The notes beneath the pieces were generated by a model that did no database searches, was not told where the DNA came from, and was given only the letters and a program-made list of their open reading frames with translations. This document shows positions 1 through 64,000 of a DNA stretch of 64,000 nucleotides, piece after piece (position 1 is the first letter of the stretch; every line of letters starts with the position of its first letter). Source of the DNA: Dyella choica (GTDB lineage: Bacteria > Pseudomonadota > Gammaproteobacteria > Xanthomonadales > Rhodanobacteraceae). The position numbers and the translations under genes were made by a program. The stretch spans positions 1 to 64,000 of the forward strand of contig NZ_RYYV01000021.1 of the NCBI RefSeq assembly GCF_003977665.1, written 5' to 3'.

Positions 1-391
1 TTTATGCGAGCGCTTGGGCGAGACGATCTGGCACAAAAGATCGATGATGCACTTCTAGATTGACTCCGCCAACCCAAAGAAATGGCCTCAAGAGCGTGCG
101 GCACTGCCCAGGTTACAAGCCTGAACCATATCGCCATGCTTTGATCGATGGCGGGCCAAGCTTCCACTGCGCCGCTATACCGCGAGGCGTCGAAGCACTG
201 AGGGCTTAAAGCGCGCCTGCCTATAGGTTGAGCTGTGCTGAGATCTGCCAGATCTTAAATCCTCAGCGCTTCGACGCCTCGCGGTATAGCGGGGGCGTGG
301 AACCATGGGCGAGCAACTTTCGATCTGGCCATGGACGTTCAGGCTTTTACCTTACCCATGCCAAGAGCCTTTTAGGCCATTTCTTTGGGTT

Positions 392-419
392 ACTTTTCTT
401 TGGGCCAGCAAAGAAAAGT
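392..419. terminator. Perfect hairpin in palindromic repeat
   Basis: ACTTTTCTTTG, 6-nt loop GGCCAG, then CAAAGAAAAGT: an 11-bp perfect stem. It resembles hairpins widely scattered between genes in Xanthomonadales and Burkholderiales. It could stop transcripts in either direction, but it has no clean T-tract and may simply be part of the repeat. Confidence 0.5.
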
Positions 420-505
420 GACTCGGTCGCTTGCGACCGAAAGCGCCGCAGGCAATGTGGCCAAATACGAATCACAACAATCGTGCGAAGACGAAAAACG
501 GGGCC

Positions 506-528
506 GTTGGGGTTGCACCCCAACCTAC
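506..528 (-). repeat. GTAG-headed REP hairpin overlapping sctU stop
   Basis: On the minus strand this reads GTAG followed by a stem GTTGGGGT, short loop, ACCCCAAC. The TAG of the GTAG head (525-527) is the stop codon of sctU. It is one of about nine loci of the same REP family in this window. Confidence 0.8.
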
Positions 529-1598
529 TTCCCGTCACGCGATTCACGCATCGACTCCGCCCAGCGCAGCAGTTCCGCCACCGCCTCGAAGAAATCGCCA
601 GGCAGATAATCGTCCACTTCCACCTTTTCGTATAAACCGCGCGCCAGGTTCACGTTGCGCATGATCGGCACGCCGGCCTCTTCCGCCGCCTGGCGGATCA
701 GGGCCGCTTCGTGGTCCGCCCCCTTCGCGACGATCACCGGCAGATCGTCCTCGCCCTGTTCGTAGCGGATCGCAATGGCCAGATGGGTGGGATTGGTGAC
801 CACCACGCTGGCCTTGCGTACCGCTGCCAGGGTGTTTTGCTGTGACCATTCCTGGTGCAGCTGACGGCGGCGGGTTTTGATCATCGGATCGCCTTCGTTG
901 TCCTTCAGCTCCTGCTTGATCTCGCGCCGGCTCATCTTCATCTTCTTGATGAAGGCATAGCGCTGGTAGAACACGTCCAGCGCCGAGACAAAAAAGAACA
1001 CAAAGATCACACCGGTCGCGAAGCGCTTCACGGCGATCCAAAGCGCTTCGCCCGTCGCCTGCGGCGCAACGTAGGGCAAATTCACGAATTGGCCGATCAG
1101 GGCGAACAACACCCAGATGAACAGGCCGATCAGCAAGCTGCTCTTGACGAGCGCCTTGATTACTTCCACCAGGTTCTCCTGCGAGAACAGCCGCTTGATG
1201 CCTTCGGCGGGATTCATCCGGCTGGCGTCCGGCTTGATTTTTTTGGGCGCGAAGACCGGACCCACCTGCAGGAATTCGACCATTGCGCCGAGCGCCGCTG
1301 CGCTCAGCAATAGCGGCACGGTCAGCCACAGGAAGGCGATGCATGCCGCCAGGCCGACGTCATGCAAGGCCTGCTCGAATGGCTGATGCACTCCTTGCAT
1401 GACCGTATCGAACAAGCCGTTCAAACGCGCGCGGATCAAGGGCATGCCCATCATCAGCAGCAACAACCAAGCCAATACCAGCACCGTGCTGGTCAGCTCG
1501 CGGCTCTTGGGAACGTCGCCGTCCTTGCGCGCGTCGCGCAGCCGCTTGGCAGTCGGCTTTTCGGTGCGATCGCCGCTATCCTTGTTCTGCCCCGCCAT
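525..1598 (-). CDS. sctU: Type III secretion export apparatus protein SctU (HrcU/YscU/FlhB family)
   Basis: Inner-membrane export-gate protein of a T3SS that switches substrate specificity by self-cleavage. The 357-aa length is normal. The N-terminus has the family's charged TEKPTAKRLRDARKDGDVPK segment, followed by about four membrane segments (near residues 38-55, 85-110, 145-175 and 190-210). The cytoplasmic domain carries the autocleavage motif NPTH at residues 269-272 (VVVTNPTHLAIAIRY). FlhB is unlikely because no flagellar genes are nearby and neighbours are T3SS-like. A Shine-Dalgarno-like AGGTG precedes the ATG. The stop codon is formed by a REP element, so the gene sits at the edge of the visible locus; other core sct genes are not in the window. 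Confidence 0.93.
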   Translation of the reverse strand: MAGQNKDSGDRTEKPTAKRLRDARKDGDVPKSRELTSTVLVLAWLLLLMMGMPLIRARLNGLFDTVMQGVHQPFEQALHDVGLAACIAFLWLTVPLLLSAAALGAMVEFLQVGPVFAPKKIKPDASRMNPAEGIKRLFSQENLVEVIKALVKSSLLIGLFIWVLFALIGQFVNLPYVAPQATGEALWIAVKRFATGVIFVFFFVSALDVFYQRYAFIKKMKMSRREIKQELKDNEGDPMIKTRRRQLHQEWSQQNTLAAVRKASVVVTNPTHLAIAIRYEQGEDDLPVIVAKGADHEAALIRQAAEEAGVPIMRNVNLARGLYEKVEVDDYLPGDFFEAVAELLRWAESMRESRDGK

Positions 1599-1683
1599 GC
1601 TTCACCTGATCGATGCCATTACGCGGTGCGCGCTGTTCCAGCCCAACCGAGCGCAGTGTGCACCGGTCCGCGACCCACCACCA

Positions 1684-1699
1684 CCTAGGGAATCCCCCA
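1684..1699. promoter_or_regulatory. Possible shared regulatory motif CTAGGGnnTyCCCC, site 1
   Basis: CCTAGGGAATCCCCC lies in the divergent gap between sctU and the gene starting at 1761. A similar CTAGGGTTTTCCCC lies upstream of the EspA-like gene (4988-5001). Two sites in T3SS intergenic regions suggest a shared regulator, but this is inference from two occurrences. Confidence 0.25.
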
Positions 1700-1760
1700 G
1701 CTGCCGCGGCGCAGCAAGCGACCTAGACTTGCCCCATACACAGAATCGTACCCAGGCACC

Positions 1761-2006
1761 ATGAACGTTTCCGAGCTCTCATCACGTCTGCCGCCGCTGG
1801 CCGGCGCGGACGCGGTCCAGGCGCCGGCCAGCCTGAGCGTTTCCGCGCAGCTTCATGCAGCCACCGGCAATCAGCTGCTGGAGCTCGATGTATGGGCCGG
1901 CACCAGCGCCGCCGAGCGTTTGCTGGGCACGCGCACCGATCTGAACCCTCCCTCCGCTACGCGTCTCGATCAGCTGGTGAGTCATATCCTGGCGCCACTC
2001 GACTGA
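1761..2006 (+). CDS. Small T3SS-locus protein of unknown function
   Basis: An 81-aa protein divergent from sctU and followed 21 bp later by another unknown gene on the same strand. It has a Ser/Ala/Pro-rich N-terminus (residues 1-35) and no signal peptide or membrane segment; the C-terminal half has heptad-like Leu spacing (TRLDQLVSHILAPLD). Size and position are those of small T3SS accessory proteins (inner rod, chaperone or cap), but I recognise no family. There is no strong ribosome-binding site, so the start is only probable. Confidence 0.5.
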   Translation: MNVSELSSRLPPLAGADAVQAPASLSVSAQLHAATGNQLLELDVWAGTSAAERLLGTRTDLNPPSATRLDQLVSHILAPLD

Positions 2007-2027
2007 GATTGGCCGTAGACTGCGTGC

Positions 2028-2705
2028 ATGAGCGCCGATCTGCAAACGTTGGCCGAGCCACTGCTGGAAACGACCCGGCGCCTGGTGGGCGCCCTGCAGC
2101 AAGAGTCATCGATGGAGCTGCGCCTTGCGCTGGCCAAACGCCTCGTGCGCCAGTTGGGCGACGAGGCGTATCCGATCTTCTTGAAGATGCTGCTGATCAT
2201 TGCCGAGAGCGAAGACGCAGCCGCGAAACAGTGCGTGGCCGATCTGCTGGCTGCCGCCGCGCAGCGCATGGATCTCCCGTCCGGGCAGCTGAGCGCATGG
2301 GGCAGTTCCTGCCGCAGCACTGCCGAGGATACGCCCTGCTGCACCCAGGGTTCGATGAATCGCCGCCGTCTGCTTGGTCCGATTGAGTACCTCACCGTGT
2401 GGTATTGCCAACAGACCCAGCGCCAAATGCTGGAGCTGGCCCTATATACCGACGCGATGCGCAAACTGCTGACGCTGTTCGAACTCAATCCGCAATTGCG
2501 CATGTTCTACGCCAGCAAGCTTGGCGCAGATGCCGGAACCGAACTCGAAGGCACCTATACCAGGGACACGCGCGATATTCTCGTCCGGCTTGCGCAACGC
2601 TGGCAGCAGGCCGACAGCACGCCGGAGGAAGTCGTGCAGGCCGCCATTCGCAGCACGGCACCGGTCGTACCGATGCCGCCGGGCTGGATCGTGCATCAAC
2701 TCTGA
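2028..2705 (+). CDS. T3SS-locus protein of unknown function
   Basis: A 225-aa soluble protein, apparently co-transcribed with the preceding 81-aa gene. It is mostly helical by composition: residues 1-80 are Leu/Ala-rich (LAEPLLETTRRLVGALQQ), a Cys/Ser-rich link follows near 95-115, and residues 120-200 form another helical region (EYLTVWYCQQTQRQMLELAL). The end is MPPGWIVHQL. Its place beside sctU suggests a regulatory or sorting-platform accessory role, but no named Sct family was recognised. It is convergent with the GNAT gene, with a 9-bp gap. Confidence 0.55.
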   Translation: MSADLQTLAEPLLETTRRLVGALQQESSMELRLALAKRLVRQLGDEAYPIFLKMLLIIAESEDAAAKQCVADLLAAAAQRMDLPSGQLSAWGSSCRSTAEDTPCCTQGSMNRRRLLGPIEYLTVWYCQQTQRQMLELALYTDAMRKLLTLFELNPQLRMFYASKLGADAGTELEGTYTRDTRDILVRLAQRWQQADSTPEEVVQAAIRSTAPVVPMPPGWIVHQL

Positions 2706-2714
2706 GCGAGTTCA

Positions 2715-3368
2715 TCAATGCGCAAGGGTGGCGCCGCGCTCACGCCACGTTTCCGCATCCAGCTCATAGCAATGGGCCATTTGTCGGCGATGCTCGCACA
2801 ATCCCAGGTCGCGAAATCCGAAGTACGACATGATCCGGCGCACGCGTTGATGATCCGGATGGCAATAGCCGAACAAGCGCGGCAAGCCCACGACCTCGAA
2901 CGCCCGCTGGCACAACAGCCGCGTTCCCTCGATCGCGTACCAGCGCCCCCATGCTTCCGGCTTCAGCCGCACGTGAATCTCCACATCGGCCGTCCCTTCG
3001 ATCGGCAGCAATGAGAAAAGGCCGATGAATGCGCCATCCGGCGCCTCCGCCTGCCACGCTCCGAGACCATGCGAGCTGGCATACAGCCGTTGGACGCAGG
3101 CCACGATCGCAGCCACGTCGATGAAACGCGTAGGACTGTCCAGCAGCAGCGGATACATCCTGGTCTGAGCGAACAGACTGCTCAGCTTTGGAATGTCTTC
3201 ATAACCGACCTCGCACAGCCGCATCCTTCGCGACTGCGGCAACACGGGGCGCGTGGCATTAGCCATTGAAGCGCCTGTAGCAACGTGGCCGCGTGATTCG
3301 CCACCCGCGGTTGATCGAGGAGACTCAAGAACACCTAAAAGGGGTTCGGTTTGGGATGGATCCGACAT
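2715..3368 (-). CDS. GNAT family N-acetyltransferase (RimJ/RimL type)
   Basis: Probably transfers an acetyl group from acetyl-CoA to a small molecule or protein N-terminus. The GNAT fold is seen from about residue 55 (MRLCEVGYEDIPKLSSLF), with the central strand VEIHVRLKPEAWGRWYAIEG and the closing segment PRLFGYCHPDHQRVRRIMSY, in which the usual acetyl-CoA glycines are partly replaced. The ATG at 3368 has a purine-rich GAGGGAG upstream; a shorter start at 3266 (MANATRPVL) would remove an unconserved N-terminus and is also credible. Substrate unknown; relation to the T3SS locus is positional only. Confidence 0.7.
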   Translation of the reverse strand: MSDPSQTEPLLGVLESPRSTAGGESRGHVATGASMANATRPVLPQSRRMRLCEVGYEDIPKLSSLFAQTRMYPLLLDSPTRFIDVAAIVACVQRLYASSHGLGAWQAEAPDGAFIGLFSLLPIEGTADVEIHVRLKPEAWGRWYAIEGTRLLCQRAFEVVGLPRLFGYCHPDHQRVRRIMSYFGFRDLGLCEHRRQMAHCYELDAETWRERGATLAH

Positions 3369-3613
3369 GATGGCCCGTACTCCCTCGGCGTAGCGGACGG
3401 CAGATGAATGAGCCAAGACGGATAAGCGCGTTCAGACAACGGCTGCCGCTATCTCAGCGCGGAAAAAGCCTGCTCCCCTGCCCCATGTCACTCATTACCA
3501 CACCAGCCGGGGACATTTGCCAAGCTGGGAGTTTCCCTAGGCATGCTCGGATCTATTCCACGCCCTCCTCACCGCACGCTTGGAATCCGCACTGCATGCA
3601 CGTCTGGCAAAGC

Positions 3614-3681
3614 GTAGGCTGGGATGACAATCCCAGCTTTGCACACGGCAACCCGATGCTGGGATTGTCATTCCAGCCTAC
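3614..3681. repeat. REP pair (BIME-like), GTAG-headed
   Basis: GTAGGCTGGGATGACAATCC at the left and its near-complement ending CCAGCCTAC at the right form two hairpins facing each other. The right GTAG (complement 3678-3681) supplies the TAG stop of the gene that ends at 3678. Confidence 0.85.
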
Positions 3682-4373
3682 TGCGCCGGCACATAGTCCT
3701 CGTCGCCAATGTGCAGGAGCTGGTCGCCATCGGCATAGAAAAACAGATGCGCCTCGCTGCCATCGTCGTAGCGCAGGTCGATCGAGTAATCGTGAATCCG
3801 GTAGTGCCCCATCCGGACGGCATCCGCAGCAATGGTTGACGCACCTGGTGAAATCAGCCCGCTGTTGCTGGCGTTGCCGAAGCGACCATCGGCATAAAAG
3901 CGATAGCCGTCCGTGCGCATGAAAGAAGCATGTCCGCCGTTGACGGTGTTGCCGCCGCCACCCACATGCTTGTAGCTGCCGCGTATCGGCATCCCCGCAG
4001 CCGCCGGGGGCAGACATTGCGCGCTCGACATCGGAGCATGGCCAGGCATGCTCAAAGCCCTGTCACTGCCCTGCTGCGTCCACGTCCCCCAGTTATCGAC
4101 TTCGTTTTGACGCGACAACTGCGCATCGAAGACGTCAGGCGCAAGCTTCGGATTCGCATACGCGGTGCCGTCCTTCAACAATAGATAAGGCCGCCAAACC
4201 GGAAGGCGCATCCCGCCTACACCGGTTTTGAAGGTTTTCACCAGGCAGACGCTCTCCATGTCGCCGGCGCCAAGACCTGCGGCCTGTACCGGCAAGCAAG
4301 GCCACACGAGCGCAACGGCCAGCAAGAGCGCAAGACCATGCGGACGAGGAGTAAGCATGATGGATAGCCCCAT
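3678..4373 (-). CDS. Secreted protein of unknown function
   Basis: A 231-aa protein with a clear signal peptide (hydrophobic LALLLAVALVWPCLPVQA, cleavage near residue 32). The mature part has two separated Cys and a Gly-rich centre (KHVGGGGNTVNGGH), then short strand-like segments rich in Tyr, Asp and Gly, and a C-terminal half (YRIHDYSIDLRYDDGSEAHLFF) suggesting an all-beta periplasmic domain. No family recognised. It follows the EspA-like gene on the same strand but is separated from it by a strong terminator, so it is probably transcribed separately. Its stop codon lies in a REP. Confidence 0.75.
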   Translation of the reverse strand: MGLSIMLTPRPHGLALLLAVALVWPCLPVQAAGLGAGDMESVCLVKTFKTGVGGMRLPVWRPYLLLKDGTAYANPKLAPDVFDAQLSRQNEVDNWGTWTQQGSDRALSMPGHAPMSSAQCLPPAAAGMPIRGSYKHVGGGGNTVNGGHASFMRTDGYRFYADGRFGNASNSGLISPGASTIAADAVRMGHYRIHDYSIDLRYDDGSEAHLFFYADGDQLLHIGDEDYVPAQ

Positions 4374-4379
4374 AAGCGC

Positions 4380-4415
4380 ATAAAAGAAAGCCGGGACACC
4401 GAAGGTATCCCGGCT
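4380..4415 (-). terminator. Rho-independent terminator of the EspA-like gene
   Basis: On the minus strand: AGCCGGGA, inner pairs around a TTCG tetraloop, TCCCGGCT, then TTTCTTTTAT. The stem starts about 23 bp after the stop at 4438. Stem, UUCG-type loop and T-tract are all present. Confidence 0.9.
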
Positions 4416-4437
4416 ACTGTTTGCGCGTGGTCAACGA

Positions 4438-4821
4438 TTACTTACGCACCATACCGTCGAGCGCTTCGCCCAGCGTCTTGATGACGTTGTTGAACGCGTC
4501 CATCATCTGGCTGAATTGCTGCGCTTCCGCGCTCAGCTGGGTGGTTTGGCCCGGGTTGTCCGAATTGACGGCGGCGGCGTCGTGCTTGAGCTTGTCGGCC
4601 GCTGCGTTCAGTTTGTCGCCCAGCGCCTTGGCTAGCGCCACGAGCCAGCCGTCCGAACCACCGCCGTTGCACAGCATCGAGACGAGCGGTTCGGTAGCCC
4701 GGTTCTGGAATTCGTTCAGTGCGTTGCGAACGATCTCGTTGGCTTCCGCACGGCTGATGCCGCCATGGGAGATTGCGGCGGCCGAGGAGGCGTAAGCGGA
4801 AGAGATGTGATGCGTGGTCAT
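4438..4821 (-). CDS. Small helical T3SS-associated protein, EspA/filament-like
   Basis: A 127-aa protein starting MTTHHISSAYASSAAAISHG. The start at 4821 is chosen because GAAGAGGG sits 6-9 bp upstream; longer readings lack this. No signal peptide. After a Ser/Ala-rich N-terminus typical of type III substrates come an amphipathic helix (LVALAKALGDKLNAAADKL, residues about 60-78) and a long C-terminal helix (QFSQMMDAFNNVIKTLGEAL) ending DGMVRK. This layout fits EspA/SctF-type filament or needle proteins, which polymerise through terminal helices. The gene is monocistronic with its own terminator, as expected for an abundantly made secreted subunit. The exact family is inferred, not proven. Confidence 0.55.
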   Translation of the reverse strand: MTTHHISSAYASSAAAISHGGISRAEANEIVRNALNEFQNRATEPLVSMLCNGGGSDGWLVALAKALGDKLNAAADKLKHDAAAVNSDNPGQTTQLSAEAQQFSQMMDAFNNVIKTLGEALDGMVRK

Positions 4822-4982
4822 GGTTTTGCCCTCTTCAAGGATTGGGGGGTCGCAAATCAATCGGGTTTGCTTCGCTACGCCAACTGCCCAGCGCCGGCGT
4901 AGATCGGCAATGCAGCGGTGCTTTGGCTGCAAGACCTGCGCGAAGTATGAAAATCCGACCCAATCCATCCAACTAGGCCATT

Positions 4983-5001
4983 CCCTAGCTAGGGTTTTCC
5001 C
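4983..5001. promoter_or_regulatory. Palindrome CCCTAGCTAGGG and motif, site 2
   Basis: A perfect 12-bp palindrome (4983-4994) followed by TTTTCCCC, about 165-180 bp upstream of the EspA-like start. It partly matches the CTAGGG..TCCCC at 1684-1699 in the sctU divergent gap. Regulatory role is inferred. Confidence 0.3.
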
Positions 5002-5023
5002 CATGCTCGTTAGCGCCCCCGCA

Positions 5024-6106
5024 TCACTCGATGATGGGCCATTGGTAGCGGGCAACGGTCTTGCTGGCCGGTGCCGGCAACGAAGAGTTCTGCTTGCGCG
5101 CCCGCTTGATGGCAGCCATCGCCGTCTCGGCCTGGTTCACCAGGGCTTGAGCGCTGTAGCAATCGGCTTCGGCCACGACTGCGGCGACGCTCGCTCCGGC
5201 ATAGTCCAGCAACACGGAATCCAGCTTGAAGCGCCCCTGGGTGGCGCCCTCCAACCGCCGGGACAGCGCGACAGCGGCTTCATTGGCCTTCGCGCGCTGC
5301 TCCAGCGCCAGCACTACGAATTCATCGCTACCCATGCGTGCCGCCATGTCGCTATCGCGCAGCATGCGTCGCAGCCGTTTCGCCACGGTCTGCAGCAACT
5401 GATCGCCGATCTCGTAGCCAAATCGCTCGTTGATCGGTTTGAATCCATCCAGGTCGATCAACGCCACGATCAAGGCTTTGCCTTCCTGCGGGGAGGCAAG
5501 GCGCCGCTGCATCTCCTCCAGCACGGCTTGCCGATTGGGCAGCTGGGTCACGGCATCGGTCAAGGCCATCGCCGCCAGGGCGCTATTGGCCTGATGCAAA
5601 GCGGCCAGCAAGCGCTCCCGCTCGACCTGCTGGCCGATCAATTGGGCGAACAGGGCCAGCACATGGGTGGCCGCCTCAGGCAGCGGCTTGCGCTCACCGC
5701 TGGCGGCGCACAAGCCGCCAAAAAACTCACCGCCCCTGCCGCGCACGGGAGTGCTCAAATAGGTGACCACGCCGAGCGTTCGGGCCATTTCGCCCTCTTC
5801 CCAACAACTCCCGACGTCATCCACATGGAAGCGGCCTTCATCCAACGCGCGCTTGCCGAGACTGCCTTCCCAGGGCACTCGTAATCCTTCCGGAATGGTC
5901 AGGCGTTGAGTATTACGGGCGTACAGGACCTGCAGTACGCCCTCCGGCTCGTCCAGCCGGGTCAGGTAAGTCGATTCCAGGCCGGTGGCCGCCTGCAGCA
6001 GTTCGAGCAGAGGCCGGACCAAAGCCTCGAGCGTGTGCGCATGGCTCATCGCGGCGACCAGGGCGCCGACGAAATGGGAGGGTAAAGTGCGGGCAAGCGA
6101 GTTCAT
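5024..6106 (-). CDS. GAF-GGDEF protein, degenerate diguanylate cyclase
   Basis: A 360-aa cytoplasmic sensor with an N-terminal GAF domain (about residues 20-170; LEALVRPLLELLQAATGLES) and a C-terminal GGDEF domain (about 185-345; LTDAVTQLPNRQAVLEEM). The active-site loop reads RMGSDEF, so the second Gly of GGDEF is Ser, and the usual C-terminal AMYxAKxxGRN is replaced by AMAAIKRARKQN. The enzyme could therefore be weak, inactive, or a GTP or c-di-GMP binding sensor. Start at the ATG of MNSLARTLPSHF; a TTG 27 bp upstream is possible. It is divergent from nsrR. Confidence 0.85.
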   Translation of the reverse strand: MNSLARTLPSHFVGALVAAMSHAHTLEALVRPLLELLQAATGLESTYLTRLDEPEGVLQVLYARNTQRLTIPEGLRVPWEGSLGKRALDEGRFHVDDVGSCWEEGEMARTLGVVTYLSTPVRGRGGEFFGGLCAASGERKPLPEAATHVLALFAQLIGQQVERERLLAALHQANSALAAMALTDAVTQLPNRQAVLEEMQRRLASPQEGKALIVALIDLDGFKPINERFGYEIGDQLLQTVAKRLRRMLRDSDMAARMGSDEFVVLALEQRAKANEAAVALSRRLEGATQGRFKLDSVLLDYAGASVAAVVAEADCYSAQALVNQAETAMAAIKRARKQNSSLPAPASKTVARYQWPIIE

Positions 6107-6224
6107 ATGCCCGGATATCGGCGGACCGGGCAAGGCCTAAAGCCCACCCACCCGGCGGTCCGCCCCGCCACCGCTCCAGCCGCATCCAGGCACGTGTAGC
6201 ATGGGGCTACTACCGGAGCCTGCG

Positions 6225-6659
6225 ATGCGATTGACCTATCAGACCGACTACGCCCTGCGTCTGTTGATGTACCTGGCCGTGCAAGGCGATCGCCGCTCCT
6301 CCATCCATGAAATCGCCACGCAATACCGGATTTCCGAAAATCACCTGATGAAGGTCACCCAGCGGCTGGCGGCACTTGGTTATGTCGACGCTCTACGCGG
6401 ACGCAGCGGCGGACTGAAGCTGGCCGGCAAGCCGGAGCAGATTCGCATTGGCGAGGTCGTCCGCGCGATGGAACCGGATTTCGCGATCGTGGAATGCTTC
6501 GGCGCCGAAAACTCCTGCAGCATTACGCCCGCCTGTGCGCTGCGCCATGTGCTGGACGAAGCGCGCGAAAGTTTTCTCGGTGTACTGGACAGCTGCACGC
6601 TGAAGCAGTTGGTGGCGCGACCCGGAAAATTGCGGATCGCGCTGAACATCGTGAGCTGA
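6225..6659 (+). CDS. nsrR: Rrf2-family nitric-oxide-sensing repressor NsrR
   Basis: A 144-aa [Fe-S] repressor that releases DNA when NO attacks its cluster. The winged-helix region MRLTYQTDYALRLLMYLAVQ through ISENHLMKVTQRL and the recognition helix are typical, and the three cluster Cys are present (residues about 91-104, spaced CFGAENSCSITPAC). Start at 6225 because CGGAG lies 6 bp upstream and this matches the normal family start. It is convergent with hmp, its classical target, whose promoter carries an NsrR-type operator. Confidence 0.95.
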   Translation: MRLTYQTDYALRLLMYLAVQGDRRSSIHEIATQYRISENHLMKVTQRLAALGYVDALRGRSGGLKLAGKPEQIRIGEVVRAMEPDFAIVECFGAENSCSITPACALRHVLDEARESFLGVLDSCTLKQLVARPGKLRIALNIVS

Positions 6660-6674
6660 GCCTTGGTGCTCAGC
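6655..6674. terminator. Hairpin across convergent nsrR and hmp stops
   Basis: GCTGAG, 8-nt loop, CTCAGC spans both stop codons (nsrR TGA 6657-6659; hmp TGA complement 6670-6672). No T-tract, so a shared bidirectional terminator is only possible. Confidence 0.4.
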
Positions 6675-7878
6675 CCAACGACGCGCCGAAAAATTCGGCA
6701 TGGATGCGCGCCTCGGGGATGCCCGCCTGCTTCAACGAGTCGATCTGCGCGCGCATGAATCCGCGCGGGCCGCAGATGTAATAGTCCGCATCGCTCAGGT
6801 GATCCTGCATGGCGATCTGCCCGGCATCGATGCGACCTTGCCTGTCGTAGTGCCGGCCTGGCACGTCGGCTGCATCGACATGCTCATAATAGATTTCCAC
6901 GTCCAGTTTTGCGTGCCGGGCAGCCATGGCCCTGAGCCAGTCGTTCATGGCGTGCACTTCGCGATTGCGCGCCGCGTGGGCAAAATGGATCGAGCGCTGC
7001 GGCTGCTGCCTGGCGATATGACTCAGAATGCCCAGCATGGGCGTGATACCTACGCCACCACTCAGCAGCACCAGCGGCGTGTCCTTGGCCTGGTCCACGA
7101 CGAAATGGCCTTGGGGAAAAGAAAGTTCGATGACGTCGCCTGCGCTGACGTTCAGATGAAGCGCAGTGGAGACAATGCCTGCTGGTACGTCGCCGCTGGC
7201 ATCCTGGCGCTTGACGGTGAGGCGCAGATAATCCTGGTGCGGCGCATCCGACAGACTGTACTGGCGTATCCGCGTCATGCCAGTTTCGTCCACCGTGCGC
7301 ACCGACACGAATTGTCCGGGCTGAAACGGCGGCAACCCAGCGTCATCGGTCGGCTTCAGGTAAAACGAGGTGATTTCGCTGCTTTCACGTACCGTGCCGG
7401 TCACCCGGAACGGACGCCAGCCGGACCAGCCACCCTCCGCCAAGGCAGCATGCGTGTACAAGGCTTGCTCGGCCTCGATCAGGGCATCGGCCAGCTGACC
7501 ATACGCGGCGCCCCAGGCTTCCAGCACTTCGGCGTTTGCAGCCTCTCCCATCACCTCGGCGATCGCCGCGAGCAGGTGGCGGCCGACGATGGGGTAGTGC
7601 TCGGCGCGAATGCCCATGCTGACATGCTTGGCGGTAATCACCTTGATCACGGGCGCCAGCACTGACGTATCGTCGATGTTTTCCGCATAGCCCAGCACCG
7701 CCAGCGCGAGTGCCTGCTGCTGTTCGCCGCTGGCCTGATGGCTCATGTTGAACAGGTGCTTGAGTTCGGGATGGGCCTGAAACATGCGCGCATAGAAGTT
7801 CTTGGTCAAAGCCAGGCCGTGCGCTTTCAGCGCCGGCACGCAGCTTTTGACGATGTCGCGTTGAATCTGGGTAAGCAT
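6670..7878 (-). CDS. hmp: Flavohemoglobin, nitric oxide dioxygenase
   Basis: Converts NO and O2 to nitrate using NAD(P)H, protecting against nitrosative stress. The 402-aa length matches Hmp. Residues 1-140 are the globin domain (MLTQIQRDIVKSCVPALKAHG; proximal His in the segment ITAKHVSMGIRAEHYPIV). Residues 150-260 are the FAD domain (RQYSLSDAP), and 265-400 the NAD domain (LLSGGVGITPML, ending HAEFFGASL). The ATG at 7878 is chosen because it begins the canonical Hmp N-terminus; a longer reading would run through the NsrR operator. Confidence 0.97.
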   Translation of the reverse strand: MLTQIQRDIVKSCVPALKAHGLALTKNFYARMFQAHPELKHLFNMSHQASGEQQQALALAVLGYAENIDDTSVLAPVIKVITAKHVSMGIRAEHYPIVGRHLLAAIAEVMGEAANAEVLEAWGAAYGQLADALIEAEQALYTHAALAEGGWSGWRPFRVTGTVRESSEITSFYLKPTDDAGLPPFQPGQFVSVRTVDETGMTRIRQYSLSDAPHQDYLRLTVKRQDASGDVPAGIVSTALHLNVSAGDVIELSFPQGHFVVDQAKDTPLVLLSGGVGITPMLGILSHIARQQPQRSIHFAHAARNREVHAMNDWLRAMAARHAKLDVEIYYEHVDAADVPGRHYDRQGRIDAGQIAMQDHLSDADYYICGPRGFMRAQIDSLKQAGIPEARIHAEFFGASLG

Positions 7879-7897
7879 GGAGCACCTGTCGTTCTTA

Positions 7898-7920
7898 AAG
7901 ATGCATATACAATACATCTT
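7898..7920 (-). promoter_or_regulatory. NsrR operator upstream of hmp
   Basis: AAGATGCAT, a 4-nt spacer, then AATACATCTT: an imperfect 23-bp inverted repeat close to the known NsrR consensus (AAGATGCATTT / AAATACATCTT). It begins 20 bp upstream of the hmp ATG, so bound NsrR would cover the promoter or early leader. The flanking CTTA/TAAG extends the symmetry. Confidence 0.9.
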
Positions 7921-8018
7921 ATAAGACGTACCCTCTTGCGCTGCGACGCCCTGCCGCGGCATTCATGCCAGGATGACCTTCGTAATCGCATGGATCGCAA
8001 TCCCTGCTCTAAAGCGAA

Positions 8019-8039
8019 GGGCCGGCTCAGCACCGGCCC
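8019..8039 (-). terminator. Terminator of the autotransporter gene
   Basis: On the minus strand GGGCCGG, 7-nt loop, CCGGCCC, followed by TTCGCTTT, about 35 bp after the stop at 8073. A strong GC stem with a weak T-tract. Confidence 0.65.
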
Positions 8040-8072
8040 CTCCCTGCTTTTGACCACTCAGGACAAGCCCGC

Positions 8073-11000
8073 TCAGAACCGCCACGACAGGCCGGCGTTG
8101 AGGAAATCGTCGTGCACGTGGCCGGTCAGCGAGCCCTGGTAGCTGACGTCGAACAGTACCGATTTGCCGAAATTCATCTGCACCCCGGCCTGCGCTTTCA
8201 ACCAGGCGCTTGGCACGCTGTTGCCACTTACCAGGAAACTGGCGCCAGGCGCATCGACGAAGGCCACCTGTGTTTGCGGCCGGCGATCGCCCCAGGCACC
8301 TGCTTCGGCCAAACCCAGGTACGGCTTGATGGTGGTCGTGCCGGTCTGGAACGTCGTGCCCAGCTTCACACCCAGGTCGCCATCGTAGCGAGTCTGGTCT
8401 ATGTGGCCGTAACTAAGCGCCAGTGCGTTGCTGGAGGACTCGGCGTAGGACTGCTGCCAGGACCTCGCCGCCGCGAATTCGGCATACGGCTGCACGAACC
8501 AGCCATGGGCGAGCCGGATGTCGAAGCCCGAGGCGACCTGCAGGGCCAAGGCGTTGGCATTGGGCTTGCCGCTCACTGTCTGCATGCCGCCGGTGCCGAG
8601 GACCATGGTACGGTCGGCACGGCTCCAGCCGTTGACGTAGCTCAGCACACCGCCGATGAACCAGGATCCGCGCTGGTAGGCCCCGTAGGCGGCTAACAGG
8701 TTGTAGTCCGAGTGCACGCTGGAGGACAGCGCCGGGGTGCGAGTGTCGACGTTGCTGTGGCCCAACGCGAAGCCCAGCTTGGACTGTTCGCCCAACGCGA
8801 CTTCACCGCCCAAGGCAATGCCGTTGCCGTCAAAGCGGTTGCTCTGGAACTCGCCATTAACTCGCGTGCCGATATCGGTGGCCTGCACCCATACACGATG
8901 ATCGCCCACGTCCTTGCCGAGATGGCGGCAGCCGGCCGGGTCGGCCTGCCCGTCCAGGCAGCCAGGTGCGTCGAGCATCTGCTCGCCGACCGCAGCCTGG
9001 AAGCGGTCGCCGGCCAGGTTGATCGCGCGCGCCGAAGCCACGCTGCTTTCACCGGAGATGGCCTCCAGGTTTACCGGCACATTGCCGCTGGCGGCGCTGC
9101 CCAGTGCTGAGAGCATGCTTGCGGACGCTGTGTACTGCAGGCCGTTGAGCGCCTGGCCCACCGCATACTGGTTGCGGTTGCCGGTTGCTGCCGTCCAGTT
9201 TTGCGGGTTGAGGATTTCCAGCGACACGTTGCCCAGGTACTCCACTCGCGCCATCAGCGCGGGTTGCACCGAGGCCGGCACCGGCTGGGATTGGTTGGGA
9301 GTCGGCTGCATCGAAGCAAGGTTCACCCAGGCAGTGGGGCCTGATGCGCTGCTGGCATTGGCGAATTGGCCAATCAAGCTGCCGGCGCTCAGCAAGTTGT
9401 AGCTGCTGTAGAACGGCGCCGGCGTGGAAGTCGGGGCCAACAGCAGTTTCAGACCGCCGATGTTGGCCTGGCCAGTTACCGTCAGATGCGTGTTCTGCCC
9501 GCTGGCCCCATACGAGAACAGCAGTGTGCCGCCTTGGTTGGCCAGGCTGCCCACCGTCAGCGTAGTGCCGTTGGCACTTCCCGGCGCCACCAGGCCACCC
9601 AGCACGTTGAGCTGGCCGGAGGCCGAACCCGCGCCGGTCAGCGTCGCGCCGGAGTTCAGTGCGACATTGTTGAGCACCGAGCCGTTCAGGACTACAGCAC
9701 CGGCATTGATGGTGGTGCCGCCGGTGTAGCTGGCGTTGCCGGTAATAGTGAGCGTACCTGTGCCGTACTTGATCAGCGGGCGGTTACCCGTAAGCAAGGA
9801 CGAATCCGGGTTGGAGTCGTTGTTGGCCAGGCCAAACTGCAACACCGTGGCGCTGGCGTAGTTGCTGGTGACGTCGTACAACATCCAGGCACCGCGGCCG
9901 TAAGTGCCGATGGCCATCGCGTCGAGCCCGGGTTGATAGTCGATCTGGGTGATCTGCACATTCGGCAGTCCATTGCCCAGCCTGCGCCAGTTGCTGAGAT
10001 TGCCATTCGCATCGCTGTCGGCCGAAACCAGCGGATTGCCGGCATTGGCCGCCGAATTCATGCCGCCGACCAGCAGCGCATTGACGCCGTTGCTGTTGAT
10101 GAAGGCCAGTGCATCCGGACGAATGAAGTTCGCCGGCAGGTTCGCGGTGAGATCCTTGCCGGTGGTGCCGCCATCGACCGTGCCCCACAGAAAGCCATTG
10201 CCATCCTTGCCCGGCGCCGCAGCGAAGAATCGGCTCTGACTGCGCGGATCGAACAACACCGCGTTGGGGGCGTGCATCGCCACCGGATAAGCAAACACCG
10301 GCTGCAGATTGATGCTGCTCAACGAGGTTCCGGTGCTGGCGAACAAGCGTGCGTAATTGCCGCTTACCGGATCCTGGTACAGGTAAGTACCTGCCAGCAA
10401 GGCGTAGGTGTTGTCGTTGGTACCGAAGTCCAGGGCCGAAACGAAACCGCTATTGCCCGCGAAGTACGAGGGCAAGATCTGATAGCAGCCCTGCGAGCAG
10501 GCGGTGTCGCCGGCAACGTAGGGCGTCGGCGCCACATTGAAGTTGTCCTGCGACACCATCACGCCCGGCGTTACACCCGTAGCCATCAGGCTGTGGTCGA
10601 TGTGGTTGAGCACGAACGGATTGACGAAGTTGATCGTGTTCTTGTCCAGCTCGACGACGTTGGTGCCCACGTACTGGTTCGCCACGGTGGCGAACTGGCC
10701 AGTGCTGTCCGGCGCGAAGTACAAGTCCGTACTCACCGGCAAGTTGGGCAAGCTGGCGATCACGTTGCCCTTGGCGTCGGTCCAGGGCACGGTGTTGACG
10801 TAGTTACCCTTGGCGTCGGTCTCGTAGCGGGTCAGGCCGCCGAGGTATTGGCTGGCCACATAGGTGTAGCTATAGCCGGGCGTGCTCTGGCCGTTGATCA
10901 CCGCCAGCGAACCGTCACCGCCGCCGATCTGCTGGTAGATCGAAGAATGGCCGGGCAACTGCCGCGCGGCACCATTGTCCTGCGCAGCCAGCGCGATCTG

Positions 11001-12497
11001 CCCGGTGTTGGGATCCAGCGCAAGGCTGTAGATCTCCAGTGCCTGGCGGCCGTTGTTCAGTCCGCGCCAGACGCCGTTGTCACTGGAAGGATTGGTGCGC
11101 GAGTAAAGGCCGCCGTCCGTGCTCATCAACAGGTTGCCGTGGCCGTCGAAGGCGAACGCGCGCGCATCCGGATGCACGGTGGAATGGTCGCTGGTGTAGT
11201 TGTCGGTGAGCGGCGCGTAAGTGATCGTGCCGTCGGCGTTCACCACAACACGAATGGCCGAAACGCCTTCAAAAGTACTGCCGGTGACGTTGTCATAGCG
11301 GCCATCGCCGGCGACGTAGACCACATTCGGATGCTGGGGATCGATCGCCACCAGCGAGTTGGTCATCGCCTGGCCGCCCTGGTTGATCGCCACGCCGGGA
11401 AGCACTTCACCGTAGCGCTTGAGCTGGTAGGCGCCAGCGCGCGAAACACCCCCACTTTCGTTGGACACTGTGCCAGCGGCCAGCGAAGGGCTCAGATCCA
11501 CCCAGCTCTTGCCGCCATTCGACGACAGGAAAGCGTTGTTGAGCTGGCCCAGCGCCATGTTGACCACACCGACCACTACCGAGCCGTTCGGGCCGGCTGC
11601 CACACGCAGCATGGTGGGCGTATTGGCGTTGATGGAGCCGTTGGCGTTGGCCGCGCTGAAAATCGGGCTCCATGTTTTGCCACCGTCGCCGCTGGTATAC
11701 ACCGCGGTATTGCTGGTGCCGGAGACGCCTACATAAAAGCGGTTCGGATCGGTGGGATCGCCCACCAGCGCCGAGGTGGGGCCCGGCGGCAGTCCCGAGC
11801 CGGCGATCTGGTCCACGCGGGTGAAAGTCTTGCCGCCATCCGCGCTGCGGTACAGGCCGGTGTTCGGCCCGTTGGGCTTTTCGCCTTCCTCCTCGAAGCC
11901 GGCCGCCATGATCACCTGGCCGCGAGCGACCACATTGAGCATGCTCACGTCAGGCAGCGAACCCTGGCCGATAGCGTTCCAGCTCTTGCCGCCGTCACTG
12001 GAGTACAGCAGGCCCTGGTTGGTCAGGCCGCCACGATCGAAGTGCGTGCCGGTGGCGCCGTTGGTCGTGCTGCCTATGCTGGCCACGAGCGTGTTGCCGC
12101 TGGCATCGGTGGTATCGAAACTGATATTGGAGACGGCCAGCGAACCCAGACTGTCGGTCATCGCGGCCCAGCTCTTGCCGCCGTCCGCGCTGCGGAAGAT
12201 GCCGCCGCTGGGCGAGCTGACCAGCATCAGCTGTGCATTGAACGGATTCACGGCGATCGACTGGATCGCACCCGACTGCGTGGCGTAGTACGGCACCGTG
12301 TTGGTGGGCTGGCCCGGCTGCGGATTGTCGCCGCCATTCATGAGAAAGGACGGCCCGGACTCCACTCCCGGCCCCGCGGGCACGAATGTCTGCGCGTGCG
12401 CGGACCAGGATGCGGCAAGCGCGACGGCGATCATCGCCGTCAGCAGCCTGGGCGTATTCGAATGGCCGGCCGAACGCCGGGTACTACGTGCTTTCAT
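8073..12497 (-). CDS. Autotransporter with sortilin/BNR-like propeller passenger
   Basis: A 1474-aa type V secretion protein. The signal peptide covers residues 1-36 (LLTAMIAVALAASWSAHA). Residues about 80-880 carry repeated Asp-box motifs (SADGGKSW, SSDGGKSW, SADGGKTF, SGDGGKTW, SSNGGKSW), as in sortilin/VPS10 and BNR propellers of sialidases and xyloglucanases. Residues about 920-1010 hold an autotransporter-associated beta repeat (GTLTITGNASYTGGTTINAG) leading to the linker. The last 250 residues form the outer-membrane barrel, ending GLSWRF with the required terminal Phe. The passenger may bind or cleave glycans, but no catalytic residue set is evident. AGGGGGG precedes the ATG. A long reading frame on the opposite strand (9366-12653) is a codon-bias shadow. 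Confidence 0.93.
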   Translation of the reverse strand: MKARSTRRSAGHSNTPRLLTAMIAVALAASWSAHAQTFVPAGPGVESGPSFLMNGGDNPQPGQPTNTVPYYATQSGAIQSIAVNPFNAQLMLVSSPSGGIFRSADGGKSWAAMTDSLGSLAVSNISFDTTDASGNTLVASIGSTTNGATGTHFDRGGLTNQGLLYSSDGGKSWNAIGQGSLPDVSMLNVVARGQVIMAAGFEEEGEKPNGPNTGLYRSADGGKTFTRVDQIAGSGLPPGPTSALVGDPTDPNRFYVGVSGTSNTAVYTSGDGGKTWSPIFSAANANGSINANTPTMLRVAAGPNGSVVVGVVNMALGQLNNAFLSSNGGKSWVDLSPSLAAGTVSNESGGVSRAGAYQLKRYGEVLPGVAINQGGQAMTNSLVAIDPQHPNVVYVAGDGRYDNVTGSTFEGVSAIRVVVNADGTITYAPLTDNYTSDHSTVHPDARAFAFDGHGNLLMSTDGGLYSRTNPSSDNGVWRGLNNGRQALEIYSLALDPNTGQIALAAQDNGAARQLPGHSSIYQQIGGGDGSLAVINGQSTPGYSYTYVASQYLGGLTRYETDAKGNYVNTVPWTDAKGNVIASLPNLPVSTDLYFAPDSTGQFATVANQYVGTNVVELDKNTINFVNPFVLNHIDHSLMATGVTPGVMVSQDNFNVAPTPYVAGDTACSQGCYQILPSYFAGNSGFVSALDFGTNDNTYALLAGTYLYQDPVSGNYARLFASTGTSLSSINLQPVFAYPVAMHAPNAVLFDPRSQSRFFAAAPGKDGNGFLWGTVDGGTTGKDLTANLPANFIRPDALAFINSNGVNALLVGGMNSAANAGNPLVSADSDANGNLSNWRRLGNGLPNVQITQIDYQPGLDAMAIGTYGRGAWMLYDVTSNYASATVLQFGLANNDSNPDSSLLTGNRPLIKYGTGTLTITGNASYTGGTTINAGAVVLNGSVLNNVALNSGATLTGAGSASGQLNVLGGLVAPGSANGTTLTVGSLANQGGTLLFSYGASGQNTHLTVTGQANIGGLKLLLAPTSTPAPFYSSYNLLSAGSLIGQFANASSASGPTAWVNLASMQPTPNQSQPVPASVQPALMARVEYLGNVSLEILNPQNWTAATGNRNQYAVGQALNGLQYTASASMLSALGSAASGNVPVNLEAISGESSVASARAINLAGDRFQAAVGEQMLDAPGCLDGQADPAGCRHLGKDVGDHRVWVQATDIGTRVNGEFQSNRFDGNGIALGGEVALGEQSKLGFALGHSNVDTRTPALSSSVHSDYNLLAAYGAYQRGSWFIGGVLSYVNGWSRADRTMVLGTGGMQTVSGKPNANALALQVASGFDIRLAHGWFVQPYAEFAAARSWQQSYAESSSNALALSYGHIDQTRYDGDLGVKLGTTFQTGTTTIKPYLGLAEAGAWGDRRPQTQVAFVDAPGASFLVSGNSVPSAWLKAQAGVQMNFGKSVLFDVSYQGSLTGHVHDDFLNAGLSWRF

Positions 12498-13002
12498 GAT
12501 TCCCCCCTGTTGGGTTTACCGCTTGATGGACTTGTTGATGCGTACGCGGACCACCTTGTGGCGCATAAGACACGCGCCATGACCTGCCCTCCCCGGCGGG
12601 CCGCGCAGAACCTTAGGATGTTTGCAAGATCACCCGCTGACACGACGAAGTGATGCGCGCGTACTGCCGCCATCGACGTCGATATCGAACGAATCGGAAC
12701 GGGTGTCGAAAGGAAATTCGTGCGGCGTGCCCCCGTGAACGCCGACATGCTGCACCACCACAAAGGCCGAAGCGCAGCAGCGCGGCCTGTAGTTCTTTTC
12801 TTTCATTTGTCTCCACCGAGTAACGAAATTCGCACTCCCCGGTTGAATGACGAAATGAAGACAAAAAACCCTACCCTGCCATCCTCTTGGGCTGCCCTAC
12901 GTCAGGGCATAGGCTGGCATGGCAATCCCAACACCGGGGCGCGTGCAAGGCCGGGATTATCAGCCCAGCCTATGCGCTGTCCACGATCGGGGCCGCCCTG
13001 AT
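12498..13002. other. Intergenic region with REP pair
   Basis: No gene supported. The left part must hold the autotransporter promoter (minus strand); no clear -35/-10 pair stands out. The right part holds the REP pair at 12908-12975. Confidence 0.6.
12908..12975. repeat. Diverged REP pair
   Basis: CATAGGCTGGCATGGCAATC at left and AGCCCAGCCTATG at right. Same family as the GTAG REPs, but both heads read ATAG. It lies 28 bp past the cupin stop and does not supply it. Confidence 0.75.
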
Positions 13003-13641
13003 TTACTTCGCGTAATAGCTCGCCGTGCCGTCCATCCAGTCTTGTCGGCCGGGGGCGAAGAAATCGATGTCGACCGTGTCCTCGCTGAACGCGAACTCGT
13101 GCGGCACGTTGGGCGGAAAGATCATGATATCGCCGGCACTCATCGTATAGGCCTTACCTTGCGAGTACACCGTCGCCTTGCCGCTGACGATCCAGGTCAC
13201 CTGTTCGTTGGCATGGTGATGAAGCGGTACGACGGCGCCTTTCTTGGCGGTCCATTTGACGAACGTGGATTCCTTTCCATACAGGTATTGCCGCTCAAGG
13301 AGCGGGGACATTTTCTCGCTGGGCACGCTGTCAAGTTGATAGAACTCGGGCAAGGTGACCATGTGATCGCTGATTCCCGCGATCAGCCCCTTGCCGGGCG
13401 CATCCTCGATCGCCGCCATGTGCGTCGCCGATGCCTGTCCCTGCACAGCGGGAGCGGCTGGTTGAGCGTGAGCAAGCGCCCCTACGAAAAGCATGGCGAT
13501 GGTGCCGGGCACGTCCTGGGTTGCCGCGTTGTGCATCGCGAATGTGTGTCCCCGCGCAGCGGGAGCGGCTTGTTGAGCACTGACAACCACCGCAGAGAGA
13601 GCCAGGGCAGCGGCGATATAGACCAAATGGATACGGCGCAT
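13003..13641 (-). CDS. Secreted cupin-domain protein with duplicated N-terminus
   Basis: A 212-aa periplasmic single-domain cupin. The metal-binding motif is in residues about 140-190: PLHHHANEQVTWIVSG (His-His-Glu set) and AGDIMIFPPNVPHEF (second His). The N-terminus is odd: a normal signal peptide (IAAALALSAVVVSAQQ) is followed by AAPAARGHTFAMHNAATQDVP, then a second signal-like stretch (IAMLFVGALAHAQ) and a second related segment (AAPAVQGQASATHMAAIEDAP). This looks like an internal duplication of signal peptide plus leader. Enzymatic role (dioxygenase, isomerase or sensor) cannot be told. Confidence 0.85.
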   Translation of the reverse strand: MRRIHLVYIAAALALSAVVVSAQQAAPAARGHTFAMHNAATQDVPGTIAMLFVGALAHAQPAAPAVQGQASATHMAAIEDAPGKGLIAGISDHMVTLPEFYQLDSVPSEKMSPLLERQYLYGKESTFVKWTAKKGAVVPLHHHANEQVTWIVSGKATVYSQGKAYTMSAGDIMIFPPNVPHEFAFSEDTVDIDFFAPGRQDWMDGTASYYAK

Positions 13642-13999
13642 GATTTCCTCGAACGAAGTGAACTAGGGTTGGCCTCGCTCGGATGCATCGTAGAGAACGC
13701 CCTGCGAGTGATGCACAGCTACGGCTCGAGGCTACCGTGCAAGCGTAGTGGGCCGTGCCTGCGTGATCGCTGGGATTTGTCTTAATTCCAATTGAGCATT
13801 CCGCTTACTCCGATGCCCAGACAACACCTACACCAAGCTCCGTATGACATGCCGTGATCACGACGAACAGGATGCCGGGCCATAAGCCCTTTCGCACCTG
13901 GCAGGTAACCTTCGATCACGTACCAGCGAAGGAGGAGAAAGCAAGCCATCCGAAGGTGTCTGCGTCGCCTCGCTTGACTTGCTTACGTCCTGGATCAAA
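13642..13999. other. Intergenic region, divergent promoters
   Basis: The gap between the divergent cupin gene and the copper-efflux operon. Promoters for both must lie here. I see no convincing CueR- or CusR-type dyad and no gene. Confidence 0.5.
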
Positions 14000-14410
14000 A
14001 TGATCAACGCCATGCGCATGCGTCTCCGCCGCCGTCATCGTCGTGTCCTGTGGATCGGGATGGCGCTGTTTTGCCTGCTGTTCCAGCAGGTGGCGATGGC
14101 AGGATACGTTTGCAATCTGGAAACGCAGCGCTCGGCTGCGCTGACCGGTACTTGCGCGGAGATGGCGGCGAATCAGCATGGCTACGCACACGCCCATGCG
14201 GATCCGCGCTGCACCGAACACTGTGCGCCCAGCCAAGCCGCGCAGTCCGCTGACCATGCACCGACGGTGCCGCCGCTGATTCTTTCAGCGCTGTCCCTGC
14301 CCTCATCGGGCGCGATGGCCATCGCGCCCAAACAGGCATGCTTGGACGATCCTTTGCAGCACCGGCTGGAACCACCGCCCATGCTGCGTTTCTGTACCCT
14401 GCTGATCTAG
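14000..14410 (+). CDS. Small Cys/His-rich secreted protein ahead of copper efflux genes
   Basis: About 136 aa from MINAMRMRLRRRHRRVLWIG. A basic N-terminus plus hydrophobic MALFCLLFQQVAMA forms a signal peptide. The mature part carries possible metal ligands (VCNLE, GTCAEM, HGYAHAHADPRCTEHC) and ends with a hydrophobic FCTLLI. Small His/Cys proteins of the CopL/DUF2946 kind often precede copper-resistance genes, and this one lies 75 bp before the cusC-like gene. A metal-chaperone or regulatory-leader role is inferred. ATGs at 13979, 14000 and 14012 are all possible. Confidence 0.6.
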   Translation: MINAMRMRLRRRHRRVLWIGMALFCLLFQQVAMAGYVCNLETQRSAALTGTCAEMAANQHGYAHAHADPRCTEHCAPSQAAQSADHAPTVPPLILSALSLPSSGAMAIAPKQACLDDPLQHRLEPPPMLRFCTLLI

Positions 14411-14484
14411 CCCTCGAACGCCGAACCCTCGGTGGCCGCGCTGCTGCGCACGGCCGGCCCTAAGTTTTACGTTCGGAGCTCATC

Positions 14485-15777
14485 ATGGTTTCCCCTAATT
14501 TTGCATTGCGCGCATTGCCTGCGTGTTGGCTGGGCCTGCTCACGGCCCTGGCCCTGTTTCACCCGCTACCGGCGCTTGCCGCCGAACCGAAAGTCGCGGA
14601 TCTGACACTCGATGCCGCGACCGGTCTGGCAGTCGCCCAAGCCCCCCTGCTGCAGGCCCGCAGCGAGCGATGGACCTCGGCGCGCGAAGAAGCCGGCCGC
14701 GCCGGTGCGCTGCCGGATCCGCAACTCAGCGTCGGCATCGACAATCTTGCCGTGCAGGGCCCCGGCGCCTTCACCGCTGGCGGCGACACCATGACCATGC
14801 GCAGCGTCGGTTTCAGCCAGGTGCTGCCTTCACGCAGTTTGCGCCAGGCACAGCGCACTCGGGCCAATGCCGATGCGGACGTCGCAGCGGCATCGGTGCA
14901 GATGACCGACCTCGCGATCCGCCAGCAGACGGCGCAAGCATGGATCGCCGCCTGGGCCGCCATCGAAGAACAGCACATGCTCGGCATGCTGCGCGACGAA
15001 TGGACCATCGACCTCGCCGCGGCCGAAGCTCATTTACGCGGCGGCACAGGCACGGCAGCCGACGTGCTGGCGGTGCGCACGCAGGCCCTGGATCTGGAAA
15101 ACCGCCTCGACGATGCGCGTGCCCGCGAGGCCGCGGCCAGAGCGAGCCTGGCCCGTTGGCTGGGCTCGCCGGTGAGCCAGCCGCTCGCGGCGCCGCCCGA
15201 TTTTTCGCAGCCACGCAAGGACGAACAGACCCTGCTCGCCCATCTCGACGAGCAGGGCGAACTGCTGGATTGGCCGGCGCGCGAACGCGCCGCCGAAGCC
15301 GCGCTGGCCGAGGCGCAGGCTGCCAAGCATCCGGAGTGGAACGTGAGCGCCAGCTATGGCTCACGCACGCGCGGTCTCTCCGACATGCTTACCTTGCAGG
15401 TTGGCGTGAGCCTGCCGCTGTTCACCACCAATCGGCAGGATCGAGGCATCTCCGCACGCGCAGCGGATCTGGATGCGGTGCGCGCCGAGCACGACGATGC
15501 TCGCCGTCAACAAACCGAAGCGGTGCGCTCGGCCTGGGCGCAATGGGAGGCCACCGGCCGGCAAGTACAGCGCCATCTGCAGCAATTGCTGCCGCTGGCG
15601 GACGACCGCGCCAAGCTCGCGCTTGCAGCCTATCGTCGCGGTGGTGATTTACAGCGGCTATTGGAAGCACGCCGCGACGAGCTGAACCACCACCTCGATT
15701 ACGCCCGCATGCTGGCCGACTACGGCCGCGCCTGGGCCACCCTTGCCTATCTGCTGCCCGACGGGAGCAAACCATGA
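14485..15777 (+). CDS. cusC: TolC-family outer membrane channel of metal efflux (CusC/CzcC-like)
   Basis: The 430-aa outer-membrane exit duct of a tripartite RND pump. Signal peptide residues 1-32 (LTALALFHPLPALAA). Two long helical coiled-coil repeats follow, with the GALPDPQLSVGIDNL motif typical of heavy-metal OEPs and the second-half signature VGVSLPLFTTNRQDRGI. GGAG lies 6 bp upstream of the ATG. It overlaps cusB by 4 bp (ATGA), so translation is coupled. Confidence 0.9.
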   Translation: MVSPNFALRALPACWLGLLTALALFHPLPALAAEPKVADLTLDAATGLAVAQAPLLQARSERWTSAREEAGRAGALPDPQLSVGIDNLAVQGPGAFTAGGDTMTMRSVGFSQVLPSRSLRQAQRTRANADADVAAASVQMTDLAIRQQTAQAWIAAWAAIEEQHMLGMLRDEWTIDLAAAEAHLRGGTGTAADVLAVRTQALDLENRLDDARAREAAARASLARWLGSPVSQPLAAPPDFSQPRKDEQTLLAHLDEQGELLDWPARERAAEAALAEAQAAKHPEWNVSASYGSRTRGLSDMLTLQVGVSLPLFTTNRQDRGISARAADLDAVRAEHDDARRQQTEAVRSAWAQWEATGRQVQRHLQQLLPLADDRAKLALAAYRRGGDLQRLLEARRDELNHHLDYARMLADYGRAWATLAYLLPDGSKP

Positions 15778-17078
15778 AGCACCCTGTCCTGTTGCTGTGC
15801 GCGCTGATCGTTGCACCGGCGTTGATCCTGGCCGGCTATATCGCCGGCGTGCGGCATTCGTCACCGCAAGCCTCCACTGCCACGCCTGCGGACAAGCGGG
15901 TGCTCTACTGGTACGACCCGATGATTCCCACCGAGCATCACGACCAGCCGGGCCTGTCGTCGATGGGCATGCAGATGATTCCCAAATATGCCGGCCAGGA
16001 AGACCGCGAAGGCGGCGTGACCATCGCCCCCGAAACCGCGCAGAACCTCGGCTTGCGCACTGCTCTCGTCGAGCAACGTGTGCTTGAGGAAGCCATCAAG
16101 GTGCCTGGCACGATCACCTGGGATCTCGATGAGGCCAGCATAGTGAGCGCACGTGCCGACGGCATCATCACTCGACTCGCGGTGCGCGAGCCCTATTCCT
16201 CGGTGTCGAAAGGCGCGCCTTTGGCAGAGCTGACTGCACCGGCCTGGAGCAGCGCCGTGGCCGAATACACGGCGCTGGGACAGACCCGTTCACCGGATGC
16301 GCAGGCTCTGCGCAGTGCGGCGCGCGAGCGCCTCGCCGTACTGGGCCTGGAAGCCGGTGATCTGCACTCGATCGACCGCAACGGCGCAGTGACCTTGCAC
16401 GCTACGCAGAGCGGTGTGGTCACCCGGATCGAAGTGCGTGAAGGCCAGCGCGTCAACGCGGGCCAAACCTTGATGATGCTCAACGGCCTGGCCAAGGTAT
16501 GGATCGACGCGGCATTGCCGCAAGCGCTGGCAGGTGCCGTACATCCCGGCACACCGGTGTCGGTGAGCGCCGACGCCCTGCCCGGCCGCCGCCTCGCCGG
16601 CACCGTGCAGGCCATGCTGCCCGATCTGGATGGCAGCACGCGCACTCAGCGCGCGCGCATCGTGCTGGCCAATCCCGATGGCGCCCTGAGCCCTGGCATG
16701 TTCGTCCAGGTTGGCCTCCAGCCAACGCCGGGCGAGGCAACACCGATCATTCCGGATGAAGCCCTGATCGCCACCGGCGAGCAGGCACGCGTGATCGTGG
16801 CCGATGACGGCAACCGCTTTCATCCGGTGGCGGTACGTACCGGTCGCTCTGCCGGCGGCTACACGCAAATCCTCGCCGGACTCAGGGCGGGCCAGCGCAT
16901 CGTGCTGTCAGGCCAGTTCCTGATCGATTCCGAAGCAAGCCTGTCCGGCGCCCTGGAACGGCTGAGCGATCCCGATGGTTCGTCCACGGACAACAACGAT
17001 CGTATGAGCATGCCGATGGACGACATGCCAGCCCATCCAGGCAGCAGCCCGGCGATGTCAAAGGGAGCGCAACGATGA
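15774..17078 (+). CDS. cusB: Periplasmic adaptor of copper/silver efflux (CusB-like)
   Basis: A 434-aa membrane-fusion protein bridging the RND pump and the channel. An N-terminal membrane anchor ([20 protein letters not shown]) is followed by the heavy-metal-binding domain [26 protein letters not shown], which has the Met residues used for Cu(I)/Ag(I). The hairpin, lipoyl and beta-barrel regions follow ([35 protein letters not shown]). The C-terminus is Met-rich ([13 protein letters not shown]). The Met ligands favour copper/silver over zinc/cobalt. It overlaps cusA by 4 bp. Confidence 0.92.
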
Positions 17079-20000
17079 TCGCCGCCCTGATCCGAACTGC
17101 GATTGCACACCGGCTGCTGGTGCTGCTGGCTGCCATCGTGCTGGCACTGGCTGGTGTCTTCGCAACCCTGCATACACCGATCGATGCGTTGCCCGATCTT
17201 TCCGACACCCAGGTGATCATCCGCACGCCCTGGCCGGGGCAAGCGGCCCAGGTCGTCGAAGACCAGGTGACCTATCCGCTCGCCACCACCATGCTCTCGG
17301 TGCCCGGCGCCAAAGTGGTACGTGGTTATTCCTTCTTTGGCGATTCCTACGTCTACGTCCTGTTCGACGACAGCACCGACTTGTACTGGGCGCGTTCGCG
17401 CGTGCTGGAGTACCTGAGCCAGGTGCGCGACCGCCTGCCGCGTGGTGTCAACCCGGCGTTGGGGCCGGACGCCACCGGCCTGGGCTGGATCTACGAATAC
17501 GCGCTGGTCGACCGCAGCGGCCGCCACGACCTGGGCCAGCTACGTGCGCTGCAGGACTGGTTCCTGCGCTATCAGCTCAAGACCGTGCCCGACGTTGCCG
17601 AAGTGGCCAGCCTGGGCGGCATGGAACGCACCTGGCAGGTCGTGCCTGATCCGCAGGCCCTGGCTGCACGCGGCCTCACCGTGCAGCAATTGATCGATGC
17701 CGTGCGCACAGCCAACGGTGCCAACGGTGGTTCCGTGCTGGAGCAAGGCGAAGCCGAACTGATGGTGCGCAGCGAAGGCTATCTGCGCAGCCAGCAGGAT
17801 TTTGAACAGGTGCCGATCATGGCGAACGCCAATGGTGTGCCGGTTCTGCTGCGTGATGTGGCCACGGTGCGCCGTGGCCCCGGCTTCCGCCGCGGCGTCG
17901 CCGAGCTCGACGGCCAGGGCGAAGTGGCCGGTGGCGTGATCGTGCTGCGTTCGGGCAAGAACGCGAAGGCAGCCATCGCCGCGGTGAAGTCGCGCCTGCA
18001 GGAACTCCAGCTCAGCCTGCCGGCCGGCGTCGAGATCGTGCCGACTTACGACCGCTCCGAACTGATCGATGCCGCCGTGGAAAACTTGCGCGGCAAGCTG
18101 CTGGAGGAGTTCATCGTCGTCGCCCTGGTGTGTGCACTGTTCCTCGGTCACCTGCGCTCGGCGCTGGTCGCCGTGGTGACTTTGCCACTGGGCGTGCTGG
18201 CCGCCTTCATCGTGATGCGATTGCAGGGTGTGTCGGCCAACCTGATGTCGCTGGGCGGCATCGCCATCGCCATCGGCGCGATGGTCGATGCCGCGGTGGT
18301 GATGATCGAGAACGCCCACAAGCATCTTGAACACTGGCGCGCGGCACACGGGCGCGAACCGCAGGGCGCCGAACGCTGGACGCTGATGGCGGCAGCCGCC
18401 GCCGAAGTGGGACCTGCTCTGTTCGTCAGCCTGCTGATCATCGCGCTTTCCTTTGTGCCGGTATTCGCGCTGCAAGGCCAGGAAGGCAAGCTGTTCAAGC
18501 CGCTGGCCTTCACCAAGACCTATGCGATGGCCGCCGCCGCCGGGCTTGCGGTGACCCTCGTGCCGGTATTGATGGGCTGGCTGATCCGCGGCCGCATCCG
18601 CGCCGAGCACGAGAACCCGCTGAACCGGATGCTGATCGCCCTCTATCGCCCCCTGCTCGATGCAGTGCTGCGCTTTCCCAAGCTGACCTTGGCGCTGGCC
18701 GGCCTGGCTCTGCTCAGTGCACTGGTTCCGTTGCACCAATTGGGCAGCGAGTTCATGCCGCCGATGGACGAAGGCACCCTGCTCTACATGCCGACCGCAC
18801 TGCCGGGCCTGTCGGTGGGCAAGGCCTCGCAACTGCTGCAGCTCACGGATCGCATGATCAAAACCGTGCCCGAAGTCGAGCATGTGTTCGGCAAGGCCGG
18901 GCGCGCCGAAACCGCCACCGATCCGGCGCCCACCGAAATGTTCGAAACCACCGTCACGTTCAAGCCCAAGTCGCAGTGGCGGCCGGGCATGACCATGGAC
19001 AAGCTCAAGCAGGAACTTGACCGGGCGGTGAGGGTGCCGGGCCTGACCAATCTGTTCGTACCGCCGATCCGCAACCGCATTGACATGCTGGCGACCGGCA
19101 TCAAGAGTCCGATCGGCATCAAGGTGCTGGGCGCCGATCCGGTGGTGCTGCAAGGCGTGGCCGACCGTATCGAGGCCGTCGCGCGCAAGGTTCCGGGCGT
19201 GGGTTCGGCGATTGCCGAGCGGGTTGCCAGCGGCCGCTATCTGGATGTGCGCATCCGCCGCGACGATGCAGCACGTTACGGCCTCAGCCAGCAGCAATTG
19301 CAGGAACTGATTGCCACGGTGGTCGGTGGTGATCCGATCGGCGAGGTGATCCAGGGACGCGAACGCTATCCGATCGTGCTGCGCTATCCGCGCGAGCAAC
19401 GTGATTCGATGGCAAGTCTGCGCGATTTGCCCATCGTCGCAGCCAACGGAGCACAGCTGGTGTTGAGCCAGGTTGCCGACCTCAGCCTGAGTCCGGGCCC
19501 GCCCATGCTGAAAAGCGAAAACGGCCAGCTCGCGACTTATGTCTACATCGACACGGCCAGCGGCGACCTGGGCCGCATTGTCTCCGACTTGCAGGGAGCG
19601 GTCGCTCGCCAGGTGCAGCTACCACCCGGCGTCACCCTCGCCTGGTCGGGGCAGTTCGAGTACCTGGTCAGTGCCATGCAACGGCTGGAATACGTGGTGC
19701 CGGCGGCCTTGGCGATCGTGTTCGCCCTGATCTTCACGCTGTTTCGCAAAGCCAGCGAGGCAGCCCTGATCATGGCCAGTGTGCCGCTCGCGCTGGTAGG
19801 CGGACTGTGGCTGATCTGGCTGCTCGGCCACTCCGTCTCGGTGGCGACGATGATCGGTTTCATCGCCCTTGCGGGCGTCGCTGCCGAGTTCGGCGTGGTG
19901 ATGCTGCTCTACCTGCGCCATGCCTGGGAACACCGTCTGGCCCGCGATCCCCACGCCGACGCGGATGCACTGGACGAAGCAATCCGCGAAGGGGCAGTGC

Positions 20001-20212
20001 AACGCGTGCGTCCCAAGGCGATGACCGTGGCGGTGATTCTTGCGGGCCTGTTGCCGATTCTGTTGGGCCATGGCGCCGGTTCCGAGGTCATGCAACGCAT
20101 CGCCGCACCGATGGTGGGCGGCATGCTCACCGCGCCACTGCTGTCCATGCTCGTCCTGCCCGCCGCGTACCGCTTGTTGGTTCGACATCGCTTGCAACGT
20201 CCGCTGGGATGA
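17075..20212 (+). CDS. cusA: Heavy-metal RND efflux pump (CusA/CzcA family)
   Basis: A 1045-aa proton-driven inner-membrane trimer exporting Cu(I)/Ag(I). The N-terminus [20 protein letters not shown] and [20 protein letters not shown] are family hallmarks. The transmembrane relay region [20 protein letters not shown] carries the conserved Asp. [20 protein letters not shown] includes Met residues of the copper site. Twelve membrane segments in two halves, the second at about residues 870-1030. With CusB-type Met ligands the substrate is most likely copper/silver. Confidence 0.93.
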
Positions 20213-20217
20213 CAATC

Positions 20218-20278
20218 GTAGGCCGGGGTGCAAACCCCAGCATTGCCATGTACACACATCGCGATGTTGGGGTTTGCC
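20218..20278. repeat. REP hairpin interrupted by MITE-like insertion
   Basis: GTAGGCCGGGGTGCAAACCC begins a REP 5 bp after cusA. Its partner arm (GATGTTGGGGTTTGC) breaks off where the 184-bp repeat begins; a matching GGGTTTGCACTCCAACC resumes at 21211 after the second 184-bp repeat. Confidence 0.65.
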
Positions 20279-20462
20279 CCCTGAGGTATCTCCACGTTTT
20301 TCAATCAAGAATCTTCGCTACATCAAGAATACAGCTCATCGCGGCGATGCCTCATGGTTTTGTTCGGCTTTCACCGGAATGATGATTCGCGCTGACATGG
20401 CGCTGGCTGTAGCGTTGATTTTTGCCGGGCGTAAGCCAAAAAAACGTGGGGATATGTCAGGG
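20279..20462 (+). mobile_element. MITE-like 184-bp repeat, copy 1
   Basis: Begins CCCTGAGGTATCTCCACGTT and ends AACGTGGGGATATGTCAGGG, giving terminal inverted repeats of about 20 bp with a few mismatches. A second copy of exactly the same length and direction is at 21030-21213, clearly homologous throughout. No transposase inside, so non-autonomous. Confidence 0.75.
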
Positions 20463-21029
20463 TGTATACCCCCAACAGCGGCGTTTTCGTTGTCGCACTG
20501 GCGCTGTATGTCGTAGGCCGTTGCATTGCCTGCGGCGCTTTCGGACGCCGTAGGCGCCCGAGTCACTTTTCTTTGCTGGCCCAAAGAAAGGTAACCCAAA
20601 GAAATGGCCTCAAAGGCTCTTGGCATGGGTAAAGTAAAAGCCTGAACGTCTAGGGCCAGATCGAAAGATGCCCGCCCGAGGTTCTACGCCCCCGCTATAC
20701 CGCGAGGCGTCGAAGCGTTGAGGACTTAAGAGCAGGTAAGTCTCAGCAAGACTCAACCCGTCGGCATTAAGCCCTCAGTGCCTCGACGCCTCGCGGTATA
20801 GCGGCGCTGCAGAAGCTTGGCCCGCTATCGATCAAAGCATGGCGATATGGTTCAGGCTTGTAACCTGCATAGTGCCGCGCGCTCTTGAGGCCGTTTCTTT
20901 GGGTTACTTTTCTTTGGGCCAGCAAAGAAAAGTGACTCGGTCCCTTTAGGGACCGAAAGCGCCGCAGGCAATGCCGCCAGATACGACAAGCAGCAACTGT
21001 GCGTGACCAAAGCGCTGTGGGGGTTAACA
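20463..21029. repeat. Long palindromic repeat, copy 2 (inverted relative to copy 1)
   Basis: Left arm about 20470-20745 matches the complement of the right arm of copy 1; right arm about 20766-21020 matches the complement of its left arm. The loop also matches (a shared GGTTGAGTnnTGCTGAGA on the complement). Both outer hairpins (CACTTTTCTTTG / CAAAGAAAAGTG) are present, so this copy is more complete. It is bounded exactly by the two 184-bp repeats. No gene is supported in it. Confidence 0.85.
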
Positions 21030-21213
21030 CCCTGAGGTATCCCCACGTTTTTCAATCAAGAACCTTCGCTACATCAGGAAAATAGCTTATCACGACGATG
21101 CCTCACGTTTTTGCTCGGCCTTCGCCGGAATGACGATTCGCTCTGAAGTGGCATTGCCCGTACCGTTGATTTTTGCGGGATGCAAGTCAAAAAAACGTGG
21201 GGACATGTCAGGG
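21030..21213 (+). mobile_element. MITE-like 184-bp repeat, copy 2
   Basis: Begins CCCTGAGGTATCCCCACGTT and ends AACGTGGGGACATGTCAGGG, so its termini match each other better than in copy 1. Same direction as copy 1. The interior motif CGTTGATTTTTGC and CGGAATGA.GATTCGC are shared. Confidence 0.75.
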
Positions 21214-21230
21214 TTTGCACTCCAACCTGC

Positions 21231-21256
21231 ATGCTGGGATTGTCATCCCAGCCTAC
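21231..21256 (-). repeat. REP hairpin
   Basis: On the minus strand GTAG then GCTGGGAT, GACA, ATCCCAGC. It lies 18 bp past the stop of the beta-barrel gene and could protect its 3' end. Confidence 0.8.
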
Positions 21257-21275
21257 ATGCCAGGCGTTCCATGGG

Positions 21276-22502
21276 TTAATACAAAACCCGCATGCTCAGC
21301 TGCACCTGCGTGTCGACCTGATGAGCAGGCAGTCCGTACTCGGCACGTAGCGTCGCCGTGCTGTCGATGTGCAGCACTTCTGCCGTAAGGCGCAAATAGT
21401 CTCGAGGCCGCCAGTTGAGCGCCGCCGTCACCGCATTGCCGTGTTCGGCCTGGCGCCAATCGGGATCATCGGACGAGGTCCGCGTGCTGAAATGCTCGAT
21501 GCGCAAGGCGGGGCGCCATGCGCCCAGGTTCCATCCTGCCAGCACGAATGCCGCACGGTAACGAGTACGCAGGAATTGGTCCACCGTCAGCCCGCTGCGG
21601 GTGTCGCCATCCATGACCTGTGCAATCCAGGTTACTGCAGCGATATCGGTGCGCGCCCCGGCGCTCCAGAAGCGCGTGCGCCAGGCATACTCTCGATCGC
21701 CGCCGGCATAGAAAGCGGATGCGCTCGGATCGGCACGATTGTCGTAGTGCATGAGACTCACGCGGGTATCGCCGGGGGCACGCCAGCCAATCGCCACGTA
21801 ATCGCCCCAGTGAGCCCTCCCGATACTGCGAAAGAGGTCGTAATAGCCCGGCAGCCTGTCGCCGTCGGCGCTGACCTCGGCATCGGGCTCGCGCAGACGG
21901 CTGCCGATGCCTGCAATCAGGTCTCCGATCGCCCAGCCTCGTGTCGCGAGCAGGGTGCCGGCGAGGTCATCGCGGCGGAACAACGACGCGCGCAACTCCC
22001 AGGTATTGACCTCGCCGCGACGTTCCAGCAGAAATTCGCTGCCGAGGGCGCGCAACTCCTCGCCGGTCCAACTGTTGATGGCCGAGGAGCTGAGCGTCCA
22101 TGGGCTGGTCCAGCCAATACCGTCGTTCTCCATCGAGACCGGCGCAAACAGCACGCCGGCACGCAGCGACCAACGCCAGGGGGTAGTGGAGACCGGGCGA
22201 TAGCGCAGCCAGGCCTCCAATACGCTGAATCCGCTATGGCCGCTGGTTTGATATTGCACCTGTCCCAGCGCGAGCAGTTCGGGGGTGATCTGCGCCGCGG
22301 CCAGCACGGCGCCGCCTCCGAAGTGAAAATGCGTCTTGCCGTCGCCGTAGCGAGCTTTGCCAAAACCGCCACGCGTCCAGCTCGCGTCATCCGGCGCCGC
22401 CACCAGCCGCTCGTCGGCATAGGCATGCAGATCGGTGTCCTGCGCATGCAGCGACATGGCGACACCCCACACCGCAACGATCGAACACAGTCGATATTTC
22501 AT
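21276..22502 (-). CDS. Outer-membrane beta-barrel protein of unknown function
   Basis: A 408-aa protein with a signal peptide (LCSIVAVWGVAMSLHA, cleavage after HAQ). The rest is a chain of alternating strand-like segments with aromatic girdles (WELRASLFRR, GDYVAIGWRA, RVSLMHYDN) and ends STATLRAEYGLPAHQVDTQVQLSMRVLY, as outer-membrane barrels do. No specific porin family recognised. Its ATG overlaps the stop of the GGDEF-EAL gene by 4 bp, the last gene of a three-gene unit. Confidence 0.75.
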   Translation of the reverse strand: MKYRLCSIVAVWGVAMSLHAQDTDLHAYADERLVAAPDDASWTRGGFGKARYGDGKTHFHFGGGAVLAAAQITPELLALGQVQYQTSGHSGFSVLEAWLRYRPVSTTPWRWSLRAGVLFAPVSMENDGIGWTSPWTLSSSAINSWTGEELRALGSEFLLERRGEVNTWELRASLFRRDDLAGTLLATRGWAIGDLIAGIGSRLREPDAEVSADGDRLPGYYDLFRSIGRAHWGDYVAIGWRAPGDTRVSLMHYDNRADPSASAFYAGGDREYAWRTRFWSAGARTDIAAVTWIAQVMDGDTRSGLTVDQFLRTRYRAAFVLAGWNLGAWRPALRIEHFSTRTSSDDPDWRQAEHGNAVTAALNWRPRDYLRLTAEVLHIDSTATLRAEYGLPAHQVDTQVQLSMRVLY

Positions 22503-24844
22503 GCGTGGTCTGGCTTCGATTGGGTGATGATCAGATCGGCCAATGCGCCGGGACTCAACGGCCGCGCAACGAAAAAACCTTGGGCATGGTCACAATGGAT
22601 GGAAGCCAGGTAATCGAGCGCTCCTTCGTCTTCAACCCCTTCGGCGGTGACCTCGTATCCCAGACCGTGACCGAGCTCCACGATTGAACGTACGATGACG
22701 CGGTCATTGGGATCATGGGTCAGATGCTTGACGAAACTCTGGTCGATCTTCAGCTCATCGACCGGGAGCTTGTGCAGGTAGGACAACGAAGACTGCCCCA
22801 CGCCGAAATCGTCGATGGCGATGTGAAAACCCTGCTCCCGCAGCTGGTGCAGCACGCGCAAAGCCGAATCGAATTCGCCGATCATCGCGCGCTCGGTGAT
22901 TTCCAGTGTCAACTGCCCGTGTGGCAGCCTGTGCGAATCGGCCAGGTCCGCGATGTACCGGGGCAAGTCGGCGTCGCCCAGGTCGTGGGCCGAAAGATTC
23001 ACCGCGACGCGCAACATCAAGCCTTGTGAACACCATTGACGGGCCTGCGTGACCGCCGTCTCAAGCGCCCAGCGAGTCAGGCGCTGGATATTGCCGGTAT
23101 CCTCGGCCATGCCAATGAACACATCCGGCAGTATCGTTCCCCGCAACGGATGCTGCCAACGCATCAGCGCTTCTGCGCTGTCCAGGCGACGGCTCGACAG
23201 CGCCAGCCTGGCTTGGTAACGCAACTCCAATTGGCCGCGCGTGAGCGCTTCACGCAGCTCGCCCATCAGCGAGAGGCGTTCGGGACGATGCGGATCGATG
23301 GCGGCCTGGTAAAACGCCCAGGCTTTGGATGAGCCGGCTGCGGCGAATTGCGCAGTCTCGGCGTAGCGCAGCAACGCAACAGCCATGGTGGCGTGTTCCG
23401 GATAGATCGCAATGCCGATGGCGGGAACCATGTCGATGCTCACATCAGGTTCCGTATAGGGCGCGGCAAGCGCATCAAGCATGCGTGTCGCCGCTTGCAC
23501 CGCGTCATCGCTGCCGGTGTCTGCAAGCCACACGACGAAATTGCTGTCGGTGGCACGCGCAACCTCTGCGGCGCCGGCCACGCGCCGGATGCGCTCGCCC
23601 GCATCGCGTACCAGCCGATCGCACAGGCCGTGGCCCACGGTTTTGATGATGTCCGGCACCCGCGTAAGGCCGATCATCAATAAGCTTCCGCGTGCCACGC
23701 CACGGTCGATGCTGAGCGTGATCTCCGCTTCGATCGCCAGCCGATTCGGCAGGCCGGTCACGGCATCATGCGTGGCCTGATGGAAAATGCGTTCTTCGCG
23801 CTGCTGCACGGCGGCGGTCATGGTGCCGATGGCATTGGCCAGCGCCCCTATCTCGTCGCGGCGGGGCAAACGGGGCGGTATGCGGTAATCACCCTGTTCG
23901 ATACGCTTTGCCACGGTGGCCAGCCATTCCACCGGGCGCGACACATTGCGTGCGATCACCCACACACCGAGCAGGCCGGCCGCAAGTCCGAGTGCAAGCA
24001 GCGCCGACCATGCCAACGCCAGCTTGTGATATGGCCGCAACGCATCATCGAGCGAATAACCAAACAACACGACCACTGGAGCGCTGTTGAACGGGTGCTG
24101 CAACGGTTGCGCCAACACGATGTAATCGCTCTGGCCAATACGGCGCAGGCTTGGCTGCGCGGGAAAATCGCCTGTGACACGTTCGAGGCCAAGCGCAAAG
24201 GGTGTGGAGCGGTCGCCTTGCGCCACCGCCTCCCATTGCGATGGCGCTCTCTGCACCTCCAGCACGACGTCGCGTCGCAGGGTGCTCAGTTCCTGCATAT
24301 GGGCCAGCAACTGATCATCCACCTGCACGTAAACCACTACCAGTCCCACGGGTTGCGGCGCATAGATGGGTACCACGATGATCCAGTACACGTGCCCTTG
24401 CACGGCAGCCATTTCAGCAGCCTGCTGATAAAAGGCGCGCTGCATCAGTTCAACGAACGAAAAGGTCTGGCCGCTGGCATGCTCATCGGCCGTATCGGCG
24501 GCGATCGTGCCGTCAAGGTTGACGAGCTGCATGCGCGAAGCCCCTACCCGGCGTCCATGGTTGTGCAGTACCGAGAGCACGGTAGCGCGGTCCCCTTGGG
24601 CAATCGCCTGGCGCAGCGCGAAGTCGAGCGCCATGACACGGACATTACCGGCAATGCGCGCGGAAACATCCTCCATTTGCGCGTCGAATGCCTTGGCATT
24701 GGCGGCAAGCTGCCGCTCGCCGTCCATCACCAACGCGCGATGCGTCACACCATAGACGAGCGCACCCGTTATCAATTGCACCACTACCAGCATGCCCACG
24801 AAGAACAGCGCAAGGCGAAGCCGGAAGCCGATAACCGTGCGCAT
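22499..24844 (-). CDS. Membrane GGDEF-EAL protein, likely c-di-GMP phosphodiesterase
   Basis: A 781-aa inner-membrane signalling protein. TM1 is near residues 8-30 and TM2 near 265-285, enclosing a periplasmic double-sensor region. A HAMP domain follows (ISRPVEW-like linker), then GGDEF at about 355-515. The GGDEF signature is lost: the site reads ARATDSNF. The EAL domain (about 530-775) is intact: SAEALMRWQHP, NLSAHDLGD, LEITERAMI, IDDFGVGQSSLSYLHKLPVD, VTAEGVED. It should hydrolyse c-di-GMP. The ATG at 24844 follows the cupredoxin stop by 4 bp. Confidence 0.9.
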   Translation of the reverse strand: MRTVIGFRLRLALFFVGMLVVVQLITGALVYGVTHRALVMDGERQLAANAKAFDAQMEDVSARIAGNVRVMALDFALRQAIAQGDRATVLSVLHNHGRRVGASRMQLVNLDGTIAADTADEHASGQTFSFVELMQRAFYQQAAEMAAVQGHVYWIIVVPIYAPQPVGLVVVYVQVDDQLLAHMQELSTLRRDVVLEVQRAPSQWEAVAQGDRSTPFALGLERVTGDFPAQPSLRRIGQSDYIVLAQPLQHPFNSAPVVVLFGYSLDDALRPYHKLALAWSALLALGLAAGLLGVWVIARNVSRPVEWLATVAKRIEQGDYRIPPRLPRRDEIGALANAIGTMTAAVQQREERIFHQATHDAVTGLPNRLAIEAEITLSIDRGVARGSLLMIGLTRVPDIIKTVGHGLCDRLVRDAGERIRRVAGAAEVARATDSNFVVWLADTGSDDAVQAATRMLDALAAPYTEPDVSIDMVPAIGIAIYPEHATMAVALLRYAETAQFAAAGSSKAWAFYQAAIDPHRPERLSLMGELREALTRGQLELRYQARLALSSRRLDSAEALMRWQHPLRGTILPDVFIGMAEDTGNIQRLTRWALETAVTQARQWCSQGLMLRVAVNLSAHDLGDADLPRYIADLADSHRLPHGQLTLEITERAMIGEFDSALRVLHQLREQGFHIAIDDFGVGQSSLSYLHKLPVDELKIDQSFVKHLTHDPNDRVIVRSIVELGHGLGYEVTAEGVEDEGALDYLASIHCDHAQGFFVARPLSPGALADLIITQSKPDHA

Positions 24845-24848
24845 GGCG

Positions 24849-25487
24849 CTAATAATCCAGGTGTTCGCGATCGACGACGCTGCGTGGATCGGGCAGCAGC
24901 CGCAGCGCAATCGGCAGCGCGGGTGCGGCTCCTTCAGCCGGCACGTCGACGGTCGCGCTCATCGGCGGACGGCCCGGTGCCAGCTGCGGATGCCAGAGCT
25001 TGACGGTGTAGCGGCCGGCTGGCAGCCCATCGAAACGAGCCTGGCCCTGCCCAGTCGTAAGCTGTGCCTGGTCGGCGGTCACCACCAGGTACGCGATCAT
25101 GTGATCGTGGATATTGCAGCCCACCGCAATGATGCCGGAGCGGTCCAAGACCACCGGCGCCGAGCTTTCACCCGGGCTCAGGATGAACTGAAACGCCCCG
25201 ATCGGCGAGAACGAATAGACGTGATGGCGCGTGTGGTCGCTATTGCGGAACACCACGCTGTCTCCGGGGTGCATCACTTCCACATAGGGGATGAAGGTTT
25301 CGCCCTTCTGGTCGATGTAATGCGTGTTTGCCGCAGCAAGCGGATTGGCACGGTCGATGGTAACGACTGCATCGCCGACGGGAAGGCCGTGGCTATCGAT
25401 CGCGGTTACCGTCAGCGTTCCCGCGTGGACAGCCATTGCAGCCCCGCATAGCAATAGGCACGGCAGTCGCGAAACCCAGCGCCTCAT
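24849..25487 (-). CDS. Periplasmic cupredoxin-like protein (methylamine utilization MauL-like)
   Basis: A 212-aa secreted protein with a signal peptide (LPCLLLCGAAMAVHA). Residues about 45-140 look like a blue-copper fold: first His in SDHTRHHVYSFSP and the loop GCNIHDHMIAYL, giving the Cys-His-Met ligands of type-1 copper. A C-terminal domain (GLPAGRYTVKLWHPQL) resembles carboxypeptidase-regulatory-like beta-sandwiches. First gene of the unit with the EAL and barrel genes. It may sense copper or redox state for the EAL protein, which is inference. Confidence 0.8.
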   Translation of the reverse strand: MRRWVSRLPCLLLCGAAMAVHAGTLTVTAIDSHGLPVGDAVVTIDRANPLAAANTHYIDQKGETFIPYVEVMHPGDSVVFRNSDHTRHHVYSFSPIGAFQFILSPGESSAPVVLDRSGIIAVGCNIHDHMIAYLVVTADQAQLTTGQGQARFDGLPAGRYTVKLWHPQLAPGRPPMSATVDVPAEGAAPALPIALRLLPDPRSVVDREHLDY

Positions 25488-25612
25488 CGACAGAGTTCCC
25501 CTGCATGCTGGTTGGCTTGGAGGATACTACATCGCGTGCGTACTGCTGCGCCTGCTCATACACGTCTTCGCCGCAAAGGAACCGGATTCCCCCTGGATTT
25601 CCACACCGGGCA

Positions 25613-26464
25613 TCACGCCATCCGCCGCTCATGATCCGCGCCGAAAAACCGGTCCAGCTCCGCGTTGGAAATAGACCCTTTCAAGCCGTCGAACTGGCCT
25701 TGCGTGGCAATTTCGGTGGCAACGCGGATAAAGGCATCCATCGCTGCCCGCGCCAGGGCGCCGCCCACGCTGATGCGACGCACTCCCATTGCCGCCAGAT
25801 CATCGACGGTGAAATGAATGGTACCGGTGTTGAGGACATTCACCGGCAGCGGTGCGACCGCTTTGACTACTGCTTCGATCTGCTCTCGCGTAGCGAGGCC
25901 CGGCGCGTACAAGCAATCCGCACCGGCTTCGGCATAGGCCTGCAAGCGCCGTATCACTTCGTCCAGGTCAGGCTTGCCGCGAAGGAATCCTTCCGCGCGG
26001 GCGGTAAGCACCATTTCGCCGCCGGCACGATCAATCGCCGCACGAGCAGCACGGACACGTGCCACGGAAAAATCAAATTCGTACAGCGGCCTGATGCCAT
26101 CATTGGGCGAATCCTCAATCGACAGCCCTGCGACACCGGTCTCGATGCATCGGCTCACGTTTTCCGCCACAGCCTTGGGATTGTCGGCGTAGCCGTTCTC
26201 GAAATCGGCATTGAGCGGAATATCGGTGGCCGCCGCCAGCTCACGGAAATGCGCCAGCGCCTCGTCCAGGCTTTGCGCGCCGTCGGCATAACCAAGCGAA
26301 TGTGCGTGGCCGGCACTGGTGGTGGCAAGCGCCCCGAATCCAAGCCCCTGCAGATAACGCGCGGTACCCACATTCCAGGGATTCGGGATCACGAAGCAGC
26401 CGGAAGCGTGGAGGTCACGAAACGCCTTGCGCTTGTCGGACACGGACGGCCTGGCGATGGACAT
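25613..26464 (-). CDS. Isocitrate lyase/PEP mutase superfamily enzyme
   Basis: A 283-aa TIM-barrel enzyme that makes or breaks C-C or P-C bonds in oxaloacetate-like substrates. FVIPNPWNVGTARYLQGLGFGALATTSAG, DADFENG-type metal motif (LNADFENGYADNP) and GLSIEDSPND are family landmarks. The isocitrate-lyase KKCGH loop is absent, so a PEP mutase or oxaloacetate hydrolase-like activity is more likely. AGGA precedes the ATG. Single gene; exact substrate unknown. Confidence 0.88.
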   Translation of the reverse strand: MSIARPSVSDKRKAFRDLHASGCFVIPNPWNVGTARYLQGLGFGALATTSAGHAHSLGYADGAQSLDEALAHFRELAAATDIPLNADFENGYADNPKAVAENVSRCIETGVAGLSIEDSPNDGIRPLYEFDFSVARVRAARAAIDRAGGEMVLTARAEGFLRGKPDLDEVIRRLQAYAEAGADCLYAPGLATREQIEAVVKAVAPLPVNVLNTGTIHFTVDDLAAMGVRRISVGGALARAAMDAFIRVATEIATQGQFDGLKGSISNAELDRFFGADHERRMA

Positions 26465-26824
26465 AGGGGAATCCTGGGTGGGAGGTCAGCAGTGTATGGG
26501 GATTCTCCCGCCAGTTCAGTAAGCCAGCAATGGCAAACGAAGCCCTCACGGTTCACGAGTGTCAGCGCTCCAGCGAGCTGCATTGACCTGTCTACGAAAG
26601 GCCGGCCACGCCCGTCGACGAAATGCAAGTAACTGCAAGGTTTCGCCATGGCGGCGGGCCACTCGTCAATCGGCCCGCCGCGAAAGCGACTCTACGGAAC
26701 GCGAACAGCCTATCCGTTCTGCCCTGCAATAGTCAGCTAATCAGAGGATATTGATCGCGGCTGCTACGATCCGCTGGGTTCGGGCGGGTTCGTTGGCCGC
26801 CTCACTAGGCTTTGCCGGTTCTTG
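26465..26824. other. Intergenic region with strong hairpin
   Basis: No gene supported. A 10-bp perfect stem GCGGCGGGCC (26651-26660) / GGCCCGCCGC (26672-26681), framed by TTTCGC and GCGAAA, stands out. It has no T-tract and lies about 170 bp past the stop of the DUF1801 gene on the minus strand. Confidence 0.5.
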
Positions 26825-27232
26825 TTAGCGAGTTTTAGCTTTGGCTTTGGACTTGTTCAGCGTCACGGCAGCGCGAATGAGCGTTTTCAACGCCTTCTCA
26901 TTGATCTTCCCGCCCTCGTGGAAGTCGATGGCACGTCGCATGTTCCCGTCAAGGCTGGAGTTGAAAAGACTCGCAGGATCCTCCAGCGACGCACCTTTGG
27001 CGAAGGTCATCTTCACGTGGCTCTTGTAAGTCTCGCCAGTGCAAATTATGCCGTCGTGCGACCACGTTGGCACTCCACGCCACTTCCACTCCTCGACCAC
27101 TTCCGGATCCGCTTCCTTGACCAGGGCGCGCAGCTGAGCGAGCAGCTTGCCGCGCCAGTCGCCCAGCTCCTTGACCCGTGCATCGATCAGTTGCGAAGGA
27201 GATGGGCCTTGCTGTGATTCGATCTTGCTCAT
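26825..27232 (-). CDS. DUF1801 (YdhG-like) domain protein
   Basis: A 135-aa cytoplasmic protein. VVEEWKWRGVPTWSHDGIICTGETYKSHVKMTFAKGASLEDP is the family core, and the C-terminus is Lys-rich (NKSKAKAKTR). Biochemical role is unknown in the family. Start at MSKIESQQG; a 14-codon upstream extension is less likely. Confidence 0.85.
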   Translation of the reverse strand: MSKIESQQGPSPSQLIDARVKELGDWRGKLLAQLRALVKEADPEVVEEWKWRGVPTWSHDGIICTGETYKSHVKMTFAKGASLEDPASLFNSSLDGNMRRAIDFHEGGKINEKALKTLIRAAVTLNKSKAKAKTR

Positions 27233-27324
27233 TTCGGTTTCCTTAGCTTGGCCTTGCGACTTCGATAAGAGCACAGGAGGCTTGCTCCTGAACGAGGAAT
27301 ATATCCGGTTTATGGCTTATCGCC

Positions 27325-28731
27325 TCACTTCCCATCGCTGGCTCGATCGGCCCAATACTTGGCTTGATCGGCATCCTTAGACACACCAAACCCCAGGCGG
27401 CACAGCTTGGACATGGTCAATTGCGCGGACGTATGCCCCTGCTCGGCCGCCTGGCGATACCAATGCGCCGCCTCTTGTGTATCCATCAATGCACCTCTTC
27501 CGCCGTACAGGCATTCCCCCAGTTCATATTGCGCATGCGCATGTCCTTGCTCGGCCGCCTTGCGCATCCACCAAACCGATAGATTGCGGTTTCGGACAAC
27601 GCCTTCGGCGCGCATATACACACGCCCAAGAAGATATTGCGCATCACTATTCCCGGCATCCGCCGCACGTTCCAACTCGTCCAGACTCCGGATCGGCTGC
27701 TGCACCGGCAACACCTTGGAGCGCGAGACTAACTTGAACTTGCTGGCTGCCGCCAATGGAGTGACCCAAGAACAGGAGGCGTCCTTATAGGACACTCCAT
27801 CCGGTGTCCAGCGGCCCTTTCCATCAGAAACCAGCATAAAATTGTTGACGACAGCGAGGCGACCGTCTTCGAGGCGCACGCAATCGCCCTCAAGGATCTC
27901 TTCACCTTCCTCGTAATACGCTTTCTCTTCTGTAGTGCGCTCAGGTTCGCAGCGCTGGGAAGCAGGATCCGCCGCCGGCTCATCCTTGGCAGACCAATGG
28001 AAAGGAAGCAGCACACTGCCCGGAATGGGCAGCGGACCACCTGCTTCCAGCGCATTGCTGATGACACTCCAGCCAGATTTGTCGTGCCAGTATTTGGCGC
28101 ACTCCCCAGCAAGATAATCGGCATAGCTTCGCGTCCCTTCTTCGTCGAGCATGCTGAAGCTGGGTTCGGAAGGAACCGCCACCTCGGCTTCATGCGCCTC
28201 CGGCAGCATGCCAGGGGGCAGCAACGGCCGCATCCACGCAAGCCCGCTATCGACACGCTCCAGTTGCAGCGCCTCTCCAAACCACTCCAGTACAGAGTCC
28301 GTGCCGCTGGATTCACCATGCAGGCTACGTTCGTGTTCGTACATGAAGCCGGAAAGAGCGTGATGGCCCTTGCCATCGGTTTCGAGATGGACGGTACCGT
28401 AATCGCCATGGTTGGAAGTGTGATAGAGAAAACCCGGCGCCCCTAGCGACTGGCACAAGCTGACGAATCGAATCGGTTGATCGGGTGCCGGACGCCTGCA
28501 AAGGAAATTCCAAGGCCAGGCGACGACTAGGCTCCACCCTTCCCGTCCTGGTAGTACCGCAAAAGCGCCATAGCCAAGATGCTGCTCCCCCGGGGAACGA
28601 ACCCTGCCGGGCCGACGCTCGATCAATCGCATGCCTTCCCGCTCGCAAAGCTCTCCCATGGCGGCCGCTATGGTCTGCACCTGCCCGCTGGCGATATAGG
28701 CCGCAATTTCGAAGAAGTCCCCTTCCGACAT
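27325..28731 (-). CDS. Sel1-repeat protein with uncharacterised N-terminal region
   Basis: A 468-aa protein with no signal peptide. Residues about 1-340 are a Trp/acid-rich region with no recognised family (MSEGDFFEIAAYIASGQ; a Cys-containing SWSV-like segment). Residues about 355-465 hold three Sel1 helical repeats (AADAGNSDAQYLLGRVYM, AAEQGHAHAQYELGECLY, AAEQGHTSAQLTMSKLCR), which bind proteins. Start at 28731 because GGAG lies 9 bp upstream. Possibly an interaction scaffold or toxin-related protein; function unknown. Confidence 0.8.
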   Translation of the reverse strand: MSEGDFFEIAAYIASGQVQTIAAAMGELCEREGMRLIERRPGRVRSPGEQHLGYGAFAVLPGREGWSLVVAWPWNFLCRRPAPDQPIRFVSLCQSLGAPGFLYHTSNHGDYGTVHLETDGKGHHALSGFMYEHERSLHGESSGTDSVLEWFGEALQLERVDSGLAWMRPLLPPGMLPEAHEAEVAVPSEPSFSMLDEEGTRSYADYLAGECAKYWHDKSGWSVISNALEAGGPLPIPGSVLLPFHWSAKDEPAADPASQRCEPERTTEEKAYYEEGEEILEGDCVRLEDGRLAVVNNFMLVSDGKGRWTPDGVSYKDASCSWVTPLAAASKFKLVSRSKVLPVQQPIRSLDELERAADAGNSDAQYLLGRVYMRAEGVVRNRNLSVWWMRKAAEQGHAHAQYELGECLYGGRGALMDTQEAAHWYRQAAEQGHTSAQLTMSKLCRLGFGVSKDADQAKYWADRASDGK

Positions 28732-28737
28732 CCACAC

Positions 28738-29108
28738 CTACTCCCTGTCCTGGTCGGCACGCATGCTGATGCTTGATACCCGCTTTTTGCAAGTCTATCG
28801 ATCGGCGCTCTGTGGCATGAAGACTTAGACAAACGGCCCGAAGGATTGCCCTTTAAAGGGAACCATCTCCGGTTTGACACCTTCGGAACGGCGTAGGCTG
28901 GGATGGCAATCCCAGCACCGCGTGTACCGCGTGTGATGTGCATGGCAATGCTGGGATTGGCACCCCAGCCTACGCGGAATGGAAGGAACTGTTTGTGCCG
29001 AATTCCATACTGGCCCGCGTCAAATTTTTCTAGACGCCCTGGCCCGTAGATAGCCACTATGCACGATTCCGCCATGCAGCTGCTACGATTTGCAGGAGTG
29101 ACCAACAG
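28738..29108. other. Intergenic region with REP pair
   Basis: Divergent gap between the Sel1 gene and the peptidase gene. It holds promoters for both and the REP pair at 28893-28973. CAGGAG before 29109 is the ribosome-binding site of the peptidase gene. Confidence 0.6.
28893..28973. repeat. REP pair (BIME-like), GTAG-headed
   Basis: GTAGGCTGGGATGGCAATCC and, facing it, a copy ending CACCCCAGCCTAC. The only REP pair in the window that lies in a divergent promoter region rather than at gene ends. Confidence 0.85.
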
Positions 29109-30308
29109 ATGAAACAGATCGGTGGTTTGAACATCGCCCAGGCACGGGCTTCGCTGGCGCCCTGGGCCACGCCCGCGCCCAGGATCAGCACAGCCGAATA
29201 TGTACAACGTATTGAGCGCGCACGCGCTTTGCTGCATGCGCTGGAAATGGATGCAGTACTGATCACCGCTGGCACCTCCCTGCGTTATTTCACCGGCATC
29301 GGCTGGGGTGCCTCCGAACGCCTGGTGGCCATGCTGCTGACGCGCCGCGGCGACCCCATCATCATCTGTCCGACCTTCGAGGTCGGCTCGCTTTCGCATG
29401 AATTGCGCATCCAGGCTGATGTCCGCCTGTGGGACGAGCACGAAAACCCGCAACAGCTCGTGCTTATGGCCTTGCGTGAGCGCGGCGCAGGCAATCTGGC
29501 GCTGGATCCGGCCGCACCCTATGTCGTGAGCGAACGCCTACGCGCCGTACTTGATGGCAAGCCGCTGGTCGACGCCAGCGCTCTCGTCGACGGCTGCCGC
29601 ATGGGCAAATCGCCGGCCGAACTTGCGCTGATGAAACAGGTCACCGCCATGACCCTGCAAGTGCATCGCCTGGCCGCCGGCATCCTGCACGAGGGCATTC
29701 GCCGCAGCGAGATCATTCGATTTATCGACGAGGCCCATCGCGCCATGGGCGCGGACAACGGTTCCACCTTCTGCATCGTGCAGTTTGGCCAGGCCACGGC
29801 CTATCCGCACGGCATCCCCGGCGATCAGGCGCTGGCGCAGAACGACATCGTGCTGATCGATACCGGCTGCACGGTGCAGGGCTATCACTCGGATATCACT
29901 CGCACTTACGTGTTTGGCCAGGCCAACGACGAACAGCGTCGAATCTGGGATCTGGAACAAGCCGCGCAACAGGCCGCTTTCGATGCGATACGCCCCGGCG
30001 TGCGCTGCGAAGAGGCCGACCACGCTGCCCGTGCAGTAGTTGAACGCGCAGGGTTGGGGCCGGACTACCGCCTGCCCGGCATCCCTCATCGCACCGGACA
30101 CGGCTGCGGCATGAGCATCCACGAATCGCCTTATCTGGTGCGCGGCGACGGCACCGCCCTGCAGCCCGGCATGTGTTGCAGCAATGAGCCGATGATCGTG
30201 GTACCGGACCGTTTCGGCGTGCGCCTGGAAGATCATTTCTACGTCACGGAAGAGGGCGCCGCCTGGTTTACCCCGCCCTCGCCCGCCATCGATCAGCCTT
30301 TCGCCTGA
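29109..30308 (+). CDS. M24 family metallopeptidase (Xaa-Pro dipeptidase-like)
   Basis: A 399-aa cytoplasmic enzyme that likely cleaves Xaa-Pro dipeptides or related substrates. The creatinase-like N-terminal domain (residues 30-155) precedes the pita-bread domain. All five metal ligands are visible: Asp in VLIDTGC, Asp in HSDITRT, His in RTGHGCGMSIHE, Glu in CSNEPM and Glu in RLEDHF. Some M24 members act on creatine or ectoine derivatives, so the substrate is not certain. Confidence 0.9.
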   Translation: MKQIGGLNIAQARASLAPWATPAPRISTAEYVQRIERARALLHALEMDAVLITAGTSLRYFTGIGWGASERLVAMLLTRRGDPIIICPTFEVGSLSHELRIQADVRLWDEHENPQQLVLMALRERGAGNLALDPAAPYVVSERLRAVLDGKPLVDASALVDGCRMGKSPAELALMKQVTAMTLQVHRLAAGILHEGIRRSEIIRFIDEAHRAMGADNGSTFCIVQFGQATAYPHGIPGDQALAQNDIVLIDTGCTVQGYHSDITRTYVFGQANDEQRRIWDLEQAAQQAAFDAIRPGVRCEEADHAARAVVERAGLGPDYRLPGIPHRTGHGCGMSIHESPYLVRGDGTALQPGMCCSNEPMIVVPDRFGVRLEDHFYVTEEGAAWFTPPSPAIDQPFA

Positions 30309-30498
30309 TCTCGCCTGCGCAAGGATGCGCCCGGCGGTTTGACATGGTTCAAAATCAGCCGCTATCGTTCGCCCGCGGTACAAGCCGCTACCGGACCCGC
30401 GGAAAGGGTTGAACCCACTTGTTCGCTAGCCAATCCGGCACAACCTTTGTGCAGCCGAGTTTGCGGGTCATCGGCGCTTTCTGCACGGAGGTTTTCGT

Positions 30499-32151
30499 AT
30501 GAAGCGGCTTCCCGAGCGCCCGCAGCTGGACCATCTGAAGAAACAGGCCAAGGATCTGCTTGCGCAGTACCAGCAAGGCGATCCGGTTGCGTTCGCACGA
30601 TTTCGCGCATGCGTGCCGACAGCCGCCGGCAAGGACGATCAAGCCATGACCGAGCTCGGCTTGCGCCTGCACGATGCGCAGTCGTGCCTCGCACGCGAAT
30701 ACGCGTTCCCGTCGTGGACCGAACTGAAGCATTTCGTCCTGGCACAAAACGCGCGATCGATGGATCGTACCGAATCGATTCGTAACTGGTTGCGCCTGGT
30801 CTATGCCGGTGACATCAGCGGCGGCATGCACCGGGCCAGCCCTGCGGCCGCGGCGCGCATGCTGGCGGAAAGCTCGACGCTAACCGCCCACGACCCTTAT
30901 CTGGCTTGTGCGGCCGGTGAACTGGCGACACTGCAAAAGATGCATAGCCAGGATCCGGCCTGGATTCATCGACCGGGCGGCCCCCTGCAATTGCCGCCGC
31001 TGGTGGCAGTAAGCCATTCGAGCCTGCTGCGGCTGCCCGAGTTCGCCGAACGCCTGCGAGCATGCGTCAGCTTTCTGCTAGCCGCCGGCGCCGATCCCAA
31101 CCAGACCGTCGCCAATCGCTGGGGACATGACGCGCTGGATCAGGTGTCCACGGCGGAGCCGCTTTCGGCCTTGTATGGCGCAGCCGGTCAAAATCACGAC
31201 CCGGCACTGACCCGTCTGCTGCTCGATGCCGGCGCCGATCCCAACGATGGCGAATCGCTCTATCACTCGCTGGAAAATCCAGCCTGCACACGCCTGCTGC
31301 TTGCCGCGGGTGCGCGCATTGCCGGCTCGAACGCAATCTATCGCGTGCTGGACATGGACAATCTCGAAACGCTGCAACTGCTGCTGGTGGCTGGCGGCGA
31401 TCCGAACGAGCCGGCCGCCAGCAGGCCCACCTCCGACTGGGGCACGCCGTTGTTATGGGCGATTCGCCGACGTCGGTCCACCGCCCATGTCCAGGCATTG
31501 CTCGCCGCCGGCGCCGATCCGGCAGCTCGCACACCCGAAGGCATCAGCGCTTACGTATTGGCGTTGCGTTTTGGCCTCGCGGAGGTCGCCGCACTGCTGC
31601 GTCAAACCGAAAACAGCGCGTCGCTTTCGACGTGCGAACGCTTCGTCGCAGCCTGCTCCGCCAACGATGTCGCTACGGTACGTCGGTTGCTATCCGAACA
31701 GCCACACCTGTTACGGACCCTGTCCGACATGCAACTGCGTTTGCTGCCAGAGCTGGCGGCACAGGGCTGTAACGAAGCCGTGGAACTCATGGTAAAACTG
31801 GGCTGGCCTATTGCTGTGCGTGGCGGGGACTGGAATGCCTCGGCGTTGAATCACGCCGTGTTCCGCGGCGACGCCGAACTCGCCCGCTTTCTGCTCGAAC
31901 ACGGCGCCAGTTGGCAGGAGCAACATGGGTTCGGCGACAATGTTTGCGGAACCCTGGCCTGGGCCTCGACCAACCTGCCCGAAGGCGTCGGCGACTGGCT
32001 GGGCTGCGTTGCGGCCTTGCGCGCCCATGGCATGCCGGCAGCCGCCGCAGATCCCTCAGGCCGGGATGGAGTGATGGTCGCGGGCCGGTCTTACTGGTTT
32101 TCCGATGAGGTGACAGACTTTCTGCTTGGTCCACCCCATGAAACTGCCTAG
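30499..32151 (+). CDS. Ankyrin-repeat protein
   Basis: A 550-aa cytoplasmic protein. The N-terminal region (PERPQLDHLKKQAKDLLAQY, EYAFPSWTELKHFV) is the conserved cap of a bacterial ankyrin family. Ankyrin repeats follow from about residue 180 (LLAAGADPNQTV, LLDAGADPNDGE, LLVAGGDPNEPA, LLAAGADPAART) and later (FLLEHGASWQEQ). Probably a protein-binding scaffold; partner unknown. GGAGG lies 7 bp before the ATG. The next gene begins 11 bp after the stop. Confidence 0.9.
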   Translation: MKRLPERPQLDHLKKQAKDLLAQYQQGDPVAFARFRACVPTAAGKDDQAMTELGLRLHDAQSCLAREYAFPSWTELKHFVLAQNARSMDRTESIRNWLRLVYAGDISGGMHRASPAAAARMLAESSTLTAHDPYLACAAGELATLQKMHSQDPAWIHRPGGPLQLPPLVAVSHSSLLRLPEFAERLRACVSFLLAAGADPNQTVANRWGHDALDQVSTAEPLSALYGAAGQNHDPALTRLLLDAGADPNDGESLYHSLENPACTRLLLAAGARIAGSNAIYRVLDMDNLETLQLLLVAGGDPNEPAASRPTSDWGTPLLWAIRRRRSTAHVQALLAAGADPAARTPEGISAYVLALRFGLAEVAALLRQTENSASLSTCERFVAACSANDVATVRRLLSEQPHLLRTLSDMQLRLLPELAAQGCNEAVELMVKLGWPIAVRGGDWNASALNHAVFRGDAELARFLLEHGASWQEQHGFGDNVCGTLAWASTNLPEGVGDWLGCVAALRAHGMPAAAADPSGRDGVMVAGRSYWFSDEVTDFLLGPPHETA

Positions 32152-32161
32152 GAAAGTAGCC

Positions 32162-33190
32162 ATGACTCAGCGCCACGTTCATTGCAAGCCGGCGTTACCG
32201 GCAATGGCCGCACTTCTGCTATTCATGTCACAAGTGGCCTGCAGCGAAACCGCCAAGGGCCATTTGCCGTTGACTACGGTGGCCGATGCACCCCTGACCG
32301 GCCGAACTACACGCTGGGACTACGCCAGCCTTGATCCGGTCGCCCACCGCTTGTACCTGGCGCATCTGGGGGACAGCGTGGTTACTGTTTTCGACACGCA
32401 GGAGCGCAAAGTCATCGCAGACGTGACCAACGCCAGCCACGTGCATGGCGTGCTGTTCGTACCGGAGCTACGCCGCGTCTACGCTTCGGCCACCGGCACC
32501 GATGAAGTGGTGGCGATGGATCCAGCCAGCTTGAAGATCACGGCACGCGTGCCGGCGGGCGATTATCCCGATGGCATGGCCTACGCTCCCGAGGTACACA
32601 AGCTCTATGTGTCCGATGAGCACGGTGGTACCGATACAGTGATCGATGTGCGCACGAATACGCGCGTGGCCACGATCGCGCTGGGTGGCGAAGTAGGCAA
32701 TACTCAATATGACCCGGTGTCCAGGCACATTTTTGCGAACGTACAGACCCGTAAGCAGCTGGTGGAGATTGATCCGGCCACCGACAAGGTGATCGGCCGG
32801 ATCGACCTGCCGGATGCGGAGGGCAACCATGGACTCTATATTGATCCGTCCACGCGGCTTGCCTTCATTGCCTGCGAGGACAATAACAAGCTGATCGTGC
32901 TGGATCTTGCCACGCGGCGCGTCTTGTCGACCTTCGATGTGGCCAAGGACCCCGATGTGCTGGCCTTCGACCGTACCCTTGGCTGGCTCTACGTCGCGGG
33001 TGAATCCGGCGAGGTTTCCGTGTTCCATGTCCAAGGCCACTCGATCAGTCCATTAGGTACCGCAATGCTAGGCCCCGATGCCCACGTCGTCGCCGTGGAC
33101 GAGGCCACCCATCGGGGCTATTTTCCGCTCAAGTCCGTAGCTGGCAAACCTCTGCTGCGAATCACCGAACCCAGCAAAACTGCACCCTGA
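32162..33190 (+). CDS. YVTN/NHL-type beta-propeller lipoprotein or secreted protein
   Basis: About 342 aa from MTQRHVHCKP. The signal sequence MAALLLFMSQVACSE resembles a lipobox (VACS). Seven-bladed propeller repeats follow (YLAHLGDSVVTVFDTQERKVI, VYASATGTDEVVAMDPAS, LYVSDEHGGTDTVIDVRT, FANVQTRKQLVEIDPATDKV). Function unknown; such proteins bind ligands in the periplasm or at the surface. Start at 32162 with AGGAAAG upstream rather than 36 bp earlier inside the ankyrin gene. Confidence 0.85.
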   Translation: MTQRHVHCKPALPAMAALLLFMSQVACSETAKGHLPLTTVADAPLTGRTTRWDYASLDPVAHRLYLAHLGDSVVTVFDTQERKVIADVTNASHVHGVLFVPELRRVYASATGTDEVVAMDPASLKITARVPAGDYPDGMAYAPEVHKLYVSDEHGGTDTVIDVRTNTRVATIALGGEVGNTQYDPVSRHIFANVQTRKQLVEIDPATDKVIGRIDLPDAEGNHGLYIDPSTRLAFIACEDNNKLIVLDLATRRVLSTFDVAKDPDVLAFDRTLGWLYVAGESGEVSVFHVQGHSISPLGTAMLGPDAHVVAVDEATHRGYFPLKSVAGKPLLRITEPSKTAP

Positions 33191-33202
33191 TTAGGTCCAT
33201 CC

Positions 33203-33553
33203 ATGCCCTGGATCATTACCAAGTACGTGATCACCGCCGCGATCGTGGTCGCCGTGTCGGAAGTAGCCAAGCGCAGCGATCGCCTGGGCGCGCTGCTGGC
33301 GTCGCTGCCGCTGGTCACACTGTTGGCCTTGACCTGGCTGCATGTCGAGAAGCAACCCGCGTCGAAGATCACCAACCATGCCTGGTATACGTTCTGGTAT
33401 GTGGTCCCCACGCTGCCGATGTTCCTGGCGTTTCCGTACCTGTTCACCCGTTTCGGCTTCTGGCCCGCGCTAGGGCTGAGTGCGTTGATCACCATGGTTT
33501 CATTCGTGCTGTTTGCCTGGGCGATCAAACCGTTCGGCATCAAGCTGCTCTAG
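33203..33553 (+). CDS. DUF3147 family inner-membrane protein
   Basis: A 116-aa protein with four membrane segments (IITKYVITAAIVVAVSEVAK, LGALLASLPLVTLLALTWLH, AWYTFWYVVPTLPMFLAFPY, LGLSALITMVSFVLFAWAI). Matches the DUF3147 pattern. Function unknown. It starts 12 bp after the propeller gene and is probably co-transcribed. Confidence 0.85.
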   Translation: MPWIITKYVITAAIVVAVSEVAKRSDRLGALLASLPLVTLLALTWLHVEKQPASKITNHAWYTFWYVVPTLPMFLAFPYLFTRFGFWPALGLSALITMVSFVLFAWAIKPFGIKLL

Positions 33554-33603
33554 CCGCCCCTCAAGCTTAATTCGATATGACGACTGCTATGGAAAGGCTT
33601 TCG

Positions 33604-34488
33604 ATGAATGTGGGCATGACCGGTGACCTCATCCCTTTTCGACTCGTCGCTGCCGACGGCTACGTTTTGGGTGCGACTCGTTTCCCGGCCGCGCAGCCTC
33701 TGCGTGGCCGCCTGGTTGTTGCAGGGGCAACCGCCGTTCCACAGGGCTTCTATCGTCGCTTCGCTCAATTCGCCAGCGCATGCGGGTTCGAAACCCTGAC
33801 ATTCGACTACCGCGGCATCGGCCAATCCAAGCCGTCGACCTTGAAAGGCTTTCAGGCGTCGTTTTTGGATTGGGCCAGGCTTGATCTGGCGGGCGCCGTA
33901 TACGCCATGGCCGCGCATGACGTTCCGCTCTACCTGGTCGGCCATTCTTTCGGTGGCCATGCGTTCGGGCTGCTGCCCAATCACCACCAGGTCGCAGGTC
34001 TTTACGTGTTTGGCATCAGCGCCGGCTGGCATGGCTGGATGCCTGTAGGCGAGCGTTTACTGGTACTTCTGATGTGGAACCTGGTGTTTCCACCGCTGGT
34101 GTGGTGGAAAGGCTACTGTCCCTGGCAGATACTGGGTATGGGCGAGGACATCCCCCTGGATGTTTACCGGCAATGGCGCCGCTGGTGTCGTTATCCGCAC
34201 TATTTCTTTGACGACCCTGCCATGCCGGACATGGCCACAACCTACGCCACCGTCCATGCCCCGATCATGGCAGCCAATGCACTCGATGACGGATGGGCGC
34301 TCCCCGCTTCACGCGATGCCTTTGTTCGCCATTACACGAACGCCCCTGTCGATACACAGGACCTTGATCCTGTACCACTGGGAGGAAAGCTCGGTCATAT
34401 GGGCTATTTTCGGGCAAACGCAGAACCTTTATGGACCCAAGCCCTGACCTGGTTCACGCAACTGCGCCACAACAGGAAGCCGGCATAA
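33604..34488 (+). CDS. Alpha/beta-hydrolase
   Basis: A 294-aa soluble hydrolase. TFDYRGIGQSKPS precedes the nucleophile elbow GHSFGGHA (Ser near residue 118). The final His is probably LGHMGYF near the C-terminus, and the acid is likely the Asp of ANALDDGWA. The start at 33604 has GGAAAGG 6 bp upstream. Resembles YheT/serine-hydrolase-like proteins (KxFP motif absent); substrate unknown. Confidence 0.85.
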   Translation: MNVGMTGDLIPFRLVAADGYVLGATRFPAAQPLRGRLVVAGATAVPQGFYRRFAQFASACGFETLTFDYRGIGQSKPSTLKGFQASFLDWARLDLAGAVYAMAAHDVPLYLVGHSFGGHAFGLLPNHHQVAGLYVFGISAGWHGWMPVGERLLVLLMWNLVFPPLVWWKGYCPWQILGMGEDIPLDVYRQWRRWCRYPHYFFDDPAMPDMATTYATVHAPIMAANALDDGWALPASRDAFVRHYTNAPVDTQDLDPVPLGGKLGHMGYFRANAEPLWTQALTWFTQLRHNRKPA

Positions 34489-34572
34489 TCCCTCCGTTAT
34501 TGCGCACGACACACCTTGCGAACCTCCGGGAGGTCACGCCGGTTATGCGGCATAGTTCAAAGCCTCCCCAGT

Positions 34573-35772
34573 TCAATCGGCGGCTTGCATCGTATCCGTG
34601 GCGAAGTCTTGAGCGACGCCCTCCGCCATGAAGTGGCTTTGCGCGAAACGTCGACGCAACCATCGATTCAATGGATCACCACAGAACCGGGCAGTGACCC
34701 ACGCCAGCATGGCCGACAACACGAAAAATACGGCAAGCAGCGGCAGTTTGCGCTCTACCGTCATGGCCGCCCTCGGCACCAGCTCCGCCATGATACCCAG
34801 CACCACGATGTGAAACAGATACAGTTCGTAGCTGTGCGCACCCAGCCATGCCAAGGGGCCTCCCAGCAAACGGGAAGAGTGGCCGGTCGGCAGCCGGGAT
34901 ACGGCCATGAGAAACAGCGCCGTTGCGATACCCAGGAAGGTGGCTCCAAGCGACTCATGGCCCTGGATGCCTTGCATGTAGATCCAAGCCATCGCAATGC
35001 AGGCCAGCACGGCAACAATCCGCCGTAGCGGGTTGAGCCACTGCAGTTTCCTTGCGATGACCGCCGCCAGGCATCCGTAGACCAGCATATCGACACAGGC
35101 GACGTTGCCGTACATGAAAAACAGCTCGTCGTCCTGGTGCAGGTGGCGATAGATCGGCGCGACAAGCATGCAAAGACCTGCCAGCGCAAGCAATTGCCAG
35201 CGTCGGCGCGCAACCACCAGCACCAACGGGAACAGCAAATAGAACACTTCTTCCACGGACAGCGACCAGTAGATGTTCATCGCGTAGTTGAAGTAGCCCA
35301 CCCCTTCCATAAGGATGTTGTGCCAGAAGGTAAGCACCGACAGATTTGCGACCAGGAAGAAGCCGTTGCCCAGGTTCGCATCACGATGGACGTTGGAGAA
35401 ATGGGAAAGCCCGGCCAGGCCCAACGCGGTAATCACCACCAAGGCGAGAACGACCAGCGGGTACAGCCTGAAAAAGCGCAGCTTGTAAAAGTGCGAGACA
35501 TCGACATCGGCAAGCGAACCGTACCGAGTGAGGATGTTTGACGTGATCAGGAACCCGGAAATCACGAAAAACATGTCCACGCCGTAGTTGCCGTTGTAGA
35601 AGATGGTCCGCAATGTCGGTATCGAAACCCAGGCTTGCAGGGGGCTGGTCTGAAGATGATAGGCGAGGCTGTAATGCAGCAGCATCACCAGCACAATGGA
35701 GACACCGCGCAAGATGTCGATAAAGATATTGCGTCCAGTATTTTCGGCACGCATCACGGCTAACGAGTTCAT
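34573..35772 (-). CDS. Acyltransferase 3 family integral membrane protein (OafA/YrhL-like)
   Basis: A 399-aa membrane acyltransferase that adds acetyl or other acyl groups to surface sugars or lipids. IFIDILRGVSIVLVMLLHYS holds the conserved Arg-Gly and the catalytic His; about ten membrane segments follow. GYFNYAMNIYWSLSVEEVFYLLFPL is the family's second signature. It could decorate the polysaccharide made by the cluster at 52-64 kb, but that is inference. The ATG at 35772 is the natural family start. Confidence 0.9.
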   Translation of the reverse strand: MNSLAVMRAENTGRNIFIDILRGVSIVLVMLLHYSLAYHLQTSPLQAWVSIPTLRTIFYNGNYGVDMFFVISGFLITSNILTRYGSLADVDVSHFYKLRFFRLYPLVVLALVVITALGLAGLSHFSNVHRDANLGNGFFLVANLSVLTFWHNILMEGVGYFNYAMNIYWSLSVEEVFYLLFPLVLVVARRRWQLLALAGLCMLVAPIYRHLHQDDELFFMYGNVACVDMLVYGCLAAVIARKLQWLNPLRRIVAVLACIAMAWIYMQGIQGHESLGATFLGIATALFLMAVSRLPTGHSSRLLGGPLAWLGAHSYELYLFHIVVLGIMAELVPRAAMTVERKLPLLAVFFVLSAMLAWVTARFCGDPLNRWLRRRFAQSHFMAEGVAQDFATDTMQAAD

Positions 35773-35803
35773 CAGGGGACATCCAGGTCGCTTGCAAAGA
35801 GCA

Positions 35804-35826
35804 GCTGGGATGGCATCCCAGCCTAC
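35804..35826 (-). repeat. Single REP hairpin overlapping DUF4349 stop
   Basis: GTAG on the minus strand, then GCTGGGAT GCC ATCCCAGC. The TAG (complement 35823-35825) is the stop codon of the DUF4349 gene. Confidence 0.85.
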
Positions 35827-36602
35827 ACGGCGTTGCGCTGGCGGGATTTTCGCGTTACCCGGCGCCAGAACCACCACCAAACCAAGGCCAACGGGAAAGC
35901 CAGCAGCAGGAAAGGAAGGCCATAAGCCAACATCTCCAAGGCGTCACGGATGCCCTCATACAACTGGTCGATGGAATCGCTCAGAGAAACACCTAGATGA
36001 TGGCCGCGTGTCTCGTCGGTGAAATCCATCTGCAGCAGATTCGTGTCGATACGTCTTTGCTGCTGCGCCGCGACGTTTTGAAAATTTTCACGGTCCACTT
36101 GTATCTGCGCGCGCTCATGACTGAGCGCGATGAGATCGCTCGTGGAAATATCCTTGCGCTGTGCAAGCTGCTCCACTTGCGCGGAGTAGATTTCCAACTG
36201 CTTCAGTTTCCGTTCGTTGTCGTTGACCGCGTCGGCCAGATCTTCTGCCCGCGTCTGCCGCGACGCCAGCTTGCCATCCTGGCTGGCCATGCCTGTGAGT
36301 GGCTCGACGCCCGCAGGCACCACACGCACCGTCAGCGAACCGTTGTGCTCGCTTTGCTCGATGTTCAATACATTGCAGGCACCGAAGCGTGCCGACTCGC
36401 AAGCTTCGCGCAAGGCGGCCATGCGCGGCGCAAGCTGCCCTTCCTGCAATTCGATGCGCAGGTGATGCTCATAAGCCAGCTTGGCTCCTGCCTTCGCCGA
36501 TTCACCGGCAACCGGCAAAGGCTTGGCCTCCTGCTTCTTCGAACAAGCTGTCGCCAACAGGGCCAGCGTTACTACCAGCATCCAACGCATTGCTGTGCGC
36601 AT
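35823..36602 (-). CDS. DUF4349 lipoprotein with C-terminal membrane segment
   Basis: About 259 aa. Lipoprotein signal LVVTLALLATACSKK with lipobox Cys near residue 20. A long helical coiled-coil region (EDLADAVNDNERKLKQLEIYSAQVEQL; RIDTNLLQMDF) is the DUF4349 signature. A C-terminal membrane segment YGLPFLLLAFPLALVWWWFW is followed by a basic tail. Function unknown; envelope-located. Its last codons abut a REP. Confidence 0.88.
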   Translation of the reverse strand: MRTAMRWMLVVTLALLATACSKKQEAKPLPVAGESAKAGAKLAYEHHLRIELQEGQLAPRMAALREACESARFGACNVLNIEQSEHNGSLTVRVVPAGVEPLTGMASQDGKLASRQTRAEDLADAVNDNERKLKQLEIYSAQVEQLAQRKDISTSDLIALSHERAQIQVDRENFQNVAAQQQRRIDTNLLQMDFTDETRGHHLGVSLSDSIDQLYEGIRDALEMLAYGLPFLLLAFPLALVWWWFWRRVTRKSRQRNAV

Positions 36603-36799
36603 CATCTTCCCTTGCCTTGTAGTGGTTCCCGAAGGCCTGACTGATCTGCCTGAGCGGCATCAGTCCTGCCTTGGCCGGAGCATGTCATGCTGATCCGGCC
36701 GGTGTCCACGGTTCACTTCAGTCCCTTTATAAATCGCTTTCCCGGCCCATGAGTCTTTTCCGCACACGCTCCAGCCCACCAGGTGCGCCCAGGCCGGCG

Positions 36800-38203
36800 C
36801 TATCGCCAACCGCCACCCAGGGCAAGGAAAACCTGGATCTGGTCACGATTGATCGTTGCCTGGCCAGCCGCAAGAGCCTGCTCGGCGACCCAGCGGTCAC
36901 GCTCCGCCGCCAGCACGGCCAGGCTGTCGATACGGCCGCGCTGCTGCAACTCTTCCATCTGCGCGGCGTGCTGCACGGCACTGTCACGCGCGAGCTGCAA
37001 CTGGCCCTGCCGGTCGAGATCGGCAGCGTAGTTGTTCAGCGCCGTTTCGACTTCGCGCAACGAATCCAGCACCGTCCCGTCGAAGGCCGCGAGGCTGGCA
37101 CGGGCTTGCGCATTGGCTTGCTCGATATGGGCACGCACAACGTTACGGTTGAGGTTCCAGGTGACGAGTGGGCCGACCGCAAAGCGATTGGTGTATCCGC
37201 TCAACGCATCGATGACCTTGCCGGTGGAACCCATTGAAACGCCGAATTTGATATCCGGATACAGCGCGGCCGTCGCCACACCGATGCGCGCGGTAGCTGC
37301 CGCAAGGTGCTGCTCCGCGGCGCGTACGTCCGGCCGCCGCTTGAGCATGGCCCGGCCGTCGCCGACGGGAAGCAACTGGTCCAGGCGCAATGCCGTGCTG
37401 CATGCCAGAAGCGAGCGATCGAAATTCGCCGGCGGCTGCCCTGCCAGGGTTGCCAGGCGGAAGACAGCATTGCGCTGCGCCGCTTCCAGTACCGGCAGCT
37501 GTGCCCGCACAGTCGCCATGGTGTCCTGTTGCCGCGCGTTTTCGACAGGCGATGCACGCCCATGCGAAACCAATAGCTGGGTAAACCGAACGTCTTCCTG
37601 CTCGACAGCAATGCGTTGCTGCATCAACGCGATTTCGTGGCCGGCGTTGCAGACATCGGCATAGGCATACGCCGTTTCGGCAACCACATGCACGCTCACC
37701 AGATCGCGCGCCGCGGCGACAGCCTCGTCGTCCGCGCGGGCAGCTTCTTCGCCACGGCGTATCGCGCCAAATAAATCGAGGTCATAGCTGACCGCAATAC
37801 CGCTGTTGTAGTTCTGATAAGGCTCCACACCTACGTGCTTCAATACCGCTTCTTCGGAGGGATGATTCCATGCGGTAGACACATCCACGCCGCCCGAGAA
37901 ACGCTGCGAGCTGGCTTCGGCGCGCAGGGCGCCGCTGTATTTCAGACGGGCCTCGGCCACACGTAGCTGGGTGCTCGCGGCAAGCGTTTGCGCGATCAAG
38001 CGATCAAGCACCGGATCGTTGTACAGCTTCCACCAACTTTCCGGCAACATCGAGGCACTCGTTCTCGCTGCAGCGGAAACGAAGCCGCCTTGTGCTACAG
38101 GCGCATTCGCCATGGCCTGTGCGGGAACGCGGTAGTCGGGGCCGACCGCCGCGCAAGCGGCAACGGCGGCACTTGCGCACAACACCAGCACGATCCGATG
38201 CAT
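36800..38203 (-). CDS. NodT-family outer membrane efflux lipoprotein
   Basis: A 467-aa TolC-like channel. MHRIVLVLCASAAVAAC is a lipoprotein signal; VGPDYRVPAQA is typical of NodT/OprM proteins. Two long helical repeats follow (QTLAASTQLRVAEARLKYSG; AVLAAERDRWVAEQALAAGQ). The ATG overlaps the stop of the adaptor gene (TAATG). Last gene of the AaeXAB-like operon and its outer-membrane exit. Confidence 0.92.
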   Translation of the reverse strand: MHRIVLVLCASAAVAACAAVGPDYRVPAQAMANAPVAQGGFVSAAARTSASMLPESWWKLYNDPVLDRLIAQTLAASTQLRVAEARLKYSGALRAEASSQRFSGGVDVSTAWNHPSEEAVLKHVGVEPYQNYNSGIAVSYDLDLFGAIRRGEEAARADDEAVAAARDLVSVHVVAETAYAYADVCNAGHEIALMQQRIAVEQEDVRFTQLLVSHGRASPVENARQQDTMATVRAQLPVLEAAQRNAVFRLATLAGQPPANFDRSLLACSTALRLDQLLPVGDGRAMLKRRPDVRAAEQHLAAATARIGVATAALYPDIKFGVSMGSTGKVIDALSGYTNRFAVGPLVTWNLNRNVVRAHIEQANAQARASLAAFDGTVLDSLREVETALNNYAADLDRQGQLQLARDSAVQHAAQMEELQQRGRIDSLAVLAAERDRWVAEQALAAGQATINRDQIQVFLALGGGWR

Positions 38204-39099
38204 TACCACGACCACAAATCCTGCTTGGCATCGGGCGAATGCACCACCACAGTGGCCGTCTGGCCGGGCACCAGGCGGATACCCGCCGGCACATAATCGA
38301 TGACGACGCGCACCGGAATGCGTTGTGCCAGGCGCACCCAGGTAAAGGCCGGATTGACGTTGGCGAGCCTGGCAACGTCTCCCGTGCGCTCGCGATCCTC
38401 GATCGCCGATGCAATGCTCTGTACGTGCCCGCGGAGGGTGCCGGATACCCCCATCAAATGCACGCTGACCGCATCACCGACGTGAATGCGCTGCAGCTTG
38501 GTTTCTTCGAAATAACCCTCCACACGCAGCGAAGGCGTGTCGACCAGCGCCAGCGCGGCCTTGCCCACCGTCATATAGATGCCTGGCTGCAAAGTCATAT
38601 TGGCGACCTGCCCGCTCACCGGCGCCCGGATGACGGTGCGGTCGAGATTGAGCTGCGCCAGATCGCGCGCGGCGACCGCCTGGGCCAGGGCCATGCGCAG
38701 CTGCTCCACCTTGGTTTGCCCCTGCTCGATCACTTCGCTCGCCACCACGTTCGTCATCGAGCGATTGCGCCGGTCTTCACGCACCGCCTGGGCGAGCGAG
38801 GCGCGCAAGTTGCCGACATTCGCTTGCGCCTGTTGCAGCGCCAGCGAGTAGCGCGAGGGGTCGATCACCAGCAGTACCTGGCCTTGCTGTACGGTTTGGT
38901 TGTCGTGCACGCAGACCTGTGTGACCAAACCGGCCACATCCGTGGCAACCGGCACGATGTCCGCCACCACCTTGCCATCGCGCGTCACCGGCTCGACCTG
39001 GTAGCGCAACCACAAGGCGTGGACGGCGAACAGCAATGCGGCGATCGCCAATGCCGTGGCAAGGGTACGCACCATCGCCATCGTCCATTGCTTGATCAC
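38203..39099 (-). CDS. HlyD-family periplasmic adaptor (AaeA/FuaB-like)
   Basis: About 298 aa. The start is a GTG at 39099, two bases after the DUF1656 stop, with AAGGAG 7 bp upstream, so initiation is reset by the preceding gene. N-terminal membrane anchor (ALAIAALLFAVHALW), lipoyl halves (VAGLVTQVCVHDNQTVQQGQV; RAPVSGQVANMTLQPG) and a helical hairpin. Links the FUSC permease to the NodT channel. Confidence 0.92.
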   Translation of the reverse strand: MIKQWTMAMVRTLATALAIAALLFAVHALWLRYQVEPVTRDGKVVADIVPVATDVAGLVTQVCVHDNQTVQQGQVLLVIDPSRYSLALQQAQANVGNLRASLAQAVREDRRNRSMTNVVASEVIEQGQTKVEQLRMALAQAVAARDLAQLNLDRTVIRAPVSGQVANMTLQPGIYMTVGKAALALVDTPSLRVEGYFEETKLQRIHVGDAVSVHLMGVSGTLRGHVQSIASAIEDRERTGDVARLANVNPAFTWVRLAQRIPVRVVIDYVPAGIRLVPGQTATVVVHSPDAKQDLWSW

Positions 39100-39100
39100 G

Positions 39101-39319
39101 TCAGGCTCCTTGATTGAAGAATGCATCGGCGACCACCGTCAGGCCCAGCCACAACAACGCAAACAGCGCCAGTTCCAGCACACCGGCAGGTCCGAACAGC
39201 TTGAACCACGTCCAACGCTGGAACAGCCCGCGCAAAACATGCGCGCTGACGCCGGCAATCACCGCCCATACCAGGGCCGCGGGCAGGTACACGCCGAACA
39301 GATGCAATTCCTCAAGCAT
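39101..39319 (-). CDS. DUF1656 small membrane protein (AaeX-like)
   Basis: A 72-aa protein with two membrane segments (GVYLPAALVWAVIAGVSAHV; GVLELALFALLWLGLTVVAD). DUF1656 genes sit between FUSC permease and adaptor genes in aromatic-acid efflux operons. It overlaps the FUSC stop by 8 bp. Confidence 0.92.
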   Translation of the reverse strand: MLEELHLFGVYLPAALVWAVIAGVSAHVLRGLFQRWTWFKLFGPAGVLELALFALLWLGLTVVADAFFNQGA

Positions 39320-41384
39320 CGTGGCCGAATCTCCCAGGCAAGGCGGCGGGAAACAAGTTGCAGCGCATGCCGACCAGGGCGAGCAAAGCTGGATGTGTCG
39401 GCGGCGATTGCCCTTCCATGCAGATGGCTGCCATCGCCGCGTCGATATGCATCAGCAGGGAAACCGGCGCCGGCAGCATCACGCCTTTGCGGCCACGCAG
39501 TTGGAACAAGCAAGAAATGCCTTCCAGTACCTTGCGCAGCGTGGCTTGCACCGGCGCTGAAAGTGTCGGCAGCGCACTGCGAATGGCAATCACGTTGCGG
39601 CCGAGGCGCAGATCCGCCAGGCCATCAGCCGCATGCAGCGCGTCATCGCCTTCGGCCACCGCCATGCGCGCGGCGACCTGGCCAAGACGGTCGACCGCCC
39701 TGCCCGTCCAGTGCGCGGCACGGAAGCGGCTTGCCGGGGCAGCCATCTGGCTGATCTCGATCCAGTTGTCGCGTAGCATGCGCCGCGCCGTCCAGCGTAC
39801 ATTGACCGAGCGGAACAGCTTGGCTACCGCGATGGTGGCGATGATGCCGCCCACTTGCGCCATGCCCACATTGATGAAGGTGGCAAAGTCGGCCGCAAAG
39901 CGATCCAGAAAACCCAGCGCGACGATCAGGCACGAAAACATCGGCAAGGCGCGCGCCGAAAGCGAGGGGCTGGCCTGGATGTAACCAATCGCCAGCAGGG
40001 CCGGCGCCAGGGTAACGATCAGCATCAGGTAGCCATCGACGCGTGGCAACACGGCAAAGAGATAGAACGCCGCGAGCGGAAAGGTCAGCAGCGTTGCCCC
40101 AAGGTAGCGGCCAAGCACGGGAGCCGGATCGTCCTGCGTGGCGAACGAGCAGGTGATCAAGGCTGCGAACGCTGCGGTGGCCGAACCGCTTGGCCAAGCA
40201 AGCAGGATCCACACCGCGCAGTACAATATGATCGCCGTCGCCGTCGCCAAACCCGCCAGCACGGCCAGGCCGTGATCGCGCGCCAGCGGAAAGGATTTTT
40301 CGCGCTGGGGCTTATCACGCTTCGAATCGGCTCGCACGGGTTCGCTGCCCATCTGTTGCGCAAGCCGGCCACTCTCGACATGGGCTTCAATGAATTCGGC
40401 CGAGCGAACGCACAGACTGGCAATCAGCAAGTCGCGCCACGCCGGCGGCTCGCAACGCTGCCCAGCCAGTTCGCGGCAACGGGCAGCCAGTTCGCGGCCG
40501 TTTGCATGCTGCATCTGCGCAGGATTCGCCAACCACGCACGAATGTCGTCGACCAGTCGCGCCAACGAGGGCTCCAACGGCGCCAGTCCGCTGAGCGTGT
40601 CCAGCCTGTTCGCCGCAGCCGAAGCCAACGGCAGAATGGTGGCCAATTGCTTCTGCAGGTCCAGCACCAGCTTGCGGCTGGCACCCGGCGGACGCTGGTC
40701 GAAGGGCAGATGGATAGCCATCATGCCGAGCTCGGCAATGTCCGCCGCTAGCTTGCGCCGATGCTCGTTTTCCAACGGGGTGTGACGTCGCCCTAGCGCA
40801 TCGCGCGTCCAACGAGCGGCATCGGCCAGAAATCCCAACGCACGGCCATGGATCATCGGCGTCACGCTCCAAGGCTGCAGCAAGCCGTGCACCAGGCTGA
40901 CGCTGACGATCGCTACGGTCATTTCCTCGACGCGGGAGATCGTGGTGGTGAAGACGTCAGCCGGATCGTCGAGATACGGAAAGCTGATGACGGCGGAACT
41001 GAATGCCGCCATCTGGAACAGGAAGGCGCGCGGCGTGCGGTCAAGCACGGCCAGATAGATGCACAACCCCGTCCAGGCCGCCATGCAAATCACCAGCAGC
41101 TCCGGCGCATGCTGCAGATTGGGCACCACCAGAATGGAGACGGTCGCCCCCGTCAGGATGCCTCCCAGCCGGTAGAGGATCTTCGGCCGGAACGCCCCTG
41201 CCATCGGCTGGGCCGTCACGTAAACCGTCAGCAGCGCCCACCAGGGGCGCGGCAAGCTGGCCTCGAACGCGATGCCGAGCGTAATGGCCGCAGCGATGAA
41301 ACTGCTCAACGAAAACAGCAGTTTCTTGGGATCGAGCAGTAACAGCGAGCGCGGCAAAGACGCCGCCCGGGTGATGGCGGACAT
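39312..41384 (-). CDS. FUSC-family aromatic acid/fusaric acid efflux permease (AaeB-like)
   Basis: About 690 aa. Two membrane halves (residues about 25-170 and 370-510) with a long cytoplasmic helical region between and after, as in AaeB and FuaA. LPRPWWALLTVYVTAQPMAG and PRAFLFQMAAFSSAVISFPY are characteristic. Exports aromatic acids such as p-hydroxybenzoate or fusaric acid. The ATG at 41384 is preferred to a TTG two codons upstream. First gene of the four-gene operon divergent from the LysR gene. Confidence 0.92.
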   Translation of the reverse strand: MSAITRAASLPRSLLLLDPKKLLFSLSSFIAAAITLGIAFEASLPRPWWALLTVYVTAQPMAGAFRPKILYRLGGILTGATVSILVVPNLQHAPELLVICMAAWTGLCIYLAVLDRTPRAFLFQMAAFSSAVISFPYLDDPADVFTTTISRVEEMTVAIVSVSLVHGLLQPWSVTPMIHGRALGFLADAARWTRDALGRRHTPLENEHRRKLAADIAELGMMAIHLPFDQRPPGASRKLVLDLQKQLATILPLASAAANRLDTLSGLAPLEPSLARLVDDIRAWLANPAQMQHANGRELAARCRELAGQRCEPPAWRDLLIASLCVRSAEFIEAHVESGRLAQQMGSEPVRADSKRDKPQREKSFPLARDHGLAVLAGLATATAIILYCAVWILLAWPSGSATAAFAALITCSFATQDDPAPVLGRYLGATLLTFPLAAFYLFAVLPRVDGYLMLIVTLAPALLAIGYIQASPSLSARALPMFSCLIVALGFLDRFAADFATFINVGMAQVGGIIATIAVAKLFRSVNVRWTARRMLRDNWIEISQMAAPASRFRAAHWTGRAVDRLGQVAARMAVAEGDDALHAADGLADLRLGRNVIAIRSALPTLSAPVQATLRKVLEGISCLFQLRGRKGVMLPAPVSLLMHIDAAMAAICMEGQSPPTHPALLALVGMRCNLFPAALPGRFGHDA

Positions 41385-41501
41385 GCACAATTCAGGGGTT
41401 GGTTCGCGGGGTAAGGCCGAAGGCGAGCGCAGCGGCTGGAGCCGCCCGGCCGGCGGGCGGCGGTATTGTGCCTGAGAAGTCCCGCGCCGCTCAGCTCAAA
41501 A

Positions 41502-41522
41502 TATTGCTGGCTGCCAGCAATA
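41502..41522. promoter_or_regulatory. Palindromic LysR-type operator
   Basis: TATTGCTGG, 3-nt CTG, CCAGCAATA: a perfect 9-bp inverted repeat in the divergent gap, 118 bp from the permease ATG and 109 bp from the LysR ATG. It fits the T-N11-A type LysR site. Confidence 0.75.
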
Positions 41523-41630
41523 AAAATGCATGAAAACGCCGGCCGGCAAGCCGTGCGCGATCCGGGGCATTCAGCAAATGCCAGAAAAATATTAGAATTG
41601 ATCAGTCGTTGAAATAGAAAAATTTGCTAG

Positions 41631-42485
41631 ATGGACATCAGCGCCGCCCGTACCTTCCTGGAAATCGTCAAGACCGGCAGTTTTGTCAGCGCTGCGTCCA
41701 ACCTCAATCTTACCCAGACCGCCGTGAGCGCACGCATCCGCGTACTGGAAGAACAGCTCGACCGTCCCCTGTTCGTCCGCAACAAGGCCGGCGCCCGCCT
41801 GACCCCCGCCGGTGAGCAATTTCAGCGCTTCGCCGCCACCATGGTCCAGGCCTGGGAACACGCGCGTCAATCGGTGGCCCTGCCGCCGGGACGCGAGATG
41901 GTGGTGACGGTGGGAGCCGAACTCAGCCTGTGGGATCCCTTGCTGCGTGACTGGCTGCTATGGGTACGCAATGCCTGTCCCGAGTTTGCCGTAAACGCGC
42001 TGATCGACGATGCCGAACGCCTGGTGGAGCGCGTACAGGAAGGCCTGCTGGATGTCGCCATCGTGTACGCCGCTCCACAACGACCGGGCGTGATCGCGGA
42101 ACTGCTGTTCGAAGAAAAGCTGGTCATGGTCAGCGCCATGCCGGCGGATCGCAAGCACCCGTTGCGCGCGGAAGATCACGTGCACATCGACTGGGGCGAT
42201 GCGTTCGCCGCCAGTTACCAGGCCGCCTTCCCGGAGCAGCCGAACCCGGTCGTGTCGGTCAGTCATGGACCGCTGGCGCTCGAATATATTCTCACTCGGG
42301 GCGGCAGCGGTTATTTCCGCAAAGGCTTCGTACGCCCGTATCTCGACGACGGACGTCTGGCACTCGTGCCTGGCACTCCTGAATTTTCCTATTCAGCCCA
42401 TGCGGTGCACTCTGCCAAGGCCGACAAAGGCGTGATGGAGCGCATTCGCGTTGGCCTGCGGACAGTGGCGCCGAAGATCGCGTAG
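41631..42485 (+). CDS. LysR-family regulator of the divergent efflux operon
   Basis: A 284-aa protein with an N-terminal winged helix (MDISAARTFLEIVKTGSFVSAASNLNLTQTAVSARIRVLEEQLD) and a C-terminal effector-binding domain. Divergent position with a palindromic site between indicates control of the FUSC operon, likely activated by an aromatic acid as AaeR is. Its TAG stop (42483-42485) is supplied by a REP. Confidence 0.93.
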   Translation: MDISAARTFLEIVKTGSFVSAASNLNLTQTAVSARIRVLEEQLDRPLFVRNKAGARLTPAGEQFQRFAATMVQAWEHARQSVALPPGREMVVTVGAELSLWDPLLRDWLLWVRNACPEFAVNALIDDAERLVERVQEGLLDVAIVYAAPQRPGVIAELLFEEKLVMVSAMPADRKHPLRAEDHVHIDWGDAFAASYQAAFPEQPNPVVSVSHGPLALEYILTRGGSGYFRKGFVRPYLDDGRLALVPGTPEFSYSAHAVHSAKADKGVMERIRVGLRTVAPKIA

Positions 42486-42554
42486 GCTGGGATGGCAATC
42501 CCAGCATGGCGTGTGCTGCAGCATGGCAATGCTGGGTTTCACAACCCAGCCTAC
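42482..42554. repeat. REP pair supplying stops to two convergent genes
   Basis: GTAGGCTGGGATGGCAATCC at left and AACCCAGCCTAC at right. The left GTAG holds the LysR stop and the right GTAG (complement) holds the stop of the phosphatase-like gene, so both convergent genes end inside one REP pair. Confidence 0.9.
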
Positions 42555-42910
42555 GATTGTGATTCCAGCGTACGCGGCAAAAATCCAGTCACTTTCTGCC
42601 GGAGCAACTGGACGAGTATTGGATCCATGAAATCATATTCATCGGGAATATCCAGGCAAATGACGCGCTTGCCATTCAAATAGCGCTTGAATTTCTTGGC
42701 GAGCTTGTTGCGATGGGCCTTTTCCATCACGAAGATCATGTCCGACCAGGCGAGCAGTTCAGGGGAAACCGGCGTGTTGGCGTCGTTGCCCAAGCCAGCC
42801 GATTGCGACTCCATACCCGGCCAATCCGCAAAGACCTGCTCGGCCGTCGGGCTGCGAAGGCGGTTTTGTGAGCAGACAAAAAGGACGTGACGAAGCAAGG
42901 ATGACCTCAT
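42551..42910 (-). CDS. Low-molecular-weight protein-tyrosine-phosphatase-like protein
   Basis: A 119-aa protein. HVLFVCSQNRLRSPTAE holds the CX5R(S/T) active-site loop; a possible general acid is Asp in FMDP. It is somewhat shorter than classical LMW-PTPs (about 150 aa). Co-transcribed with the GNAT gene upstream (4-bp ATGA overlap). Substrate unknown. Confidence 0.85.
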   Translation of the reverse strand: MRSSLLRHVLFVCSQNRLRSPTAEQVFADWPGMESQSAGLGNDANTPVSPELLAWSDMIFVMEKAHRNKLAKKFKRYLNGKRVICLDIPDEYDFMDPILVQLLRQKVTGFLPRTLESQS

Positions 42911-43431
42911 GCATGACTTGGCGGCGTGGAAAGAGCACGATGCTGCCGCAATAATTCCTGTCCCTGAAACTTACCTTCCGGGATCAGCGTCCGGCTGCGT
43001 TCGATAAAGCCATTTCGCTGCAGAACCCGAATGGAAGCGGCATTGGTTGCAAGACAGGCACTCAGCATCGCCTTGAGCTTCAGCTCGGTCGCGGCGTAAT
43101 CCAGCGCCAGCGCCACGGCCCGGGATGCGATACCTCGGCCTTGATGCGCAACAGCCACCCAATAATCGAGATGGGCCCGCCGTGTCTCATGGTCGATGTC
43201 ATTGATGCCAATGACACCGCGAAACGCACTGTCCTCGACCATAGCGAAGACCGCGGCATGCCCAGCTGAAATACGGTTTGTCATCCTGCTGTACCAGCTG
43301 ATTGCGCCATCCTCCGGATAGGGAGTTGGCACCGTGCTCGTCGCTCCGATAGCTGGGTCTGACGCGTAGACCTGGACGTCGGCCAAGTGATGTTCGGCGA
43401 TCGGCGTAAGAAGGAGCATAAGCAAAGCCAT
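42907..43431 (-). CDS. GNAT acetyltransferase (RimJ/RimL family)
   Basis: About 174 aa. MLLLTPIAEHHLADVQVYASD is the family N-terminus; VGIND, YWVAVAHQGRGIASRAVALALDYAATELKLKAM contains the acetyl-CoA motif QGRGIASRA. NAASIRVLQRNGF is the last conserved strand-helix. An upstream in-frame start at 43473 is possible. Likely acetylates an N-terminus or small molecule. Confidence 0.87.
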   Translation of the reverse strand: MALLMLLLTPIAEHHLADVQVYASDPAIGATSTVPTPYPEDGAISWYSRMTNRISAGHAAVFAMVEDSAFRGVIGINDIDHETRRAHLDYWVAVAHQGRGIASRAVALALDYAATELKLKAMLSACLATNAASIRVLQRNGFIERSRTLIPEGKFQGQELLRQHRALSTPPSHA

Positions 43432-43594
43432 CCGTGGGTTCAGAAAAACAGCCTCGCTGGCCGGAATGTCCATCCTGGCCAACTTAGCATGGCAACGATT
43501 TTCATCCCTGCCTGGACACCTGATCGATCATGGCACGAAGCCGTTCCTACCGATAGACTGCGTAAACAATGACCATCCTGAGGGGAGGATGACC

Positions 43595-44749
43595 ATGAAT
43601 TGCAGGGGATGCGGGCAGGATTTCCAGGGCAATGCGGCTTATTGCCCTCGGTGCGAAGTGAAGCAGTTGGCCGAGTCGGCCAGCCCCGCACCGGCACCGG
43701 GCAAGTCGACGGCATCCGGGCCATCGCCCCAGGATTTGGGCCCGCTCCATTACGCGCCGAATCGTTACTCCCAACGCAAATCCGGTGTCGACAACGGTGG
43801 AACGGCACGGTTCCTCGCCTGGTTCAGTGCGATGTTCCTGATCAACCTGGCACTGTCCAAATTCAGCTTCGGCAAGTTCGATATTTCCATGGGTATCGGG
43901 TACGCCCTCGGCGTAGCGATATTGGCGCTCATCATTGCCGGCGTGCGGCGCATTTTCACGCCCAACGCCTTTGGCAAGGCGTATCTGATCAGCTTGGCCG
44001 CGATGACCGTCCTCGACTTGAGCGGCGCATTGATGCAAAACGTGGAAGTGGCCGAATCGCGCAAGCAAGCTTTTCAGCATCTGGCGGACGTCGCCAGCGG
44101 CACTGCCTCTACTTCCAACGCACCGTCAACCGCACCCGCCGGCCGGACCAACGTCGATCCCAATGGTGACGCCCTCACCAACACCGTCAATCAGCTGAGC
44201 GCCAACCTGAACCAGTATAACCAGCACATCACCGCGCTCAGGAACCAGAAACAGGCGCTCGATCTGGGAAGCGTACTTGCGCCCGGCAACCTTGTGAGCA
44301 CGGCAGGCATACAGAACGGGCGGGACACGATCGCCACCTACGGCAGGCTGCTGGACGATTACGAATCCAGCTTCAATGACTATGAAAACAAAGTGCTGCA
44401 GATCATTGCGACGGCACCGCCGGCATCACGCGAACGCATGATCGCGGGCGCCCAGCAACGTCTCGCTCAAGCCCGGGAAGCGGTATCCGGCTTCATAAGC
44501 ATTGAGCGCCAGCTGATAGCCACCATCAACGACGTCTTGGACCTGGCCCAGGCAAATGTCGGCGTTTCGCATATGCAAGGCAACGTGATCTACCTGCCCA
44601 AACCCGCATTGCTTCAATACCAGCGTGATATTGCCTCGCTACGCAGCCAGGCCGCGCAGGAACAGCAGGCCACGGAACGCCTGGCCCAGCTCCGGCGCGT
44701 GGCCATCTCCGAGCTCACCACGGCAAGCCAGAACTACGGCAATCGCTAA
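43595..44749 (+). CDS. Zinc-ribbon membrane protein with helical C-terminal domain
   Basis: A 384-aa protein. CRGCGQDFQGNAAYCPRC at the N-terminus is a four-Cys zinc ribbon. Three membrane segments follow (FLAWFSAMFLINLALSK, MGIGYALGVAILALIIAG, YLISLAAMTVLDLSGALM). Residues about 170-380 are a soluble coiled-coil region. Start at 43595 because GGGGAGG lies 6 bp upstream. Function unknown; no clear neighbour link. Confidence 0.8.
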   Translation: MNCRGCGQDFQGNAAYCPRCEVKQLAESASPAPAPGKSTASGPSPQDLGPLHYAPNRYSQRKSGVDNGGTARFLAWFSAMFLINLALSKFSFGKFDISMGIGYALGVAILALIIAGVRRIFTPNAFGKAYLISLAAMTVLDLSGALMQNVEVAESRKQAFQHLADVASGTASTSNAPSTAPAGRTNVDPNGDALTNTVNQLSANLNQYNQHITALRNQKQALDLGSVLAPGNLVSTAGIQNGRDTIATYGRLLDDYESSFNDYENKVLQIIATAPPASRERMIAGAQQRLAQAREAVSGFISIERQLIATINDVLDLAQANVGVSHMQGNVIYLPKPALLQYQRDIASLRSQAAQEQQATERLAQLRRVAISELTTASQNYGNR

Positions 44750-44801
44750 GCGAAGATTTCCGGGCCACGGAGAAACTTGGCTTCGCCCCACCTGCCCACC
44801 C

Positions 44802-44822
44802 GCCCCGGATCAAGTCCGGGGC
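44802..44822. terminator. Bidirectional hairpin between convergent genes
   Basis: GCCCCGGA, 5-nt loop, TCCGGGGC between the zinc-ribbon and peroxiredoxin stops. Strong stem, no clear T-tract; a likely shared 3'-end structure. Confidence 0.55.
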
Positions 44823-44861
44823 AGGTTCTGCACACTTTCGCACACGGCGGCCGGCACCCAC

Positions 44862-45473
44862 TTACGGTGCCTTGCCAGCCTCAAGTTTCTGCACGATCGC
44901 CAGTGATTTCTTTACGTGGTCCTGCGGATGCAGGTGATCCGCTTCGGAGGAAAGCGTGGCGATGATCTTGCCGTCGCGGCCGATGACGAAGGTGGTGCGC
45001 TCGATAAAGGCGTGGTTGATCGCGGCGCCGCGTACGTCGGTCAGGCCGGGCTGTGCGGCTTCGGTCTTGAGCTCGTAGGAGGCCGCGATCTTGCCGCCGG
45101 CGTCGGAGGCGACCGGGAACTTGCCGGCGCAGTATTTCGGATCGGAGGAAAAGCTGTTGAGGCGATCGATGCTATCGGCCGATACGCCGATGATGGTGGC
45201 GCCGGCTTCATCGAACTTGGATTTGTCGGTGGCAAAGGTGTGCGCTTCGATATCGCAACCGCCGGTATAGGCCGAGGGGTAGAAGTACACCACCACCGGT
45301 CCTTTCTTGAGCGCGTCCTTCAGGGAGAAGCTGAAGTCCTTGCCGGCCAGGCTGGCCTGTGCGGTGAAATCGGGTGCGACGGCGCCTGGGGCGAGCGCGG
45401 CAGAAACGGGCATGGCAATCATCAAGCTGGCCATCGCGCTGGCTGCGATGGATGCGGCAAGGAGCTTTTTCAT
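44862..45473 (-). CDS. Secreted peroxiredoxin (AhpC/TSA, BCP-like)
   Basis: A 203-aa periplasmic protein with a signal peptide (LLAASIAASAMASLMIAMPVSA). Residues about 27-195 are the thioredoxin-like fold. The peroxidatic Cys is in YFYPSAYTGGCDIEAHTF and the conserved Arg is replaced by Thr in FIERTTFVIG context. Reduces peroxides outside the cytoplasm. GAGGAAGG lies upstream of the ATG. Secreted BCP-like proteins are known in xanthomonads. Confidence 0.87.
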   Translation of the reverse strand: MKKLLAASIAASAMASLMIAMPVSAALAPGAVAPDFTAQASLAGKDFSFSLKDALKKGPVVVYFYPSAYTGGCDIEAHTFATDKSKFDEAGATIIGVSADSIDRLNSFSSDPKYCAGKFPVASDAGGKIAASYELKTEAAQPGLTDVRGAAINHAFIERTTFVIGRDGKIIATLSSEADHLHPQDHVKKSLAIVQKLEAGKAP

Positions 45474-45582
45474 TTCTGCCTTCCTCTCTTAGGGAAACCC
45501 GGGGATGGGTTGTATGGCGCGCAGGCATCCTACTCCACCGGGAAGTTGCCCGTCGTGCCAGCTGGGATGTAAACGCCCACCG

Positions 45583-47304
45583 TCACGCCTCAACGTGTTC
45601 GCCCGCATGGACGGTGGCCGTGGAATCCGCGCCGATGGTCACGCACTGGTCGGCGATCGCCGCCACGCTGCTGCGATGCGAAACCACCAGCAAGATCGTG
45701 CGCGGCAAGCGGCGCTTCAACGCGGACAGCACGGCGATTTCGCCAGCCACGTCCAACGCCCCGGTAGCCTCGTCCAACAGAGCAAGCAGGGGTTGCCGAA
45801 GAATGACCTGCGCCAGCAACAGCCGCTGCAGCTCACCACCGGAAAGCCGGCTGGATGAGCTGCTCAAGGCCGTATCCAGCCCGTGTTGCGAATCGGCCAG
45901 ACGCTGGTCGAGGCCGACATCCGCCAGCGCGCGCTGCAGTCTTTCGTCGTCAGCATCCGGCGCGGCCCATAGCAGGCATTCACGTACCGAATGCTGCCAA
46001 GGCCGCACGCTTTGACTGATGTAGGCGCCATTGCGCACGAGTTCGCAATAGTCGTCGAAACCGATGGCGCGTTGACCTAGCCGCGCGCTGAATGCGCCTG
46101 GCTGCATCATGCCCGCCAGCACATCGACCAGGCTGGTCTTGCCGATACCGGAATTCCCGCAAAACAGCGTCAGCGTGCCTGCTGCCAGGGACAGGTTCCG
46201 AATGCCGACGGCGGCCAACGGCGCTGCCAACTGCATGTGTTCGATATGCAATGTGCCGGTGAGCTGTGCGCCGTGCAGCGGTGGCTTTGCCGGCCACGCC
46301 GGATGCAGCTGCATATAGCGTTGCCACAATTCGAAGGCCGGCGCCGCCGAATGCAACTGCTGCAGGCTTTGCCGCGTCGATAACAGATAAGGCAGCAAAC
46401 GCCCCAGCAGCAGGCCTATCGCGATGAGCGATGCCTGGTCGACGCCCGGCAAACGATAGGCAAGCACGAACATGGCGGCGATACCGGCGGCCGCCAGCAG
46501 TTCCAGCGTCAACCTTCCGGAGGCAATCACGTCCAGCTGATGGCGATAGCCTTCACCCAATTTCGCCGAAATTTCGCCATAGCTCGCCTTTTCCGCATCC
46601 TCTCGCTCGAACGAACGGACGTGGCGCAATCGTCGGGGAAAATCTTCCGTGTGCCAGAACAACCGCGTCAGATCGGCCACATACTGGCGACTGATCCTGG
46701 CCTGCTTGCGGCCATTGATACGCGATGCCGTCAAGGCCAGCACACCGAGCAACGGTGCGCCCAGTGCCAGGGGCGGCGATATCCACAGCGCCAGGCCAAG
46801 GCTGACGGCCGCGGTCATGCCGGCTACCAGCAGTTGCAGCCATGCGCTGAACCCCTGGGTGACTATTTCGACGTTGTAGGTGAGCACCTGCGCGATTTCC
46901 GCAGAGCTGGCGTCGGCCAGTGACGACAACGACGCGTCGATCAGGCGCGCATGCACGGCCTTGCGTAAATTCGTGCCGTAGCGGCTGGCCAGGTGGGCAG
47001 CCAGGCGCGCGGCTTGCCAGCGCAACAGAGCGAAGACTGCGGTGACGGCCGCGAACAGGATGGCATGGGTTTCTACGCCACCCTGCATGTCGATCGCCTT
47101 ACCGCCCAGTATCAGCGGGTGGTCGGGCTGGACCAGGGGTATGAGCAGGACGGCGGCGGCGCTGCCGGCTAGCGCACTGGCCAAGGACAGCAGCACATAG
47201 GCGATCATTTCGGCCAGGTCGATACCCTTGAGCGTAGCGAAAAAAGCGCTCGCTGGTATGCGCGCACGCTGTGCGGACCGAGTCACGGCCTCACCCGCTT
47301 CCAT
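45583..47304 (-). CDS. ABC exporter, fused permease and ATPase
   Basis: About 573 aa. Six membrane helices (residues about 20-290; LAEMIAYVLLSLASALAGSA) and a C-terminal ATPase: Walker A GNSGIGKTS, signature LSGGELQRLLLAQ, Walker B LLALLDEATGALD and switch His SHRSS. No peptidase C39 domain is present. Substrate unknown; the adjacent HprK-like and radical SAM genes suggest a modified peptide or glycan intermediate. The ATG at 47304 is chosen, while a start near 47388 overlapping the kinase gene is possible. Confidence 0.85.
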   Translation of the reverse strand: MEAGEAVTRSAQRARIPASAFFATLKGIDLAEMIAYVLLSLASALAGSAAAVLLIPLVQPDHPLILGGKAIDMQGGVETHAILFAAVTAVFALLRWQAARLAAHLASRYGTNLRKAVHARLIDASLSSLADASSAEIAQVLTYNVEIVTQGFSAWLQLLVAGMTAAVSLGLALWISPPLALGAPLLGVLALTASRINGRKQARISRQYVADLTRLFWHTEDFPRRLRHVRSFEREDAEKASYGEISAKLGEGYRHQLDVIASGRLTLELLAAAGIAAMFVLAYRLPGVDQASLIAIGLLLGRLLPYLLSTRQSLQQLHSAAPAFELWQRYMQLHPAWPAKPPLHGAQLTGTLHIEHMQLAAPLAAVGIRNLSLAAGTLTLFCGNSGIGKTSLVDVLAGMMQPGAFSARLGQRAIGFDDYCELVRNGAYISQSVRPWQHSVRECLLWAAPDADDERLQRALADVGLDQRLADSQHGLDTALSSSSSRLSGGELQRLLLAQVILRQPLLALLDEATGALDVAGEIAVLSALKRRLPRTILLVVSHRSSVAAIADQCVTIGADSTATVHAGEHVEA

Positions 47305-47359
47305 CCCTGCTGCCTGCAGGGAAACGGACCTGGTCGCGACAGGACTTCGAGCATCATCA

Positions 47360-48502
47360 TTATCCTGACGGCCGATCGAGCAGTGCATGCAGGGCCTCAA
47401 CGGCCGCCCGCGGATGCGCTCCGCGCCGCAATTCATGCACTCCCATCCGCACCAGCTTTTGCTGAAAGTGCAACCAGCCAGCTTGCCCTGACGCATACGG
47501 CTGATCTGCACGCAAGCGCGCAGCGATCTCGTCCTTCGGGATGGGCCGCAACAACGCGCCGGAGTTCTCCGCCACCTCGGCCGATGCAAACACCGCCCCC
47601 ACCAACTTCAGCGGCTCCGCAGCGAGGCGTCCATCGCCCAAGCGCAGATCCGCTTCGAACTTCTCCACCCCACTGCGTCGTCGAATGACAGCAGAGCCGC
47701 CGATCCAACTTCGCGCCGCCTCGCTGTCGAGCAGAGGCAAGCCATCGGCTTTCACATGCAGGTAATTGGCGATGCCGGTCGCCAGCATGCTTTCCGGCTG
47801 CACGAACACGGCGTCCTCGGCAAGAAAGTCCAGTCCTTGCAACAAGCCATGCAAGGTCAGGGTCGATTTACCCGCGCCGCTGTCGCCCAGCAATAGAATG
47901 CCGCGCCCTTCCCTGCCCACACAGGCACCATGCAAGGGCACCAGGCCCTGGCAGCGTGTTGCCAGCACGTATACGGCAAACTCGATCAGCTCGTAGCGCA
48001 GGTGGTAGGAGAACTCGAGCATGTCTTCAGAAACCACGATCAGCGCCTGCCGCTGTGCTGGCGATATCACCACGTAGTTGGCTGAGTTGATCACGCCTAG
48101 CAGCAATCCCAGCCCCGATTGCAGCTGCACCGGCGGCGGTTCGCCCGCGTTCGGCAAGTTCCGCTCCGGCACCAGCCGCAGTTCAACCCGCAGTTCCGGC
48201 GCGATGCCGGGAAAGCAGTGTGGGGGCAGTTCGCCAAACGCGGCGACGACCAGGTCCAGCAAGGCCTGGCTATCGCTCTCGAACAGGAAGCTCCCACCCA
48301 GCAGTTGCTGGTGTACGGACAGATGGCGCGGGTAACGCTCGCTGAAGGGATCTGCGCAAAGGTCGCGTGCGACGGGCTGGGGATGGGAGGCCATGCGGTA
48401 TCGGACGAAGCCATTGCAGCCAATGGGGTCCGCAGTGGGTGCGGCTTGAACGGCAAATGGTTGCATTCGGGCCGGCGCAACCGAATGCCTGGCATGGCGC
48501 AC
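47360..48502 (-). CDS. HPr-kinase-like (HprK-related) protein
   Basis: A 380-aa protein. Walker A GDSGAGKSTL at about residues 195-205, followed by LAEDAVFV, matches HprK-type kinases, but the HprK C-terminal motif is not clear. It resembles the HprK-related kinases found in peptide-modification (HPr-rel-A, lasso) loci. Start uncertain (48502, 48466 or 48394). It overlaps or abuts the ABC gene and is divergent from the radical SAM gene, with a gap of about 60 bp. Confidence 0.75.
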   Translation of the reverse strand: MRHARHSVAPARMQPFAVQAAPTADPIGCNGFVRYRMASHPQPVARDLCADPFSERYPRHLSVHQQLLGGSFLFESDSQALLDLVVAAFGELPPHCFPGIAPELRVELRLVPERNLPNAGEPPPVQLQSGLGLLLGVINSANYVVISPAQRQALIVVSEDMLEFSYHLRYELIEFAVYVLATRCQGLVPLHGACVGREGRGILLLGDSGAGKSTLTLHGLLQGLDFLAEDAVFVQPESMLATGIANYLHVKADGLPLLDSEAARSWIGGSAVIRRRSGVEKFEADLRLGDGRLAAEPLKLVGAVFASAEVAENSGALLRPIPKDEIAARLRADQPYASGQAGWLHFQQKLVRMGVHELRRGAHPRAAVEALHALLDRPSG

Positions 48503-48564
48503 TCACGGTCACGCAGCACAAGCAGGCTGCGGCGTTCCCCATGGCCAGATAAGGCGCCAAAGCG

Positions 48565-50055
48565 ATGCTAAAGATTCAGGTCGGCCACTCGTATTTCCTG
48601 CGGTACGACCGGAAACAATGGGAACGTGGCAAGCCCTATCCTCCGCTTGCGACGATCCAGGTTGCCGCCTTGCTGCGGCAGATGGGGCATGCGATCAGCC
48701 TGTTCGACGCCATGCTGGCCGAAGGCGTGGAAGATTACGCCGCATCGTTGCAAGCCGCGGCCCCCGACGTGGTGGTGTTCTACGAAGACAACTTCAATTA
48801 CCTCACCAAGATGTGCCTTGGCGTAATGCGCGAAGCGGCCTGCAGCATGATCGGTGAAGCGCGGGCGCGCGGCGTGCGCATCATCGTCGCCGGCTCTGAC
48901 GCCTCCGATCAGCCAGAAGCGTTTCTGGCCGCCGGCGCGCATGCTGTACTGATCGGCGAAGGCATCGCCGCCCTGGCCGAATTGATCAACCGCCTGGAGC
49001 GCGATCGCGGTATCGACCATGCAAGCTGGATAGCCGGAATCCCCGGCCTGGCCACCCAGGTCAGCGAAAAGACGCAGGTGACGCGCATCGGCGTGGTGCC
49101 GCCGGATCCGCGACTGACGCTGCGCCCGGCCTGGGATCTGCTCGACATCGAGCGCTATCGCGCCATGTGGCAAGAACGGCATGGCTACTTCAGCCTGAAC
49201 ATGGCCGCTTCGCGCGGCTGCCCGTTCCGCTGCAACTGGTGTGCCAAGCCGATCTGGGGCAACCACTACAACCAGCGCAGCGCGCAGGACATGGCGGCGG
49301 AGATGACGTACCTGAAGCAAACCTTCCAGCCCGACCATATCTGGATGGCCGACGACATCTTCGGCTTTCACGTCGACTGGGTCACCGAGTTCGCCGAGCA
49401 CTTGAGCCGTTCCCGCGGCTCGGTGCCGTTCACCATTCAGACCCGCGCCGACCTGATCAGCGAACGCATGGCCGATGCGCTCAGGCAGGCCGGCTGCTCG
49501 GAAACCTGGATCGGCGCCGAAAGCGGCAGCCAACGCGTGCTGGACGCGATGAACAAGGGCACACGGGTGCCGGAACTGATCGCAGCACGCGAACGATTGG
49601 GAAGCCGCGGCATTCGCGTCGGCTTTTTCATCCAGCTGGGCTACCAGGGCGAGCAATTGAACGATCTGCTCGCTACCCGCGAACTGGTGACGCAAGCCGC
49701 GCCGGACGATATCGGCGTGAGCGTTTCCTATCCTTTGCCCGGCACCAAGTTCTACGAACAGGTGAAGGAGCAGCTCGGCAAGAAAACCCACTGGGATGAC
49801 AGTGGCGACCTGGCGATGATGTTTCGCGGCGCCTACGACTCGGATTTCTATCGCCGCTTCCGCGACCTGCTGCATGAGCAGGTCACGCTGCAGCAAGCGC
49901 AACCCGACGAAACCGCTGAGCATTACAGCCAGGCCTGCACGGCGCTGGATGCTCGATGGAGTGCGCTGATCGCCAGCGAATCGGCCCATCGCACCGAGCA
50001 CGCAATCTCCCCCCTAGCCACGATCCGCCATGCTGCCGCCGCTCAAAATTGTTAA
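48565..50055 (+). CDS. B12-binding radical SAM protein
   Basis: A 496-aa enzyme. Residues about 15-160 form a cobalamin-binding Rossmann domain (DVVVFYEDNFNYL, IIVAGSDASDQPEAF, VLIGEG). The radical SAM core carries the [4Fe-4S] motif RGCPFRCNWCAKP at about residue 218. Such enzymes catalyse methylations or rearrangements on unactivated carbons. Coupled to the NTase gene (26-bp overlap). Substrate unknown. Confidence 0.88.
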   Translation: MLKIQVGHSYFLRYDRKQWERGKPYPPLATIQVAALLRQMGHAISLFDAMLAEGVEDYAASLQAAAPDVVVFYEDNFNYLTKMCLGVMREAACSMIGEARARGVRIIVAGSDASDQPEAFLAAGAHAVLIGEGIAALAELINRLERDRGIDHASWIAGIPGLATQVSEKTQVTRIGVVPPDPRLTLRPAWDLLDIERYRAMWQERHGYFSLNMAASRGCPFRCNWCAKPIWGNHYNQRSAQDMAAEMTYLKQTFQPDHIWMADDIFGFHVDWVTEFAEHLSRSRGSVPFTIQTRADLISERMADALRQAGCSETWIGAESGSQRVLDAMNKGTRVPELIAARERLGSRGIRVGFFIQLGYQGEQLNDLLATRELVTQAAPDDIGVSVSYPLPGTKFYEQVKEQLGKKTHWDDSGDLAMMFRGAYDSDFYRRFRDLLHEQVTLQQAQPDETAEHYSQACTALDARWSALIASESAHRTEHAISPLATIRHAAAAQNC

Positions 50056-51241
50056 GGACGGCCTGTGCCGCACCACCGAAACGCTCGCTGCGGAATTGGC
50101 GCGCCCCGGTGGCGATGCGCCCGAGTGGAACGAACTGGAATGGCGCCTGGCTTGCGCTGCTGCCGCCGCGCACGGCATTTCGCCAATGCTGTGGCGCTCG
50201 TCGCCCTGGCAAAACCTGGCCTGGCGGCGCTTTCTGGAAGACCAGTACCGGCATGTCGAGCAACGTCATCAGCGCATCACGGCCTTGCTTGGGCGTATTG
50301 ATGCGGAGGCCCGCTCGGCCGGCATTGCCATGGTCGCCCTGAAGGGCTCCGCCTTGCATGCCATCGGCCTGTACGCGCCGGGCGAACGCCCCATGGCAGA
50401 CATCGATTTGCTGGTGCGCGATGAAGACCTGGAGCGAACCGGCGAGCTGCTGCAATCGCTGGATTACGTGGAATCGTTCAGACAGTGGAAACATCGGGCG
50501 TTCAAGCCTGCTACCGGCGAACCGGTGCTGGGATTGGGTGAGCACCGCGATACGCCGATCAATATCGAACTGCATACGCGCATTCAGGAGCGGCTGCCGA
50601 TTTCCACGATCGACATCACCCATCGCGTCTACCCGCGCCATCCGCAGCCGGGCTTGAATCCCTATCCTTCCATCGGCGCCTTGATGAGCCATTTGCTGCT
50701 GCATGCCGCCGGCAATATCTGCGGGCGCAGCCTGCGCATGATGCATCTGAACGACATCCCGCTTTTGGCCCGGCGCATGAGCCTCAGCGATTGGGATGCG
50801 TTGTGGAATGAACCAGTGCCGGCGTGGTGGGCCTTGCCGCCTCTGCGCATGGTGGCGCGCTATTACGCCGACGCGGTTCCGCGCGTTGTGCTTGACCGCC
50901 TGGAACCGGAGTGTCCACCCTTGCTGCGCAAGATGTCACGGCAGCAGACGCTGACGCAGGTTTCCTGCTCGGCCCTATGGCTTAGCCCGCTGCCCGGCAT
51001 CGAATGGTCGCGTTCGCTGGGCGAAGCCGGTCGCGTTGTATTGAATCGAATCAGGCCTAGCGAAGAAGCCCGCCAGGAACGCGTCGACATGCTGCGTACG
51101 CAACTTTGGCTGCAAGGACAACCGTGGGGCCGCCTGAAACTAGGGCGACGGATACTGACCTGGCTGACCCGGCCGGTACCGCGAATGGATATGTTGTACG
51201 TGGTGCGGGCAGCGTTGGATGAATTTATTTCGGCGGCTTGA
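50030..51241 (+). CDS. Nucleotidyltransferase family protein (NTP_transf_5-like)
   Basis: A 403-aa protein. AMVALKGSALHAIGLYAPGERPMADIDLLV carries the nucleotidyltransferase-fold Gly-Ser and Asp-x-Asp signature. Proteins of this family accompany HprK-related kinases and PqqD-like peptides in modification loci. It starts inside the radical SAM gene, so translation is coupled. The reaction (nucleotidyl transfer to a peptide or sugar) is inferred. Confidence 0.78.
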   Translation: MLPPLKIVKDGLCRTTETLAAELARPGGDAPEWNELEWRLACAAAAAHGISPMLWRSSPWQNLAWRRFLEDQYRHVEQRHQRITALLGRIDAEARSAGIAMVALKGSALHAIGLYAPGERPMADIDLLVRDEDLERTGELLQSLDYVESFRQWKHRAFKPATGEPVLGLGEHRDTPINIELHTRIQERLPISTIDITHRVYPRHPQPGLNPYPSIGALMSHLLLHAAGNICGRSLRMMHLNDIPLLARRMSLSDWDALWNEPVPAWWALPPLRMVARYYADAVPRVVLDRLEPECPPLLRKMSRQQTLTQVSCSALWLSPLPGIEWSRSLGEAGRVVLNRIRPSEEARQERVDMLRTQLWLQGQPWGRLKLGRRILTWLTRPVPRMDMLYVVRAALDEFISAA

Positions 51242-51253
51242 GCGTTCGCCTGC

Positions 51254-51316
51254 GTAGGCTGGGATGAAATCCCGGCATTGCTATGGGCACGAAGCTGGGA
51301 TTTCATCTCAGCCTAC
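51254..51316. repeat. REP pair at convergent gene ends
   Basis: GTAGGCTGGGATGAAATCCC at left and TTTCATCTCAGCCTAC at right. The right GTAG (complement 51313-51316) supplies the stop of the GT4 gene; the left lies 13 bp after the NTase stop. Confidence 0.9.
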
Positions 51317-52443
51317 AATGAGGGACCGGCCAGAACAGATGCGCGGGCGCAATGCAAGCGCTGATACAAGGCCTCAAACATTCGCGCCGTGCAATCGGCA
51401 TCCTCCAGCAAGGCTTTGCGCTGCGCCCTTGCCGCCAGTTGCAGTCGCAGTGCTTCGTCATCCAGCACACGGCGTATCGTTTCGGCCAGTTCTTCCCAAT
51501 CGCCCACCGGCACCGCCAGGGCCGCCAAGGGCGACCACTCTGCGATATGCCCCACTGCCGTCCCTACCGTCGGCACTCCTGCGACGGCCGCTTCCAGCAG
51601 GACCAGCGGCCCGGCTTCATGCAGGGACGACATCACCAGCAGGTCCGCCGCTTCCATGATCGGACGCAGTTCACGCTGGGTTTTGAAGCCGAGAAAACGC
51701 ACCTGGCGCTGCAGGCCCAGCTCACGTGCCTGTGCCTCCAGCTCGCCGCGCAGGGTGTCGACACCAACGATGTTCAGTTGGAATTCCAACCCCTCTTTGG
51801 CCAGCACAGCCAGCGCACGCAGCAAGGTCGACTGATCCTTCACCCGGTTGAGGCTGGCCACATGAACCAGGTGCGCGCGCTCGGCGCTGCGCCTGCGAGG
51901 CGTGAGTGGAGGCCACTTCTGCAGGTCGACACCCAGCGGTACGCGTACCGGATCCAGGCCCAGGGCACGAAGTGAATCGATGATGGGCATGCTGGCAGCG
52001 GTAACCATGTCGGTGCTGCGCAATACCAGCGCTTCGCGCAAGCGCCCTTGCCATTTGCGCCGCCCCCCATAGCCGATCTCATGCATGGCAACGAGTTCGC
52101 CGCCGGCGATATGCACCAGACTTGGAAGACGCAAACCTTTGGCCGCAGCGACCGCGACCAGGCTGCAAGAGCCGGAAAAAATCGCGTGAATGAGATCGAA
52201 CGGGGCACGCCGGTGCTCGGCATTGATCGCCGCGATGGCACGCAGGCGTGTCCAGCCTTCGCCGATATTGTGGACATGCGCACCGAGTAGCTCCCAGTGT
52301 GCCGCCGTCACCTCCTGATGCAACACGAAGACGTGCACTTCGTGCCGGCGCGCCATACGCTCGATCAAGGCCAGAAAGGCGGGGATCACGCGGCGTTCGC
52401 CGCTTCGGTCCACACCACCGGGAAGGACCAGGGCGAGCTTCAT
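51313..52443 (-). CDS. Glycosyltransferase, GT4 family
   Basis: A 376-aa GT-B enzyme. MKLALVLPGGVDRSGERRVI at the N-terminus; C-terminal domain VHVASLNRVKDQSTLLRAL and the nucleotide-binding EAGPLVLLEAAVAGVPTVGT with the catalytic E-x7-E pattern. Transfers a sugar from NDP-sugar onto a growing glycan. The ATG at 52443 overlaps the preceding gene's stop (ATGA). Stop codon from a REP. Confidence 0.88.
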   Translation of the reverse strand: MKLALVLPGGVDRSGERRVIPAFLALIERMARRHEVHVFVLHQEVTAAHWELLGAHVHNIGEGWTRLRAIAAINAEHRRAPFDLIHAIFSGSCSLVAVAAAKGLRLPSLVHIAGGELVAMHEIGYGGRRKWQGRLREALVLRSTDMVTAASMPIIDSLRALGLDPVRVPLGVDLQKWPPLTPRRRSAERAHLVHVASLNRVKDQSTLLRALAVLAKEGLEFQLNIVGVDTLRGELEAQARELGLQRQVRFLGFKTQRELRPIMEAADLLVMSSLHEAGPLVLLEAAVAGVPTVGTAVGHIAEWSPLAALAVPVGDWEELAETIRRVLDDEALRLQLAARAQRKALLEDADCTARMFEALYQRLHCARASVLAGPSL

Positions 52444-53558
52444 CGCGTATTCCTGGCCAGCACTTGCGCATAAGCTGCGGCCCATTGGCGGCCCAGCGCC
52501 GTAAACGAAAGCTTTTGCTCGAAATGCGCGCGCACCTGCGCCGGCGTGGGTCTGTTGCAGGCTGCACGCAGCAGCGCGTCGGCCAGGCTCGCGGCATCGC
52601 CGCAAGGCCACAATTCGCCGATGCGCCCGCCATCCGTCAAGGCACGGAACGACGGGATATCGGTAACCACCGGGCACGCTCCGCAAGCCATGGCTTCCAG
52701 CAAGGCGTAGCCACAGCTTTCGGCACGGCTGCCGGAAACGAACAGATCAGCCGATTGCATCAGCCGCTCGATGTTCGCATGGGGAACCTTGCCGAGCAGA
52801 TGGACGCGCCCGGCCAGTCTTGCATCTCGCGCGATGCGCTGTTGCACCTGAGCGAGCAACGGCGCGCTGCCGAAGGCGCACCACAACTGCAGATCTGGCA
52901 GTTGCGATGCGGCCTGGGCAACGCCGCCCAGTACGGTCAAGGGATCCTTGCCGGCACTCAGATGCCCTACCCACACGACGCACGGATCACCGTAAAGGCC
53001 GCTCTCTGACCGCGCCTGCGCACGATCGCCCGGCACGAAGCGGCAGCTCGACTCGGGTATCGCGAACAGCTGCGTCTCGGATCCGAACACGCCGGCTGCC
53101 GTGAAGGGTTTCGCCAATTCGAGCGACGTAAAGGCTACGCCCGCCGCGCCGGCGTACCAGGCTCGCCACTGTGATCGGCGCCACCAGCGTGGCGGCCGGT
53201 CGGCATGGTCCTGGAACAGCACCGGCAAGCGCGGCAGGTAATGCGAAATGGCAATGGCCTGTTCGCCGAAGCCCAGGCCATGCACGTGCAGGACGTTTGC
53301 CTTGATTTGGTCGAGCAAATCCGCGAAGTGATAACCCCGATCGAGCAAAGTCCTGGCGCGGCCGACCGGCATGAAGTGATACTCGATACCGTTGCGCGCC
53401 AGCCGCTCCTTGTGCGCTGCGGCCTGGATCACCGAGACCTTGATGCCGGAGCTGGCGGCCGCTTCGGGAATGTCGACCACCGAAGGCCAGAGCTCGAAGA
53501 CCTGCGTTGGGGTGAGCCCCTTGGGTGCCGGAAAGAAATTGATCTGGGCCACGTGCAC
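52440..53558 (-). CDS. Glycosyltransferase, GT4 family
   Basis: A 372-aa GT-B enzyme with HVHGLGFGEQAIAISHYLPR, VWVGHLSAGKDPLTVLGG and SRAESCGYALLEAMACGACPVV (E-x7-E). GTG start at 53558, 4 bp after the upstream stop. Paired with the following GT4 gene. Confidence 0.88.
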   Translation of the reverse strand: MHVAQINFFPAPKGLTPTQVFELWPSVVDIPEAAASSGIKVSVIQAAAHKERLARNGIEYHFMPVGRARTLLDRGYHFADLLDQIKANVLHVHGLGFGEQAIAISHYLPRLPVLFQDHADRPPRWWRRSQWRAWYAGAAGVAFTSLELAKPFTAAGVFGSETQLFAIPESSCRFVPGDRAQARSESGLYGDPCVVWVGHLSAGKDPLTVLGGVAQAASQLPDLQLWCAFGSAPLLAQVQQRIARDARLAGRVHLLGKVPHANIERLMQSADLFVSGSRAESCGYALLEAMACGACPVVTDIPSFRALTDGGRIGELWPCGDAASLADALLRAACNRPTPAQVRAHFEQKLSFTALGRQWAAAYAQVLARNTR

Positions 53559-53562
53559 GGGT

Positions 53563-55077
53563 CTACAGCCCCGTCACCTGCGGCATGCGCAGCTGCACCA
53601 GCCGATTGGCCAGGTTCAACTCCCACGGCCGGTCATAGCGACGGAAGCGATAGCGCCAGGTCGCCATCGCGCTCAAGCTGAGCTTGGCCCATGGCGGCGA
53701 GCGCAAGTCCTGCACGGTAGGAAAGCGACAACGCAGCACGGTGACGAAGTCATGGATACGCTGACGCAACTTGTCCGTGAGCCAGGGCGCATCGGCATGG
53801 CAGTAGTAGTCCACCCAATGCTTCTGGGTCCATTCCTCCGGCGTTTGCGGAAACTGGATCGGTTCGCCATGCAGGTCGAGCAACGGTCTGCCTGGCCGCT
53901 TGGCGCGATCCTTCTCGTGTCGGGCGCTCTCAGGCAAGGGTGTGTAGATATAGATGACGATTTCCGTTTCCGGATTGACTCGCTTCAATTCGCGAATGAA
54001 CTCGAAGCTGTGTTCGGTTTCCGCTTCGGTGTCCTCAGGCGGAGCGACCATGAAGGACAGCTCGGGAATGACGCCATGGCGCCGGCATAGTTCGGTCACC
54101 TGCAAGGTCTGGTCCGGCCGCGTGCCCTTGCGGATCTCCTTCAGCATCTGGCTGTTGGGCGATTCCGCGCCGATGTAAGCCATCTTCAAGCGGCTTTTTC
54201 GTACCAGCTTCCAGGTGCTTTCCGAGAGCCGCAGCAGCGAATCCGACCGGGCGAAACACCACCACGGCATTTCCAGCCTGGCCATCACTTCAAGCAGCGG
54301 GATCATGTCCTCTTCGCGATCAAAAAAGTTGTTGTCGAAGTACAGGACCGAATCGGCGCCCAGTTCGTATTTGAGATAGCGCAGGTCGCGTTCCAGCCGC
54401 TCCGCGGCCGGCAGCATGGTGATGCCGCCGAACATCGCCGCCACGCCGCAGAACGTGCAGTGGAACCGGCAGCCGATCGCCGCCTGATGCGCAGCGGTAC
54501 GCCGGCCAAGAAACGTGCGGGCCAGATAGCGGCGAGGGTCGCCCAGCTTGTGGTACGGCAACACCGCGCCATGCTCGTGCATCGAAAAACGGCGGCTCGG
54601 GTTGTGCACGATGCTGTCGCCATTCCGCCATGACAGGCCGCCGATATGGGCCAGTGCAGGTACAGGCTGGCGCAAAGCGTTCAGCAACTCAGGCAGACTC
54701 TCTTCGCCCTGACCGCGAATCGCGTAGTCGACGTAAGGCGCCGCCAGCGCGGTGTTGGTGTGCAAGGTGGGGAAGTAGCCGCCCCAGATGATCGGCACCC
54801 GCGGAAAGCGCTCGCGGATCGCTTTGGACACATCGATCGCCGGCGCGATTTGCGGGCCGCCCATGACGCTGACGCCCACGGCATCGAATTGGCCGTCCTC
54901 CATCTTGCGCAGCGTCGCGGCAATCAGGTCGCGATCGACGTTGCCGTCGAGGATTTCGCTGCTGCCCTGCTTGTCCAGCGCGGCGGACAGGTGCAGCAGG
55001 GAAAGTGGAAAGCGCGCACTGGCGGAGCGCGTTGTGATGGTGGGGTTGATCAGTAGTGTATGGGGAGATTTGGACAT
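53563..55077 (-). CDS. B12-binding radical SAM protein (second)
   Basis: A 504-aa enzyme. The cobalamin domain covers residues about 5-150 (VGVSVMGGPQIAPAIDVSKA, IWGGYFPTLH, YAIRGQGEESLPELL). The cluster motif is IGCRFHCTFCGV at about residue 205. ETEHSFEFIRELKRVNPETE and a C-terminal accessory domain follow. Within an exopolysaccharide-type operon, next to methyltransferase and GT genes, it may methylate or rearrange a sugar or lipid. Function inferred. Confidence 0.88.
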   Translation of the reverse strand: MSKSPHTLLINPTITTRSASARFPLSLLHLSAALDKQGSSEILDGNVDRDLIAATLRKMEDGQFDAVGVSVMGGPQIAPAIDVSKAIRERFPRVPIIWGGYFPTLHTNTALAAPYVDYAIRGQGEESLPELLNALRQPVPALAHIGGLSWRNGDSIVHNPSRRFSMHEHGAVLPYHKLGDPRRYLARTFLGRRTAAHQAAIGCRFHCTFCGVAAMFGGITMLPAAERLERDLRYLKYELGADSVLYFDNNFFDREEDMIPLLEVMARLEMPWWCFARSDSLLRLSESTWKLVRKSRLKMAYIGAESPNSQMLKEIRKGTRPDQTLQVTELCRRHGVIPELSFMVAPPEDTEAETEHSFEFIRELKRVNPETEIVIYIYTPLPESARHEKDRAKRPGRPLLDLHGEPIQFPQTPEEWTQKHWVDYYCHADAPWLTDKLRQRIHDFVTVLRCRFPTVQDLRSPPWAKLSLSAMATWRYRFRRYDRPWELNLANRLVQLRMPQVTGL

Positions 55078-55156
55078 GCCGAAAGTCAATCGCTCGCTAA
55101 GTCATCCCGCATGACGGTCACGTCCGCGAAAACGGCGTGACCGGGAAAAATGGAGT

Positions 55157-55870
55157 TCATCGGCAAGGCGCATCGCCCCGCCGCAACCTGAACACCAACG
55201 CCACCGGCACCTCAAGCGCCGTGCGATCGAAATGGGCTTTGGGCGGAATGTCCGCCGGATCCAGCATCGGTTCCAGCACATCCTCGATCACCAATCCCTG
55301 CGCCGCACACGCCGCATGCCAGTGGCTGTATAGATGCTGCGTATGCCGCACCGCATAACGCTGCCCGCCATGCTTGAAATCACGCTGCCAGCCCAACGCC
55401 GGCCCAATTGGATGCACGTCACTGCAAAGCACGATGCCGCCGGGCTTGGTGACGCGATGCAATTCGCGCAAGGCGTCGTGCAATTGCTCCAAATGCCCGA
55501 CGACCAACCCGCAAACGGTGAAGTCCGCCCAGGCATCCAGCACCGGCAACGACGTGATGCCGCCTAGCGCGAGACCGATGCCAGCGTCGAATCGGCGAGC
55601 GGTTAGTTCGGAATACGCACGCCGCAGCATCGCCGAAGAAAGATCCACGCCAATCGAGCGCGACGCGCCACGCCGCAACGCATGCAGCATGTAACGGCCG
55701 CTGCCGCAACCGACGTCGAGCACGTTCAAGCCATGCAGGTCTGCCGGCATCAGCGCGAGCATGGCGCGCTCTTCCGCCTGCATCACCGGGTTGTGCGCAT
55801 GCGCCGGATAGTTCGGTGCCCACAAGGTATACGCTTCCACCGGCGACAGTTCGGGCAAACGGGTCATCAT
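55157..55870 (-). CDS. SAM-dependent class I methyltransferase
   Basis: A 237-aa enzyme. LNVLDVGCGSGRYMLHAL is the SAM-binding motif I, followed by IGVDLSSAM and PGGIVLCSDVHP. It starts at 55870 overlapping the amidohydrolase stop (ATGATGA). Target unknown: a sugar, lipid or peptide. Confidence 0.87.
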   Translation of the reverse strand: MMTRLPELSPVEAYTLWAPNYPAHAHNPVMQAEERAMLALMPADLHGLNVLDVGCGSGRYMLHALRRGASRSIGVDLSSAMLRRAYSELTARRFDAGIGLALGGITSLPVLDAWADFTVCGLVVGHLEQLHDALRELHRVTKPGGIVLCSDVHPIGPALGWQRDFKHGGQRYAVRHTQHLYSHWHAACAAQGLVIEDVLEPMLDPADIPPKAHFDRTALEVPVALVFRLRRGDAPCR

Positions 55871-57102
55871 CGGTAACTCCCGCTTGCTGCCGCAAGCTCG
55901 TGCTCGACGCTGCCTGCCGCTGCAGCGCATTCAAGCCCCGGCTCCAACGCCAGCAGGGCCGGCTCTGCCAGCGCCCTGGCGAGCAGCTTCGGACTGCCAT
56001 CCAGCCGTACCAACACCGTATCCACTCCGGCCGCTGCAAACCATTCGGCAAAATCCGGGTCGGCGATACGCGGCATGCCATCGCGCACCACGGCGCGAAT
56101 CCGGCTGCGCTCGATACCGACCAGGCTGCGTACGGGATCGCCGCCCAGGTCTTCGACGACCACCAGGTCCGCCGCCGCACCAGGCTGCAGATGGCCGCGC
56201 GATGGCATGCGCAGGATGTGCGCCGCCTGCGTCGTCACCAGCGCGAGCAATTGCGATGGATCCAGTTCGTAGCGGTCGAGGGTGCCGGCCAATTCCTCCA
56301 GCAGGTCCCGCGCTCCGCTGAGCCGCGAATCGCTGCCCAGCGCGAGCCGGCCTGCGGCGCACAGGCGCCGCGGATCCAGCGTACGTCCCAGCAAATTCAG
56401 ATTGCTGCTTGGGCACCACACCACTGCGGCGGCTTGCGCAATTACACGCTCGATGTCCCGGCTGCTCAGGCCCACACCGTGGATCAGCACGCTGTTGCTC
56501 GCCAGGCAGCCGAGCTGGTCCAGCTGTGCCAATTCAGCGCACGCCACCGCATCGGTGCCTTCGGCAAGATGGATCAGCCACGGTTGATCCGCCGGGGTAG
56601 CGGCAAAGCTTTCCAGCGGCGGCGGACCATACCCGGGCCAGCCAAGCGCATAGCTCCAGCCGTAGTCGCGCAACAGTGCGACGGGAAAATCTTCCGCGTC
56701 CAGCACCGGATGCCAGGGATCGTGATGCGCCACGCAGGTGATACCGGCTAGCAGGTTTTTCAGCGCGCCGTGCCGCAGGCGCAAGGCTTTCGGCAGCTGC
56801 AGCGCGGCCATCACCTGCGCGTCCTGGAAGTGCGCCTGGAACGCACTGATCCACGCATAGCTGTTGGGAAACGGCGCTTCGGCGTGCAACGCAGGAACGG
56901 CGTTGACGTGCAAATGGTCGTGCGCGTTGATCAAGCCAGGGAAGATCAAGTGATCGCGCAGGTCCACGCGATACGCTCCGGGCGTCGGCGTGGATTCGAT
57001 GCGCCCTGCCCCGATCGACACTGAAGTTCGCGTCGCACCCACCGGCGTCACCGTGGCAGCGTGGCGCAAGTTGGTATGGGCCCGGGCCGGTAGCGCATCC
57101 AT
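55867..57102 (-). CDS. Amidohydrolase superfamily protein
   Basis: A 411-aa metal-dependent hydrolase. IFPGLINAHDHLHVN holds the first metal ligands (HxHxH-like), IHLAEGTDAVA and GSDSRLSGARD further metal or catalytic positions. Closest in feel to cytosine deaminase/atrazine chlorohydrolase-like enzymes that deaminate or hydrolyse cyclic amines. Unusual in a glycan operon. 5 bp after the upstream methyltransferase stop. Confidence 0.8.
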   Translation of the reverse strand: MDALPARAHTNLRHAATVTPVGATRTSVSIGAGRIESTPTPGAYRVDLRDHLIFPGLINAHDHLHVNAVPALHAEAPFPNSYAWISAFQAHFQDAQVMAALQLPKALRLRHGALKNLLAGITCVAHHDPWHPVLDAEDFPVALLRDYGWSYALGWPGYGPPPLESFAATPADQPWLIHLAEGTDAVACAELAQLDQLGCLASNSVLIHGVGLSSRDIERVIAQAAAVVWCPSSNLNLLGRTLDPRRLCAAGRLALGSDSRLSGARDLLEELAGTLDRYELDPSQLLALVTTQAAHILRMPSRGHLQPGAAADLVVVEDLGGDPVRSLVGIERSRIRAVVRDGMPRIADPDFAEWFAAAGVDTVLVRLDGSPKLLARALAEPALLALEPGLECAAAAGSVEHELAAASGSYR

Positions 57103-57107
57103 GGCTT

Positions 57108-57956
57108 TCAGCGCCGCTGCATCACGATCAGGAAGTGATCGCCCATGTCCCGCAGCCAGGGCAGCGCACCGAAGCGATCGTCAAGCCGGCCGAGTCGCTC
57201 GCACGCTCGCTGATGGCGGCGATAGAACTCCACCAGGTAGGGCGGCGGCATGAACAGACTCAGGGCGCGATAGCCGTTCAGCGTGAAATGGCGCACGAAT
57301 GCACGATAGAACTCGCGCGGCAGGTAATACTGCGTCCAGATCGTGTGGTGATTCATGCCCACTGCGGTCACGCCGCGCGTAGCGCGTATGCCGGCGCGCT
57401 TGATGCGCCCCTTGAACAGGTAATAACCCACTTCCCAAGGGCAGATCCGCCCGATCACCGAAAAGACCAGCTTGCCGCCGGGCCGTAGCAGGCGCGCGCA
57501 TTGGGTTGCAACATCGCCCAGATCCGGCGCGCAATTCAAGGGACCGAAATTGGAATAGATCCCGTCAAACCCACCTTCCAGCCGGTCAAGCTGGTGCACG
57601 CCGACGTGCACCGCCGCAACCTGCGCCTCTACACCTGCCGCGGCAGCACGAGCGTGCGTGCGTTCCACCATCCGCGGCGACCAGTCGCCGGCCACCACCT
57701 GGTAACCGTGTGATGCGAATTGAACCGCATCGATCCCCGTGCCGCAGCCGAGGTCGAGCAGGCGCGAGCCGGCAGGAATTTCATCGCGCACGCTGCTCCA
57801 CAGGGTCAGACGCATGCGCTGGATCAGCTCATTATTGCCACGCGGGCCATCATAGTCGGGGGCAACGCTGTCGAAAGCCCGCTGGGTATCGAGCAATTGC
57901 GCTTCACTCAGCGTTGCCGGATGGCTGCCTGTTTCCAGCTTGTAGGTACGGCTCAC
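57108..57956 (-). CDS. SAM-dependent class I methyltransferase
   Basis: A 282-aa enzyme beginning at a GTG (57956), with GGAG 6 bp upstream. No ATG is available in the right place; longer frames run into the Wzz-like gene. RLLDLGCGTGIDAVQFASHG is motif I; YSNFGPLNCAPDLG and LRPGGKLVFSVIG follow. Target unknown. Confidence 0.85.
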   Translation of the reverse strand: MSRTYKLETGSHPATLSEAQLLDTQRAFDSVAPDYDGPRGNNELIQRMRLTLWSSVRDEIPAGSRLLDLGCGTGIDAVQFASHGYQVVAGDWSPRMVERTHARAAAAGVEAQVAAVHVGVHQLDRLEGGFDGIYSNFGPLNCAPDLGDVATQCARLLRPGGKLVFSVIGRICPWEVGYYLFKGRIKRAGIRATRGVTAVGMNHHTIWTQYYLPREFYRAFVRHFTLNGYRALSLFMPPPYLVEFYRRHQRACERLGRLDDRFGALPWLRDMGDHFLIVMQRR

Positions 57957-58063
57957 TTCGGTCTCCGCCGGGTCGGCATGGGGCACCCGGTGAGTGCTGA
58001 TGAGTGGGTGGTTTGGTTGTATGGGGAGGCCTTGTGTCGCGCAGGCCGGGACCCAATCCCGGA

Positions 58064-58921
58064 CTAAGCGCCCGCGGCCAGATGGCGCACCTTGGCCGAT
58101 ACCGTCTTCCTGCGTCTGCGCGCATTCCTGGCCACTGCCGCGACCACCCCAAAAAACAGGCCCAGTACCACGCCCATACCGCCCGTCAGCACAGGATTGG
58201 GAAACACCGGATGTTCGGGCACGTACACCGGCCACATCAGCGAAGTGTCGTACGTATAAGTGGTATCGAGGCGAGCGAGCAGATCGCTGCGCGCTTGCTC
58301 CAGCGAGCGAATTTGGTCGTTCTTGCTGGTCATCAGCGCGAAGGCGAGATTGTCCTTGCCCTGGGCGACGGCCTGCTGCAATCGATCCCTTTCGGCCGTG
58401 ACACTCTGCAGATTGTTCTGAATCTCATCGAGACGCTGATGGGCAAGTTTGAGCTGCGCCGCTTCAAGCCCGCGATGAATGGCTTGCAGCTCGGCCACCG
58501 TCCCTTCAGCCAGTTCACGCGCCCGTTGCGGCGAATGCGCACGCACGCTGAGCTTGATCAGCGGTCCGGCATATGGCAGCGGCTCCAGCTTCAGGCTTTT
58601 GCGATAAAGACCCGCTTCGGGCGTATTCGGCGCGATGCCCATGCTTTGCAGCGCCTGATTCTGGAACGGTATCAGTTGCAGACGCTCAAGCACGCGCTGC
58701 AGCGGCTCGGCTTTCAGATCCTGCCCCGACGGTGCTGCGCCGACCTGGCCGATCTGGATCCAGGCGTTGGCCTGCCATTGCGGCTTGGTGGTGAACATGA
58801 AAGCAAGGGTGGCCAGCAGGACCAAGCCGAAGGCCGCCAGGAACCAACGCCACTCCAGGCGCAGCAGCCGCCACATGTCGATCAGGTAGATTTCGTCGGG
58901 TTGCATAGGTGTCGGGCTCAT
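58064..58921 (-). CDS. Chain-length determinant (Wzz-like) protein
   Basis: A 285-aa inner-membrane protein. TM1 WFLAAFGLVLLATLAFMF (residues about 22-40) and C-terminal TM2 (VLTGGMGVVLGLFFGVVAAV) with the Pro-rich HPVFPNP before it. A helical periplasmic middle (RDRLQQAVAQGKDNLAFAL) gives the Wzz fold. Sets polymer length in Wzx/Wzy synthesis. No kinase domain. The ATG at 58921 overlaps the Wzy-like stop. Confidence 0.85.
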   Translation of the reverse strand: MSPTPMQPDEIYLIDMWRLLRLEWRWFLAAFGLVLLATLAFMFTTKPQWQANAWIQIGQVGAAPSGQDLKAEPLQRVLERLQLIPFQNQALQSMGIAPNTPEAGLYRKSLKLEPLPYAGPLIKLSVRAHSPQRARELAEGTVAELQAIHRGLEAAQLKLAHQRLDEIQNNLQSVTAERDRLQQAVAQGKDNLAFALMTSKNDQIRSLEQARSDLLARLDTTYTYDTSLMWPVYVPEHPVFPNPVLTGGMGVVLGLFFGVVAAVARNARRRRKTVSAKVRHLAAGA

Positions 58922-60051
58922 GGGTAGGAATGCAAGGCATGCGATCTGTTCGGCAGTGACGCCGCCAGCAGCTGCAGCACCAGGCACACGCCGATGAAGC
59001 CGGCGTTGGTGAAGGTGTAGGCCTGCGGGGCGAACGGCGACATCACGCAGCAGTAGGAAATGCGCAGGAAAATCAGCAAGGGAAACAGCGATGCTGCCGG
59101 ATGCATGCGGCGCACGCTCCATGCCAGCAATGCATACAGGCCCACCATCGACAGCACCGCTCCGGCCGGGCCCCATGCCATCAGGAACGGGAAAAACTCG
59201 GTGCCGACGTTGATGTTCGACGCGTCAAGCGGGATGCCGGTGCCGGCGGTGGCGACCGAACCGGCGCCCGGCACCAGCTGATTGATCAGGAAAGTGGCAT
59301 TGCTGTAGTGCTTGGCGAGAATGGCGCCAAAGTTGTATGGGCCCGCACTTATATACAGCAGCAACCACTTGATGCCCGGCGGTGCAGCCCGATAGGTATC
59401 GCTGAACGGCAAGGTCACCGTATCCAGCGTCCCCGAACGCAGGATGCCCAGCACGGAGAACACGCTGGCACCGAGCAGGCCGATGAACACCACCGCCTTC
59501 CACGGCAGCGGCTTGGCCTCGCTCCGTCGCACCACCACCACGAAGGCCAGCGAAAACAGCGAAGCGAACAGACGGTTGCGATCGATCACCAGCACCGGGA
59601 ACGCCACGCCGATGAAGACCAACAAGTTGCGCAACCACTTGTTGCGTACGCACAGCATGCCGATCGGCGGCAAGGTCCAGCACATATCGGAGATATGCCG
59701 GACATGCTCGCGGCCGCCCTCCATCGTGGCGTAGGAAGAAGGGTTGTCCAGCAGAGGAATCGGAAACAGCAGCAGGTCCAGCAGGCAGAACACCAGGATG
59801 CCGGCAGCGTACGCCAAGGCCACGAACGATTCCCGCGTGCCCACATGGTTGCGCTGACGAAAGACCGGCATCGGCGGCAAACGCGGGCCGGCGAACACGT
59901 CGAACAGCAAAATACCCAGCGCGGTGATCACCAGCAGCAGCATGCCCTGCAGGTAATCGCCCGGCAGGTCGTAGCTGAGCAGCGTGAGGGCGCAAGCCAG
60001 CAGAATCGGCACGGCCAGGTAAACCGACGGCAGGCGCAGCAGCCGGCTCAT
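58918..60051 (-). CDS. O-antigen polymerase (Wzy-like) membrane protein
   Basis: A 377-aa protein with about ten membrane segments (VYLAVPILLACALTLLSYDL, FVALAYAAGILVFCLLDLLL, GAVLSMVGLYALLAWSV) and a large periplasmic loop with Arg (RSGTLDTVTLPFSDTYRAAP), as in Wzy/WaaL proteins. The ATG at 60051 overlaps the GT2 stop. Polymerase function is inferred from topology and neighbours. Confidence 0.8.
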   Translation of the reverse strand: MSRLLRLPSVYLAVPILLACALTLLSYDLPGDYLQGMLLLVITALGILLFDVFAGPRLPPMPVFRQRNHVGTRESFVALAYAAGILVFCLLDLLLFPIPLLDNPSSYATMEGGREHVRHISDMCWTLPPIGMLCVRNKWLRNLLVFIGVAFPVLVIDRNRLFASLFSLAFVVVVRRSEAKPLPWKAVVFIGLLGASVFSVLGILRSGTLDTVTLPFSDTYRAAPPGIKWLLLYISAGPYNFGAILAKHYSNATFLINQLVPGAGSVATAGTGIPLDASNINVGTEFFPFLMAWGPAGAVLSMVGLYALLAWSVRRMHPAASLFPLLIFLRISYCCVMSPFAPQAYTFTNAGFIGVCLVLQLLAASLPNRSHALHSYP

Positions 60052-61007
60052 GTTTTCTCCACCAGCCTGCCGGAGGGCGGCAGGCGAACTTTCGATGCCG
60101 CCAGCAGCGACAGATACGCCAGCATGTGGCAGCCGAGCAGGACCGAACGCTTTTGCAGGAAGGCGATCTTGGCGCTGATGTAATGCGATTGCGCCCTGAG
60201 CAAGGTGCGGTAAGGTTCGTCGAACAGCTCCACGCCACGCCGTGCGACCCGCCACGATTCGGTAAGGTTGACGATACGCGTGGCGGTATGCCTTGTCCTG
60301 CTCACATTCTTGCCGTGCAGGCGATAGGCACAAACCGGCAGGTCGATGAAGCCCAGCGCATCGCGCGCGGCGAGGCGCAGAAAAAAATCCCAGTCGTCGA
60401 TGCGCAGCCCTTCGGTCCAGCGGTCGACCGTTTCCAGCGCACTTTTCCTGAGCAAGGCGACCGGACCACCGATCGCCCAGTGGCTGATCACGGCGCGGCG
60501 AATGCCCTCGTCAGTCGCGTACAGGCGCTTGTCCGCCCCGTGCAGGTCGCGCATGCCGCTGTCGTGCAGCTTGTTGCCGTATTGGTCCACTACGATCGAA
60601 TCGCCGATCACCGCGCGCTTGCGCGGATGGTTCAGCAAATACTGCACCTGCGCTTCCAGGCCACCCGGCAACAGGTAATCGTCACTGGCACCCAGGCGCA
60701 GGAATTCACCATGCGCGCGCGCCGCCAATTCGTTCAACGTGGCCGCGATGCCTCGGTTCTGCTCCTGGTGCACGTATTCCACCCGCAACTGATCGCGGTA
60801 CCGGGCGGCCCATTCGGCAATGCGTTCACCGGTACGATCGGTGGAGCCGTCATCGATGATCACGATTTCCTTGGCCGGATACGGATCTTCCAGCACGCTG
60901 TCCAGGCAGCGCTCGACGTAGCGCTCGTGGTTGTAGGCCGGAATCAGCACGGATACCAGCGGCTTCACCGTGGCATTCACAGGCTTGTGGCTGGCTGCTG
61001 CCGTCAT
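60048..61007 (-). CDS. Glycosyltransferase family 2
   Basis: A 319-aa GT-A enzyme. LVSVLIPAYNHERYVERCLDSV and EIVIIDDGSTDRT hold the Asp used for NDP-sugar, with LRLGASDDYLLPGG as the DxD region and EGLRIDDWDFFLRLA as the catalytic-base region. Cytoplasmic, acts on the lipid-linked glycan. The ATG at 61007 overlaps the flippase stop by 4 bp. Confidence 0.92.
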   Translation of the reverse strand: MTAAASHKPVNATVKPLVSVLIPAYNHERYVERCLDSVLEDPYPAKEIVIIDDGSTDRTGERIAEWAARYRDQLRVEYVHQEQNRGIAATLNELAARAHGEFLRLGASDDYLLPGGLEAQVQYLLNHPRKRAVIGDSIVVDQYGNKLHDSGMRDLHGADKRLYATDEGIRRAVISHWAIGGPVALLRKSALETVDRWTEGLRIDDWDFFLRLAARDALGFIDLPVCAYRLHGKNVSRTRHTATRIVNLTESWRVARRGVELFDEPYRTLLRAQSHYISAKIAFLQKRSVLLGCHMLAYLSLLAASKVRLPPSGRLVEKT

Positions 61008-62254
61008 AACGCCCCCAGATAACGTCGCGCAACCACCACGTTGAACGCAAGGTAGAACAGATAGTTGACCGCGAAGGCATACATCGCGCCGATCAGCCCG
61101 AACGAAGCGGTGAAGACGTAGACCAGGGCCAGGTAACTGAGTGCGAACACGCATTCGGAGATCACGAACAGCCGCGTCATGGCCTTGGCCAGCATCAGGT
61201 ACGACAGCATGAACGAGGCGATCTTGATCACGTCGCCGAGCAGCTGCGGACCGTACAGCGCATTGGCCGCGGTGAAGTCCGCGCTGAACAGGATGCGCGT
61301 GACCCAGCCGCGCAGCGCATAGACCAGAGCCGCCAGAACAATCACTGCCGGCAGCAGGTGGCGATACGCATCGCGCAGCTCTGCCGTCAGCGATGCGCGC
61401 TCATGCGTGGAGGCCAGCTTGGGCAGGTAATAGATGTTGATGGCGGTGGTCAGGAACAGCAGATAGGCATCCGAGACCTTGCTTACCGCCTGCCAGTAGC
61501 CTACCTGTTCCCAGCCGAACTGCTGCGCCAGGTGATTGCGCACCACAATGTTGATCAATGGCGGCAGCAAGGCGGAGGTGAGCGTCATCACCGAGAAAGC
61601 CGCCAGCTTCAGGCTCATCTCGCGGTCAAAGTGCATACGCAGCATGCTGCGCTCGAAATAGGGGCTGCGCCGCCATGCCGGCAAGCCGACCACCAGCAAC
61701 AGCAGCTGCCCCACCACCAGCGCAAGCAGCACGCCATACAGATGCAGCCAGCGCGACAGACCCACCGCCATCACTACGCTGAGTGCCGAGCCAAGCACCT
61801 GGATGAAGGCCAGCCGCCGCACATCCATGAAGCCGTTGATCACGGCCAGGATGTAGTTCGCCAACGCAATGCCAAGCTGGGCGACCGCCAACACGCGGAT
61901 TAGATTTTCGTAGCGAATATCACCCAGCAGCCACCATGAGAGCTGCTTGCTCAACAACAATGCCGCGCAGCCCATCAGGCAGGAAGCAAACAGGGCGTAC
62001 CACAAGGCCGCCGCCAGCAGGCGTGAAAGTTTTTGGGTGTCGTGCCGGAATTCGGCCACGTATTTGACGATGCCCGCACTGATGCCACCACCTGCCAGCA
62101 CCGCCAGCAACGACATCAGGCTCATGAACTGGCCCAACCGGCCCACGCCCTCCGGCCCGGCCAGCCACGCCACCAGCTTGATCACCACCAGTCCGGCCAG
62201 CAGGCGCGCACCTGTGGCGAGGGTGGAGTAGAAGCCGGCGCGCACGATATTCAT
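61004..62254 (-). CDS. Wzx-like polysaccharide flippase
   Basis: A 416-aa integral membrane protein with about twelve segments ([61 protein letters not shown]). MOP superfamily; moves lipid-linked repeat units to the periplasm. It overlaps the aminotransferase stop by 4 bp. Confidence 0.9.
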
Positions 62255-63363
62255 ACGTGTCCCCCGAAGGACTGGCAGGCGGCGATGACGCGATTCACAT
62301 CCTCGTCGCGCAGGATCGGCCCGATCGGCAGGCTCAACACTTCATGGTGCAAGCGTTCAGTCATGGGCAGATGCACGTCATGCAACGCGGGATAAGCCGA
62401 TTGCCGATGGGGGGGAATCGGGTAGTGCACCTGGGCCTGGATGCCATGGGTCTGCAAGTGCCGCTGCAAGGCATCGCGTTGTGCGCAACGCACGACGAAC
62501 AGGTGCCATACATGCTGCTCTTCGTCCGGGATTGACGGCAGTTGGATCTGTGGATGATGAATGCCTGCGCGGTAGCGCTGCGCCACCTGGCGGCGGCGCG
62601 CGATGTCCTCGTCCAGATACTTCAGTTTTACCCGCAACAAGGCCGCCTGCAGCTCGTCCAGCCGCGAATTGACGCCCTGGTACAGATGCCGGTACTTCAC
62701 CTCGGAACCGTAGTTGCGCAAAGCTGCGACACGATCAGCCAGCTGCTTGTCGTTGGTGACTACCGCGCCGCCGTCGCCCAGCGCGCCAAGGTTCTTGGCC
62801 GGAAAAAAGCTGAAGCCGGCCGCGTGCCCGAACGCCCCAGCCCTGCGTCCGCCGCTCGACGCTCCGTGCGCTTGCGCTGCGTCTTCGATCAACAGCAACT
62901 GATGACGCCCGGCCAATTCGGCCAGGGCCGGCATGTCCGCCAACTGCCCATACAGATGCACGGCCATGATTGCACGTGTGCGCGGTCCGATCGCCGCCGC
63001 CACCCTGGCCGGATCGATATTGAAGCTGACCGGGTCAGGATCCACCGGCACCGGCACCAGGCGGTTTTCAGTGATGGCGAGGAAACTCGCGATGAAGGTA
63101 TTACCGGGCACGATCACTTCGTCGCCGTCGTACAGCACGCCCAGTGCTTTATAGGCTCGCAGGATCAGCGAAAGCGCGTCCAGGCCATTGCCTACGCCAA
63201 CGGCATGACTTACGCCACAATAATCGGCGAATTCCTGTTCGAAGGCGGCCAGCTCCTGGCCGAGGATATACCAGCCCGAATCGATGACGCGCGCGGCGGC
63301 CGCTTTCAGATCGTCGGCGTAGCGGGCATTGACGGCCTGGAGGTTGAGGAAGGGGATGTCCAT
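62251..63363 (-). CDS. DegT/DnrJ/EryC1 family sugar aminotransferase
   Basis: A 370-aa PLP enzyme converting a keto-sugar nucleotide to an amino sugar (e.g. dTDP-3- or 4-amino-deoxyhexose). [15 protein letters not shown] at the start, [23 protein letters not shown] and the Schiff-base Lys in [20 protein letters not shown]. First gene of a run of ATGA-overlapping genes. No dTDP-sugar synthesis genes are in the window. Confidence 0.93.
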
Positions 63364-63385
63364 ATCACACCGCCGGACGCGGCTG

Positions 63386-63487
63386 CTCCCTCCCCTGCTT
63401 GGCAGGAGAGGGTTGGGGTGGGGTTGCTTGAGCTTGCCGCGAGGTTGGCTTCACCCCACCCCACCTCTTCCTGCTTGCAGGAAGAGA
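63386..63487. repeat. Third inverted repeat family
   Basis: CTCCCTCCCCTGCTTGGCAG..GGTTGGGGTGGGG at left faces CACCCCACCCCACCTCTTCC..TGCAGGAAGAG at right, forming a large stem-loop between the partial GNAT-like gene and the aminotransferase gene. Distinct from the GTAG REPs; similar sequences are common in Xanthomonas and Burkholderia. Confidence 0.7.
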
Positions 63488-63555
63488 AAAGAAAGTACGC
63501 GCCCCTGTAAGCGGGAAAGGGAGCAGATCATGGCAAGCATTGAATTGCGGGCTCA

Positions 63556-64000
63556 TCACAGCACCCACTCATAAAAATCGTGCACTACGGCGCGCGCGCC
63601 GAAATACTCCTTCTGCGCAATCAAGCCACCGTTGAGAACCTGCCCTTCCTGCTCGGTCGAAATCCCGAACGAAAAGTATTGCCGGTCCGAATAAGTGCGC
63701 TCGATCAGCTCCGCCAACAGCAGATTCAAGGCATTGCACTCGCGTCCTTGTTCGGAAGCCGCCAGATACTGCGTGTGCACCACGCGGCCAAAGTCATAAA
63801 CCAGCGCCCCGGCCAGCAGGGCCTCTTCGCCACGTGCCTCGTGCAGCACGATTTGCTGCGGGAAGCGACTGCGCAGCAGGCACAGTTCCGCCAAGCTGTG
63901 GGTCGGCGCCACCGCGTGCCGGCGGTGCAACACCTCAGATAGCAGCGCATGAAAATCCGCCAGCTCAGTACCCCTCTGCAAACGGATCGCCGTTTTCCTC
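63556..64000 (-). CDS. GNAT/FemAB-like acyltransferase, partial
   Basis: C-terminal part of a gene whose start lies beyond the right edge; the frame stays open through 64000. Visible segments (FPQQIVLHEARGEEALLAGALVYDFGRVVHTQYLAASEQGRECNAL and YFSFGISTEQEGQVLNGGLIAQKEYFGARAVVHDFYEW) resemble the FemAB/GNAT-like proteins found in glycan clusters that acylate sugars. Likely a tailoring enzyme of the same cluster. A TTG at 63981 is not needed as a start. Confidence 0.75.
   Translation of the reverse strand, partial: RKTAIRLQRGTELADFHALLSEVLHRRHAVAPTHSLAELCLLRSRFPQQIVLHEARGEEALLAGALVYDFGRVVHTQYLAASEQGRECNALNLLLAELIERTYSDRQYFSFGISTEQEGQVLNGGLIAQKEYFGARAVVHDFYEWVL

Follow-up and report, generated by a model that had tools for sequence, protein, structure and literature searches.

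How do a stop codon and a repeat come to share the same three nucleotides? The question is raised by a 64-kb stretch of Dyella choica DNA, the whole of which is called the window here. In it, REP elements with a GTAG head lie close to the ends of genes and, at six sites, exactly on them (Table 1). The first-pass annotation placed this family at about nine loci, which is a fair count, except that one inverted pair has ATAG heads instead. Its central claim, that the TAG of GTAG is the stop codon of six genes, holds at every one of them, the TAG being an open-frame end inside a GTAG head with its hairpin arm. The two convergent genes said to end within a single REP pair do so.

The window contains 14 GTAG heads followed by an arm with at most two mismatches. 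Two of these, at 34242 and 60933, were judged on inspection to be fortuitous and left out, being inside called genes and having no REP hairpin; 6 of the remaining 12 are stops. The inverted pairs comprise four with GTAG heads and the one with ATAG. Pfam supports the names given to the window genes: an export protein of the FlhB/YscU family (PF01312, the sctU-like gene 525-1598), DUF4349, LysR, an LMWP-like protein and a glycosyltransferase. For gene 3678-4373, Pfam gave nothing at E 0.001. The GT4 protein is 86% identical to its counterpart in Dyella flagellata and 74% to that in D. nitratireducens.

Table 1. REP elements in the window and their positions relative to gene ends
Feature	Position	Strand	Relation to gene ends
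REP, variant arm GTTGGGGT	506..528	-	The sctU-like gene 525-1598 terminates at TAG 525-527
Inverted REP pair	3614..3681	.	Minus-strand head 3678-3681 gives the stop (TAG 3678-3680) of gene 3678-4373
Inverted REP pair, ATAG heads (not GTAG)	12909..12973	.	Away from any stop
REP	20218..20241	+	TAG begins 9 nt past the first stop base of 17075-20212
REP	21229..21256	-	TAG begins 23 nt past the first stop base of 21276-22502
Inverted REP pair	28893..28973	.	Between divergent genes, no stop concerned
Single REP	35806..35826	-	The DUF4349 gene 35823-36605 (PF14257) terminates at TAG 35823-35825
Inverted REP pair ending both convergent genes	42482..42554	.	LysR stop 42483-42485 (+), LMWP-like stop 42551-42553 (-)
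Older half-REP GTACGCTGGAATCACAATC	42555..42573	-	Read through, in another frame, by the LMWP-like gene 42551-42910 (-)
Inverted REP pair	51254..51316	.	Minus-strand head gives the stop (51313-51315) of the GT4 gene 51313-52686

The REP family and its possible mobilisation

In D. choica the element is built of GTAG, the arm GCTGGGAT, a loop that is mostly 3-4 nt long, and ATCCCAGC. Inverted pairs are frequent, and among the matches listed many plus- and minus-strand occurrences of GTAGGCTGGG are spaced by about 55-65 nt. By exact count, GTAGGCTGGG is present in 694 copies in the D. choica genome, against 9 for the reversed control; there are 858 copies in the sister Dyella G005 and 1 to 58 in 14 other Dyella. 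On both strands of an 864-kb sample, GTAG precedes 128 of the 309 hairpins with a GCTGGGAT-type arm, and the next commonest tetranucleotide precedes 36. Only two of the 128 heads are inside called genes. Among syntenic gaps, a D. choica REP occupies 22 of 55 convergent, 31 of 341 unidirectional and 2 of 48 divergent ones. The family is thus a GTAG-headed palindrome of high copy number that is intergenic and forms inverted pairs (BIME/REPIN), as is typical of GTAG-type REPs.

SMAG is the name of the REPs of Stenotrophomonas, which this family had been said to resemble. The resemblance holds for the architecture: Smal REPs, in the portions of Nunvar 2010 (PMC2817692) drawn on here, have a GT(A/G)G head, a perfect GC-rich stem, a loop of 2-4 nt and a high copy number. 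It does not extend to the stems, because those tabulated there differ by eye from GCTGGGAT. The GTAG REPs described in sections of Di Nocera 2013 (PMC3733652) are also similar, with a GTAG head, a short palindrome, many copies, inverted dimers and a location mostly 3' of unidirectional and convergent genes. Those sections contain neither Dyella nor a count of stop overlaps; the arm here is GCTGGGAT, and a comparison of orthologues is added.

A second family, GTAGGTTGGG, has 698 copies in G010, 227 in G001, 199 in G002 and 181 in G006, compared with 54 in D. choica and 20 in G003. Since the counts of the two families vary from genome to genome, the dominant REP family differs between Dyella species: GTAGGCTGGG leads in two of them and GTAGGTTGGG in four others, a turnover within the genus. 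G003 is poor in REPs, with 7 GTAG hairpins in 400 kb and none at a stop. Tandem half-REPs also occur, in which GTAGGCTGGGATGACAATC or a near variant is followed directly by GTAGGCTGGG in a 19-nt step; they are found at the stop of 13004-13585 in L016, at the stop of 2771-4114 in L020, and elsewhere. At L020 gene 11 and its counterpart L196, one species has a REP pair and the sister a single shortened hairpin, which is the outcome that a deletion between two REPs would leave; the TAG stop is kept. In D. choica and G005, CGC is favoured directly 5' of the GTAG heads of the GCTGGGAT-type family, which may mean that the head is longer or that insertion prefers such sites. The base before GTAG is C in 64-67% of elements of every class, at a stop or not, compared with 29% of intergenic bases. 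As the preference is present in all classes, it does not mark stop-located REPs as a separate kind of insertion.

A search for a RAYT gene, advised by the first-pass annotation, yielded one candidate. A profile search of 68 contigs gave one Y1_Tnp match in the D. choica genome (L045), which is RAYT-like; its NCBIfam REP_Tyr_transpos score of 52.5 bits is below the cut-off of 80. Within this 3.2-kb locus a REP pair is located about 310 nt upstream of the gene and none downstream. In the parts of Nunvar 2010 (PMC2817692) concerned, rayt genes are delimited by REPs, unlike this candidate, and none of the 14 loci examined had a REPtron, that is, a RAYT bordered on both sides by a GTAGGCTGGG-family REP. 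Judging from the biology of such families, the REPs may nevertheless be mobilised by a RAYT. Another Dyella, G012, has many copies of an IS200-like transposase, seen as 16 matches in which the open frame is 152 aa long and the scores are identical or almost so; its count of GTAGGCTGGG is low (11).

An excess at exactly one offset

The distances between stops and REP heads were collected from two samples. That of D. choica covers 864 kb (the window and 40 stretches of 20 kb) with 740 called genes, and that of G005 covers 798 kb with 663 called genes. Genes were taken from a simple codon-usage caller that leaves the last 20 codons of ORFs longer than 60 codons unscored. Offset zero means that the TAG of the REP head is the stop. 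Of the strict GTAG hairpins in D. choica, 21 of 128 are at the stop; 46 are spread over the 40 positions before it, with at most 5 at any one, and none is found at +1 to +40. When any GTAG hairpin is counted, 25 of 172 in D. choica and 24 of 163 in G005 are at the stop, with no head at +1 to +40 in the former and a single one in the latter. Genes almost never read past a REP head.

Heads of this family 0-60 nt after a same-strand stop were compared with a density null. In D. choica 23 of 76 are the stop itself, against 1.59 per neighbouring position (p = 3.7e-19), and in G005 22 of 74, against 1.52 (p = 2.0e-18). In both species heads are about 14 times as dense at the stop offset as at positions 4 to 30. 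The coincidence, which the first-pass annotation had judged unlikely to be chance on six cases, is therefore far above expectation in both samples. When the definition is relaxed, a REP head ends 27 of the 142 TAG-stop genes of the D. choica sample.

The REP/BIME elements of E. coli MG1655 also have a GTAG head, and RAYT is known in E. coli, but none of 57 GTAG heads there is a stop (300 kb, genes from the same caller of our own). Eight of these heads are within 60 nt behind a same-strand stop, too few for a spike test. The overlap as such has been noticed before: according to a passage in Di Nocera 2013 (PMC3733652), the termini of GTAG REPs "often provide" a TAG stop to flanking ORFs. The expression 'stop codon' is absent from the main-text portions of PMC8266576 and PMC6006769 that were covered, and literature searches among open-licence papers showed none devoted to counting REP-stop overlap. 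The phenomenon is already known, and the GTAGGCTGGG family with its numbers appears to be new, as far as these searches reach.

Orthologous gene ends and older stop codons

D. choica and G005 share 549 reciprocal pairs of orthologues with a median identity of 93%, pairs below 60% identity having been dropped. A REP stop is present in both species in 11 pairs and in only one in 36. The REP-stop labels in this set, and in those of G003 and the other relatives, are looser than the strict set, and a few are without a good hairpin (e.g. L029 gene 0 and the partner of L030 gene 0). In the 36 discordant pairs the protein ends at the same residue in 22, differs by 1-3 residues in 12 and by more in 2. 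The protein end, which the first-pass annotation proposed to compare with orthologues lacking the REP, is thus altered in about a third. Since the ends agree in most discordant pairs, the REP is located at or very near the native end. Truncation by the REP was rejected for most genes, the ends being within 0-3 residues in 34 of the 36. End shifts are nevertheless commoner here than in pairs without a REP stop (14 of 36 vs 46 of 502, p = 6e-6), of which 456 of 502 agree exactly.

Among the window genes, the orthologue of the sctU-like gene in G005 has TAA at the same codon. Three orthologues of 3678-4373, each ending in TGA, encode proteins that exceed its product by 0-1 residue. The DUF4349 gene had no orthologue in the five relatives searched. 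At the convergent pair, the LysR orthologue in G005 ends in a REP-like TAG and the LMWP-like one in TAA. The half-REP GTACGCTGGAATCACAATC encodes the last residues of the LMWP-like protein, a REP-coded tail that runs until the stop in the next head, and two orthologues end 4-5 residues earlier than the product of 42551-42910. The plus-strand head of the pair at 51254..51316 has its TAG 16 nt past the first base of the TGA of gene 50030-51241, the orthologue of which in G005 itself ends in a REP head.

The stops that preceded the REP heads can be sought in the REP-poor G003. Genes with a REP stop in D. choica or G005 have in G003 12 TGA, 10 TAA and 4 TAG stops (n = 26). This comparison, like that with the other relatives, was restricted to proteins of at least 80 aa whose orthologues had at least 62% identity, aligned ends and a stop away from the locus end, and the sctU-like gene was absent from the joined queries. 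TAG is not significantly enriched at these genes (4 of 26 vs 22 of 226 others, p = 0.32), and genes with a plain TAG also turn over much, 8 of 39 having TAG in G003 compared with 14 of 187 for TGA/TAA genes. TAG thus appears, from these small numbers, to be mostly the younger state at REP-stop genes. The suggestion that the elements create stop codons is sound in the sense that TAG mostly replaces TGA or TAA at the same or a neighbouring codon, and the ends observed are clean and in frame, as had been claimed.

How head and stop are joined

The explanation that we hold to be probable, with considerable reserve, is that stop and head are fused by insertion or deletion and that misframed outcomes are lost. 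REPs gather just 3' of genes in D. choica and G005, where the spacer between stop and REP is short and changes fast between species. The reading frame would be brought onto the head if an element inserted at the gene end or if a small deletion took out the sequence separating stop and REP. In the fitting frame the TAG of GTAG would terminate the gene at once; other frames would append REP-coded residues, and such outcomes, which are almost never seen, would have been purged. The fused gene would keep its protein end within a few residues, and the TAG, now its sole stop, may outlast decay of the hairpin.

Several comparisons are consistent with this order of events. By eye, an intact or damaged REP follows the partner's own stop at a distance of 7-18 nt in 7 of the 36 discordant pairs: at 7 nt for L011 gene 3 and L030 gene 7, 8 nt for L021 gene 3, 9 nt for L029 gene 12, 16 nt for window gene 39 and L017 gene 11, and 18 nt for L034 gene 11. 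Stop and head therefore seem to become fused. At L034 gene 11 the right flank is common to both species, which fits a deletion that joined the GTAGGC of the stop to the GTGGGC of the head. Other pairs, in contrast, resemble a replacement at the stop; at L034 gene 0 the sister has TGA in place of the REP and the same right flank, though different last residues. A REP-like sequence with a changed head is present at the partner's stop for L005 gene 16, L006 gene 14, L026 gene 17, L027 gene 6 and L030 gene 0.

The spacers do vary. The offset comparison, for which 8 of the 549 pairs with less than 140 nt after the stop were also dropped, gave 28 pairs with a strict REP within 60 nt in both species, and the offset is kept in 9. 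It is kept in 3 of the 19 in which neither REP is at the stop, and in 3 pairs a REP that is at the stop in one species is separated from it by 7, 8 or 16 nt in its counterpart. Some of the pairs with differing spacers may be independent insertions, which would likewise give differing spacers and so count against fusion, as does the agreement of protein ends, which is closer than random joins would produce. Slow one-way drift into the fused state was rejected, because private and shared REPs are equally often at the stop: 17 of 48 REPs private by script and 26 of 79 shared. On reading, 3 of the 17 private fused genes have a REP-like partner, and without them the private count is 14 of 45.

A wider reading is that REPs rewrite stops genome-wide, changing TGA or TAA to TAG at almost the same residue, that certain genes are affected again and again through differing families, and that TAG scars are left which shift the usage of the lineage. 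It is conceivable and put forward tentatively. TAG is the stop of 142 of 740 genes in D. choica (19.2%), 127 of 663 in G005 (19.2%) and 32 of 326 in G003 (9.8%; p = 3e-4), at a GC content of 0.622, 0.619 and 0.600, respectively. With REP stops removed, the excess over G003 shrinks to 38 of 250 vs 26 of 268 for D. choica (p = 0.06) and to 37 of 253 for G005 (p = 0.11); a paired comparison with G003 gives 29 vs 14 non-REP TAGs (p = 0.03). This excess is weak, so the part of the reading that concerns scars has little to stand on.

That the element instead chooses its target, inserting beside a (G)TAG or TA-containing stop already there, so that the stop is old and the REP lands on it, is unlikely as the main cause, even though it had been one of the original proposals. 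The partners without a REP stop in the 36 discordant pairs have TAG in 18 cases, TGA in 10 and TAA in 8. A REP stop thus stands opposite a plain TAG of the sister in 18 of 149 cases, compared with 18 of 891 opposite TGA/TAA (p = 2e-7). GTAG without a hairpin is itself frequent at stops in the D. choica sample (36 at the stop vs 40 in the following 40 nt), and L037 gene 6, like some other genes, has TAG in all five relatives. In addition, REP-less partners of private fused genes have TAG or TAA in 14 of 17 cases vs 354 of 955 (p = 2e-4), or in 11 of 14 without the three REP-like partners (p = 3e-3), so that some support for targeting stands. However, this TAG/TAA excess could reflect stop preference, deletion microhomology or scars of lost REPs. 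A plain TAG in the sister can be such a scar, the heads being damaged to CTAG, ATAG or GTAA in several partners. The TGA or TAA stops of 22 of the 26 G003 genes argue against a pre-existing TAG as the main target, most TAGs looking derived, although the numbers are small. Furthermore, the one clean single-REP empty site among the 10 gaps listed (L018 gene 13 vs L193), from a search that also took in the first and last of 42 gap alignments, has no GTAG, and hence the element brought it; its head lies away from any stop.

A function at the stop is a poorer candidate still. A hairpin that starts at the stop would lower or time translation, as is reported for REPs in E. coli, and be kept by selection; part of RepRanger 2025 (PMC12306157) names REPs no more than 15 nt from the stop as stalling ribosomes. 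REP stops recur at the same genes in a third species, G010 (11 of 40 vs 2 of 62 other genes, p = 5e-4), the REP family often being another one between species; the other genes in these comparisons are whichever ones happened to fall on the loci compared. Yet the recurrence is not significant in G002 (4 of 41 vs 2 of 61) and is not seen in G001 (0 of 22 vs 1 of 29); in G003 there is no REP stop at any of 26 REP-stop genes or 226 others. No common function is evident among the six window genes, and some sisters have damaged heads and hairpins. That an abundant repeat should overlap gene ends by chance, REPs being adjacent to genes anyway (76 heads within 60 nt), is refuted by the peak at the stop in the offset histograms of two species.

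The counts put a figure on an effect that the REP literature had mentioned in passing. In the samples of two species about one-third of the REPs closely behind a gene are its stop, at one exact offset. In practical terms, gene ends and 3' hairpins should be annotated jointly in REP-rich genomes. If the TAG scars are real, mobile hairpins would be a source of stop codon change, and the use of TAG in REP-rich genomes need not reflect selection on termination.
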